Part shown: positions 1 through 64,000 of the stretch, in pieces
How the letters are laid out: each line of letters begins with the position of its first letter
Position numbering within the stretch: the stretch's first letter is position 1
From: Terebella lapidaria
Lineage: Eukaryota > Annelida > Polychaeta > Terebellida > Terebellidae
NCBI GenBank assembly: GCA_949152475.1
Contig: OX424560.1
Location: 18,849,106 to 18,913,105, forward strand
Direction of reading: 5' to 3'
Length of the DNA stretch: 64,000 nt
Translations under genes and position numbers: made by a program
The notes under the pieces: model-generated
The model's input: only the letters and a program-made list of their open reading frames with translations
The model's database searches: none
Told to the model about the DNA's origin: nothing

Positions 1-368
1 TGCGGGCGGGGCTCCCATCGAACCTACTGGGTAGGCTCCAGAAGGGGCGGCAAAGCCTGGGGCCGAGGCCGCCTGTTGCCACTGCCCGTCCGACACACTG
101 TACGCGCCAGGGTAAGTCGACCACGCGGCTTGCGCTCCAACCGTCGGAACGGTCGACGCGGTCGCCAACGCGGTCCCTCCGAGCCGCGGAGTAGGCGCGG
201 GTCCCATTGCGTGGGCCACTGGCGCCTGCGGACTCGGCAGGACTTGGGGAGGGGCTATAGGCCCAGTCATCCCCGGACTTAGAATGGCCGACGGATCGAC
301 GCTCGGAGGCGGCTGATTCCGCTTGAACTGTACAAGCGCCTCGGATATCAGCCACCTCTCCCTCTCCG

Positions 369-1001
369 TCAAAGGCCCCGAGTTGCCTTGGAACGGTTCC
401 GCCGGTCTGATCGTCCCTGGTGGGGCGACCGGGCACGGTCATAGCGCCCTAGAGGAGCCAGCTCACTCAGAGTGTGGGTGAGCTGGTCCATTCCGCCTGA
501 CGCAGACTGCCTGAAGTCCCCGCCGGGAGCCCTCGCAAGAGCTCCTCCGGCTGGAGGTGGCATCCAGAACCGCTGGTCCGCTTGCCCGGAGGTACTCGCG
601 CCGGCTTCCACTCGATTCCTGACATCCGGAGATGTCCCCTGGAAGAGCGTCGCCTGCCACGACTGCCGTCCGGACTTAGGCGGGCGCGGGGTAGCGCCGT
701 TGCCAGCTCCACCTACCGCGCCTACCGGATCAGGGCCAGGCCCTGATCGCAACCTCTGTTGCGGCCTCTCGGGGCGCGACTCGTCGTCCGGAGACGGAGC
801 CAGGGACGTCGGAGTCGACTCCGCAGATGGGATCTTGTCCACAGAGGTCTCCGCACGTTCCTTCCTACCGCCGGAGTCATCCGAAGAATTCTCACGGCGG
901 CCGTCGCTTGACCGGGTGTGGTCCGCGACGTTTCCACCCGTTTCCCCCCCCCCCTTGGGTTCATTAGCCTTATCTTTCGCTTTATCTCTTTCTTTCGCCA
1001 T
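369..1001 (-). CDS. gag-like open frame of the LTR element
   Basis: A 210-codon minus-strand frame starts about 90 bases after the primer-binding site, the expected position for gag. Its product opens with a lysine/aspartate-rich stretch (MAKERDKAKDK) and is then rich in proline, serine, glycine and arginine. I recognise no capsid or zinc-knuckle motif, so the gag call rests on position and orientation. The plus-strand frame over the same bases is a by-product of high GC content. Confidence 0.45.
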   Translation of the reverse strand: MAKERDKAKDKANEPKGGGETGGNVADHTRSSDGRRENSSDDSGGRKERAETSVDKIPSAESTPTSLAPSPDDESRPERPQQRLRSGPGPDPVGAVGGAGNGATPRPPKSGRQSWQATLFQGTSPDVRNRVEAGASTSGQADQRFWMPPPAGGALARAPGGDFRQSASGGMDQLTHTLSELAPLGRYDRARSPHQGRSDRRNRSKATRGL

Positions 1002-1093
1002 TGTTGAGTCGTCCGTGAGGAGCGAGCGATCCCCAGGGACGAAGGAGGCTACAACACTGTGACGGTAGGCTGCGATGGAACACTGTCGGACTG

Positions 1094-1111
1094 ATCCTGG
1101 TCACGGCACCA
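1094..1111 (-). other. primer-binding site, tRNA-His-like
   Basis: On the minus strand, one base after the LTR end, the sequence reads TGGTGCCGTGACCAGGAT. From memory, the animal tRNA-His 3' end with CCA would pair with TGGTGCCGTGACTCGGAT, so 16 of 18 positions agree. The location directly after the LTR fixes the direction of the element. Confidence 0.65.
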
Positions 1112-1112
1112 A

Positions 1113-1600
1113 TGTAAAGTTATTGACTATCGTCCGCTCTTCGGGATCCTCGAGGATAGTCCTCTCACCGTGCGTCCTTGCGGACGCGCATCCGCTATTC
1201 CGGATCCTTGCGGCGGCGCCGCTCACCGGAGGTCGCTGCGGACACGGTAACCACTCTAGCATTAACGGTAACCAGGTAACAGCCCACCCGACACTCCCAG
1301 GCCTACGGACACCGTTCAGAAACTGGTTCATCACCACGGTGTTAACTGGAGGGGCCTGGCGAGCCGCGGTCTGCCTCGGGGACGGAACCCCATACAGTCC
1401 GACATGCTGGCCAGAGCCTATGTCACACGTCCCGGGAAGGGAGAGAACTGGCGATCCACAGGGCTTACGCCCCCGAGTCAGCAACTTGTCTCTCCCAGCT
1501 CGAACGGAGCGTGTCAAAACAAGGCCAAGTACGAAAAGGCCACATAAATGGCATGTGTGTTTACAATCACCTGCCGCGTGCTTAGGGCAAAATCGCCACA
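1113..1600 (-). repeat. 5' LTR of the element (488 bp)
   Basis: The LTR is bounded by TGTGGCGATT at the 1600 end and CTTTACA at the 1113 end, matching both ends of the solo LTR at 5913-6648. It is shorter than that copy but aligns with it along its outer parts, including the strings around TGCCCTAAGCACGCGGCAGG and GTCCGCTCTTCGGGATCC. Confidence 0.8.
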
Positions 1601-2934
1601 GTTGTTTTTGGTGTTGTTGACCAAGCTACACGTTTGGTGTTCCTGACTAAAGTACATTTGCCACCGTTGACAGAAATACGCAAGCCATGCCGACTTCATT
1701 GGTATCAAAGCCTTGGTAGATGAATGCAAAAAACCCACACACGCCTACAGATACTGAATTAATCACAAAAATCTGGCCATGTCATCAGATTGTGTTCTGT
1801 CCAGTCCCTTATTTAAAAAATATCGGTTTCCAGTACTCACCAGAGAGACACTCAAATGAGGCGTTCAGAAAAAATTCATACATGGACATGTATAATTTTT
1901 TATATACTGATCGGACAATATTCTGCATATGCCAGCATGGTGTGTTCACAACGAGATGATGCTCTCGTGGCCTTGAGAGTATATTTTCTTCCATTGAGAA
2001 TTTACTGTGTGTGTGTGAACTACTTTAGTGTTATTTCAAGGGATGCCCGGAAGATGTCATTAGACTCGGACAGTGATGAAATGGATCAGTTCCCTAGAGT
2101 AATGGATTCTCATTAGTTCCTGACATGTTAGGGTGGTTGAAACTCGATAATATGCTCCACGTCCACCACTCTTGAGGATTCTGAAAGGACTTCTTTATTT
2201 CATTACTCGTCTTTCAACATGCTTGTGGTCCATGCAATATTCAATTATACGAAAGCTCGTTCTTTTTTGTGAGTATACAGGATTGACCATCGTCTTCAAA
2301 TTTCACAGTCGAAGCATCTTGTAAATTTGGAAAAAGGTATCTAAAAGTTATTCATGGTGAAATCATTGTTTAGTTCTTGTATTTTCGCGGTTTTGGGAGA
2401 GGGTCGACACAAATGTAGCTATATTGACGTCCAGTGCTGCACTTTGGCAGGCATTTTCTCAAAATCTGTTCAGACTATTTTTGAAGATCATGCATCAAAT
2501 TCCCCTTATCTACCTGGGCGATGTACTGTGTAAGATCCATTACTATTAAATTGCTGATTTGCGCATGAAATTCAGTTTATGAAGTTAGTAGAGAATGTTT
2601 TCCTTTAATTACAAAATCAAATCGACATTCATTCTGAGCCAATTCCAACCCAAAATATTTTTGCAATTGAAAAATTCAAACATCTCTCAGCTCAGACGTT
2701 TCTCCACTAACCCTCCTTAGCCCTTAAGCTAATTTCTTTTTTGATTTCAACAAGGAATTGTTTCGATTTGTTTCTGCCAGAAAATTGCTTTTGCTTGGTT
2801 TCCTAAACATGTTTCCTCATACACATGCAATTTTCGTCGTATATCCGCAATATGACAAACGATGTTAATATGTTTTTCAAATGCAATATCTCAACAAATA
2901 AGAAAGGAAGGAAAATATATTAAACTTCTAAAAT
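1601..2934. other. no gene seen; AT-rich unique-looking sequence
   Basis: Only short chance frames occur here. There is no array, no long inverted repeat and no splice-supported exon that I can defend. Confidence 0.6.
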
Positions 2935-2970
2935 TAGCAAAAGGACTAAGGCAGGTTACCAGAGAGTTTT
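2935..2970 (+). repeat. left fragment of an AGGTTACCGGAC-type dispersed repeat
   Basis: The bases match the start of the dispersed repeat seen whole at 26785-27824 (AGCCCAAAGGCTAAGG then GGTTACCGGAC), here reading TTAGCAAAAGGACTAAGG and GGTTACCAGAGAG. The match stops at base 2970, where the giant element begins. It resumes at 29051. Confidence 0.65.
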
Positions 2971-3020
2971 TACGGAAGCCCGTAGAGGCCAGAAAATGAA
3001 AGGTGTGAAAATATATTTAT

Positions 3021-3170
3021 CTGGCGGCCGCCACATAATTATCTGGCGGCCGCCACTTAATTATCTGGCGGCCGCCACTTAATTATCTGGCGGCCGCCAC
3101 ATAATTATCTGGCGGCCGCCACTTAAATATCTGGCGGCCGCCACATAATTATCTGGCGGCCGCCACTTAT
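3021..3170. repeat. left subterminal array, 7 x 22-bp GGCGGCCGCC units
   Basis: Seven units of 22 bp, each a 12-bp palindrome TGGCGGCCGCCA joined by an AT-rich linker (CATAATTATC or CTTAATTATC). Every unit contains a NotI site. It is the mirror partner of the array at 28733-29010. Confidence 0.95.
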
Positions 3171-3240
3171 ATGTACTATGCACACTACGCCTTAATCTGT
3201 CCGTCTGTCACACGTGTATCGTTTCTTTGAATGTTCAATC

Positions 3241-3553
3241 ATGGATTTAGACCGTGCGATTTCTGTATATTTCAATATCGGGTTGAAATATGAGGAGATT
3301 CTTGTTGCCCTGGCTATAAATCACCAAAAATAATCAGCCTGAGAACTCTGAAACGTATATTGAGAAGGAACGGTCTCTTCCGAAGGAAGCAATTTTGTGA
3401 CTTGTTCGAGCTGGCGGATTTTATTGAAGAACAGGTAACAGCTTCTGGCAAACAACATGGTTACAGATGGATGCATTTGAAGTGTCTGCAAGCCGGAAAA
3501 ATTGCATCAAGGAAAGACGTCTATACCATTATGAAAATCATAGATCCAGAAGG
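3241..3553 (+). pseudogene. integrase-core (rve) transposase-like gene, N-terminal part
   Basis: The piece starts at an ATG at 3241 (MDLDRAISVYFNIGLKYEEI) and continues through LFRRKQFCDLFELADFIEEQ and HGYRWMHLKCLQAGKIASRK to IIDPEG at the insertion point. From memory this matches the N-terminal region of a large animal family of rve-domain proteins, common in fish, cnidarians and molluscs, in which a helical DNA-binding region precedes the DDE core. The duplicated target bases (3548-3553) lie inside its last codons. The remainder of the gene resumes at 11699, beyond the 8.1-kb foldback. I consider this copy broken by the insertion and at least one smaller interruption, so it is unlikely to be active. 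Confidence 0.7.
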
Positions 3554-3574
3554 TATGAAGCTACATTAGGGACA

Positions 3575-4020
3575 TTCGCCTTCGTGTATTTTCGCCTTCG
3601 CCTTCGTGGTGTTATCGCCCTCGCCTTCGCGTAATTTCGCCTTCGCCTTCTCATAATTTCGCCTTCGCCCTCGCCTTCGCCCACTTTCGTCTTCGACTTC
3701 TCGTAATTTCGCCTTCGTCTTCGCGTATTTTCGCCTTCGTCTTTGTGGCGTTTTCGACTTCGCCTTCGCGTAATTTCGCCCTCGCCTTCTCGTAATATTG
3801 CCTTCGTCATCGCCTTCGTCCACTCTCGCCTTCGCCTTCTTGTAATTTCGCCTTCGTCTTCGTGGTGTCTTCACCCTCGCCTTCGTCCACTCGCCTTCGC
3901 CTTCTTGTAATTTCGCCTTCGTCTTCGCGTATTCTCGCCTTCGTCTTCTCTTTCGCCCAGTTTCGCCTTCGCCTTCGCCCACGCTCGGCTTAGCTTTCTC
4001 GTAATTTCGCCTTCGCCTTC
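3575..4020 (-). repeat. GAAGGCGAA tandem array, left arm
   Basis: Imperfect repeats of GAAGGCGAAGGCGAAATTAC, seen here as the complement. All frames over it are low-complexity Lys/Arg/Glu/Ala strings caused by the repeat, not genes. It is the inverted partner of 11103-11684. Confidence 0.9.
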
Positions 4021-4029
4021 ACACACTAA

Positions 4030-4125
4030 TGTATACGCATGCAATACAAAGTCACACATATGGAATAAAAACTCATATGTGTGAGATACTAACCAATACG
4101 TATGAGACACTAACTCACACGCAGG
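4030..4125 (+). repeat. short palindromic array (CATATGTGTGAG / ATACGTATGAGA type)
   Basis: Units such as AATACGTATGAGACACTAAC alternate a palindromic core with a GAGATACTAAC-like spacer. The inverted counterpart in the right arm is at 10925-11075. Confidence 0.6.
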
Positions 4126-4199
4126 AGATACTTCATATCGCTACCGTATATTTCGTATTGCCCGATACACTGCGTACAGAAACCCATAAGAGAGAGAAA

Positions 4200-5118
4200 C
4201 ATGCAACTATTTTCCACTGAAATGGGCTGTTTTCAAACCCAGCTAACTCTGGCTCAAAACATCACATCAAAACATTTCTTATGTGTACTTGAAGCTAAAA
4301 GCTATCTCTAGAATGATAGCTATTCAAAATAGTTCAATATAATCTTGTTCTTGCATAATAGGCCTCCAATGAAGCAGCCCTCAACACAATTTCAGCTCTC
4401 TTTCCAGTCATGTCGGGCATGTGTGTGTATGGGTATGAGGTCCTGAAGAGCCCCGATCAATACTCATGAATTATAATGACATCCAGAAAGCAGTCTCATT
4501 GGTTGAAGTATATTTCCCATAAGTCTGTGCAGTATTTTCGTATGTTAATTTTGTTTTCACTTGGGAAGATATTGTAAAGCCATTAAACCGAAGATTTATG
4601 ACAGCCCCCTCCACCCCACTAGTCAGTGGATTTACATGACATAGAACTTCCAGAACAGCCACACTGTATGAAGTTTAGCTGTGCATGTTTATAGAATGAA
4701 GTTGAACAGGCTAAACACAGGGTCTGTTCTGAAGAAGGAGATTGACTGAGTCTGGAAGAACTATAAATTACCGATTGATGGAAGTGCATAGATGTATGAT
4801 ATATGGACAAATACCAGTCCGTACCCCAAACATCCATAGGGTATTTTCTTTCTGAGTAAAAAGCAGTATAATGTACATGGCTTGTGGAAGTGAAAATATG
4901 CAGCTCTCATATGTATTTGAATAGTTTTTCACATGGATATCAAATTTGCCTGGTAAACGAGGGCATGTCCTTCCTTTTCTGGACGCGGCCCTGCATATAA
5001 AAAAAACTGATTCCGTGAATATTATTGTATACTCCGATTTTTCTACCTCGTTTACACTGTTTTTCGATAATATTTTTGTGATGCTGAACGTTATCGTGCT
5101 ATAACTTGGCATACTTCA
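4200..5118. other. left-arm segment without inverted partner; no gene seen
   Basis: About 0.9 kb of AT-rich sequence between two matching blocks of the foldback arms. It has no clear counterpart in the right arm and no frame I would call a gene. Confidence 0.5.
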
Positions 5119-5566
5119 CCTGGGCACTGTCCGGAATCCGTTTCGGCAGAGGATATTGGGAAACGATATTTTTCGGTTGGGAAACGATATGTTCGATTGG
5201 GAAACGCCAAGCTGCAAGGGGGTATGTGTTGTTTTCCTCAATAAAGTATGAAAAGATAGGTGTAATTGTTGATCAAAAGAAAAAAAAGATGCGCTAATGT
5301 TGTATAAAGTCTTCAGTGTCGACCAAACCTGCTATAATAGGCTATACTTGATGTAATATCGTTTTTGGGACGTGAAATGCGATGAAAATAATACCGTTTT
5401 GAACAAATGAACATTGATGATTAAATATGTGTCTGATGCACACAAAAAGTAACACGAGTCAAGAGAAAGGTGTATTACATGATCCCCACCAAAAATAAAC
5501 ACTTTACATCGTCTCATTAATAAATATTTGCTGATTTTCCGAACCATTGATGTTTCGGTGGGTAAA
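5119..5566 (+). repeat. inner inverted block of the foldback, left copy
   Basis: Runs from CTGTCCGGAATCCGTTTCGG to the GTTTCGGTGGGTAAACGATA region and is the inverted copy of 9067-9531. It contains several spaced copies of TTGGGAAACGATAT. Confidence 0.85.
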
Positions 5567-5912
5567 CGATACGTTTAGAGAAGGCGCCGGTTGGTAATCC
5601 ATGCTGTTTCGATTGGGAAACGGAAAATTTTGTACATATGAAATACGAAAGCAACTGTTATACACGAGCAATAATGTGTGGTCTTTAGTGAAAGGTTACC
5701 CCAAGTGAATTATTATTTATAGGATTGTATGCACAACATTTTGGGTGTGAAATAAGGTGAATCGTGTGCCCGGGCTCGACACAATAGAAAAAGTTTTGAG
5801 ATTTTTGTTTCAAAAATTTGGGTCCTTGACATTGTGTATAAAGATGGAGTGCTTTGACGATCGATAGGCCCAATATTTAGGCTCAAAAGGCCCAAAATTC
5901 AGTTTTTAGCTG

Positions 5913-6648
5913 TGTGGCGATTTTGCCCTAAGCACGCGGCAGGTGATTGTAAACATAAATGCCATTTATGTGGCCTTTTCGTACTTGGCCTTGTTTTGAC
6001 ATGCTCCGTTCGAGCGTGCGTTGCCACGGCGACGTATTGTAATTTACGCTCCAGTAAACTATAACAATGGATCGATTAAACCTCGCGTGCGCCCTACAGT
6101 TTCTGGTGTATTATATATACACTGGAAGCGACTCGTTCGAGGAGATTGTCCAAGATCGAGAGACAGGACGCACACGAGGCTCGCCATGAGCTTTGTGTTC
6201 CCTGTTAGCGAGTAGTGGGCTCCTAGAGCCCTGGGGACGATTTCCGTGGGGAGGCCCGGGCTGGGAGAGACAAGTTGCTGACTCGGGGGCCTTCGGCCCT
6301 GTGGATCGCCAGCTCTCTCCCTTCCCGGGACGTGTGACAGAGGCTCTGGCCAGCATGTCGGACTGTACGGGGTTCCGTCCCCGAGGCAGACCGCGGCTCG
6401 CCAGGCCCCGCCAGTTAACACCGTAGGGATGAACTAGTTTCTGAACGGTGTCCGTAGGCCTGGGAGGGTCGGGTGGGCGGTTACCTGGTTACCGTTAATG
6501 CTGAAGTAGTTACCGTGTCCGCCGCGACCTCCGGTGAGCGGCCCTGCCGCGAGGATCCGGAATAGCGGATGCGCGTCCGCCAGGACTCGGATGAGAGAGG
6601 ACTATCCTCGAGGATCCCGAAGAGCGGACGGTAGTCAATAACTTTACA
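5913..6648 (+). mobile_element. solo LTR (736 bp) with 4-bp target duplication
   Basis: Begins TGTGGCGATTTTGCCCTAAG and ends GTCAATAACTTTACA, the same termini as the LTR at 1113-1600. GCTG lies directly outside both ends (5909-5912 and 6649-6652), so it is a complete solo LTR left after recombination. TATATATACACTGG near 6112 may be its promoter. It interrupts the centre of the 8.1-kb foldback and is therefore younger than that insertion. Confidence 0.9.
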
Positions 6649-6652
6649 GCTG

Positions 6653-8788
6653 TTTCTTCAAAAACTGTCTGATCAGTTTTGAAATGTTTGTTCAAAAAGA
6701 TTCCTCTTATGTACCTTTCTTAACGTAGTCCGCTACAAACAGTGAGGTAACGAAAAGTCGAAATTTAAAAGTCATTTCTTGAATATTATCTCTTCGAAAT
6801 GATATTATTTTATAGAGTAAATGATCAGCATCCTAATACTGAAAAGAAAAAAGGGGGTTACCGTGCTCGTTTCTTCTACATATTCGATCGAAATCACACA
6901 AATTTACCTAAAATGACATAAATTATGGCATTTTTGCACATTTTTTCGTTCATATTCACATCTTGCATCGTGTTTTCCATGCGAACGGATACGGTGACCC
7001 CCTATTTTCTTTTCAGTTTCAGGATGCTGAACAGTTACTCTATAAAATATATCATTTTGAAGCTCTAGACTATATTGACACAGTTATTTTTTTTAAAAAC
7101 TCTTTGACCCCCTCCCCTCACTGTTTGGAGCGGACTACCTTAAATGTATAAGTTTCGTTGCCCTTCAATCGCCGGTCTGCATGTGGTGGCCATTTTGAAT
7201 TTTCGACAGGTTGGTGAAAAAAAACTTGTCGTCCCAAATGAAGTCACTATTCGTTTTGAGTGATATCCAACCAAAAAAAGATTCTCCCTTTGAAAACTTT
7301 TCTTGGATTTCACGCAATTTTTCCGTCATAATGGGAGCTGTATGGAGTAAACTCCTAGAACACTTCAAGATAGAGCTTAAATATTGGCACATTCAAATAG
7401 GAATTCATATATTGTGGTTTCGGTGGTGATCTTGAATTTACCTTCAATGACTTTGAGACGCCCTTTTTTGTCAAAAAACGGTCAATTCTGGACTTTGGCG
7501 ACCATTTCCTCAAAACCTGTTTAGACGGTTTTCAGATTATCGTTTGAAAAGATCCCCTTTATGTACATGTACCTCTGCGACATGTCAAAGTTTCTTTGCC
7601 CTTGAGTCACTCAAAGTGGGCCATTTTGGCCCAAATGGGACTTTTTCATGTTAAATTCTCTTATGCTTTATAATGGGACATATTATTGCTAATATCTCAC
7701 TTAATATTGAGATTAGAGATTAGGAATCAATTGTGGACATGTAGAAAATGGTATGTGTTGAATATTCTCATAACCTTAAATTTCACTTCGACCTAATTGT
7801 CACAGGACAAAATGGCTAATACTAGTATCTCGCTCCTTATCGACTTTATGGCTTGGGAAGTGGACAGATAGGAAATGATATACGTCAAATTTCCTGATGA
7901 TCTTGAATTTGGCCTTGATCTCATTTTCAAAGTCAGAGCACAAAATGGCAAATATATATCGCTTATTACCAACTTTACAGCAGATGAATCAATTGTGGAC
8001 ATATAGGAATGATATATGCTGAAAAATTTCGTGACCTTTGATCTTATTGTCAAGGTGAGACAACAAAGTGTCTAATATCTCGCTTATTATCAACTTTATC
8101 AACTTCGAATTTCCTGATGATCTTGAATTTGGCCTTGAACTCATTTTCAAAGTCAGAGCACAAAATGGCAAATATATTATGTTAATGGCAAATATATAGT
8201 CCAGAATTGACCGTTTTCTTATTAACTCGTACGTACGACTTGGTAACCCGTACGTACGACTAAGTATCTCGTACGTACGACTTAGTAACTCGTACATACG
8301 ACTTATTAACTCCTATGTATGACTTATTAACCCGTACGTCCGACTTATTAACTCATACGTACAAGTTAGTAAGTCGTACTTATGAGATACTGAGTCATAT
8401 GTATGAGTTATTAAGTCGTACATACGACTTAATAAGTCGTACATACGACTTAATAAGTCGTACATACGAGTTACTACGTCGTATGTACGAGATACAAATT
8501 TTTACACACTTGATAGCAATACGCTTCCGTAATTGTGGGCATATAGGAAATGATATAATGCCGAATATTCTCATAAGCTTGAGGTTGACCTTTGACCTTA
8601 TTTTCAAGATCAGAGCACGAAATGGCTAATATCTCGCTCATTATCGACTTTCCAACTTAGGAATCAATTGTAAACATATAGAAAACAATGTTCCCCTTGA
8701 GCAGACATTGTTGAAAAATTACCATTGCAGACTTTGAGACCTTAACACCGTACATTTCCCCGGTAACATTTCTCAGCCTTTGGGCTAA
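6653..8788 (-). repeat. diverged AGGTTACCGGAC-type repeat in the foldback centre
   Basis: On the minus strand it opens with TTAGCCCAAAGGCTGAGAAA then TGTTACCGGGG (near 8756-8788), the head of the dispersed family seen at 26785. The body shares the family's TTGACCTTG-like phrases and ATGGC-rich stretches. The far boundary is uncertain. Confidence 0.5.
8221..8495. repeat. palindromic CGTACGTACG array
   Basis: Units of about 21 bp combine the core CGTACGTACG (or CGTACATACG) with a spacer TTAGTAACT / TTATTAACT. The first half reads as ACTCGTACGTACGACTTA and the second in the opposite sense, so the whole can fold back. The spacer is the one used in the 901-bp element at 51212-52112. Confidence 0.85.
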
Positions 8789-9066
8789 GTTTTCCCTGTT
8801 TCCTCATCCACAACGGGTCTCAGCATTGAAAAGGTTTTTTCTTGGTGTTTGTCAAATGAGTGCTTCACAATGTGGTTAGAGTCTTCAAACTTGGAATGAC
8901 AGTTATAACACCTGGCGTTGAAGCCGCGAGACGCCATCTTTTGGAAGAAATAATAAGTATGAATGAATAATAGCCAAAAACGAGCCTTAATGGGCCATAC
9001 ATTTCCAATAAAATATCGTTTACTAATCGAAACACCCATATCAGAAGTGTTGTCCAATCGGAACAG

Positions 9067-9531
9067 TATCGTTTACCCACCGAAACATCAATGGTTCAGG
9101 AAATCATTAAACATTTATTAATGAGACGATGTAAAATGTTTGTTTTCGGTGGGGATCATGTAATACACCTTTCTCTTGACTCGTGTTACATTTTGTGTGC
9201 ATCAGACACATATTTAATCATCAGTGCTCATTTGTTCAAAACGGTGTGATTTGCATCGCATTTCACGTCACAAAAACGATACTACATCAAGTATAGTAGG
9301 TTTGGTCGACACTGTATTGGTGGTAATAGATTGATACTTACATTAATACAACATTAGCGCATGTTTGTCTTTCTTCTGATTACCGATTACACCTATTTTT
9401 TCATACTTTATAGAGGAAAACAACACATACCCGCTTGCAGCTTGGCGTTTCCCAATCGAACATATCGTTTCCCAACCGAAAAATATCGTTTCCCAATATC
9501 CTCTGCCGAAACGGATTCCGGACAGTGCTGG
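9067..9531 (-). repeat. inner inverted block of the foldback, right copy
   Basis: Inverted copy of 5119-5566, ending CGGATTCCGGACAGTGCTGG. Identity is high across roughly 450 bp, interrupted by small length differences. Confidence 0.85.
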
Positions 9532-9859
9532 GAGTCAAACGGCAATTTTCTACCAAATTTCAGACAGCTATCGCGCAAATTGAAAGAGTTGGCAATCTAC
9601 CCCAATGTTAAATTTAGCCCTATTATTTATTTTCTGGGCCCGCACACAATTTTGTGCATTTGCTCGGTTTTGTAGCGGAGCAATGTTTCAAAATCAACAT
9701 TTTTGTGTAGAATACACCCCAATGTACCTTCTGATTGAAAGTTACAAGAATATTTCCAATCCTGATGGATGTAAACAGGACCAATTCCTCAAATATGCTT
9801 AGATTATCTCTCTTATGGGTTTCTGCTGCGTCTCTCTTATGGGTTTCTGCTGCGTAGCA

Positions 9860-10924
9860 TGTAAATGCGTTGTATCTACCGGCTACCGTCGAATGCACAA
9901 TATCGTATTGCCTGCTAATATCGATTGCGAAACATCATATTGCTCGCTTGAATTATTCGTTATTTTTTATAATTGATATTCAGGCCCATGCTAATATTAT
10001 TTAATATACAGTATACTCCCTCGTAATAAATTATATCTGCATGCTAAAAGGTGTGGTTTGTGGTTTGTCACTCCGCCAATCATAGGTATCGCCTCACCCA
10101 ACCTCCCCCCCCCCCCCACACACACACACCTACAACCCATACTCTCTTATTTCCCCGCAGCGAATCGACTGATTGGTCAAACCATTGTCAAGTGTTATCT
10201 GCATTGCAGTCGACTTCAACGAGAATTCTGGTTGTTTAGTTCATCTTAAATAAACCTTTGAACGAAAACTAACCATATAAAATATATACAGATATTACAA
10301 GTATATACCATAATGCGAAGAAAAATCATAGTGTCCATACTTGATAAGAAAAAAAAATGGTGGAATCCTTATAACAATAAAATATTCGTTGAAATAGCTT
10401 ACTGAATAAATAATCCGCCGTAATAAAATATATATACAAACCGACCGATTGTAGAATAAAAGGAATGTCAGTCTAAGTATTTCTGAGGAGTAATACAGAA
10501 TATATCAGCGTTCCATTATATATTTGAACGTGCATATGTTTACAATATTATAAAACTCACTGGATATCACGATATGCATAACAATGAAATCTACTCATGC
10601 TACATAGCCGTCATATTTATTTCAAAGAACGCCTTAGCCGAACGGAAATATAAGAACAAGAATATTTCAAAAATGAAAAAAAAAAACTTTTTGGATGCTG
10701 AGATGAGACCGGATAAATTGTATTTATGTACAGTGTAAAACTTATTCTAGAAATTAATATTAATTGCCGATAAAGATCAGTATCGGTTATGGTGGACACA
10801 TGTGATATATCGTGAAGATATGGGGAATATCAAAATGCTTCAGTTTAATAATAAAACAAAAACACCTGACCAATCGCAGTCTTTAGTCGCTTTAATTTCA
10901 CGGAGTTTCTATGGCAACATCATG
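9860..10924. other. right-arm segment without inverted partner; no gene seen
   Basis: AT-rich, with a run of 13 C followed by a CA microsatellite (10105-10128). I find no supported gene. It probably represents later insertion or loss in the other arm. Confidence 0.5.
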
Positions 10925-11075
10925 GTCGTTATCGTATACGTATGACATATTATCTCATACGTATGAGATATACTATCTTACGTATGCCCTATTATTTCAT
11001 ACGACCTAATATTTCATACGTATGACTTATTATTCCATACATATCACTTTGTATCACATACGTATGAGAAGGCGT
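10925..11075 (+). repeat. palindromic CATACGTATG array, right arm
   Basis: Repeated CATACGTATGAGATA-like units, the counterpart of the array at 4030-4125. Confidence 0.7.
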
Positions 11076-11102
11076 ACCTCATACTTTGTATCTCATACAC
11101 AT

Positions 11103-11684
11103 GAGAAGGCGAGATTACGAGAGGGCGAAGCCGAAAGTGGCCGAAGGCGAGGGCGAAATTGGGCGAATGCGATACTACAAGAAGGTGAAGGCGAAATTAC
11201 GCGAAGGTGAAGGCGAAATTACAAAATTACGAGGTCTAAAACACCACGAAGATGAAGGCGAAAATACGCGAAGGCGAAGACGAAATTACGAGAAGGCGAA
11301 AGCGAAATTACGTGAAGGCGAAGGCGAAATTAAGCGAAGGCGAGGTCGAAAACACCACGAAGGTGAAGGCGAAAACACGCGAAGGCGAAGGCGATATTAC
11401 AAGAAGGCGAAGCCGAAAGTGGCCGAAGGCGAGGGCGAAATTGGGCGAAGGTGAAACTACGAGAAGGCGAAGGTGAAAATAGGCGAAGGTGAAGGCGAAA
11501 TTACGAAATTCCGAGGTCTAAAACACCACGAAGGTGAAGGCGAAAATACGCGAAGATGAAGGCGAAATTACGAGAAGTCGAAGAAGAAAGTGTGAGAAGG
11601 CAAGGGCGAAGGCGATATTACGCGAAGGCGAGGGCGAGAACACCACGAAGGCGAAGGCGAAAATACACGAAGGCGAATGTCCCT
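11103..11684 (+). repeat. GAAGGCGAA tandem array, right arm
   Basis: Imperfect GAAGGCGAAGGCGAAATTAC repeats including two larger sub-blocks that repeat a phrase with ACACCACGAAGG. Inverted partner of 3575-4020. Charged low-complexity frames over it are repeat artefacts. Confidence 0.9.
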
Positions 11685-11698
11685 AATGTAGCTTCATA

Positions 11699-12975
11699 AG
11701 AAGGTGTCGAACAGCGCAAGAAGGGTCGGTTGAGAAGACGACGGTATTTTAGCAAAGGCCCAAATTACCTGTGGCACGTTGACTCTTATGATAAGCTCAA
11801 GCGATATGGGATCTGCATCAATGGGTGCATTGATGGGTTTTCGCGCTATTTAATTTGGCTGAATGCATATGTCACCAGCAGTAATCCACGTGTCATTGGA
11901 GGCTACTATATGGAGGCCATCGACGAATTTTCTGGTTGTCCTCTCCGAATGCGAGCTGATATGGGAACTGAAAACGGACTCATAGAGAGAATGCAGACGT
12001 TCCTGGTGGGACCTAGTTCGTTTCTGTACGGCAAAAGTACGCACAATCAACGTATCGAAAGCTTTTGGAACATTTTACGGAAACAGTTCGCTCAGTTTTG
12101 GATAGATCTTTTCAATGGAATCAAGGACCAAGGAGACTTCACTGGAGATTATGTGGATATCAATTTGGTACAATTCTGCTTCTCCAACCTGATCCAGGTA
12201 TGACAATAAAGTATTTGCTGAATATAATAACAACAATATCGATCGGGATATGTCCACATTTAATCGTATCTACCCCATGGGGTAAGTGTGACTCGCTTTT
12301 TCTTGTTAAACTATAGTTTAATACGGAAAAGCCAGTAATCCTCTTCAGCTTCACGCTGTCCCAAACAAGGACATTCAGGCCCATAGAAACGAATCCAGAC
12401 ACTTCTATAGTGTCACTAAGTTGGCATCAATGGGTTATGTGTCCCCATCTATATTGTAACAACAACAACAACAACAAAAACAACAACAACAACAACAACA
12501 ACAATAATAATAATAATAATAAATTATTATAAATATAATTATTATAATAATAAAATTATTATAAATAATTATAATTATTATAATCATAAAAACAATTAAA
12601 TTATTATTATTATAATGCGATGTGTATTTTAATTTCTAGAAGGAACTGGATGCTGTAAAATCAGTGTGGAATTGCCATAGCATTCGTCCCAGCAAGAACG
12701 AAAATGTCCCACATGGCAAACCAGTCGCTTTGTTTAGTCTACCTGAAGTCTACTCAACCAAGAGTTATTTAACCAATGTCGACCAAGAACATGTAGAGAC
12801 CTGCCGGACTGAATGCATCATGAGGGACGGATTGACGTGTGACCCTGAAGTCTTCGAACTTCTCACTCTGTACATGGTGGGACACGGACTGGATCCTCCC
12901 ACGAATGCCAGCGAAGGACTTGATTTGTACATGATACTACGGGGCTTGATCCAGAATGATGTCTATGCCAATTAA
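11699..12975 (+). pseudogene. integrase-core (rve/DDE) transposase-like gene, core and C-terminal exons
   Basis: Coding sequence resumes after the insertion at GAA GGT (11700) and runs to a donor at 12197/12198 (CAG then GTATGA). The core shows the likely DDE triad: Asp in WHVDSYDKL, Asp in RADMGTENG and Glu in NQRIESFW, with ICINGCIDGFSRYLIWL between the first two. The intron (12198-12639, phase 0) ends TTTCTAG, and the last exon begins KELDAVKSVWN and stops at 12975. Family: eukaryotic rve-fold transposases or integrases; I think IS3EU-like, from memory of 6-bp duplications and TAY ends. It lacks chromodomain and zinc-finger motifs typical of retroviral integrases. The upstream part is at 3241-3553, and this copy is broken by the 8.1-kb insertion. 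Confidence 0.75.
12198..12639 (+). other. intron with CAA and AAT microsatellites
   Basis: GT-AG intron of 442 bp in the transposase-like gene. It carries (CAA)n near 12463-12504, (AAT)n near 12505-12523 and an AT-rich palindromic stretch to about 12615. Confidence 0.7.
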
Positions 12976-13026
12976 GACTATATCGATATGTGATTGTGAA
13001 GCCATTACTAGTCGTTTTTGTCGATA

Positions 13027-13032
13027 AATAAA
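13027..13032 (+). terminator. polyadenylation signal AATAAA
   Basis: AATAAA lies 52 bases after the stop codon of the transposase-like gene, at a usual distance for a 3' end. Confidence 0.6.
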
Positions 13033-13261
13033 ATCACAAAAAAAATTGTTTGTTTTCTTCAGAAAAGAATAGATTCGAAATTTACTACAAAAATATATGT
13101 ATATAGAAAAGCACTGTGGCGTTTAAAGAGCACGTGTCACAAGAATACGGTTCCAGTGCATGAAAGCATTTTTATTTCCAGTTGAACAGTGTAGTCTCTT
13201 GCAGTATGTTGAATCATATTCCGTCCAACAGTTACATATGGTGGCTGATGGCGTCCATTCG

Positions 13262-13556
13262 TCAATCTCGCTCCCTCGCGGCGAGAGAGCGAAGCGAGGC
13301 AGCGAAAGAGCGATGCGAGGGAACGAGGAAGCGATGCGAGGGAACGAGAGAGCGATGCGAGGTAGCGAGAGAACGAGTGAGCGATACGATATTCACATAG
13401 ATCAACCTCGCTTCCTCGCATCGCTCTCTCGCTCTCTCGCTTTCTCGCTCTCTCGTTCTCTCGCTCTCTCACTTTCTCGTTCTCTCGCTCCCTCGTTCTC
13501 TCACTCTCTCGCTCTCTCGTTCTCTCGCTCTCTCGTTCTCTCGCTCCCTCGCTGTC
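13262..13556. repeat. inverted low-complexity array of GAGAGCGATGCGAGG / CTCTCGCTCTCTCG
   Basis: The left half (13262-13380) repeats GAGAGCGATGCGAGGNA and the right half (13405-13556) repeats CTCTCGTTCTCTCGCT, so the block can fold back around a ~25-bp centre. Both strands give Arg/Ser/Glu-rich frames of about 140 codons that are repeat by-products. Confidence 0.8.
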
Positions 13557-16500
13557 TAGTATGCAGAAACTAATTTTCATGTACCAGGTATGCAGTATCA
13601 GAAACTAACTGAGAACTCGCACGATGATTTTTTTTGTTCTAATATAATCATACATACGACCATGTATGTACATGTACATTCATCTACGAAGCTAACTTTT
13701 ATATGTATATTTTAATGATATTGATAAAAATTTTCGACATGGTCAGTGCTATTACAATGCTCATGGGCAAGTACAGAAATAATGGAATGGAAGGAGCACG
13801 TACTGACTGTACCCACCCTTCCCTGGACACGCCCCTGTCATACCAGTTTCCTTGTAGGACATATAAAAATAGGACATATAAAATAGATGATATTGATCTG
13901 AAATTTACATCATAGTTCCTACTTAACAGTGTATTCTTTGAAAACCCCTGTATGCATAGGCGATTAAGTTGTAAAATTATGCAATATGAGTCCCATATTG
14001 TTTAAGTGCAAAAAGAAACAATTAATAAATCAGGAATACTTTTTTTGTAAAGCAATATACATGCAGCTAATCAGTATCCGAAAGAGACATCATCTACATA
14101 CTGTTTTTAACGAGAGAATTTAATTCGGGGTAATGTGGGGGCGGGGGTGATATGCAAATTATTCAACAGAACTCAACTTTTACACTTAGCATTATATAAG
14201 GATCATCAATGAATTCATGTTATTTGTTGTGGCCATGGCAACTGGGCCCTCAGCAACCGTGGTTGTTACCATCGATATTTGGCAGGGGCGGATCTTAGGC
14301 GCATTATCTGGCAATCCTGTTTCCAAAAGACCGTTGCTATGTTGTGCAATTTTAAATTAGAACAGAGTTGTTTCGTCTTCAAACAACTGCAACTATGATG
14401 AAAAAGGTGTAAGACATGCGATAATGTCATGTGACTTCAAACGCTTTTTTTCACCCTATATTCATCATAATATAAAGCATGGCGCATTCGTAGACATATA
14501 TTACAAGTTCTTTGGAGATTCCCGACTAAATGTGTGGGGTCTGAGGCCCGCTCAAGGGCCCCAGAAGCTGAATACCTCTAGTTACTAGTAGTCTGGCGCA
14601 TTCTGGGGGAATCCCAGGGCATGATTCTGGGGGAAATCATTTGTCCAAAGAAGCGTTGCAATATTGTGCAATTTTAAATGTGGACAGAGTTGTTTCGTCT
14701 TTTTTTTCGCAATTCATATGATAAAGTTTGCCCTATCGGCGCTAGAGGGTATTAATACCTATCCAATTCAAATTCCATGATTATCGATTATAAAGGGAAG
14801 TACTGAGACAAAGTAACATTGTTGTCACTTTTGAGTTTATAAATTCAAGTGTTTTGGTCGATATCGATAACTTCTTCACTAAATAATTTTAAAACATTCA
14901 TTTAGTGAAGAAGTTATCTATAGGCCTATGACATTGTTACTTTTTTAATTCAGTAATAGTTGAAAGTGAGACTACCACCGCTCAATTCGCACGGCAGACT
15001 TCAGGCTTTATGCAGCGTGAAAACGGACAAAAACGAGCTCGTGCATGCGTTGTGTTGCTATGGTCAGGGCGCACTGTACACGTTGGTTATTATTGACGCT
15101 TGAGGAAGTCAGGTAGTCTGATGACTTCTTTAAATTTGGCAACTTCCATTTTTCTTTTGATTTTATCTTTCAGAAAAAAACTGTTTTTTTCGGGAGCGCA
15201 AAAGGGAGGGCGCAATCCCCCCCCCCACCCCTCTAAGTCCGCCTATCATAGGTATAAAGCATATATGAACAGAAAAAACAGTGCATATTCGATGGTGTTG
15301 ACAAATATTCGCCAAATTATCTGACTAATATTGTGTCTTCCTATCTTTTTGGGGGGGTTTTCCAGCCATGGAATATGCTCTGAAATTGCCCTAAGGTCCA
15401 TACTACCAATCTTCGACATGAAAATATGTACATTTCATCGCGCAAATAAGTATTCGTTAAGATTCATCGAGGCATTCTTTGACGGCATTGACCAAGGAGA
15501 GTCACTTTGCACGTGACTGACGCGCTCCAATCCTATTGAATGCTAGCTTTCGAGGGGGGGGGGGATGTCACCGATTAACATTCATCATTTCATCATTCAT
15601 TCATCGTTTATCATCAGATAAATCAGCCAAAGAAAATGACAACCCTCCCCCCTCCCCCGAAATATCAATAGGGCTATATTTTGAAACCGGATTACAAATT
15701 TGGAGTTGATCCCGCTAATGTGTAAAGAGCATGTGCGGTCCGTAGATTTGAGCAAAAAAAAAAATTCCACGGTATCTCATGTTAGAGACTTACTAACATG
15801 AAAGTAATTGAAAGTTTCTTCTCAATTTATATACCAGGAATTATTTGCCAAAGCCCTCCATTAACTAGACACTAAGGCCTACAGAGGCATTTCTATAGTG
15901 TTTCTTCATCATGAATTTGTCACAAAGCAATTGGTGAGCATATTTAGGAAATATTTAAGACATTAAAAAGGAGGTGCCAAAAATTGCATGTTTGTTTTTC
16001 AAAATTTTTGATATCCCCAATTTTTTCTTTGTAATATTTCGGCCAGTGTGGCTTGATGTTCATAAAAAATAAAAATTGTTGATGATAAGTCGAGCGTTAT
16101 TGTTTTCGATTAACTCATGATTTTTATATGATGGAGACAATACTATCCTCCAATAGTCACTAAAATTTTGTCTCTTAACTTACATTAATTATCAAGAGAG
16201 AGTCATGAAATGTAACATTTTGACCACATAAAAATTCGGGAATTTGATTTTCTCTGAAAATTCACACAGACAGACGTAAATTCAATACCAGGGGCAAGGT
16301 TATAAAAAGTAAATGTCCTCTGTTGAAATGCTGGCACTGATGTATCATTACGAGTGGTTTCTGTTTACATGCCATTGGCATTTATTCCTTTGGTGTTTTC
16401 TATTACTATGTTGAAGATACACATGTGTTCAAAGTATTCCGATATCTCTATGCCTATATCTACGGTCTTGGTGGCAAAATTTGTCCAACGAATTTTTCCT

Positions 16501-16706
16501 TCGAAAAGTACATCATTTTTGGTAACTTTCCATTCAAACCCGTACAGCAAAATATCCGACCATAGCCATGCTCATTTTCGGATTCTACACAGGATAAGCT
16601 ATACCAGGTGCATCTTGGTTATTTAAAGTCCAACTAAAGTCAGGATACTTATTCTTGACAAATGATAGAGTGAATCTCATGATTATTACAGTTTATGTCA
16701 ATATTA
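13557..16706. other. no gene seen; small repeats only
   Basis: AT-rich sequence. It holds a diverged direct repeat (about 14319-14395 and 14626-14703, both with TTGTGCAATTTTAAAT and AGAGTTGTTTCGTCTT), a perfect 19-bp hairpin (14866-14918) and runs of C or G near 15212, 15350 and 15555. I could not support any exon. Confidence 0.55.
14866..14918. repeat. perfect 19-bp inverted repeat
   Basis: GATAACTTCTTCACTAAAT (14866-14884) is followed after 15 bases by its exact reverse complement (14900-14918). Confidence 0.9.
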
Positions 16707-18205
16707 TGTGGCAAGATCGCGGCAGGAGATTTGTTATTAATACTGTGACGTTTAGTAAGGACTTGTTTTCGGTGTGGCCCAAAAAACCTGGTTTCTCTGA
16801 TCGTATAGACTTTTGTAACTCCCGCTCGTTGTGATTCGAGAGCCGTCACTAATCTGGCGTTCCCCAACGCTGGTGTATCATCACTCAGTAGCTCACCGGC
16901 TTCACTTAGGCAAGAAGCAACTCAGATGCAAATAAATTGAAGATTTATATACATCAAATCAACTTACAATTGTATGGCTGGTCACCCACGTGACGTACAG
17001 ATATGAAGTACAGACATGGAGCACTGTATGATCACATTTCAAAAATAAATAGTGCACGAGGGCACAACTAAAAAGAGTTCTTAGCCGGCGGCGTCTCTCT
17101 GTCCCTTCCCGTTGAAGTTTCCCGTCCCGTTTAGTCGAATGGTTTCTCCAGGTAGTCGGTCTAATCCCGGTTGACTCTAAGGCCCTGAAGAAGGAGTCGT
17201 CCGCACGGAGTTCGTCGAGTCCCTTGGCTGTGGCGGTGACGATCTCCCCACGGTCGATGTCGCTGTTGCAGTGCTCTCAGAGCGGCCGTCCGCTCTCCCT
17301 TATATAGCCAGGGTGGCTGCGCGCGCATCTTCTTCCGCGAACGTATCTTCCGCACTCTTCTCCACGTGGTGAAGACTGCGTCCGCGAACGGTTCTTCCGC
17401 GAAGGCTCCTCTTCCGCGAACGGTGCTTCCGCGAATGATGCTTCCGCTAATGATGCTTCCGCGAACGGTTCTTCCGCGAACGGTGTCTCCCGCCAGTGGA
17501 CTTTGTAGATCACGTGACCGTTCCTAACGAACGTTTCAGCGCGGCAGTTGCATGGTTTTGTTACAATACTATTCTTGTTTTGGCCGGTTCTGCTCGAAGT
17601 TCGTGAGTTGCCGTCCTTCTCTATATGCACTATATGGCACAATGGTCTTATGTCATTCCCTCGTCTCTCGTGCGCTGGGGTTTTAAATACTTCCAGCCCG
17701 TTTTGCTCGAAGTTGTCTCATAGCTGGCAAAGCGAGAGGACGACGGTTGAGCTCGGCCATGGTCTCCTCGTCCGTTTCCGGGTAGTGGGCCAGTAAGGCC
17801 CCGGAACGATTTCCAATTGGGGGTCCAGAAGGGGGACCGTGCTGATTGACCTCGCCCTGGGATGGTGTGACACAGGCTCTGGCAGACCGTTGAGCTGCCC
17901 AGGGTTCTATCCCAGCGGCAGCATACCGTCGGCGAGACCGGCCAGCAACATACCAACGTACGCGAGTTGTGGTGCCGCCCCCATGGCATCTCATGCATGC
18001 TTCGCATAAGGCTACATTACCATAACTGATGTATAATGTATTTTGTATGTCTATGATGTGTTATGATGTGATGTAGATCTATGATCGGCCGGATTCGTCC
18101 GGACGGACTGTTACCTGGTTATAGTTCTAGTAATTACGACGCCAGCCGTGTTTGTGCCTGACCGCGGGGCGCTTGCGCCCTAGGTAGCGGGCGTCGAACG
18201 TTACA
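16707..18205 (+). mobile_element. solo LTR (1499 bp) with 4-bp target duplication
   Basis: Starts TGTGGCAAGATCGCGGCAGG and ends GTCGAACGTTACA, related to the LTR ends at 5913-6648 and 1113-1600. ATTA lies directly outside both ends (16703-16706 and 18206-18209). The inner part shares GTAGTGGGCC and ACGATTTCC phrases with the 736-bp copy, so the family is the same but the subfamily is longer. CTTATATAGCC near 17299 is a possible TATA box. It looks complete as a solo LTR. Confidence 0.85.
17380..17492 (+). repeat. short tandem repeat CTTCCGCGAACGGT inside the LTR
   Basis: About seven imperfect copies of a 14- to 15-bp unit (TTCCGCGAACGGTGC). Repeats of this type contribute to the greater length of this LTR relative to its relatives. 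Confidence 0.8.
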
Positions 18206-20139
18206 ATTATTATGACATTGCAGTATGGGGTTTTATGCCCGAGGGCCAAGTCTTTGAGAAGCCCGACGCGAAGCGGAGGTCTTCCTGAAGACTTGGCCCG
18301 AGGGCATGAATTTTCTTTTGTGCGATAAAAAATTGATTTTTAACTTGAGATAGACTTTTAGCATGGACGTGAATGGGGCTTTAAATCGCTTTAAATCGCC
18401 GTCTCTCCCCATATCGCCCGGTATCATCAGTGTTAGATCTTCCGCTTCCGGCTAAGATCGAGTTGAGGGCGTCGGCTTCCATCTGAAGTTGACCTGCCTT
18501 CTCCGTCTCTTCTTTCGGATGACAGCCACAGTTCGTCCACAGGTGCTCTTGGCTTTGCTTCTTCCGACTGATTCTTAACTGCTTTCTACCGCAGGTTCGC
18601 TTTCGGCATTTCTTTTCACCTAGTATTCTTCTTGGAGTCGGTTGCACCGGCGCTAGAAGCACATATTGATGCTATTTTCAAATATGTATTCAAAGAATTA
18701 TATAAAGATCTATCTGTTGAAGGTTTTGATGGTTCATCATATCCATCTAGATGGAAATGACATCTGTTCTAACCGCTCTGGAATTACGTGAACAAATATT
18801 TCAGCAACACGTATTTATTTCTATTATTGTTCACGAAGGATCATTTTGCTGCTGTATTCTATGTTTCTCCGTGTTTTCGGGTAAAGTGTATATGAATGTG
18901 CGAAACAAAGACAGTCTATACTAGTACACTGGAGTTCCAATTATTTTTTGTGGACACCCTGATCATGTCAATATTCTATCCAAGATACAGCCCCTCACCA
19001 GCAGTGCGATATCTCACATGTACATGAAGATGACCTGATGATCCGGTGCATTGAAACACAGGGTGTTTGATAACCCCACGATCCATTTACACCGGCCCTT
19101 CCCAATTTCTACATTTCCATATAATATCACACTGTTCGTTACTGTTGACCAATTTTGGCACAAAAGAGCGACGTTGCTCAGTATTTTCCCCACATGTTAG
19201 TTCGCAAACGTAATAAAAAAGTAATATATCAAACATATATTCAACGTGAAATCCATCCTTGTTTTTATTTCGCGAAAACAAATTGTTAAAAACATCATAC
19301 ATCACACTCAACACCATGAGCAACGTAAAATGTACAAACACATTCCAAACCAAAATCACACATGGGTGCATCAGAGACAACTTGTGCTTGCTGCATATGG
19401 AGTCAACCTTAGTACAAGCGGAACAAAATATAAGATGAACAAGCTTTTAAGCATGAATACAGAGTGAAAATCCCGCCTGTATGGATAACAATGATAAACT
19501 GATTTTATGTGGATACGACCTAAACAGTCCCTGTCACGTACAAACAATTACATCGTAGACGTGAATAATGTAAAAGAATATGTACAAGTAAAATCAGCTG
19601 CCCTTTTTATTATCTCATGATAACAAATTGTTACATAAAAACTCCGAATCAAACATGAACAACGTGCAAGGCATGCGTCATTAATTAATCATTAAGCATC
19701 ACGTACAACGAAAATACCATGACAGAAAACAAATTCCATCACTTTGTTCGAAAACAACATAGAGTACATAGAGTACATGCAGTAAATCGGAAATCATGTG
19801 CATGCAAATTGAGGAACAGGCAAATTACAACTGGTTGAAGAACACGTTGTGCTCGGAACGAAATTGCTGGTGTTCAATATATATGTACAAACACATTCTG
19901 AACGAAAATGAATAAAAAATGGTGCAATAGAAAAAACCTCAATACCAACCTCACAAAAGTTAAATGCATATGCCTTTATACATTCTGGGATTGATGGATA
20001 TGCACGCGTTACGGTATAATATCATTTATAAGGCCACGACCTGAACTCTCTCATACAAAGTAAAATTACAACATACATGTCATTACTGTGAATACTGTAC
20101 AGAAATATCTTGATGATAGAACTAGATGTTCACATCTAA
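18206..20139. other. mostly non-coding; one doubtful minus-strand frame
   Basis: An imperfect hairpin lies at 18228-18303 (GGCCAAGTCTT ... AAGACTTGGCC). A minus-strand frame at 18381-18662 (93 aa) has KKCRKRTCGRK and TNCGCHP, faintly like a CXC zinc-binding repeat, but too little to name. The rest probably includes the 3' UTR of the HECT gene and shows nothing else. Confidence 0.4.
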
Positions 20140-23100
20140 TCAAACAATGTCCATCTGATAATACCTATTTTTCAGCAATGCCATGAAATCGCCCTTGAAG
20201 TTGACGTAAGGGTCTCGTGCATAGGACTTGGGGATTTCTAAGACGCATCCACAGGTATGAGAGGTGGGACAACGAACGTTGGCAGAGGCCTCCGTCGCCG
20301 TGAATCGCACGTGTATCGCATTCTTCGTTAGGATATCAGATCCAGTGCAAAAGCGGAGGAAAAGACCCAAGTACTCGGGATCATCTAGTTCTCTAACAAA
20401 TCTCTTCACTCTGGGCTCCATAACTCTTTCGTCCTCGATTTCTGGTGTAGGGAACACCAATTGTTGCAGGACCCTTTTCGGGGTCGGTTGGAGTTCACGA
20501 TATATATGTGCGACATCTTCCTTGGCCAAGGCGCTCTCTGACAGAACCTTGTGGATACAATCGGCGACAAACATGGGTGTCTGCACGAGTTCTTTGTGCG
20601 CGATTTCCTCGATGGTCCTGTGTATGTTGCTGGCAGTAACATGCGTCTTCACTTCGTGTCTTTCGAGTGTATCAAAGAGCTCATCATCTTCAACTGACGA
20701 GAAGTCCTTCAAAGCTGAGTCGAACACGAATCTGTCCATTCCAGGGACATACTTCAGGAAAGAGGAGATCATTTGTGATTGATCCACGACACCTGAGATG
20801 GCTTGCTGCATAAAAGGAAGCGCTAGTTTGATAGGAAGTATCCCTTGCTGGTCAAATCCCAGTTTGATGACGCAAGCGACAGCTCTCCACCGAGCTTCTG
20901 TCATATCATGTCGTATCACTGGGACTTTGTAATTGTTACCTTCTGTATACATAAGGTAGAAAGTTTCCCAGAACTCCGACAGAATGTCTCGTAGGACGCC
21001 TCCGTTGTCTTCTGCTACTTCTGGTGTACCATCTTGTTTCAGGACTTTTACTTCCACTTTCTCACTGATGGACATGTCTTGCGATAACATTTCTATGAGT
21101 TCTTGGCACACAAGTCCACGGTGCACAGAGATTTCGCGCACAGGAGCATCCGTATCAGGAGCATGTGTGTTTTCAATTGAGTTCTCGTCTGCATCTCCGA
21201 CATCATGCACCTCTGTTGTAGACCTACTCTGTAATTCTCGAATAAGTTTGTCGATATCGCTTGAAGTGTCTTGTGTGTCTCCCATCTCATTGATCCCAGA
21301 CACTAGAGTTGCCCTCGCGAGAATATCTTCCTCTGCGTGCTCCGCTGATACCATGAGTGGGATAGTATCGTCAAGCATCACGATTCCATCAGATGACACA
21401 CCGCCGATCTGTATTGTAACGGGACTTTGTTCACCTACACCAGGTTGACAATTCTCGATGAAGTTAGCGGCAGAGGACATCATGACACTGGTTTCACCAT
21501 GATGTTTTGGATCCGCGGTAGGCCTACTGCTACACGCCACTCCCAGAGTGTCGGGAGTAGACCTCTCCGGGTTTCCATTCACTGGAAATGACAGGTCTTG
21601 TGTCAAGTCAGGCAGGGTGACACTCGATGTACTATTTTTCTTCCCAATAAGATAGCACCTCAGGTGTTTCATTTTCAAACGTTCCGTCAACTCAGTGACA
21701 GTTTCATCCGCATTCATCAGTTGGGTTCCATTGACATCCGTGGAAACATCGAATAAGAACTGTTGCTTTTCGCCATATGAATTTCGGCCGTCTGGGAAGA
21801 AGATGTCACAGCACATTTGCATCAAGTGCTCTTTGTTCGTGTCCTTTGTTAACCTGAAGTGCCTGATTCCCCCTCCAAGAGGGGCTCTGACTTGTTTGTA
21901 CCTTCCGGAACTTGCTTCGAAAATGCACAGGCCAGTGGTGGCAGCTCTGTCCTCTTTGGTGGCAGCCTGTGCCTGTTTTAATTTCCTGGTTTTTCCTCTA
22001 CCTGAAGATGGTCCTCTCCTCAAAGAACTACGTAACATGTAGTTACATTCAGCGCCTTCAGCTTCATCGTCGTCGTCTTTATCATCATATTCTGTCTTTT
22101 GCAATGTCTTTCGAGCCCCCCACATTCGCTTCTGGAGGTTTTGAATCAGGGAGAATTTCCGTTTCGATTCAGACGATGTGGATTTGTTGACAAACGCCTT
22201 AACTGCAATTCGGTCGCCTTTTTGGGGCAAGTATGTGACGAGGTCATCTTCAGTCATGTTGCGTATGACATCGTCGTCAATCTATCAATTAAAAGAAAAT
22301 TGTTAGACAACCAGATATCAAGGGCGTTAGATGCCTTGGGGGTATTCCGTTTCAACCTGTTGTCAGCGCTAAAATATGACCAGAAAAATATTAGCCCAAA
22401 GGCTATGATAGGTAACCGGACAATTTTGGTTCGGATAATGGCAGGTAGCACACCTTGAGATTCACCAATCAAGGTTACCAGTGTGAACATATTACCTTGC
22501 GATTTGCCAATCAAGGTCATCCATGTAAACTTCAATGTCACCATTACATGTACGTGTGCGGCATTTGATTTTCTATATGTTCATAATACAAAGATATATC
22601 TGGTGCAAGCATATAGGCCGCTCAGGCCAATTTACACATTCCGATTCAGACATTTGGCACTCAAGGTCATCTGAGGTAAAGTTCAAGGTCATCATTAGTT
22701 GTGCCATATATGTCCTATGTGTTCATAATGCAAACATAAGCATTATCTGCAAGCATTTCATCCATAGAGGCAAATCTGGACAAATTTGACCAAAAAATGG
22801 CTGTTCTGACCTTTCAAGGTCATCGAAGGTCAAATTCAAGGTCACCACATAAGTCGCCATATATGACTTCCTATTTGAAAGTGCCAATTTCTAAGCTCTA
22901 TCTTCAGGCGTTCTATGAGTACACCTCTGGCAGCTCCCATTATGAAGGAAAAATGGGTCTAAAACTTTTATCAAAGGGTGAAACTAATTTTTTGCCTAGA
23001 AATGGCGCAAAATGGATAGTAACACGATTTGGGCCGAAAAAATGTTTTTTCGCCGACCCATCATAAATTCAAAATGACAGCCACACGCAGACCGACGATT

Positions 23101-25416
23101 CAAGGGCGACCAAACTTAGGCCATGTTGTGTTTTCTCTTTGTTTCCCGTCAACTTTTTTTTCGAAAAGTACCCGCCAGCCAGGAAAAAAAACAAACACAG
23201 AAAAAAACACACAGACGTTCATCATCACGATACCATCTTTTTTTCCCAAAGTAACTCATGCCAAAAGTGTAAAATAAATGGCATTTGACCATTTGCTAAG
23301 CTATTAAATACTTTATTGATAATAACAGAGAGAGAAACAGCAAAATGGAAACCAATTACTATCCTTCACGAAGTTCTGTGTTTTGAGGGCTAGAAAAACA
23401 TCATTTTTGAGGGGGGGAAAGACAAAAAGGTTTGTGTTTTTTCTCTCAGAATAATTGTTATTTTCACCCACCTGCTGACGGGAAACAAAGATAGAAAACA
23501 GCACGGCCTTATACATATAACAGAGGTACATAAGTGAATCTTTTGAAACAAATATCTCAAAACTGTCGGAACAGTTTTTGAGAAAATGGCCGTCAAATTT
23601 CTAAATTGGCCATGTTTCAACGAGAATGGTTGCCATTTCGAGGAAAACGCGAAAATCAAAAAACGGAAAAAAAGCTTTCTTGGGAATATTTTTTATCTAT
23701 TTTTGTGCAAAATTTCAGAAAGATTCGACCTAAACTTTAAAGATAAAAATGTGGACGGACGACGGACAAGGCCGGACGCAACGCCATGCCAATAGGTTAT
23801 CGGACCAAAGCTGGGAAGAGACTATGCTGACTCATTGAAAGAAAACAAACTTGACCCACAGCCAGGTTTGTGCAAAGTACTGAGTACCCACAAGACATAC
23901 CTGTGTGGTCCACGGGGTTAAAAAAGCAAAGTACATTTTGTGACATGTGATATGTACATTTGTATGACACACCGATATGCCAGGAAAATATAAAATAACG
24001 ATTCGGTTAAAATGAATGGCCCGGAGCCGAGTTCATGCTTTAGACACGTTTGTCCAGGCTGCCGAGCCCGAAAATGATGTCTTTTTGGCTTTCTGAGATA
24101 CAGCAACTCAGTTATTCCCATTGACAACTTTGGCCGGAGTACAACACAAATGACACATGTCGGTTTATTTGTCTGTGTAAATAACGTCCGTGTCCTAGAT
24201 ACGGCCAGAAAAACGAAATGGAAAGGAAATTCAACAGTACTTTTGTCGAGCCCGATCAGACCAAAAATAACACCTAAGTTACTAGTATACATGTACATGT
24301 ACTCTGGATCAAAAATCACTGACAGATTTGTCTCAGGATGAATAAGGTTCTTCTCAAACACTATAAGGAATGTATGTGCAAAGCTTTACGACATGTGTCA
24401 ATATCTAAGCTTTATCACAAAGCAATACAGATCGCGCAAATCATGATTTGGAAATACATGTACCACTCAAGGTCATCTGAGGTCAAGTTCAATGTCACCA
24501 AAATATCTGTCATATGTGACTTTCTATATTCAAAACACAAAGTTAAGCCTGTAGCTCCAAGCACCTCCAGGGGCCAATTTGGGCATTTAATGTCACGTTT
24601 GACCCTTTTGGGAGCTGGAAATTTAGGCCTTTCGGGCGAATATTCAGGTCAAGTGTCTTCATACAGGGGCTAAACAGTCATGAATGTCATCAACATTTGG
24701 AATTACAAATGTAGAGAGAAAACACTGAATAGATTTCGAGGAAAGTACCAAACATTGAAAATATGGACATTCAAGGCAACGACTGTTTGAACAGATATTG
24801 AGGAAATGGCCGCCAAAGTATAAACATGCTATGGACATTTTTCATCTAATACGGCCGCCAGTTAAAGAAAAAAAACTGATATAAATGATTTAGCCAAAGG
24901 GTCAGATAGGTTACCGGAAAATTTAACATGGTTGAACTGACGAAGTCCAAAAATAGCCTTTCTCAGCTAGAAAGATCGTGTTGACCTTTTATTTTAGGGT
25001 CATTGCATGTCATATTCAAAGTGACCATTGAAATCACAATAATACCAGTAGGACTTCCAATTCCAAGATAAAGACGATATTCCAAGATGTAGACGATGGG
25101 CTATGGAGCACGGACCCCAACCCATACCAATAGGTTATCCGACCAATTGGTCCGATGATCTAATGAGAGGATTCTTACAAAACCATAAAATCGTTGAACT
25201 ATCACAAGTTTATCATGAGTGAATGAAAATAGTTTTGATTACCAACGAATTATTTTAGAATGAGCCTAATAAATCCGTACCGCATACCAGACAGAAACTG
25301 AAAATGACTGAGATTTATGCAACACTGTTTTGTCTTACCTTGTCATTCTCCAGTTTATCCACGATTTCTTCCGCCACATCTCGGCTCAACAAAAATGATC
25401 TGAGTGTGGAAGCCAT
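20140..25416 (-). CDS. HECT-type E3 ubiquitin-ligase-like protein, two coding exons, 739 aa
   Basis: Coding exon 1 is 25416-25339 (MASTLRSFLLSRDVAEEIVD...), with acceptor CAG just before its ATG, implying an upstream non-coding exon. Exon 2 is 22281-20140, acceptor TTGATAG, phase 0. Residues 1-60 look like a SAM-like helical module. A basic/acidic linker (about 85-140) and a domain with GGGIRHFRL and FFPDGRNSYG (about 160-240) follow, the latter typical of HECT proteins found with transposons. Residues ~409-739 form a compact HECT domain: EDNGGVLRD near 450, VPVIRHDMTEARW near 480, RFCTGSD near 670, and the catalytic-type Cys703 in CPTSHTCGCVLEIP. With E2 enzymes such a domain would transfer ubiquitin. 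It reads intact and lies convergent with the transposase-like gene inside the giant element, so I infer cargo or a transposition factor. Closest habitual annotation: G2/M-phase-specific E3 ligase-like. Confidence 0.8.
22391..23810 (+). repeat. AGGTTACCGGAC-type dispersed repeat
   Basis: Head TTAGCCCAAAGGCTATGATA then GGTAACCGGAC, tail CAATAGGTTATCGGACCAAA. It carries five TCAAGGTCA motifs and is about 1.4 kb, longer than the copy at 26785. Non-coding. Confidence 0.8.
24890..25160 (+). repeat. short AGGTTACCGGAC-type repeat copy
   Basis: Head TAGCCAAAGGGTCAGATAGG, then TTACCGGAAAATT, tail CCAATAGGTTATCCGACCAA. The central part is missing relative to the long copies. Confidence 0.7.
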
Positions 25417-25724
25417 CCTGCAAAAAAAAGTGTCATGATTTAATGTCACATTAGAATGCTGTTTATTTCGTCCACGAAATACTATGGTGTACCTATCGCT
25501 ATTGAATCTTCAATTTTGTGGGTAAAAAATGGGTTCTATCTATACTTATTGAAGGCCTTGATCCCCGTGGTTGAGTAACGACAAGTCAATGTATTCAGTT
25601 CTCACAATGTGACTTACATATATATACAGATATACAATCTGGCATAGAGATTGAAAGACAAAGGGAATGTCTGTACGAAGCCTATGCACAAAAAAATCCC
25701 CCAAAAATGTACCAAATATAAAAT

Positions 25725-25990
25725 TTAGTTTAAGGGCTAGTCAGGTTACCGGACAGTGGAAAACGGTGCATTACATTCAACCTCCAGTTCGAGGGCCTAT
25801 TCAGCATTTCTGTGCAAAATTTCAGAAAGATTCGACCATAAACGTCACAGACTTTTCCGTTATAAGTAGGCTAAATGGCATTGAAAACAATGCGATAATT
25901 CAAAAGCTAAAGAAAAATTACTATATTTTGATTATTTTCTGCATTCCTATGCGAAATCCAGAAATATTCAACCATAAACTTTACAGATAA
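25725..25990 (+). repeat. fragment of the AGGTTACCGGAC-type repeat
   Basis: Shows AGGGCTAGTCAGGTTACCGG at the head and a family-like phrase TGTGCAAAATTTCAGAAAGA. It lies just upstream of HECT coding exon 1. Confidence 0.55.
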
Positions 25991-26784
25991 AAAAATTTCC
26001 ATTAAGTAATTGGCCAGGGTTTTTTTCCAAATGTTAAAAAAAATCATAAACAATTAATAAAGGAAAAAATCCAAATTCCGGAGGTTCCCCCCGCGGCGGG
26101 AGGTCCACCCCAAACCAGCAGACCAGCCGAGGACAGAGAGGGGGTCTGGTAACACCCAGAGAGGACACCACCCCGACAGGCGAAAGAACATCTGATCAAA
26201 AATTTGACGGTCACGACACCAGACCACGCTACCACTTGATCTTGATGTAGGAAAAGGACCCCAGTACCGATACAATAATAATGCATTATTCATGAATCTA
26301 TATCAAAAATCCAATGCTTACGTATTGAATAGTTTGTAAAAAGCAGTGATTTTAATATATTTTATTCATTTTGAAAATGTTAAATACTGTATATACCGCT
26401 ATCATTCATAATTAAGTTGAGGCAATCACAATCTTAGTTGTTGGCTTATCGATTTCAGCATTAAATGTCAATTTTTATACAAACTGAGAACAGTTCATTA
26501 AACTGAGTTAACGAATAATATTTTGAACGAACAATTCGTTTTTGAGTGAACAGAGAACACCGTAATATATATTGAACGTACGCTTTCACAGACTGAGGGA
26601 GTGTGTTAGAGTTGAGAGAACGGTTTATTTTGCCGATGTCATGCCCTATTAAGGGTTCCGTAAGTCTGCACTCACTTCCCTGCACTTACTAAGTTTACAA
26701 ATAGGCATATTCCGAGTCGATCGTTCAACGGATTTCCATCGCAAACCCAACCTGTTCTTCAGTTACTTATCTGAGTAAAAAAAA

Positions 26785-27824
26785 TTAGCCCAAAGGCTAA
26801 GGTAGGTTACCGGACACTTTTGGTTTGGCCATGGCCATGGCAGCATTGGCAGGTAACAGACCTTTACCAATCAAGGTTCGCAGTGTAAACATATGACCTT
26901 GGGATTTACCAATCAAGGTCATCCATATGAACTTCGATGTTACCATTACATTTGATATTCTATATGTTGGGTGGAATCGTTCAGGCCGCTCAGGTCAATT
27001 TACACATTCCAAGTCAGACATTTGGCACTCAAGGTCATCTGACGTCAAGTTCAAGGTCATCATTAGTTGTGCCATATATATTATGTCTTCCTATATGTTC
27101 ATAATGCAAACATGAGCTCTATCTGCAAGCATTTCATCTATAGAGGCAAATCTGGGCATTTTTTTTACCCAAAATGGCTGTTTTGACCATTCAAGGTCAT
27201 CCAAGGTCAAATTCAAGGTCACTACACAAGTCGCCATATATGACTTCCCATTTGAAGTGCCAATTACTAAGCTCTATCTTCAAGCGTTCTATGAGTACAG
27301 TCCGGACAGCTCCCATTATGAAGGAAAAAAGTCCCGAAAATTTTTTAAGTCCAAAATTTTTTTCAAAGGGTGAAAAAAAATTTTTGCCCTAGAAATGGCC
27401 CAAAATGGATAGTAATGCGAAAAAAAATGTTTTTCGCCTACCCGCCAAAAATTCAAAATGGCCGCCACACGGAAACCGGCGAATTTAGGGCAACCAAACT
27501 TATACATATCACAGAGGTATATGAGGGGAATCTTTTGAAACCAAAAACTCAAAACTGATCAGACAGTTTTTGAGAAAATGGCCGTCAAAGTCCAAAATTG
27601 AGTGTTTTTCAACAAAAACGGCCGCCATTTTGGAAAAAAAGGGAAAATCAAAAAACAAAAAAATACCTCCTTCTCAAAATATTTTTAGGCATTTTTGTGC
27701 AAAATTTCGAAAAAAAAAATTCGATCGTTAACTTTAAAGATAAAAATGTTAACGCCAGACTGACGGACGGACGACGGACACAACGCCACGCCAATAGGTT
27801 ATCGGACCAAAGGTCCGGTAACCT
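26785..27824 (+). repeat. full-length AGGTTACCGGAC repeat with inverted ends
   Basis: Begins TTAGCCCAAAGGCTAAGG and AGGTTACCGGAC, and ends with a 12-bp stem-loop GGTTATCGGACC-AAA-GGTCCGGTAACC followed by T and an A run. It holds five TCAAGGTCA motifs. No open frame of note, so it is a non-autonomous element of unknown class. Confidence 0.8.
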
Positions 27825-28732
27825 AAAAAAAAAAGGAGTTTACCTGATTACTACGTCCAGTAGAGTCGCGATTATCAGTAATTGTAATCGGGATAATCCG
27901 CCGTGAAAAAGATCAGGTTACAATAGCCATGGCCCACCACAAAGGGAATATATATTAGTTCCCATGCGTGTTACTGGCTAGGATGTCATGGATAGATGCG
28001 TGTACGCCTATGTTTGTTATAATTCGATTGAAGCTGAATTAAATGCCCGTAAAAATTAGTACTGGTTATCCACCGTGTTCCGGTTCCAGACCGGATTGAA
28101 TACATTGTATCAATTTCTATATATAGCGTGTGTTTATGTACACGCTATATTTCTTCATTCTGGTCAGTGAATGTGTGAATGTCATGTAAACTCTAGGCCG
28201 GATTAAGGCTATATAATTCAATAAATTTTTACAGGGCATTGATAATGTTGTTTCGTCAAAAAACTTTTTAAAAAGGATCAAATTTACTGAAGTTTACCAA
28301 CCGGACTTGCAACGTTTAGATATGCACTATAATGACACATTCTCAAAAAAGGGTCGCGAAAAACGAGCATAAACTGTAACAAAACTACCTGTCACACATT
28401 ATTCTGCTTTTCACAATCTTCTATCACCGTGAAACACCTTACTCTATCCTGCCAGAGCAGTATGTTATTGAATCCTGCATCAACACGCGAAATGATGCTC
28501 AACCGCTATTTTGAAAGATTCATATGTAGCTGATCTATTTGTGAGAGTTTGTTTACCAAACTAATACAGATGAACCCACACATATCATCACACAATTAAA
28601 GCCGTTTCGTACACATAATATACCATATTATTATCCAAGTAACTGTTAGTTTGACACATACGCACACTCGTTCTCAGCGTTTCTGTTCCAAATGCAGGAT
28701 ATACCAAACTGCTGCGTTAAAGCACTGATTAT
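27825..28732. other. no gene seen
   Basis: AT-rich sequence with one 11-bp hairpin around 28121-28151 (ATATAGCGTGT and its complement). Nothing else can be supported. Confidence 0.55.
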
Positions 28733-29010
28733 GTGGCGGCCGCCGGATAATTATGTGGCGGCCGCCAGATAATTATGTGGCGGCCGCCAGATAATTAAGT
28801 GGCGGCCGCCAGATAATTATGTGGCGGCCGCCAGATAATTAAGTGGCGGCCGCCAGATAATTATGTGGCGGCCGCCAGATGATTAAGTGGCGGCCGCCAG
28901 ATCATTAAGTGGCGGCCGCCAGATAATTAAGTGGCGGCCGCCAGATAATTAAGTGGCGGCCGCCAGATAATTATGTGGCGGCCGCCAGATAATTAAGTGG
29001 CGGCCGCCAC
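28733..29010. repeat. right subterminal array, 13 x 22-bp GGCGGCCGCC units
   Basis: Thirteen units of GTGGCGGCCGCCAGATAATTA type, in the inverted sense to 3021-3170, followed outward by TAAATATATTTTCACACC and the terminal TTCCGTA. Confidence 0.95.
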
Positions 29011-29050
29011 TTAAATATATTTTCACACCTGGCACTAACGGTCTTCCGTA

Positions 29051-29115
29051 GTTTTGGTTTTACGCATCGCAGGTACATATGACTTGAGATTTACCAATCA
29101 AGGTCATTTTTTTGT
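29051..29115 (+). repeat. right fragment of the interrupted dispersed repeat
   Basis: Continues the family from the point where 2970 stops: GTTTTGGTTTT, then CATATGAC and GATTTACCAATCAAGGTCAT, as in the copy at 26785 (CTTTTGGTTTGG ... GATTTACCAATCAAGGTCAT). Confidence 0.7.
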
Positions 29116-30099
29116 GATCTTTGAAACGGAGTGATTTGTAATTTCGAAAGGGAATGAGCATGTGGATATGCTCACAAGATTTGAAACTTCGTAATATCCA
29201 CATTTTTATACCAGTGCTAGTATCCATTGCTCATTATATGCAATCGGTCATAATATTTTCAGCCACATATAAATAATTTTGTATACCGGGTAACTGATTA
29301 CTGCTTACATAGCAATGGTTGTTCGATTTAATACTGTGCATATAAGCCACAATAATATCGGCATCATACGTATTACAAAAACGTTTGTACACAAACAAAG
29401 ACTTCAACCAGAATAAAATGTAAAGACTTCGGAAGTGTTCCAAGACTGCTATTTCTTCCCAAAGACTCTGACGATTACGAAAGAAAAAACCCTTCTTGCG
29501 CGGCGTAAAAGAAGCCAAGCCGTATGCCATCTTTGATGCTACACGCTCCTCAATCGATGAACAACAAACATTGATATTTTTCTGACGGATAAGACAGAAA
29601 ATACGGCAGCTGTGAGGGAGATTGTAAGCCGCTTGGAACAGTTCTTTGACAGTGTAGTACATAGCATATTTTGAATGACATTAATGTCAAGGTAATCACA
29701 CATCTCACCTCTTTCTCGTCGTTTGCAGAGCTGACATGTGCCTGATCTCGTGAATATGATGCGTTGTCGTCGTCTCAGAGCATCAAAAATTTATTTTAAT
29801 TTTTATTTATTATTTTCAATATCTTTTATGAATTATTTTAATTTTAGTAAATTTTCCTTAAAATTTAATATTTTTGTGTGAAATTGTTCATATTATTCAA
29901 CATTTGACGCAATATAGTGAATGCACTCAATGGTGTGCAGTCATCATTGAAACAATGATTTTTTGCTACTGCTTCCCATCGCCTGCTCCCGTAATGCAAT
30001 ACCTTGCTGTCGATTCTCGTCTTTCTGCTTGGTGCTCTCTTTCTTGTCTCTGCTACGGTATCGTCATACATATCTTATACATCCTGCACCAGCTTCAGC

Positions 30100-30290
30100 T
30101 TTTCGGCCACCTCCTTGAACACACAAAATGTGTCACCCAGTATGCAGCGTGACCTGTTTGTTTCGGAATTCATGATGGGTGCCACATGTTAAGCAAGAAA
30201 TGCTCACTCTTTCCGGAACACCTGATTTCACCTCCTTATGGCCATATAATGGAGGTTAATTTCAATCAATATTATCGATTTTTTGAGAAA
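30100..30290 (+). repeat. inverted duplication, copy 1
   Basis: About 75% identical to the reverse complement of 31215-31435. Both copies encode a similar stretch: CSLFPEHLISPPYGHIMEVN here and CSLFLEHLISPTYGHIMEVN in the other. The conserved peptide suggests descent from a coding exon that I do not recognise. Confidence 0.6.
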
Positions 30291-31214
30291 CTAGACTTCA
30301 AACTTGGATAATGGACTCGGTTTTGTTTGCTCGGATTACCTTGTGCTTGGGTATCTGGTTCCATGTTCGTTGTTCACTCCCTCGTTCCAGACCTGCAAAC
30401 ATTGAAGTAACATTTTCCTTTGTGTCATGAGTTTTATCATTATTATTTAACTATGTGGTCAGAAAGATGAGAGTTCTATTCGTTTTTATCAACATACCAG
30501 TACAATGTGAATACAGATTTTTTTAGTTTCGCTTTATATTTTTGCTTCTGTTACACTTTGAAAATCGTTGTGTGTGCGCGCCAGCACTTCCTTCAAAAGA
30601 CACACTTCGTAACTGATCTTGAACACCATCGATCCCTTGTCCGTTTCCCCGTTTTCCATCCGCATTGCGCAAATTACGGAAAGTACGGTAATACACTCAA
30701 TATTCGGATTATCAGCATTGTGGAAGCATTTACACACATGTACTTGTCTTGTTTATACACATGTTTAAATAAGACGTAATTGAAGCTTTACACTAAACAA
30801 GAAGGATACCGTTCAATTATGTTATCAAAAACACGCATAGGTTTACCTTGTCGGAAACCGTTTTTCCGAGGTCAAGTCCGTACAGCCTTCTATCCTGCAC
30901 TTGAAAATTCATTATTATATAAGATCGTGATTGAAATGACATTTGAATGATCAATTTACCTATGTAAAATTCATGTGTTTTTTAAGTAATGTAAGTTGCT
31001 AAACAAATGAAAGCGGAAGGCGATAACTTTGTGTAAGTTTTCGTTTATAATGAATGCGTTTCCCCTCGCGAGAGCGTTGAATATTACAGCTCATGATGTA
31101 TCAAAACATAACACGGGTGAGACAGGCCATTTATAGTTTGACATGAGAGAACGAATTACGCCCAAAGTATGATAGATAGATATAAACGTGGAACCTATAC
31201 CCAAGTACAATGTA

Positions 31215-31435
31215 TTTCGAGCGATCAAAAATGAGTCCTATCAGAGCCGACGAAATCGACAAAATTGCATAACCTTCATTAACCTCCATTATATGACCAT
31301 AAGTAGGTGAAATAAGGTGTTCCAAAAAGAGTGAGCAATTCCTGCCGCACTTGTGGCACCCGTCAATAATTCCAAAACATTGACACGCAAACAGGTCTTG
31401 CTGCATACTGGTGACTAGATGTTGTGTATTTATCA
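31215..31435 (-). repeat. inverted duplication, copy 2 (open frame 31131-31436)
   Basis: The minus-strand frame reads through the whole copy (101 codons), with GCHKCGRNC followed by the conserved HLISPTYGHIMEVN string. No intron signals decide whether it is expressed. Product unknown. Confidence 0.4.
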
Positions 31436-33338
31436 ACCAGATTGGGATGACGTCAATAGAAATTCTTAAATGCAGCTAGTAGTCTTAGCAAAACATATCC
31501 TTGTCGCAGCAGTTTAGACTATATGGGATCTCTTGTGAACAAAGTCCTCATATTTGAAACTGGCTCTGGAATAGCGTGTGAGTTGTGAGACAAACACACC
31601 ATATGCTGGCGACTTAGAAATGTCAGTTTAAAAAAGGGAAAATGACTAGGGAAAAATTAAAATTATCACGCTTGTCATGTAATCTAGTTAACAGGTTAGA
31701 ATCTTTTTCAATCTTCAAACTTAAATCTTAATAGAGTCCGTACTATCCTTGGGATATATGGTAGCCTATACAAATTAGGATGACCATCCAAACTTGGCAC
31801 TATTAGGATGGCCAACCAAATTCAGGATTATTCAATGACAATACATCTTTTATGTATCGGAAAGTAAAGCTACTAATTTTAGCTTCTTATATCTTAAGAT
31901 CTATGTTAATTATGACATAATTTTCTTTCTCAATATAAGATATAGTGGCCATAATGACTACTTCAACACCCCCTCAGATTTGGTTATCATTACATCTAGT
32001 CATCATAATGACTACTACTTATTTAGTTATCATAACATGGCGACTTCTTATCCGAGAGAAGCAAAATATGTTGAAACAACCAAGCAAATATAGTGGAAGC
32101 GCAAAGGTTGCAGAGTTACTGCCCATTATACAGATGTCTGATATCGAATATCTTTGATTATTGGGTGATTGATGTTGCCAAGGCCTTGCAAACATCCTAG
32201 TATAAGAATGCAACGGGGTCATTCGGTGTGGATGCTCATGTGTATTTACATTTGATAAAATTTCATTGTTTTCAATACGTGAAAACCGTTGCTGTAAATG
32301 GAGATGAATAGTACTTTGATGTGGTACTACAACCTTTGATGTATTTCATAAAGGATGTATAATTAATGTCGATTATCATAAGTTTTGATCAAAGTTATTG
32401 AATATAGTGAAAAACGTACTCCAATGTGCACAGGAAGTAACCATACGTATAATTCATCAAATGATTTGATAAAAAGAATCAAAGGTAATCGACATGTGTT
32501 CGAGAACTGTTGTTTATTGGGCTCGAGGACTGTTCAGTTCATTGGATGTATTACGTGTTAAATGTCATATTCTTATACTGACTTGTCATTAATCTGATAT
32601 AATTTAACAATTCCTATTTTGTAGTGGGGAAGGGAGGGGGGGGATGTGAAATAAATTTTTCGATGAACAAACGTGAAGGGTTCAATTAGTTTATTATCAG
32701 TAAATGTTCATGATATGACCTACTAGTTCACAATTATTCGACATGAAACAAAGTTGTACAATGAACATAAACTAAAGAGACTTTATCACGTCGTTTTTAT
32801 GGAATGTTTTGACAGGCACACACAAGTAAATGTTTCCATATTGATCTGGGCATAGACACGGGCAATTTAATCACAATATCGAAGCAATATAATCACGTAC
32901 GTGCATATATTTTATATACGTTGAAAAAGACAGTATGTGGAACATTTGATTGATATCATAACAACAAATAATGTTGTTCAGCTAAAACATATAAATATAC
33001 GTGTTCAATATCTCGGTAAATATTGATTTCGTGTTGGATCATTGTTAATACTCTCAACGACAGTCCGGATTTAATAGAAACACCTAAACATCATACTTGA
33101 CAGCCTCAGAGTAGCAAAATTTGTTTCACGAGGTTTCAGGTTGGACAAGCAATGCACCTTGTCAGAACACTTTCAAAACTGCTGCATTTGCCTATATCAT
33201 TATCCATAATATATTAGGAAAATTTCAAATTGCATGAAAGGTACTAAATAAATAATGTGATAGGTGGAAAGATTGAACCCTCAATGAAAGTCATCTTGTC
33301 ATGAATAGACACATGTAATATTTACAAAATGGTTTAAA

Positions 33339-33832
33339 GCTGCTGCTTCGAATGTATGCAATTCTTTCTTCAAAACTCAATCTTAGTGCAACACATCTAA
33401 TACAAGATAATAAAATATATGCATACTGATTTTTCCGTCCGAGTTGTCTTTTCATCCAATTTAATACACATTTTTTTGCCAGTTTTGTTTATAAACAAAC
33501 GAAGTGTATCCATCAAACTCGAATGTAAACAAATGCCCAAATTGGCCTTAAAATTCCACATTGAGTGCATTCTCCAGTTGGTATCTGCAAATATGGTGTA
33601 GTTATGAGAAAATAATTAGTGATATACCGTTTTGTGTGTGGAATTGTCAGTCCATTTTTACGCTTTGTTTACATATGCTTGTGATAGATGCAGTTCTTTT
33701 GTTTATATACAAAACTGGCATAAAATGTGTGTTAAATCGGATGAAAAGACAATGTTTTATTATCTTGTATTAGATATGTTGCACTAAGCTTTAGTTTTGA
33801 AGAAAATATTGCAATCATTCAAAGGCAGCTAC
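33339..33832. mobile_element. 494-bp foldback MITE absent from unit B
   Basis: Two arms of about 220-230 bp are inverted copies (GCTGCTGCTTCGAATG left; CATTCAAAGGCAGCTAC right). TTTAAA, containing TTAA, flanks both ends at 33333-33338 and 33833-33838. Unit B has an uninterrupted ATGATTTAAACCACAGGAAT at the matching place, a clean empty site. The target fits piggyBac- or Kolobok-type elements. Confidence 0.85.
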
Positions 33833-34007
33833 TTTAAAACACAGGAATGTAAAAAATGCCTCTAAATATCATGTTTCCTGTACACAGGCTGCATCGAATA
33901 ATATTGATAATACCAAATTTTGTCATCAATAACTGATGAGATGGTGTTGGATGGTGTGCTGGTGCTTGAGCTTGGTTTGCAGAATGTACTTTGTGTATGT
34001 AGCAGAA

Positions 34008-35090
34008 TCATTGTGTCGTAACTGCGTCTTGCTGTATGCAGAATTTATCCTGTTCCAGAGGAGATTCGGCAACCACTTTGGTTCTCGACGTCTTGTCGTT
34101 GCTGGAGCGCAGACTTATCTTCTTGGGGAAAGATGCGTTAAATTCCACGAACATAGCGACGAATTCCTTCCGGAACTTTTTCCCAGCGATGCAGTAGAGC
34201 AGGAAGTTGATGCTGTGGTTGAGATACATCATTAGGAAGGCGTTGACTTTCAAGAGATTGTAAAGATCATGCGATATGTCAAAATCCAGCACTATGAGAA
34301 TCGTGTTTGGTAAAGTGAGAAATATCCACGTAAATGAAACCACTAGTAACATTATGGCGACGTGGTGGTGAGTCTGCTGAAGTCTGTTATCTGGTTCCAC
34401 AGCGGCATTAGATTTTCGATGGTACATATGTTTGCGATGACGGAATTGCCTACAAATGGACGTGATAATGCACATGTTGAATACCACAACGATCGCGAAA
34501 GGTACAAGCGAATATGATGCTAGCCGGACATAGTTGTATGGACCATTCATGAAACTGTTGCTCGGTAACGGAGCACACACAAATTTACCAGAATCCGCTT
34601 CATAGAGGTGTATTGACCACAGTAACTGAGCATTGTAAATGACCAAAACGCCCAACGTGATCAGGGAGATGATTCTAGCTCTGGCCACTGAGCAAATGGT
34701 GGCTGCTTTAAACGGGAACCATACGGCAATGAAGCGATCTATGGTGACGAGGACGATCAACCAAGCGGACGCGTGGTGAAACAGGGTGAACAAAAAGATA
34801 ACAATTTTGCAAGTGGCGTTTGAGGAATGCAACAATTCAAAGCCGGTGATAACACGGATCCATGTCTTGAAGCCGCTCGTGTAGAGAACAAACGTGTCCG
34901 CAATTGATAGTAGAACGAGGTAGAAATTCACTGAATTTGTGCGCATGCGCTTTCGCATCAACACCAACAAGGCGAGTGTGTTTCCAATTGTACCAAGGAT
35001 AATTATAATCAAGAGGAGGATGGTCAGCAGCCAATAGCTTACTTCCATTTGAACACTATGAGCAGAGTTCATCGATTGGTTGTTCTCCAT
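34008..35090 (-). CDS. rhodopsin-family GPCR, neuropeptide-receptor type (copy A)
   Basis: A single-exon 360-aa receptor of the plasma membrane, presumed to couple an extracellular peptide to G proteins. Seven membrane segments lie near residues 18-45, 53-73, 92-118, 137-160, 188-212, 243-268 and 279-302. Visible family marks are Asn37 (TM1), Asp65 (TM2), the Cys94-Cys172 pair, DRF at 118-120 in place of DRY, Pro261 (TM6) and NFLLY at 295-299 in place of NPxxY, followed by CIAGKKFRKEF. This variant set is usual for FMRFamide- and related peptide receptors in protostomes; the ligand cannot be told. NQS at residue 4 is a possible glycosylation site. The start is the first ATG and is conserved with copy B. 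About 95% identical to copy B. Confidence 0.93.
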   Translation of the reverse strand: MENNQSMNSAHSVQMEVSYWLLTILLLIIIILGTIGNTLALLVLMRKRMRTNSVNFYLVLLSIADTFVLYTSGFKTWIRVITGFELLHSSNATCKIVIFLFTLFHHASAWLIVLVTIDRFIAVWFPFKAATICSVARARIISLITLGVLVIYNAQLLWSIHLYEADSGKFVCAPLPSNSFMNGPYNYVRLASYSLVPFAIVVVFNMCIITSICRQFRHRKHMYHRKSNAAVEPDNRLQQTHHHVAIMLLVVSFTWIFLTLPNTILIVLDFDISHDLYNLLKVNAFLMMYLNHSINFLLYCIAGKKFRKEFVAMFVEFNASFPKKISLRSSNDKTSRTKVVAESPLEQDKFCIQQDAVTTQ

Positions 35091-35620
35091 CTTTGATGAA
35101 GTTAATTTTTGTGTCTTCCTGCGTTCTTCTGGCTGGGTCCAAAGCCTCCATAAAGTGTAGCTATGTTCGTTTTTGTCGCATATTATTCACGATAACTAGT
35201 GCAGGTAACACTCAAAATCCTTCATTTTTCGCCCAGTGTAATCAGGTTCTCAAAAGTAATTTGTACATTACCATCGACATCATCAACTCAGATGTTGCTG
35301 CTACATGCATAAAATGTCAAATATGGAGTTCCATCAGCGGAGAGTAGCGCTTCTGATGATTCAATCGAAGGTTGCCTCCCTTGATATTCATGGACAATGA
35401 ACCAGGCTCCACCAGTGACAGTCGCCGTCTTCTAACTCTGGAATCCGAAGGAGAAAATATGCCATTAGCTAGGTTACTTTACTGTGTCGACTCCCTAACT
35501 ATTGCAGGATTACTTATCTGGTATACACGTTAAAAAGTTTTCAAGAATTTTTTTTAGTAATGTACTTCCAATTAATAATTGTGTAAGACCTGTAATTCAT
35601 TAGTTATTGAAGTTATACAT

Positions 35621-35745
35621 ATCGGCCCAAGTATCATACACTGTGCCTTCTTCTATAATCAATAATGATTAAAAAGGTGACAGACGGATTAAGTGGCATT
35701 CATTTAGTGGACGAGGAGTATTAAGCAGTGTATGATATTTGGGCC
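35621..35745. mobile_element. 125-bp hairpin MITE absent from unit B
   Basis: Inverted ends GGCCCAAGTATCATACACTG and CAGTGTATGATATTTGGGCC. TACAT lies outside both ends (35616-35620 and 35746-35750). Unit B reads straight through from GTTATTGAATATAT to CTTGTTTACAG. Confidence 0.75.
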
Positions 35746-36206
35746 TACATGTCTTGTTACAGATACGACTCATTTTGATTTGAATCATTGGTAGGTTTTC
35801 TATATTCTTATTTGAAAGAAATTAGAGTGTTGATAGATATTCATAAAAATTCTAGAAAAAGACTAGAAACAGAAAAATCCAGGTGGGAAACAAAACCGTG
35901 TCAAATTATGTTCCGCGGATTTCCCCCAAATCTCAATATATTGACTTGCTCAACCTACAGCTTGAGTAAAAATTGAACATTCCATATTATAGCTTTATGT
36001 CCAATTTGTGTAAGAATATTTCGTTCCAGTGTAGTCCATACCAAGGATGCATATAGGCCTAATACACTCTTGGAATTTCGGTAATAACGCTTGATTATTT
36101 TTCCCCTAATATGGCCTCCACATTGCTCAAATCGCTGATTGTCGAGACGTCTCGAATAAGTTTGAATATCTAAATATAACGATATATATATATTTCGAAC
36201 TAATGC

Positions 36207-36320
36207 ATTTTTCATTCACGATGTCAAGTTTTATGACGTTTCCAGCTAATGAAGTGCATCTCTGTTTTCATTCACGATGTCAAATTTTAAGACGTTTCCA
36301 GCTTATGGAGTGCCTCTCTG
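36207..36320 (+). repeat. local tandem duplication of about 60 bp
   Basis: TTTTCATTCACGATGTCAA followed by TTTTA, GACGTTTCCAGC and the next ~20 bases occurs twice in unit A but once in unit B (near 60848). Confidence 0.75.
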
Positions 36321-37885
36321 TACAATATGCATTTTTTGCCAAAAATTACCCTTTTACCTTCTAACATTTGTGTGTACTCTCGGACGCTGTTATTCCATCG
36401 ATCATCAGCTCGCACCTTGGAAGATTCGCTATATATCCTTAGCAGTGGCAGGAGCGACACGCGATAAACCGTTGTAAATCAATAGAGTGCTCTCTACTCT
36501 CGACACTTCGAGCCGACTACGGAAATGCTACTCGGGCAACAGGTATTATATCTCAGTTCCAGGCCAGCCAAGGAGACGATCGCGGCCCTCGTGCGAGGAG
36601 GCGGAGCAATATATGGCTCTGAGAAGGGGTGGAGGGTGGGTAACGGCCATACGGCCCGCTTTCTCATAAGGCCTAAAACGTAAATATTGATTCCTCAAAA
36701 TAAATGTTCTTCCTGTGGATTGACAAGTCATTTGATCATAAGATTAACTTATCTGCACTTTTTCAATATCCAGTAACTATTAATGCCGTACGAAAATTCC
36801 CTGATCGGTAACCCGTTACATCACTTAATGCTGTACATCACCTCGTATTTCTGTTGATTCATAACTAGTTTCAAAGTGTGTTGCTACGTACACATTATGT
36901 GTATCAATCTTTGAGGATGGGGTGTATTAAAAAATGTTGGACCCTCTCATTCTCTTGTAAACTTCAAAGGGATGCATTCCTCAATATGCACATATCCAAT
37001 CGATTTCAAAATTCGACACAGCAATTTGTAGTCATTAGCTATCGTCATACGGGACCTGGTTTTTCACTAAACTAGGTGTTATTTCTGACATGAAAGATCA
37101 TTCTTTCTAGCATGCAAGTCATATTCAACTTATCATTTATTATAGAGAACATACATATGCGGGCCCAGCGATTGCCGTTTAAGTTGTACAGCAACGAACG
37201 GGTAATGACAGTGAAGCTATCCGCTGAGTTGGGCTGGGATGCACTGAGGAGTTTGAGCAAACAACATACTCGGCTTATGTTACTCTAAAGGACAGACATA
37301 CGCCAGCGAATGTTTCGCCTGCTGGAGCAACGATTCTTCGTTTCGTTGAAGCGTTGACACTGATACATGTGATTCTCAATCTTCATTTCTTTTCTGAAAG
37401 TGTTGGTACTCCGAGGAAGTTTTGGAAAATAGATATTCTATTCACTTTTTTATCATTTAACAAATCACTATTTTCGATGCTGGAGGATATTAACGAATTC
37501 TTGCTGTCGGTGTTGTACATAGCGGCTTTTCATTTCATTGGAAGACGGTTTTAATATACTTTGATATGTTATGTTTGTAAATGACAGGCAATGCACGAAG
37601 ATCACGTGAGCGGCCATGTGGACCAGATGAAATGAGAACCAGTGCTTGAGGATGAGGGAACAGGAAAGTTGTGCGTTCGCCAGACATCCCAAGGATGGCC
37701 AGTGAACTAGTGAAAATTATGAAGAAAGAAATATGCATTATAATTTTAGTCACCATTGTATTCCCTACATTCCTGCACCTTCCAGACATCAATCTTATAT
37801 AATTCTCGGAAAAGCCGATGTCGTGTGAAAAAACGTAGATTATCTCCATGCCCAGGCGTGTGGGTCGATGCGGTGCTTATCCGTA

Positions 37886-38110
37886 CCTTAAACAGGCCAG
37901 GTAATTGACCATTTATCGTGACCTTGAGCCCAGATGACCAGCGACGGACTGACGAAAGAGATTGGCTCCGGGGCTGAAGGCTGACCCGATAGATTCCCGA
38001 GAACTCTCCAGGGGGATGTGAGATGTGATGATGATGACCGTTTTTATGGCATATGAAGGTTGATGTGATGATGATTACGTCATTTCCGATAGCAGATAGA
38101 GGAAGGTTAT
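37886..38110 (-). promoter_or_regulatory. conserved upstream block, possible 5' non-coding exon of GPCR A
   Basis: The block is well conserved with 63360-63590 while neighbouring sequence is more diverged. Reading frames differ between the copies, so it is not protein coding. At exactly the same aligned position both copies have a minus-strand splice donor (AAG/GTACGG here). This fits a 5' UTR exon about 2.8 kb upstream of the receptor start. Transcript data are needed. Confidence 0.35.
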
Positions 38111-38397
38111 TTCTGTTTTGGAGGTAAACTTTGGTAAACTGAAACATAACTGCACGCCACAATATTAACATCTTGGAGTCTGTAAATCAACAAGCAAAAA
38201 CACTGCCACAGATGCCCTCGAAATTCACCAGAAATACATTGTCTACCCTGAAAATGTGAATTTATTTCTCTAACATGTAAACCCCGAAGAAAAACCCAAA
38301 GTCCTTCAGTATATGTAGGTCTTCATTATCATCGTTCTCGATGCTAGCTACATAATAATATAAGGTATAATCCGGTGCAGACCCCCTGATCCGCCCT

Positions 38398-38414
38398 CCC
38401 CCCCCCCCCCCCCC
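38398..38414 (+). repeat. 17-base poly-C run
   Basis: A homopolymer of C in unit A. Similar runs occur at 10105-10117, 46954-46968 and 56707-56720, each in the plus strand. Confidence 0.9.
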
Positions 38415-38539
38415 ACCCCTCAGGGAAAGTAACCACGTACTGCGAGTGTTACAGCTCCAAAACTCTATACGGCCTGTAAGTCATGTGCCGTTACTGTGTG
38501 ATTCTGGTGGCAAACAAACATATAACATTTCTGTGACCT

Positions 38540-40260
38540 GAGTAATTTGAGTTTTGAATGGAGATCTACTCATATTAAACAAAAGGTATTCGTTCGTTTG
38601 CCACCGGAAATCACACCATGCCATCAAGTGACTTACAGGCCCTATTTGACATTTTCTGGCATATTATCTACATATATACGCCACAAAGGCCTTATATACT
38701 CCTCAAAGGCCTTAAACCACATAAAGCAGCAGGTCCGGATCAAATTAAACCAATTATATATAAGGAACTACATGCCACACTCGCACCTTGTCTTTCTCTC
38801 ATATTCCAAGTATCTCTGTCTACAGGTAAAATCCCCAATGATTGGAAACGTGCAAATGTAACTCCATTATATAAAAAAGGACCTAAACAACTTGCCGTTA
38901 ACTACAGACCAATATCATTAACATGCATTGCTTGCAAACTTATGGAACATATACTGGCCAGTAACATCACAAAGCACCTGGAATCACACAATATCCTGTA
39001 TAAGAACCAACACGGGTTCCGTTCAGGTAAATCCTGTGAAACACAATTAATTGAATTTGTTCACGAACTCCACAATAATAAAAAACACAAAACACAAACT
39101 GACGCCATCGTAATGGATTTCAGTAAGGCATTCGATAAAGTATCCCATCCCAGCCTTATCCATAAACTTAACCACTACGGCATAAAAAATCAAACTCTTG
39201 CCTGGATCCAAGACTTCTTAAAAGACAGGCAACAGTGTGTCGTTATTGACGGCGCAACCTCAACCACAGGCCCAGTAACATCAGGCGTTCCCCAGGGATC
39301 GGTCCTAGGACCCATCCTTTTCTTAATTTATATAAATGACCTTCCAGCTATGGTTCATTCTGAAGTCAGACTCTTTGCCGACGACACAGTCATATATCGC
39401 CAAATAAAAAACATCTCCGACACAAACATCCTGCAAAACGACCTCCTAAGTCTTGAAAAGTGGGAATCACTCTGGCAAATGGAATTTCACCCTGATAAAT
39501 GCCAAGTAATCAAATTTAACTCAACAGAACAGTACAATGTACCTTACACACTACGAGGCCATCAGCTCAAAACAGTATCAAGTATGAAGTACCTAGGCAT
39601 AACAATCACCTCCGATATTTCCTGGAACAAACATATCAGTAACATCACAAAAAAGGCAAATAGTACCTTAGGCTTTCTTAAAAGAAACCTACGTATCCAT
39701 TCCCCCATTATCAAACAAAAGGCTTATTTCGGACTTGTCCGCCCACAATTGGAATATTGCGCGTCGGTGTGGGATCCATACACGACAAGCAACATCAGAA
39801 GCCTGGAGATGGTACAGCGCCGAGCTGCTCGATGGGTCCTCCATCGGTACCATAACACGTCTAGCGTCTCCAACATGCTGGAACAGCTCCAGTGGGTCCC
39901 ACTCCAGACAAGACGCCTCCACTGTCGCCTTGTTCTGTTATATAAAATGGTACACCAAACAGTAACCACTGACCCCTACCAATATCTCACCCCCGTAACA
40001 AGACATACCAGGCACACACATCCATACTCTTTCATCCAGGTACCGACACGTTTGCAGCAACACAATATGTCATTTTTCCCACGTACGGTTGTCCAATGGA
40101 ATGCCTTACCCCCCCACGTAGTTCTAGCTCCCACTTTACGTTCCTTTAAAACACTATTAGCAGTACACGCTGGCACCACAGTTGAACCCATGTAGATACT
40201 CTCAAATCTATGTACATAAATTTCTAGTTACTAAAGCTGGTTTTAAACGCTTGTAAATAT
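38540..40260 (+). mobile_element. 5'-truncated LINE inserted in unit A
   Basis: A non-LTR retrotransposon fragment with reverse transcriptase and C-terminal region but no endonuclease. It lies in the stretch (about 38374-40340) that unit B lacks, so it arrived after the duplication. Exact ends are uncertain; no clear A-tail or target duplication is visible. Confidence 0.75.
38618..40195 (+). CDS. non-LTR retrotransposon reverse transcriptase, 525 aa
   Basis: Copies RNA into DNA at a nicked target in LINE retrotransposition. Seen in order: LKPHKAAGPDQIKP (33-45), VNYRPISLT (94-102), HGFRSGKSC (132-140), the first catalytic Asp in VMDFSKAFDKV (167), SGVPQGSVLGPILFLIYIND (222-241), FADDT (253-257) with the catalytic Asp pair, MKYLGI in the thumb region, and a C-terminal tail with VVQWNALPPHV. 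The style is of CR1/Rex1- or Jockey-type LINEs. The frame is open for 525 codons, suggesting a recent copy, but the endonuclease half is missing because of 5' truncation. The chosen ATG is simply the first in frame. Confidence 0.9.
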   Translation: MPSSDLQALFDIFWHIIYIYTPQRPYILLKGLKPHKAAGPDQIKPIIYKELHATLAPCLSLIFQVSLSTGKIPNDWKRANVTPLYKKGPKQLAVNYRPISLTCIACKLMEHILASNITKHLESHNILYKNQHGFRSGKSCETQLIEFVHELHNNKKHKTQTDAIVMDFSKAFDKVSHPSLIHKLNHYGIKNQTLAWIQDFLKDRQQCVVIDGATSTTGPVTSGVPQGSVLGPILFLIYINDLPAMVHSEVRLFADDTVIYRQIKNISDTNILQNDLLSLEKWESLWQMEFHPDKCQVIKFNSTEQYNVPYTLRGHQLKTVSSMKYLGITITSDISWNKHISNITKKANSTLGFLKRNLRIHSPIIKQKAYFGLVRPQLEYCASVWDPYTTSNIRSLEMVQRRAARWVLHRYHNTSSVSNMLEQLQWVPLQTRRLHCRLVLLYKMVHQTVTTDPYQYLTPVTRHTRHTHPYSFIQVPTRLQQHNMSFFPRTVVQWNALPPHVVLAPTLRSFKTLLAVHAGTTVEPM

Positions 40261-41079
40261 GTTCATTGCTTTGTTTAATAATGTGTATGTTCCCAGCTGC
40301 GCCCCCTACGCTAGAGCCTCCGATTGGTCGGAGTTTGCGTAGTAACGGTAGATATATGCACATTTTGACTTGGAAGTTGTCATGATATACAATGGCCTTG
40401 TCCATCAGTATACAATGGACATGTATCATTCGAAGTGCCCGAGGAAATATACAAAATCGTAATATCGATGACTAATCCAGACCATCGTTAATAAAATTTA
40501 CAGTCATTCAATTGAGATGACAGAGTATATTCCTATACCAATATACATTCAGTTATTACTTCCAAATCATTGATTTTCACCCAGTATTATGTTCCCGCCA
40601 GGTATCTTTTCAATGATCACTCGCAGGTCTATTTGTTCATGATGATAATTCGCCTGAGAATAATTACATTAACTTTGTCTCACTTCCCCTTGAATAATAT
40701 CAGGGCTGGATGAAGATGGTAAAATATGGCCGTAAGCAAAAAGATATGGTGATTGATTCTGAATTAACATCGTTCAGACCATTGCCAATTCGGGGGTATA
40801 ATGTATTGTAAAGTTTAATTTACTTCCAGGTGCATTTCTCTTGAGTACTGTGCACTTGTGTGAAGGATACACAGTGCAGTCCAGTTACATAATTGACATA
40901 GTATCGGTAATTACAACGTGACCTCTCATTCGAAAAATAGTTAGGAATATCTGTTGTAATACAGGTAAAATGATTGCACACATATTTTCTCTTTTTGTTG
41001 GAACCACATAGGAAGAATAACTTCCTTGTGTGGAAACCTTTAGTATGTGCACGTTCCACGAACTGTCTCCAGAATGGTT

Positions 41080-42545
41080 TTGAAGTTATATTATACATGT
41101 TGCACATGTACACATTACATACAACTTGCTATGTTAGTTCGCCAACTTACCTATCCGTTGTGAACATCTATTGTCTGCCCCGATGACGCGCGTTGGAATG
41201 ATGTACATGTAAACGTTCATGCTCGTTTCTATTTCTAAAATCGTTTCTTTTGGCTGGTCTATTGATTTCATACACATCAGTATATCAAAGGTCAATGAAA
41301 TACACAAATGAGAAATCGAAGAGATCACAAAGGAATTTGGTGGTTGTGTTGGGTTACGATACTCAGTTCGATTGCACTGGAGCACTGCCTCTGTCGACTG
41401 TGATTGTATTTCGCATACTTCGCTCTATTTATTCAAGCATGCTTCTAGTTTGGTCCTGATTCAAGGTACTGGCGAGTCATGAACAGTCTGATGGATTCAT
41501 ACCATATGAAGTGAAGTCAACAGGCATCTTGTGTGGTACAATTTTTGCTTATAAAATATGGATATTATTGGTTCGTTAAGTCTACGCAACTAAGAGTGGA
41601 AAATTGATATATTTGCCAACAAAGAATCTGATCCCAATATGTCTGATTGTCTTGTTTAAGTGGTTTTGTTTAATGGGTTTGTCCGCGATGTTCAAGTATT
41701 CATAATGACAAATCGTGCCCAAATAACCCTGGTTATCCTAATGTCTCATTACTCTGATTTCACAAAACCTCTTGAATAATACATGGGCTGTGGACAAATT
41801 CATTCTGATAGGAGGCTCTCAATCAAATGAAAAATAGTTCACCCTACTGCACTAATATGCTGTTTTGAACCGTGTTATTCTGATATACTGATGTCTGTTC
41901 ATTTAATATATTGTATTAGATGTATCAGATCGTACGCTAGAAAATGAGTCATGTGTGCTCTCAAATTAAATTTAAGATGAAAGAGATCCTGAAATGACCC
42001 AATCCAGTGCATGAAACGGCTGTTTAATTATATGCATTCACCCATATAGTGCCCCCAAGACAATGGTACGGCTTCCCCATGTTAAATCCTTATAAGAAAG
42101 TAGTTAAATCGACTTTGTTTGAAGAATAGTGTTCACAAAATTATTCATCCCACTGATTAAATTTGGGTTTGATCCTGTTTTCATCAATTTCATTTGAGAG
42201 CACAAATTGTCTGATACCCTCCAGTAAGATCTAATACATCGGTGAACATACTAATTGAAAGAACATTAGACAACGTTTGAAATATTCGTCAGCTACACTG
42301 AATCTTTGAAAAATTCAATGAAAAATCATATTCAAATAGACATTTTTATTAACCATCATCCCCGATATACTGATGTCCATCCATTTATGTTTATAAGCCT
42401 CTATAGTCTCAAGTTTCACTTTTTTTCTACCCAGTGCCATCTTCAAGTACTATTCTATTTTTAATCCACCTCCTGGTGCATTTCACTTGTAGTACAGTGT
42501 AGGGATACACAGTGCAGACCAGTTACATAATTGACACCCCTCAAT
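41080..42545 (+). repeat. older segmental duplication, copy 1
   Basis: Collinear but diverged match to 45050-46565. Shared strings include GCTTGCTATGTTAGTT, ATATATGG-like GCTTATAAAATATG, GTTAAGTCTA and the end block GGATACACAGTGCAG then CCAGTTACATAATTGACA. A further copy of the end block is at 40829-40905. No coding exon could be supported. Confidence 0.65.
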
Positions 42546-42829
42546 ATAAATTATTGTCAAAGTTCGCGAATTTTACCATATGACCGATCATCATATTCAG
42601 CCGGCAGTTTGACTGAATAAAATATAAATACAAAATATCACAGGAATAGGACGGATTGAATATTACTGAAGCGACGAATAACACATTCGATGAGCGAGCA
42701 CCGGATATCATACTTTTTCAGCTTACTAGCCCATTTGGGCCTATAAGCTATTGTCGCTGGATTTTCTTCCGTCGTTCGTCAATTGTCCATCCAGGTATGT
42801 AATATTATTTACAAGTCGGAACATGTGTT

Positions 42830-44600
42830 TTGATTTTTTATTGAAATGTTATTGGCCAATTGGCGGTCATTTTGATGCCGAAATGGCTAATTTGACGCAA
42901 TTTTTGACCGAAAACAACCTAAAACTGTAATAGTGTTTTTTATAAACAGCATAGTATTTTCATACTCATTGACGTCAGGTGGGAAATTTCAATAGATTGG
43001 AGTCGTCCTCTTGTTGCCACATTAATAGGTATTGATAACGTTTCTGTGAGATTATGACTACAACAAACTTCTATTCTGTACAGCGAAACATTCACGTGGA
43101 ATAGTACTTATGTAATCTAACTTCTCAGTTTGGCAGCATTTCTGCAGACAGAGTAATACTATTGTACTGTTCATTAATTCCTGATATTATAGGTAAATAT
43201 TATGATATACTCAATTCTACTGATTATAATGTTTCGTATGTATGTATGTTTTGGAGAGTATAAAAAATGCACTGGCACAATATAATTGTAAGAGTAACAC
43301 ATACCATAAAAATGATGAAAATTCATTGAGCGACATTGAACAAGTTATGTTGGATTATTTAAGCTTGCTTCTGACTAAAAGTTCTTTAAGATTTTGATGC
43401 TTCTTGTAAGCTGTTGCTATTTTAATATCACTATCAGTATTTTTGTTGAGTTGTTTAATATGCTTTTTAACAATTTGGGCCGAAAGAGCACCTATTTTTG
43501 AGAAGGGTACTATATACACCAGGTCGAATTTATTTTTACTTTTGTTCAAAAGGTCATACTTTGTAAATTTTTGAACGTTGAGGCCATGAGGTTCGAAAGT
43601 GCTTAGAGTATCAATCCAACAATTTTTTTTTGGCCATAACTTTTGAACGAATCATTTTAGAGACTTCAAATTTGATTAATATTTTAGGGCAATGGCAAGA
43701 TATGACCTTGACATTTGGCCTTGACCTTAAAGTGCTCGCCGGAGGGCTATGTCAAGGTCATTTATAATCCTGTGTGCACCCTATCGAGTAGTATATCGTT
43801 AGAAAGGTTTTGAGCACACGATTCCAGATATTTTTTTGACGCTATGACGTATTGTGACGTCACAATAACGCCATGAACATCGCATTTCTGATATTTCAAA
43901 TTGCCATACCTTTGTCAAGTCTGCATGAAATTGCGTTAAACTTGATATGCATCTTACAGGCCTCGAACTCAGAACCTATATAAAACACATTTTGGACCGT
44001 AACTACTGAAAAAAAAATCATCGCAGAGATTTCAAATTTGACTCATATTGTAGGGCAATGGTAAGCGCAAAAGATATAAATTAAAACTTGACATTTGACT
44101 TTGACGTTTGCCAGGGGTCAAGGTCATTCACAGATCTTTGCGCCCCCAGTCGTGTAGTATATCGCTGGATAGGTATTGAGCCCATGGCGCTACGAGCTAC
44201 AGTGACATCACAAAAACGTCATAAACATCAAATTTCCAAAATTTTGAACGCCTTTGTCGAAAGTTCATGAAATCGCTTCAAACTTGACATGCATCCTACA
44301 GGCAACGATCCTAATGGGATCACCTATCAATGTCAAGTGTCATGGTCAAGACCACTGAGAACCCGTCAAGGTCAAGGTCATTCACAAATCTTTACATTTC
44401 GAGTCATGTAGTCCAGATATACATTAATTTTGTCGCTAGTAAGTATAGTGACGTACCAATGACGCCATAAACATCGAATTACTGACATTTCAAACGTCAT
44501 AACGTCAAACTTGATATGTATCTCACAGGACATGATCTAAAAGGAATCACCCATCAAGGTCCAGTGTCATAGTCAAGGTCAATGAGAACCCTTAAAAACG
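42830..44600 (+). repeat. tandem-like repeats of about 350 bp, rich in AAGGTCA
   Basis: Roughly three diverged units (43600-43960, 43980-44330, 44330-44590) share TTTCAAATTTGA, TAGGGCAATGG, GTAGTATATCGCT and GTGACGTCACAA-like strings. They carry several TCAAGGTCA motifs. Non-coding. Confidence 0.6.
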
Positions 44601-45049
44601 TATTTTCGGTAAAAACTCTTTGTCCAGGTGGGGTGGAATGCAGCCGGACAATACCACGTAGGAAGCGAATGACATTCACGCCTATATTTCAAAGTTTTAT
44701 AATTGCAGCAAAAAAAAATTTATTCCACAAACATCTGAGCATATTGTATGCAGTTCTGATACAGCTGGTCAACTCTTATCTATTTTTCTTCGTTTCTTGC
44801 ATGAATTAATATACTCATGTACAAAGGGTGGTTCTTTTTATTTTCGGTCAATAACAAAGAGAATAAAATGTATGCAAACATGTTAATATACTGCTGCATT
44901 GAACATGTTGAAAATGTGTTAAACCTATTATTGCTTATTTGTTCATTCGTTAATATTAATCATCAGACAAAAATACTACTCTATGTGTAAAACTTCAGTG
45001 TGTATGGTTTCAAATGCAACTGTCTCTAGTATAGTTATATTTCACACAT

Positions 45050-46565
45050 GTACACACAGCTTGCTATGTTAGTTACCAATTTACATGCCCAACATGACCA
45101 TTCACACATTTGGTTCAAATTGAATGTTTTATAGTTGTTTTATAGTGATTCAATCAGCGCTAGTAACATGAGTAACTAACGCACATGTCTGTAGCCTGAC
45201 GACACACGATGGAGTTGATATAAACGTTTGGTGGTGTCTTGTTGCTATCATGAAAATTGTTCATGTTGGCTTTCCTATTGTCCTCGTATCGTCAGTGTAT
45301 CGGTAAAGATTGATATGTACATTATATTGAATTTTAAAGTTAACAAATCAAAGATGTGGTAGGGAATTGCGTCCTTGTGTCAAGTTACGTTCATTTATTT
45401 CGATTACTTTGGAGTGTAAGTATCAATATAATACCACAAATACATCCAGATTTTGATGATGATAATAACAAACATAAAATACATTTTGCAATAGAAACAA
45501 AACCCGATCAAATAGTTTATCCAAAGACACACTGGCGTCATCAGGAGCAGACAGTGTGTTAAATGTAGTTGTTTCTACTGTACACCTGATGGAATTAGTA
45601 TACAACTGCCCAATAACCTCTGAAAATAAATTATAAATCCGATACAAACCCCATGGAATAGATACATGTACATGGCAAGTACATAGGTACCTAATCACAA
45701 GCCAAAAGGCTACTGAGTTGATGGTATCCTCCGGGACAGATTGAACGTCCACCAGCAGTGACACCGACCGAGTGGTATGAATGTAAGTATCAATCTTTTA
45801 TCACCAAATACATCAAGATTTTGATGATGCTAATAACAAACGTAAAATACAACATTTTGAACTGCCTTCACCGACTGTATTTCACGTACTGATATACAAC
45901 TTTTGTATTATTTATTTGAGCGTACTCCTAGTGGGATCAGAATTTAAGGCGCCTGCGAGTCAAGAATAGACTGGAGGATCCGTACTGTGTCAACACGCAT
46001 CTTATGTGATGCAGTTTTTGCTCATAAAATATGCAAATGGTTGGTTGGTCCGTTAAGTCTAGACTAATAAAAGCAGGGTATGATTGTAATCGCCAACAAA
46101 ACAACATGGTCCCAAATTTTCAATTGCTTCGTCAGATTGCATTGTTGAGATATTCATACTGACAAATCGTACCTAAGTTACTTGGTTTATCCTGATGTCT
46201 CACTACCCTGGTTTCTGGTAATCAAATCAGTTCAGTTAATCATATTGCACTGAGAGGTTGTTGTAAACCATATTATTCTGAAATACAAGGTGTTTGGAAT
46301 GTTCATAGCCTATATGAATCCTTGGAGAATTCAATCAAAAATCAAATTCATTATTAATAACATGACGTAAGTCTTTTTATCCATATACATGGGAATACTG
46401 GTGTCAATGCATTCACATAGTGTCAAGTATCACACCTTTTTTGTCTACATATTGCCGTCTTCGAACATTGTTCAAATTTTAATCCACTACTGGTGCGTTA
46501 CACTTTCAGTACTGTGCACTTGTGTGAGGGATACACAGTGCAGTCCAGTTACATAATTGACATCC
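45050..46565 (+). repeat. older segmental duplication, copy 2
   Basis: See 41080-42545. This copy has additional inserts of a dispersed repeat beginning GTAAGTATCAATC at 45416 and 45781. Confidence 0.65.
45416..45600 (+). repeat. dispersed repeat with GTAAGTATCAATC head
   Basis: Related copies lie at 45781-45870 (+), 52330-52433 (-), 53573-53760 (+) and a fragment near 9318-9350 (-). On the opposite strand two copies encode similar peptides (PDDASVSLDKLFDRVLFLLQ here, PDDVSVFLDKLIGRAVFILE at 53573), so the unit may descend from a coding exon that I cannot name. Confidence 0.6.
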
Positions 46566-46569
46566 CCAA

Positions 46570-48682
46570 AAGGCACAACTCCAAAAGCTGCTCCAGTCAC
46601 CGTATATGAAGAGCTAACAGGCAGCACTTACCGGGCAGTTTGACCGAATAAAATATAAAACATGTACATATACATGTAATTTTAATGATGTAAAATTTTA
46701 ACGTATTTGATTAGCAGATATCGTTTTTTCAAAATTTAAATCTGTAAAAATAAATTATGAATAACGTTGCCTCTCAATTTGAAGCCCTCGGGAATAGCAA
46801 TCAAGTTTAGTCTGGGTCATAATAAATTGCAGTTAGATGATTTACTTGATTCAATATATAATAATTACCGGTATGATTAAATTTTTTACATCGATAACTT
46901 TATTCCGCATATTGAACACCAATATGTTCCATGGAGAAAGCAGCATTTGTTCTCCCCCCCCCCCCCCCTTGAGTGCCGTTTCCGTAAACAGACCCCTTCC
47001 AGAAACTAGAAAAAACAACTGCATAAGAGCGTGGGTATTGCTTTTATCTATTATCAATGATATGGCCATTTAACGACTATGTCACAGATTTGTAACAATA
47101 TAATTATTCGGAAGAAGTCTGTGTAAAATGGCAAAGTAAAGGTAGTTGATATTGGAAATGCTCACATTTCCCTATTGATTGCATTTACCTGGTATCATCA
47201 CAATGAGTGTAGTTCCGAGCTGCACAAAGTAAACCTCATCCGTTAAAGAGAACTTCTAATGTCCTAGTGAATTCTGCATATCCCAGATATCTTTGATCTT
47301 CTCAATCCCTGTTGCTCCACGATTCCCAATGCAATTCAGTACAATTTATCGAGATGAAATAAGTATTGCATAACCCACGGGTCAGTGAGTGCATTGTGTC
47401 CCCAGTGAAGCTTATTCCGTTTGATTAGTACACGGAATTATGTCTGTCAGCACAATACAAAACTTCATCAGAGGAAAGAGACTCGGATTTTTTTTCAGTG
47501 CGGCTAGATCACTGATGATTAGGCAAACATCCGAAGTACCACACAGTGCATGATTGATCACTAGACACGTCATTCATAATGTATGGATTCCACCAAATGA
47601 GTATTTTTCTCAAGCTGCAATGGAGACTGATTACCCGTCTCTAAATAATCAAAAGTAATATTCTATGAAAACTGAAACAATGTTATGTGAATCATTTGGA
47701 ACATATTTGCATATTGAACATAGTCGTGATAAGCGGATCGCTCATATCTCGGGAACTCTAAGGATATTTTTTTTTTGTGAGTAGTGTGAGTTACATTCAG
47801 ACGACTCACGATTTACCCGTCAACATTGGGATAGGGATTATAGTGAAGAATTCTCGAAGACGTCTAGTGACGTTTTGCAAAATGTTGAAAATTTTCGGAA
47901 ATCAATAGCTAGCACTTGTGTCTGGGGAGGAAATTGAGAACCCACGTGCAGTCTAAAATGTCTTCAAAGTCACAATCATACAGTCACTTATTATCATATG
48001 TCCAGCAGGTATATAACCAAATTGCTCAGATTTGAGCACGTTACTCAGATCAGTCCATATTGTGTCATATCATAGCGATACACGATATACACCATCATAT
48101 ACCAATTTTGGAGATTGATGGAATTGGATACATCAAATTATGAATTGATACCACTGTGAGGTTGGATCAACGATTCTACGCTATTGGTGGATGGTGGGAA
48201 GAAAGTGTCAAAACTTCTAACCTGCCTCGTATTGACGATACGTTCCACGGTTTTACAAGTAGTCAAAGTAGTATGTATCCTTTGATCGCTAAAGTTACAT
48301 TGGATACATTGCTGGATCAAACCAGCCCATGTACATGATGTAGGGCAACTTCAAAGCCAGAAGATACGTCGGTGGCCAAAGATTCATAATGGCCGATCTC
48401 CACCCAGGATTAGTTGGCTGTATGGGTTGGGCTGTATGATCATTCATACTGGGTGACAACCTGGTGCTATGACTCAGGAATTGATATGCTTACACCAGAG
48501 GGTCCACATTTCCTATGCGGATTAGCGCTTCAGCGAAAACGTTTTGGTTGTGAATTCAATGATTCTGATCGCCACAATCAATTTCGCAACGAAAACCATT
48601 CAGGAAAGAACACTCCATCAATCAGCTACCTTATAAATGGCTTGTGTGTTGAACAACAACATTACTGCTCAATATTATATAC
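46570..48682. other. no gene seen
   Basis: AT-rich sequence with a 15-base C run (46954-46968). No exon or repeat that I can support. Confidence 0.55.
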
Positions 48683-48994
48683 CTGCGATGTTATTCGTCC
48701 GCATAACACTGTTTGTGCCCTGTACGATAACAACGCTCAGCGGGCAAATATCAGGGCAAATACTGGCCGGTATCCTGTCCACTGTCAACGATCGCTCATG
48801 CCCATCGAATGTAGGTGCCATGACAACACATGCAGGTGCTTTTTTGTCCTTTACGTTATTCTTTCCACGGTATATAATAAACACAACATCACCTGGTTTT
48901 TCCAGCATGTGCTCCGATATTTGCCCTTGATCCCGGCATTTGCCCTCGGCCTCGGGGTAATACTTGGAATCTCGGACATATATCCGGTCACATA
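48683..48994 (-). CDS. candidate internal exon (phase 1-1) of an extracellular protein
   Basis: A 312-bp minus-strand exon with acceptor TGGTTTTTCCAG before 48994 and donor GCAG/GTATAT at 48683/48682. It is open throughout and both ends fall in phase 1, the usual phase of shuffled extracellular modules. The peptide runs CDRIYVRDSKYYPEAEGKCR, LEKPGDVVFIIYRG, KAPACVVMAPTFDG, and ICPDICPLSVVIVQGTN: several cysteines and beta-strand-like alternation. I do not recognise the family, though an Ig-like, CUB or lectin-like module is possible. Partner exons were not found. A 228-codon plus-strand frame overlaps it but lacks an ATG start and looks random. Confidence 0.4.
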
Positions 48995-49100
48995 CTGGAA
49001 AAACCAGGTAATATTGTCTATGTATTCTCTATCCAGGCATCGAATGAAAATATCACGCGTCCCTCAATCTCTCTGCATTGTATCTGATGCCTTAAAGTGA

Positions 49101-51205
49101 TATTGGCAGTAAAACTAGTTTTTCCAAATCGATTACATATATGCCTGCTGTTTCAGAGAAAAACAAACTATGCGTGGTCAGATGGATAAATCGAGCAGCC
49201 GCTTTTCTTTTGTTTTGTGCGCTACTCAGAGTTACCGCTGACTTAACCTAGTTTACGCTCAGACGCTCGAATGGCTCGAACATATACGAGTAAGCTGGAA
49301 TCGCAATGCATCAAGGGATACAAAACACCGAGAATGGCGGTAACGTAAACAAACTCACTATTTCCACCAGAAACTTAAAACCAAATCAATTATGAAAGGA
49401 CATCTGTTTGGGCATACAAGTGCAGATATATAACCATTATGTTTTCTTCCTTCGTTCAGTAACATCTGGTAAAATCAGTAACTTTCTGCCAATATCACTT
49501 TAGTAACTATTGTCATGGATACAGCTGCCATGGTGTTTAGTCAAGATCCATCGACTGTTGTGTCAATGAAGGCTATTAGAACATCGAAGTAGATTAGGTT
49601 TTATTGAGTGAAGATTGCTACATTGCGATATCTCATACTGTTTCCCATCCAACCTAAGCATTTTACACACACCCCGCGAGCAATACCGGGTAATGTACAT
49701 GTACCTGTTGAGGTGTCATCGTCATTAATACTGATGCCTAGTGTCCCAATGTGATGACAGATATTGGTTCACAGCATTCTGGAGGTCTGGCTATGAGGAC
49801 TCTGAATAGTGAGGGCTCTGAATGTCGTGATCATGTCTTCTTTTATTGTTGCTCTCAGTAGTCGAATATCGACCTTGTTGACAAGTTGTGGGTCGTCCAG
49901 GATATGAAGGATCGCTTGAGTATCTCTCAAGGTATGAGTGTGCTATCAATTCCTGTGATAGCGGGTGGGAATTGATCGGCGATTAGGCGTGTTATTTCCC
50001 CAAGCCTATTACAACTTCAAGTGCGTGTATGGTACTTGGATCAGATTTATTTCCATATGATGTATTACGGGGTCAAAATTGCATATTTAGTAGTCTGAAT
50101 GAAAAGTCAGTCTTGGTGGGTCGTACGGAATATCAGGAATCGCTTCAGAGTATGCTATCGTTTCCTGTGATTATTTGAGGGTTTTCCCCAAAATGTCGAA
50201 TGATTCATCTCAAAATATTGCATCACATATAATAAAAGCAAAAACTGGTAGATGACTAGCGGCAGTGGATGGGAGCGCATCGGCAGTGTACAGAGGCCGA
50301 ATGACGACTTCGACAGTGGACGGGGCACACCAGCTGCAGTGGCAGTGGAGAAAGGCAGACTGGCGACGGCGGCATGGGAGAGGCACGCAGCGCCAATGGA
50401 CGGAGGCAGATGCACCACTGTGGCATTCATACATACATTCTTGTGTAAATATCAATCAAATAAATACCTTGATTACTGATGCAACTGTTCTTGATAGACT
50501 CGTATTTAACGGACATGTTCTTGGCACTCATTTCCTTGACTGGTTTATTCAATAGAGTATATGTAGTGATCCGAAATGAAAAATCGAACGTGCCGGACTG
50601 ACAAGGGTCTCAAGAGGACTTTATTTCATGTCAGATTAATTTCTACAATTGACTACCCAAGGTCGTTCTGTTCATAAACTCCCCAGCTGGACTGGAATAT
50701 CAGGTACTTTGTGCCTATTGTCCATGTGGTTTCCGATTATTGTGAACTTAAGGGTCCAAGTGAAACAAGGCAACACTTACAGGGAGTCAATTGGACATCG
50801 AACGGCCGTCATGTTGTTATTATTTTCTGCTAGTTCCACTTTATATATCCAATACAATGAATGAGACAGTTCTTAAATCGTTAGAACAAAACAGGTTGGT
50901 TGACAAAGTTACATACCAGAACAATTCGTTGGTGTGAACAAGTGTAAAACTATTGGCTTGGAAATACATTGTGCCACTTTTGTTTCCTTCGTCCTTGGAT
51001 TCAGTTTTGAATGTTTATTTGTTGGTATCTATTTTTGCTTTTTGGTAAACATTATATATATATTTGATCATTATACTTTTGAAGTTAAGCAAGATTATGA
51101 GAAATCAGATTTGGGTTGTGTTCGTTTTTATTTGAATAATACTAACAGCTCACTAGTCATCCGAACGAGTGGGGCATGACATTTTTATTCTCGCACAAAT
51201 GTGTT
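49101..51205. other. no supported gene; one GC-rich island
   Basis: The stretch 50250-50440 is GC-rich and open in several frames on both strands, but has no recognisable product. Part of 49960-50110 resembles 52740-52880 (GGGTCAAAATTGC phrase), another trace of duplication. Confidence 0.45.
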
Positions 51206-51211
51206 GAAATA

Positions 51212-52112
51212 TACGGAAGCGTAGAAGGGCCACCCAGGAAATAATTTTTTTTAAATTCCCGACTTAGTAACTCGATAATATCGACTTAGTATCTCGATAA
51301 TATCAACTTAGTATCTCGATAATATCGACTTAAGAGTGGATCAGGCACAGGAAGTTTTATTTTTTTCAAATTTCCGAGTTAGTAAGTCGATAATATCGAG
51401 TTAGTAAGTCGATAATATCGAGTTAGTATCTCGATAATATCGAGTTAGTAAGTCGATAAAATCGAGTTAGTAACTCGATAATATCGAGTTAGTAACTCGA
51501 TAATATCGAGTTAGTATCTCGATAATATCGACTTAGTAACTCGATAATATCGACTTAGTATCTCGACTTAAATCACAGCACATGATGTATAGTCTGCTTG
51601 TGCAAATACATAATGAGAAAACAAATAAACATTACTATTATGTAATTAATGTAATTGATATTTACATCAGAGGGGAAAGTTTTCATTTTAGATATCATTT
51701 ATTTCAATGTTCACACGTGGACATATACGCCAATTCACACAGTCGTTAATGGTTACCCACGTACATTATACATACATGTACACAATGGGCCGGACAACCC
51801 TAAAATATTAAGTCGATATTATCGAGTTACTAAGTCGATATTATCGAGTTACTAACTCGATATTATCGAGATACTAACTCGATATTATCGAGATACTAAG
51901 TCGATATTATCGAGTTACTAAGTCGGGAATTTAAAAAAAATAAATCTCCTTCCTGTGCCTGTTCCACACTAAGTCGATATTATCGACATACTAACTCGAT
52001 ATTATCGAGTTATAAGTCGATAATATCGAGATACTAAGTCGATAATATCGAGTTACTAAGTCGGGAATTTAAAAAAAATAATTTTCCTGGGTGGCCCTTC
52101 TACGCTTCCGTA
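51212..52112. mobile_element. 901-bp foldback element with 6-bp target duplication
   Basis: Ends TACGGAAGCGTAGAAGGGCC and its inverse, continuing inward through CACCCAGGAAA, an A/T run and AAATTCCCGACTTAGTAACT. GAAATA is duplicated exactly outside (51206-51211 and 52113-52118). Most of the interior is arrays of CGATAATATCGA joined by GTTAGTAAC-type spacers in mirror orientation, around a 240-bp unique centre (51565-51805). It is non-coding, so it must be mobilised in trans. The ends resemble those of the 26-kb and 8.1-kb elements. Confidence 0.9.
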
Positions 52113-53755
52113 GAAATATGAATCAAACCATTAGATCTAGTTCTCCCAACAACTTCTTTAACACCCACTCGAAAAGGGCAAAATATGTGGTAGCACATAA
52201 GCAAATATGGTAGCACCTGAAGTTTTGCAAAACCACTTCTCCATCATGAACAAATGTTGGATAGTGGGTACAGGTGTATTTTAATATCGGCGATTGATTT
52301 TGCCAATGTCTCTGGATAAACTATTTGGTTTGGTCGGGCTTTGTTTCTATTGCAAAATGTATTTTACGTTTGTTATTAGAATCATCAAAATCTGGATGTA
52401 TTGGTGATAATAGATTGATACTTACATTCAATTACTTTAGCATAAGAATGTAATAGGATCTTTCGGTTCACATGCTCATGAGCGCTTACCTTTGATACTG
52501 GAAAATCCATTGCTGTGAATGAAGAGTAGCGGATCGTTTGGCTAGGTTATAAACCTTTGACGTTCGGAAAATGACAGACGATTGCTTTGATTGCCAACAA
52601 TTCTAGCCAAAGTCATGGTAAATGATGAACAATGTACTCCAATGCATACTCTAGGTACGAACATACTCTAGTGCATAGGTGATATGGAAACGAGCTTGGT
52701 AAGAGTTGATTATACAATACTCTTTGCATATTATTTAACCAAGCCCTCTCTATGACAACTTCATATGCGTTTATCTTACTTGGATCAGAAATGTTTCCAT
52801 ATAATGTATCACTGGGTCAAAATTGCCGTCATAGCATATTACTAGTTCGAATGAACAGAAAATACCCTAGCCAAACATCAAATTTAACGTTTTCTGCAGA
52901 ATGGCTCAGCTGATGTCATTTCAAGATGTATGATATAAAATACAGGTTAACAACAACGCAGTTAGACAGTATTAGAGACACAAATCCAGGACCCATCACA
53001 CAATAAAAATGTTAGATTTAAGCTGTGGCCCTCACTGCCTCCGCTATAGGATTTATACAACACTAAATATTTGGGGGATATAATATCTGATTATGCACAG
53101 AAACGAATTTAAATATCTGATATCTGACACTAACACCATAACAATATACTTACATACATGTATACACTTATTGGTATCACTTTCTAAGTTGTTGCAAAGA
53201 AAGCATTATGTATTGTATACAGTGATTTTTCACTTGATACTCTCCAAAACCTCTTTACACTTAGTCTATTTGCCGCCTTGGGACGTGATTGCATCGAGAA
53301 ATGTTCCAGTCTCTAAACACTGGCGGGGAATGTGGCGTGGGTTTTGCTTAGGGACCTGTGTTCTGTAACAAAAGGTTATTTTAGGCAGACATCAGTGGAA
53401 AAAAACATCTAGCGAACAACTAGAAGATGGCAATTTACGTTCAGGACAAAACAAAGAAATTTCTTCCGGGCTACATTGTATCAACCTAATACCGCTTTAC
53501 AACCAGATTTTGATGATGCCGAGACTTAATTACAACCACGACATTGTGTATTCTTACCTAAAATACGCTACGAATGTAAGTTTCAATCTATTACCACCAA
53601 TAAAACTAGATCTTGATGATGCCTATAGCAAAGGTAAAATACAACATATTCCAATATAAATACAGCCCGACCAATTAGCTTATCCAAAAACACACTGACA
53701 TCATCAGGGACGGAGAGTGCGTAAGCCGTATTATGTGATTGTTTCTACTGTACAC
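52113..53755. other. no gene seen; duplication traces
   Basis: 52430-52900 is a diverged relative of the start of units A and B (AAGAATGTAATAGGATC and CGGTTCACATGCTCATGAG). 52330-52433 and 53573-53760 are copies of the GTAAGTATCAATC repeat. No exon can be supported. Confidence 0.5.
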
Positions 53756-54762
53756 CCGATGCAGCGTAACCATCAGTACAGCAGCAGGGGTGTGGTATGA
53801 TTACACAGCGTAACCATGAGTAGTGAGAAGGTTAAGTGGTCTAAGGCACACACCTTTTATACACATTGCAAAATATCTTAAATGCCAAGCTTGTAAACAT
53901 AATTTTGATTGTATAAAACACACCATCAAGTACCCTTTGAAAATTCACTAATAGTTGTAAGCTTGACGAGCAAACATTGAGGGCTTAGAATTAGGAGGGA
54001 AAGCCCTTGACCACTGTTTAAACCAACATTTTGTGCAAGGTTCTTTTTATGGGCTAATGTAGGAAAATCAGGGGCTAATTAGATCAGAATTTAACCTTAT
54101 CGCTACTGACCCACCCCTCAGTCTCCATACTGAGCCGATTCATGTATGAATTGATAGGATTTCTATAAGTTTGATTATTTTTTATTTAAAGGTGTTTAAG
54201 AATAATTATGTGTGAAATAAGTCATAGTGTGCTATTTATAGATAGTTTCCTTCTCAAATCCATGCCATGGGTTACCGTGGAAACAACAAGGAATTATGGC
54301 GACCAAACAAATGGCTGTGTTTCCATTTTCTCTAACATACAGCCATTTTCGAATTTGTAATGAAATATAGCCCAATAATTTTATCTTGAGTACGTTTACC
54401 CTTTGAAATTTGTGATGGAGTGAATCTCGTGGGTCTGGATAGTGTTTACAGCATGTCAATTGTGTGTGTCTGTAGTCCTACCCATTATAATCAGTACTTG
54501 CGACGTCATAAGGTTAATGGCAGGTTAATTATTCAATTAACTAAAAAGTCAATTAAGGTTCTAAATTTCAATCGGTGGCAACATGTATGGGCTAGTTTAG
54601 TGTGTAGGTACATTTTCTGTCATATAAAACATTAAATGCAAACAGTCGACAGTTACTTATACATTTATTGGTTATCAAAGTTATGGTTACGCAGCGTAAC
54701 CATCAGTAAAGCAGCAGGGGTGTGGTATGGTTACGCAGCGTAACCATGAGTAGTGAAAAGGT
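53756..54762 (+). repeat. direct repeat pair with GGTTACGCAGCGTAACC palindromes, about 1 kb apart
   Basis: An ~79-bp block at 53756-53834 recurs at 54683-54762. Each holds two copies of a GGTTACGC-A-GCGTAACC palindrome or a one-sided variant, separated by ATCAGTAMAGCAGCAGGGGT. The arrangement could be the ends of a ~1-kb element or two copies of a short one. No gene lies between. Confidence 0.6.
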
Positions 54763-56260
54763 TAACATGAAAAAGCCAGTAAACCCGATAATTACTATGC
54801 CTATTCTTGCTATCGGTTCCATTGTCTCGTTTATCAAAATATATTGTGTATCACTTAGAATTGCAACATGAAAGATATTGCACTGAAGAGGTTTTCAGAG
54901 CAGACCTTAGTTCATATCAGTTTATCTTCTATCATTGATGATTCAGTGCTATCTACAAAAATGGCAGTGGTGTATCTACTCAATAATGGTCAAATCTGTT
55001 TCCTTGTCAGACAACTTTTGAAGAGTTCCGCTCAGTTTGAAACCTTCTTTCGTACCAGAGACTAGAAGCAGAGATGGGTCGATCCAAGGGGTAAAATAAA
55101 ATTATAACATACCGCCATGGCAACACGTTGAAAAGACAAAGGAAAACAACAAGTTATACATGTTATAAGAAGTGTCGAACTCCCTCGCAGGAGGGGGTTC
55201 GATGCTCACGAACCATCGGCCGTTCCACCAATTATCCACTTTTTGGAACATAAACAACAACTTGAGCTATACAAGATTATCATATTGCACATTTGTGTTT
55301 TGAAGCACCTAATGCAATATATTTGCAATACACAACACAAATGTCACTCCCTTAGACCTAATGAATGCCTAAGCCTGAGTACTACAGTATATCGTTGCAA
55401 GTCGAAAAAACACTCAGAAGACCAAATTTCCAATACAGTCTGAGTGTCACCAGAAAATGTTCTATATAATCCAGTGGCATCATCCCATTGTTCAATATGT
55501 ACATGCATGCAGTCGAATGTCCAGGACTAAGCTGTTAGCATCAACTTGTTCGTTGTCTCCTCTTGTGTGGGAATGACTGTTACCGGCAAGTCGTCCTTCA
55601 AGTCCTCGTCTTGAAAACTGTACACAACAGTTCTGAGCTGCCTACAAGCTGCCATCCATGTGAACAGAAAGATTTCAGCGTCATATTTGGAACTTCATTT
55701 CATACAGTAAACATTATTTGAAATACAGCATAGGCCTACGCAATAACACTATGGATGTTGATCATGTTGTGAAGACTAACAATTGATTTTATTTGCACGT
55801 AAGAATGGATTCATCAAAGTAATTAGTGATACGTTGACAGCAAACGATGCAAATGAAACAGTCGTCGGTCGGTCATCAGCTGGTCATGTTTACATGAAAT
55901 TCGGCCAAGTACATGTATACGAATGAGCAAAAAAATTACGTGATCTCGAATGGCAATTGTCGCCTATGGGGGTAGTGCAATTGATCCATTGCCTCGAGAC
56001 ATTGAATTCCGGATGACCATGATAGCAACGTTTGCAGTGTTCACACGAAGTTATATGCAATCTTACCCTGAAAACCGACATATAGATTCTGAACAGTTGC
56101 AGAATCTATATCCACCTATGATGTCAATGCATGATGATAAAATCCATTCGTTTGGTGATGAAGAATGGTCACACGTGATTTCTTCGGGGGTCGTATCAAA
56201 ATATGTTTGGTAATGGAAAGGCTACAAGCGAAGTCGCTCACAGAAATATGTTGAAAATTG
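54763..56260. other. no gene seen
   Basis: Short frames only (for example 54868-55065 and 55950-56213), none with recognisable motifs or splice support. Confidence 0.5.
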
Positions 56261-56264
56261 TGTG

Positions 56265-56535
56265 CTTAGAAAGAGAAATCAAATGGAATACATTCCCTTC
56301 CTATGGAATAACCACAAAAAATGTAATATCACTAAATTATCGCCGTGATACTTTCTGATTATATCCACATTTGAGCCGTTGAGAGAAAATCAAATGGCCG
56401 TGATAAGCGGCCGTGATTTCTCTCAAGCCGTTGAGAGAAATCAAATGGAATACATTCCCTTCCTATGGAATAACCAAAATCGTATTTTATCGCCGTGATA
56501 CTTTCTGATTATATCCACATTTGAGCCGATGAGAC
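56265..56535 (+). repeat. tandem duplication of about 165 bp
   Basis: The block AGAGAAATCAAATGGAATAC, CATTCCCTTCCTATGGAATA, ATCGCCGTGATACTTTCTGA ... TTTGAGCCG occurs twice, separated by a short palindromic stretch around GTGATAAGCGGCCGTGAT. Confidence 0.85.
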
Positions 56536-58765
56536 GGTCCATCGAAGATACGACAGCGGGAGGCAAACGCTGTGGTTGTACGTAAGCCTGCACTGGCGGT
56601 TGACAGCTCTTCCTTCTCCGTATGCAGAATTTGTTTCACCGATGTCGAGTATTTCTGGCAAATTCCAGATGAATTAATCCCTTAAATACAGAATGAAGAA
56701 AAATTACCCCCCCCCCCCCCAACCTCTGCCACATGGAGAACAGACGGACCACATCACCTGTTCAGAGAGCCGCCTTTCGCTAATCCAAAGCACACCCTAA
56801 GGAATGCTGCGTTTGTACATGGGAACACTTATGAAAGACATCACTGTGACACGAAACGTTTTTAGTTTTGTCAGATTGTTATCTCCTCAAAGAATTTTGA
56901 AAAATACAGTTCAAGATTCATGAAGACAGAATGAAATAACTCCCCCATCATACACATATGTCAGATATTACGTACCTTTGATTATCGGGTGATTGATTTT
57001 GCCAAGGCCATGGAAACACTCTATCATAAGAATTCAATAGGGTCATTCGGTGTGGAAGACCATGAGCATTTGCTTGATACAGTTTCACATCAAATTTATG
57101 TTTTCAATACGAAAATGTATGTTTTCAATTTAATATCGTTGCTGTAAACGACATGGCATACACTGTAATAAAGTGTGCTCCGATGAGCAATATGAAATAA
57201 TTATGTTTAATGTATAATTCATCAAATGATTTTGATCGAAAAGTCAAAGGAATTGGCCATGTGTTCGAGACCTGTTTTATTTGGTTTTGAGGACTGTTGT
57301 TGAACTCATTGGATGTATTACATGTGAAATGCCATGTTTGGATTCAATTTTTAAATATAAATTAAATTTCATATTTTTTTAGTTTTTATAGTGACATGTA
57401 CGTATTATCACAGCTAATTTATAATGGAGTCAGAACATGACTGCAGTTTGTTGCTCTATTGTTACTCTTATCACCAAGATTTTGATAATCGGGGTGGAGT
57501 GCTTGGACGGAAGGGGGTTGAAAAAATTATTCTTCGGTGAACGATAGGGAAGAGAGTTGGAGTAGACAAGTAGTTTCAATTAGTTTATTATCAGCAAATG
57601 TTCATGATATGACCTACTGCTTCATAATTATTCGATACGAAACAGGATTATTCAATGAACATATACTAATAACGCTTATCACGTCGACGGGAAAAGTGTT
57701 TTCATAGTGACAAATGACATCAGCGGTTAAAGTTGGAATCAATTTTAAAATCAGCCAAATTTAGCGATATTGATTGTCACGCAAATTTGAAACTACATCT
57801 TGAGAGAGTCAGGAATATATATATATATAGGAAATAGGCACAGTTCGACAACAGATACTCAGAAAATTGCCGTTAATCGTGCATGAAAACATTGGATAGA
57901 GAATGATCGGCCTGCCGGTTGCCACAGTATCTACACAAACACCAATGACGTCACGAGACTGTGTGTAGAAATCGCTCGCAAGGCGGGCCGCTTTGAGGAA
58001 AAAAAATGAAATGAATCTTGATTTGACAACTCAATTTAGGCACGCAATACACATTTTCAGACCCAAATTTGTACGATATCTCATTCTATAGACAAAGTAA
58101 ATCTACCGCAGAATGAATAAATTTTGTCAATTCTAAAAGTGATTATAGCTTTAACAATCGATTATACCAGTGAATCAATATAATCACATACATGTACATG
58201 CATATATTTTATAAACGTTAAAAAAAAGGTCTGTGAAACTGACCTAAAATTGTTATCATAATTTCAAAAAAAGTTGTTCAGCTAATACACATAAATATAC
58301 GTATTCAACATGTCCTTGAATATTGATTTCGTGTTGGAGATGTTGGGTGACGACCAACTATATTGGATTAATCTTGATCACTTTCAACGACAGTCTGGAT
58401 TACAAAAAAATTACAAAAAAGTGGGACGAGCAATGCACCTTGTCAGAGCACTTTCAAAACTGCATTTGCCTATACCATTATCCATATTATTTGAAGAGAA
58501 ATGTTAAACTGCAGTTGAAAAGAATTAACCCTCATTGAAAGAGATCTTTTCATGAAAAGACAAACTAACCACATATAATATGTACAAAATGATTTAAACC
58601 ACAGGAATGTATAAAATGTCTCTAAATACAATTTCCTATACATGAGCTGCATCAAATATTGTTGATATTACCCGTTTTTGTCATAATAACCGTGATCCCG
58701 CGTGTGGGATAGTGTATTGGTCTTTGAGCTTGGTTTGCAAACTGTGCATAGTGCCGATATCAGCA

Positions 58766-59854
58766 TCAATCTGACGTCAGTGCGTCAGGGGTTAGTCCTA
58801 CGCAGAGTTTGCCCTGTTCCAGAGGAGATTCGGCAACCACCTTGGTTCTGAACGTCTTCCCGTTGCTGGAGCGCAGACTTATCTTCTTGGGGAAAGATGC
58901 GTTAAATTCCACGAACATTGCGATGAATTCCTTCCGGAACTTTTTCCCAGCGATGCAGTAGAGCAGGAAGTTGATGCTGTGGTTGAGATACATCATTAGG
59001 AAGGCGTTGACTTTCAAGAGATTGTAAAGATCATGCGATATGTCAAAATCCAGCACAATGAGAATCGTGTTTGGTAAAGTGAGGAATATCCACGTAAATG
59101 AAACCACTAGTAACATTATGGCGACGTGGTGGCGTGTCTGATGAAGTCTGTTATCTGGTTCCACAGCGGCATTAGATTTTTGATGGTACATATGTTTACG
59201 ATGACGGAATTGCCTACAAATGGACGTGATAATGCACATGTTGAATACCACAACGATCACGAAAGGAACAAGCGAATATGATGCTAGCCGGATATAGTTG
59301 TATGGACCATTCATGAAACTGTTGCTTGGTAAAGGGGCGCACACAAAATGACCAGGATGTGCTTCATACAGGTGTATCGACCATAGTAGCTGAGCATTGT
59401 AGATGACCAGAACGGCAAACGTGATAAGGGAGATGATTCTAGCTCTGACCACTGAGCAAATGGTGGCTGCTTTAAACGGGAACCACACGGCAATGAAGCG
59501 ATCTATGGTGACGAGGACGATCAACCAAGCTGACGCGTGGTGAAACAGCGTGAACAAAAAAATTACAATTTTGCAAGTGGCGTTCGAGGAATGCAACAAT
59601 TCAAAGCCGGTGATGACACGGATCCACGTCTTGAAGCCGCTCGTGTAGAGAACAAACGTGTCCGCGATCGATAGTAAAACGAGGTAGAAATTCACTGAAT
59701 TGGTGCGCATGCGCTTTCGCATCAACACCAACAAGGCGAGTGTGTTTCCAATTGTACCAAGGATGATTATAATCAAGAGGACGATGGTCAGCAGCCAATA
59801 GCTTACTTCCATTTGAACACTATGAGTAGAGTTCATCGATTGGTTGTTCTCCAT
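58766..59854 (-). CDS. rhodopsin-family GPCR, neuropeptide-receptor type (copy B)
   Basis: A 363-aa single-exon receptor with the same seven segments and motifs as copy A (DRF after TM3, NFLLY in TM7, the paired cysteines). I place the start at MENNQSMNS (59854), which is conserved between copies; an in-frame ATG lies 41 codons upstream (59977) but copy A has none there. About 95% of residues match copy A up to position 349. Differences cluster in the second extracellular loop (EAHPGHF against EADSGKF), in intracellular loop 3 and in the last dozen residues. The open frame and conservation suggest that both copies are functional. Confidence 0.92.
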   Translation of the reverse strand: MENNQSMNSTHSVQMEVSYWLLTIVLLIIIILGTIGNTLALLVLMRKRMRTNSVNFYLVLLSIADTFVLYTSGFKTWIRVITGFELLHSSNATCKIVIFLFTLFHHASAWLIVLVTIDRFIAVWFPFKAATICSVVRARIISLITFAVLVIYNAQLLWSIHLYEAHPGHFVCAPLPSNSFMNGPYNYIRLASYSLVPFVIVVVFNMCIITSICRQFRHRKHMYHQKSNAAVEPDNRLHQTRHHVAIMLLVVSFTWIFLTLPNTILIVLDFDISHDLYNLLKVNAFLMMYLNHSINFLLYCIAGKKFRKEFIAMFVEFNASFPKKISLRSSNGKTFRTKVVAESPLEQGKLCVGLTPDALTSD

Positions 59855-62800
59855 TCTTGACGTACTTGAATTTTCTGTGTTATTGCGTTGTTCTGGATAA
59901 GTCGAATAAGCTTTCATACATTGTAGACGGGCCCGTTTTATGTCCCCTGTATATGCAACGATCCTTGGGATATGCACGATACCTAGTACAGGTAACGCTT
60001 ACAATACATCATATTTCATCCAGTGTAATCCGATTCTTAACAGTAATTAGTAAATTGCCATCATCCATTCAAGTTTTGTTGCTACATGCATAAAATGTCA
60101 AGTATGATGTTTCATTACAGGGGACCGGAGTAGCGCTTCTGATGATCAAGCGAAGTTGGCGTTCCCTTGATTTATATGGAAAACAAACCTGTGAGGCTCC
60201 ACCAGGGACATAGTCGTCTTCCAGCCCTGGAGTTCAAAAGAGAAAATATGGAATTAGCTACGTTGCTTTACGATGTGAACTCCCTACCCATTGGTAGACG
60301 ACTACTTGTTTGGTATACACCTCAAGCCATTTATGTGAGTAATGTAGTTCTAATTCAGAATTGTGTAAGACCTGTAATTCATCAGTTATTGAATATATAT
60401 ATATATCTTGTTTACAGGTGTGACTCATTTGAATCATTGATAGGTATGTTATATTCATGTTTTAAAAGAAATGTGAGTGTTGCAGATATTCATAAATTCC
60501 GCATAAATGCTAGAAACAGAATAATCCAGTTACGAAACAAAACCGTGTCAAATTCTGTTCCGTGAAATTTCTCCAAATGTATATACAATGTACATTGAAT
60601 CGCCTAACCTACAGTTTGGGGGATTGAACATTCCATATTATAGTTTTATTTACAAATTGTGTTAGCATATTTTGAGATAGTGTAGTTCAAACTTAGGATG
60701 CATAACACCCATTGCACTCTTGGAAAGTTGTGCCCCATCATTTTTCCCCCAATATGGCCTTGACATTAATCCAATTGCCGATTGTCGAATCGTCGAATAA
60801 GTTTAAATATCTAAATATAACAATATATATATTTTTTAAACTAATGCATTTTCATTCCCGATGTCGAATTTTGTGATGTTTCCAGCTAATGAAGTGCATC
60901 ACTGCCATTTATGCCAAATAAAAAACCTTTACCTTCTAAAACTTCTGTGTGCTCTCGGGCGTTGTCAATCCATCTATCATCAGCTCGTACCCTCATCAGC
61001 TCTACGTCCTCAGCAGTGCCAGGAGTGACACGCGATAAGCCGTAGTAATCAATAGAGTGCTCCCTACACTTCGAACCAACTACGGAATGCTACTCGGACA
61101 ACAGGCTTATATGTGTAGAAAGCTGAGGCAAACCCGAGTGACGACGGCGGCCGTCGTGCGAGGAGGCGGGGCAATACACATAGCACCGCTACATCATGTA
61201 AATGTAGCACCGAAAGGGGCATCGCATTCTCGAATGGCCAAATATTGATTTCTCCGTTCCTGTATTTCCTGTAGAAGGACAAGTCATTTGATCAGATCAA
61301 CTTTCTGCACTTTCTCCAGTAACTACTGATATCCGTCCAAAACTCCATAGATGGGTAAAGTATACTTCACTTCAGGATCACATTTTCTACAATTTATTGC
61401 ATAACTAGCGTCCATTTTGTGTTCACACTACACATATATATTTCGTTCGCCGAGGTGGACTGCGCTGAACAATGATACAAGGCTAGCTCTCCATTCACAC
61501 ATAATGTGAAATTGAAAATTACGAATTCCTTAGTATGCACATGTCCATTCGATATCAAAGTTTGTTTTAGCGATTTCTACTCACCAGGGAACCTCATCGT
61601 GACTATACGAGGTTATATTTTCGAAAAACAAATCATTCTTTTACATACTAACTAAGGGTACACAACAGTGATTCGCGTTTCCTCTCGATTTTCTCGCGTT
61701 CTCTCAGTAAACCTCGATTGTGCTGACACCTATGACTTCTGAGTAGGTTTTGCTACAAGATTGCGATGGAACTCGAAAAGATTGCATTCAAGCACAAAAG
61801 GATTGCGAGGAATGCGAAAAGTTTCTTTTTTTTTTTACTCAGGTTTCTCACCTTAGGGGCTCCTTACATAAGTCGTACTCAAAATATAATTCAATAGACA
61901 GAGTACATATTCGTGCTCAGCGACCGTTTCTTGGGTTGTACAACAAAGAGATGGTAATGACAGTCATGTCCACCACTGAGTTGCGCTGGGAATTTGAGCA
62001 AATAACGTGCTCTGCTCATTGTACCTTGAGGTACACACCTGCGTCAGCGAGTATTTCTCTGTCTGAACTTAGGAATTTTGATTCTTTTGAAGCGTTAAAA
62101 TCGAAACATGTTATCCTCAATTTCTACTTTTGTCGGAAACCATGTCTTGGTTCTTTGTCTATTGATGTTTGTCTGGTTATCAACTCTGATTCAGTGGGGA
62201 TGTACCCAATGTGATCTCTTGTATCATATATTGGGCAGCTAAAGGCCCAATATACAAAACCTGGCCCAATTTACAAAACCTGGTGAAATAAATAAAATAA
62301 ATAAATAAAATAAAGGCCTAATATTGGTGATCTGGTTGACGGGTAACAATTGTCACAGCAGACTTCATCCAACTACGGTAACATTCTATGATGCTTCAGC
62401 GTAATATGACATTTAATTTCCGATGTTCTCACCACACACGGTATTATGGACAATCGATCTTCTCAATGGTTCATAGTCTATTTAGGCACATGTACCCTGC
62501 ACGCAATGTCCTATGAATAAGTCACAAAAAAATGATATGGATTATGGTTCAGCATTTTATATTGATGGATGAGTTGAACTGGGTTAACAACGATTTGTTA
62601 TATAAATTCAAATTATTTATATTATTGTTGATGGTGCAGTCACTGAATTATTGCTCATGCCAGTGTTTGATGCTCAGAGGAATTTTTGAAAACTAGACGA
62701 ATACAAAATAACATTATATTATAATGATTAAAATAACATTACATTATAATGATTAATACCAAATACCCGTTAATTTGACTTTGTTAGAATATTTTCACTT

Positions 62801-63359
62801 CGTGAGTCAGAAAATATTTTCTCAAATGTCTCTGGAGAATGTATATTCTGTCTCCGGAAAATGTATATTCTGAAACAAATGGAAGGGAACACAGATACAT
62901 GTTATGTACACACATCTACCTGTACCACAAACCAGAAGACATTGGTGAATATATCTCTGTATATTAAGTATGTACATATATGTATATATAAGTCAAACAT
63001 GACAGACAGCGGAACCACTATCCAATATAGATATCCATACGAGTTTATGAACTGTTCACTCACATTCAATGTATTAGATCCAATTGTTGAGATGGCCATA
63101 TATAGTTTATGGCATTGTCCTCCAGCAAGTTGTATTTTATCCGTTCGAGTTTCACATTCCCAGTCGCTACCAAGGATGACCAGCGAACTAGTCTAGGAAT
63201 GCAAATGTAATTTCAGTCATCACTATATTTCCTACATTTCATCAGCTTCCACAGCACCAACCATGCCAATATATCAGTCTTGAAGAGCCGATGTCGTGTG
63301 AAATGACGCATATTATCTTCGTGCACAGGCGTGTGGACCGAATGTGGTTTTATACTTAC

Positions 63360-63590
63360 GAAGAGCAGGCCAGCTAATTGGCCATTAATTGTGACCTTGG
63401 GCCCAAATGACCAGCAACGGATTAACGGAACAGATTGGCTCCGGGGAATAAATCACTGACCTGATAGATTCCCGAGAACTCTTCAGGTGGATGTGAGATG
63501 TGATGATGATTATCACTAGATCACGCCTTTTTGATGGCAGATGGGCGAAGGTTATTTTTACTAGGAGGTCAACTTGCGTAAACTGAAACA
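63360..63590 (-). promoter_or_regulatory. conserved upstream block, possible 5' non-coding exon of GPCR B
   Basis: Partner of 37886-38110. The minus-strand donor TTC/GTAAGTAT sits at the same aligned position as in unit A and is a strong match to the consensus. It lies about 3.5 kb upstream of the receptor start. Confidence 0.35.
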
Positions 63591-64000
63591 TAACTGCAGG
63601 CGAAAGTATAACGTCTTGGATTCTGTAAATTCACAAAAACATGCGATTGTCAACCCTCTAAATTCAACTGAAAATACCATGGTCTACTACGAAATTATCG
63701 TAGGAATACCCTTGTCTACCATGTAAATTTCAAAGCAAAACACAAGGTTTACCATCATATGTGCGTACCCAATATCACCGTTCTTCATGCTATCTACATA
63801 TAATAGTATAAGAAAGTGTAACACGATACATGCTTACTGGGAAAATAACCAGTGCTGCTAATATTACTGAACCATGAATGGAATTTTCCAAGCATTATTT
63901 GCATATACACAGTTTTAACCGTTCTAAAATTTCTATACACAGTAGCATGCGGTACAATGGCCTTGTCCATCAGTATACAATGCTCATGTCCCATTCAAAG

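Follow-up and report, generated by a model that had tools for sequence, protein, structure and literature searches.

A probable IS3EU/GingerRoot-type DNA element of 26 kb with a HECT-like gene in the genome of Terebella lapidaria

In the window analyzed here, a stretch of 64,000 nucleotides from the Terebella lapidaria genome, the interval 2971-29050 is best read as a single inserted DNA element. The explanation which we regard as rather probable on the whole is that an element of the IS3EU/GingerRoot type was inserted at this site, with a broken rva_4 transposase gene and a HECT-like gene aboard. The earlier note had proposed one large element with terminal inverted repeats (TIRs) and with genes for an rve-fold transposase and a HECT-like protein, and this proposal is supported by the termini, the subterminal arrays, the duplicated GTTTT and the rva_4 core: the ends, the arrays, the GTTTT at both junctions and the two genes all lie where they had been placed, the duplication being exact over 5 bp. 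The description of the whole 26 kb as an element holds in that the interval is bounded by paired ends, but part of the sequence between them is later insertion or dispersed repeat.

Ends, subterminal arrays and junctions

The left TIR (2971-3012, plus strand) begins with TACGGAAG at position 2971, and the right TIR (29010-29050, minus strand) finishes with CTTCCGTA at position 29050. The element therefore has the TA..TA termini of IS3EU/GingerRoot, in the form TACGG...CCGTA. The two copies of the target-site duplication GTTTT are located directly outside the left end (2966-2970) and the right end (29051-29055); the repeat is exact over 5 bp only, since the 6-mers at the two junctions differ (AGTTTT vs. 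GTTTTG). Next to the TIRs, 22-bp tandem arrays carry seven GGCGGCCGCC palindromes on the left (3013-3166, plus strand) and 13 on the right (28728-29009, minus strand), where the array is mirrored. These account for all 20 exact copies of GGCGGCCGCC in the window, and the identity of each array with its own reverse complement amounts to 0.85 (left) and 0.84 (right). The subterminal regions give an inverted match of 94% over 169 nt (3001-3169 vs. 28862-29030), and an 18-bp stretch, GGTGTGAAAATATATTTA, is common to both ends.

The same type of end, accompanied by an array, is replicated twice in the window. At 51212-52112 lies a separate 0.9-kb element, the ends of which are TACGGAAGC; it has 22-bp arrays (identity with their own reverse complements 0.50 and 0.46) and a 6-bp duplication, GAAATA. 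At 8218-8531 (minus strand), within the nested element described below, a TACGGAAG end is present on one side only (8531), together with a palindromic array of 21 bp; this is a remnant of another element with the same end type. Since other TACGGAAG ends are present in the window, ends that are not partners could lie opposite one another. The ends at 2971 and 29050 might thus stem from separate insertions of two related elements, in which case the DNA between them, including the HECT gene, would be that of the host. By itself, the combination of an 8-bp TIR and a 5-bp repeat is indeed weak evidence of an element: nine pairs of this kind starting with TA were counted in the window, the pair of the 26-kb element included, and a mean of 3.97 is expected from 30 Markov resamples. 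We nevertheless find two separate insertions very improbable, given that the array sequence is the same and mirrored at both ends and does not recur exactly anywhere else in the window, that GGTGTGAAAATATATTTA is shared by these ends, and that among the four possible pairs of array-bearing ends, the flanks match in the two proposed here but not in the remaining two.

The reading as a single insertion was also compared with chance expectations based on the end motif. Among the 104 pairs of TAYGGRA motifs 80-40,000 bp apart within the window, one, that of the 26-kb element, has a repeat at the named boundary that is exact over 5 bp (0.12 expected), and one, 51212/52112, has a repeat exact over 6 bp (0.03 expected). 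In another analysis, an 8-mer was retained if every one of its sites was located at most 60 bp from a 20-22-bp TRF array, all 19 such TRF rows being used. Eight of the 1,165 8-mers with exactly five occurrences were retained, TACGGAAG being the only one of these wholly outside the arrays; with four occurrences, one of 2,031 was retained, namely ACGGAAGC, which derives from the same ends as TACGGAAG, and with six occurrences, none of 730.

Transposase gene and later insertions

The two genes are convergent: the transposase gene runs from the left end on the plus strand, and the HECT-like gene occupies the right half on the minus strand. Piece 1 of the transposase gene (3241-3330), which starts with ATG, is in a different frame from piece 2 (3336-3551), and the catalytic core follows at 11700-12197. 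A putative last exon (12640-12972, with the stop codon at 12973-12975) would be preceded by an intron of 442 bp, the GT/AG borders of which were read from the sequence; a Pfam search with this exon gave no match. The core matches Pfam rva_4 (E 2e-27, 96.6 bits, cut-off 26), which we take to be the IS3EU transposase family, and includes candidate D, D, E residues with spacings of 58 and 32 residues, as befits an integrase core. Piece 2 shows a weak HTH_21 match lying below the Pfam cut-off (E 0.0013, 19.4 bits, cut-off 28.1). For kinship with IS3 or IS481 there are sub-cut-off matches only: the NCBIfam matches to IS481 (E 0.0084) and IS3 (E 0.078) are far below cut-off, and the unrelated Hfq scores better than either (E 0.0036). 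The comparison of the core with the PDB gave no significant match, the best one being to an unrelated protein (E 0.44); the HTLV-2 integrase gave E 0.47.

In this copy, a frameshift near 3330 and a nested 8.1-kb insertion disrupt the transposase gene. What had been called an integrase-core gene thus has the catalytic core but is no longer intact. The nested element (3554-11698, plus strand), which splits the gene, has the TIR TATGAAGCTACATTAGGGACATTCGCC and a 6-bp duplication, AGAAGG; exact 6-bp duplications are present in this and in the 0.9-kb element, compared with 5 bp in the 26-kb element. None of its five frames of at least 120 aa gave a Pfam match above cut-off, and its best match (NucS_C, 23.6 bits, cut-off 24) comes from a frame crossing a tandem array. 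Other later insertions or dispersed repeats are present within the 26 kb at 22384-23810 and 26778-27812. The interval 2971-29050 contains 18 frames of at least 120 aa, 14 of which were scanned with Pfam; rva_4 was the only match above cut-off, and no OTU or Ulp1 domains were matched in the frames scanned. The other four frames are antisense to the HECT-like gene and its intron edge, and short exons escape a scan based on frames.

As regards the mechanism, the transposase would bind the subterminal arrays, 22 bp being about two helical turns, cut at the TA..TA ends and join these ends to a staggered cut in the target. This copy would be mobile only with transposase supplied by another copy.

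HECT-like gene and its association with the element

The HECT-like gene (20140-25416, minus strand) consists of a putative exon 1 (25339-25416, 26 aa, donor GTAAGA) and an exon 2 (20140-22281, 713 aa and the stop codon), which has the C-lobe match and, near its end, the catalytic-Cys motif. Together they encode 739 aa without any internal stop, and the chance of so long an open frame is about 2e-20 if bases are independent. The best PDB match of the protein is the C-lobe of UBE3A (E 0.08 with the 713 aa, 0.011 with the last 335 aa), and its PTSHTC motif aligns with the PTSHTC of UBE3A, the cysteine of which is the catalytic one. Apart from this C-lobe stretch, the protein is very divergent from UBE3A-type HECT ligases: the Pfam HECT match reaches 16.8-20.1 bits, below the curated cut-off of 23.9, and the remainder is without match, including the N-terminal 227 residues encoded by exon 2, for which Pfam and the PDB gave none. 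Single-sequence AlphaFold models were uninformative (mean pLDDT 35.7 with 335 aa and 47.5 with 106 aa). The second gene therefore looks like one encoding a divergent HECT-like protein, a putative ligase; the earlier identification as a HECT ubiquitin-ligase gene is to be qualified in that the HECT match lies below the Pfam cut-off.

The 739-aa protein might instead be a diverged relative or a pseudoenzyme, that is, no working ligase. The sub-threshold HECT match, the restriction of good alignment to the C-lobe stretch and the fact that an unrelated family, FANCI_HD2, scores just under HECT (14.2 vs. 16.8 bits) are in line with this idea, but the aligned PTSHTC and the long open frame are not, and we consider it unlikely.

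Since the HECT-like gene is located between two matching target repeats, it is part of the mobile unit now. It is also conceivable, though somewhat unlikely in our opinion, that the element is an IS3EU and that the gene came with a later nested insertion, from another element or from host DNA. The interior did receive the later insertions and dispersed repeats described above, and the HECT gene lies within one TIR-like pair, 16074/26055, that has a 6-bp repeat; however, at least one such bracketing pair occurred in 10 of 60 Markov resamples (mean 0.17), and in the intervals scanned the gene is not enclosed by any exact TIR of 9 bp that has a repeat of at least 4 bp. The putative intron speaks against a simple processed copy, and the cargo-bearing fungal IS3EU elements discussed below likewise have a second gene opposite in direction to the transposase.

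Under our preferred explanation, in which the gene belongs to the IS3EU/GingerRoot-type element, the least certain steps are that the HECT protein would have arrived with the ancestral element, and that it might ubiquitinate a host protein involved in silencing or repair, or the transposase itself. The transposase and HECT genes may normally travel together, as they do in the single copy analyzed. Searches of viral and prokaryotic contig collections for relatives of the core and of the HECT exon gave pattern matches (2, 4, 15, and 13), none of which was confirmed by tblastn; this absence says little about animals, because the collections are viral and prokaryotic and the method is suited to close relatives. 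A further reading, less likely than not, is an animal IS3EU lineage with its own HECT-type ligase as a co-evolving second gene, which might aid transposition or disarm host silencing; in such genomes, many of the HECT genes now assigned to the host would then be transposon genes.

Comparison with known elements

The transposase core and the TA..TA ends appear to fit the known IS3EU/GingerRoot superfamily. No direct repeat of at least 70 bp other than the palindromic arrays brackets both genes, which argues against an LTR element, and Polinton and Ginger were set aside since the ends fit IS3EU better. Ginger1 and Ginger2 are characterized by a Gypsy-type integrase that has a zinc finger and a GPY/F motif. 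IS3EU elements always have TA..TA termini and usually 6-bp duplications (PMC10045372). The 26-kb element resembles them in its termini, integrase-type transposase and short duplication, and differs from their description in its size (about 26 kb), its HECT-like cargo and its exact duplication of 5 bp instead of 6. The 22-bp subterminal arrays are a feature of the 26-kb element, which implies no claim that other IS3EU elements are without them.

Fungal IS3EU elements bearing TET genes have TAYGG..CCRTA ends, 6-bp duplications and cargo genes, including an alpha-kinase gene opposite in direction to the transposase, and their TET cargo has been proposed to counter silencing (PMC12730594). The ends, the presence of cargo and the opposite gene are thus common to these elements and the present one, whereas the cargo described is a TET/JBP dioxygenase and an alpha-kinase there (PMC12730594) and a HECT-like protein here. 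The IS3EU superfamily and its fungal members with cargo genes being already known, HECT cargo is an apparent new variant: among the matches listed from the open-licence literature (titles and abstract openings), none appeared to describe a HECT gene as transposon cargo, and no report of IS3EU together with HECT was found in that literature.

The transposases of Ginger1, which belongs to another superfamily, carry OTU or Ulp1 domains, and a role of the ubiquitin pathway in transposition was proposed in the same study (PMC2836005). In both cases an integrase-type transposase is linked to the ubiquitin/SUMO system (PMC2836005), but in Ginger1, ubiquitin- or SUMO-removing domains are fused to the transposase, whereas a separate gene resembling a ubiquitin-attaching ligase is present here. 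The present copy hints that elements of the IS3EU/GingerRoot type, which are known but little studied, may carry tools that act on the protein tagging of the host. Should HECT prove to be a regular partner of the transposase, a ubiquitin-attaching enzyme would join the removing domains of Ginger1 (PMC2836005), which would provide a direct test of the proposal that transposons exploit the ubiquitin pathway, and would serve as a warning that the HECT-like genes of such genomes may belong to the cargo of mobile elements.

Ends and arrays of the element

The ends, arrays and junctions that the earlier note describes for the element at 2971-29050 (approximately 26 kb, here proposed to be an IS3EU-type transposon) were all found in the sequence. 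The element opens with TACGGAAG at 2971 (left end) and closes with CTTCCGTA at 29050 (right end), GTTTT lying immediately outside each end. The subterminal regions show a 94% inverted match across 169 nt. The 64-kb window contains 20 exact copies of the palindrome GGCGGCCGCC, of which seven belong to the left array and 13 to the right one. The arrays have a period of 22 bp and show identities of 0.85 and 0.84 to their own reverse complements.

Taken blindly, an 8-bp TIR starting with TA and accompanied by a 5-bp repeat is no proof of insertion: the window contains nine such pairs, including that of the large element, and 30 Markov resamples averaged 3.97. Scanning the window for 9-bp TIRs with 6-bp repeats yielded five pairs (mean of 0.43 in resamples), among which are an 8.1-kb nested element (3554-11698) and a separate 0.9-kb element (51212-52112); the large element is absent from them because its ninth TIR base and its sixth flanking base mismatch between the ends. 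The case for the latter rests on the TAYGGRA end motif and the arrays. TAYGGRA ends form 104 pairs at spacings of 80-40,000 bp in the window. In one of them, 2971/29050, the sequences flanking the named boundary are identical over 5 bp (0.12 expected), and one other, 51212/52112, has an exact 6-bp repeat (0.03 expected). The array-abutting ends can be paired in four ways, and the flanks match in the two proposed pairs and not in the other two. For eight of the 1,165 8-mers with exactly five copies, no site is more than 60 bp from a 20-22-bp TRF array; of these eight, TACGGAAG alone lies wholly outside the arrays (41-49 bp away). A single four-copy 8-mer out of 2,031 passes, namely ACGGAAGC, which derives from the same ends as TACGGAAG, and none of the 730 six-copy 8-mers in the window does so.

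The 0.9-kb element has TACGGAAGC at its ends and is flanked by GAAATA as an exact 6-bp duplication; its 22-bp arrays differ in sequence from those of the large element and show ungapped identities of only 0.50 and 0.46 to their own reverse complements. A further end of the TACGGAAG type, present on one side only, lies at 8218-8531 with a 21-bp array (0.79 to its own reverse complement). The fact that three insertions in the window combine a TACGGAAG end and a 21-22-bp period with different array sequences suggests that the array spacing matters; the arrays may perhaps be repeated transposase binding sites.

Transposase and proposed superfamily

The transposase of this copy is broken. The nested element, which shows the duplication AGAAGG and TIRs alike at 61 of their first 62 bases, splits the gene, the pieces of which were read and searched separately. 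The reading frame changes between pieces 3241-3330 and 3336-3551; this frameshift may be an assembly error, and the nested insertion holds either way. The core (11700-12197) matches Pfam rva_4 (E 2e-27, 96.6 bits, cut-off 26), which we take to be the IS3EU transposase family, and is followed, 3' of the nested element, by a putative last exon (12640-12972) with GT/AG signs read from the sequence. The upstream piece 3336-3551 gave a weak match with HTH_21, below the cut-off (E 0.0013). The NCBIfam matches with IS481 (E 0.0084) and IS3 (E 0.078) weigh little, since both are far below the cut-off and the unrelated Hfq scores better (0.0036). The PDB search with the core gave no significant match.

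Just inside its ends, the nested element carries mirrored, non-palindromic TTCGCC-type arrays (3575-4020 and 11105-11677; 0.28), and further in, partly palindromic 21-bp arrays (4075-4132 and 10929-11067; 0.64 and 0.65).

Kojima and Bao (PMC10045372) place IS3EU together with GingerRoot, and report that TA..TA termini are invariably present in complete IS3EU families, whose duplications are usually of 6 bp. Fungal IS3EU elements bearing TET, as described by Kojima (PMC12730594), have TAYGG..CCRTA ends and 6-bp duplications, their cargo consisting of TET/JBP and alpha-kinase genes, with the kinase opposite to the transposase. The large element agrees with IS3EU in its ends and in the presence of an integrase core. 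Its 5-bp duplication fits the 6-bp length inexactly; one base lost from a 6-bp repeat would account for it.

The HECT-like gene and its possible role

The minus strand carries the HECT-like gene, which comprises a putative exon 1 (25416-25339, 26 aa) and exon 2 (22281-20140, 713 aa plus stop), with in-phase GT/AG signs at the boundaries. If bases were independent, an open frame of 714 codons would arise by chance with a probability of about 2e-20. The match with Pfam HECT reaches 16.8-20.1 bits, under the cut-off of 23.9, with E values of 0.0055 (713 aa), 0.0014 (last 335) and 0.00053 (last 229). In the PDB, C-lobe chains of UBE3A match best (E 0.08 with 713 aa, 0.011 with the last 335), and PTSHTC is aligned in them. 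For residues 1-227 of exon 2, neither Pfam nor PDB gave a match, and single-sequence structure predictions gave unusable folds.

Since it is located between both matching target repeats, the HECT-like gene is now part of the mobile unit; judging from this single copy, it may have arrived with the ancestral element. One TIR-like pair brackets the gene (16074/26055), but at least one such pair occurred in 10 of 60 Markov resamples. The putative intron makes a processed copy less likely. No relative was confirmed in viral and prokaryotic sequence collections.

The superfamily makes it most likely that the transposase binds the subterminal arrays, cuts at the TA..TA ends and, like integrase-type enzymes in general, integrates with a short stagger. 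The HECT protein might, hypothetically, ubiquitinate a host factor involved in silencing or repair, or adjust the transposase levels. For Ginger1, OTU and Ulp1 domains were proposed by its authors to connect transposition with repair under ubiquitin control (PMC2836005). Among the matches listed from open-licence full text, none showed a transposon with a HECT gene, and Repbase may record one; IS3EU together with HECT had no match in open-licence full text. The transposase and HECT-like genes may regularly travel together.

Other features of the window

Between the transposase and HECT-like genes, the minus-strand region 17161-18060 has a GC content of 0.56 (0.40 in the window) and a 15-bp tandem array; none of its four overlapping frames has a Pfam match. 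One dispersed repeat is present in the HECT intron (22384-23810), between HECT and the right end (26778-27812) and in the nested element (7144-7456), its copies being 72-79% alike. Another has inverted copies at 1113-1600 and 5913-6648 (93-97% identity), one of which is within the nested element. A LINE-like reverse transcriptase frame of 538 aa is present on the plus strand at 38579-40195 (RVT_1, E 7.6e-39). Two rhodopsin-type receptor frames on the minus strand (34008-35186 and 58766-59998; 7tm_1, E 1.8e-21 and 3.5e-22), which make an animal host probable, lie in blocks showing approximately 85% identity over 1.8 kb, inside a more extended duplication that has diverged further (32122-38364 versus 56944-63812).
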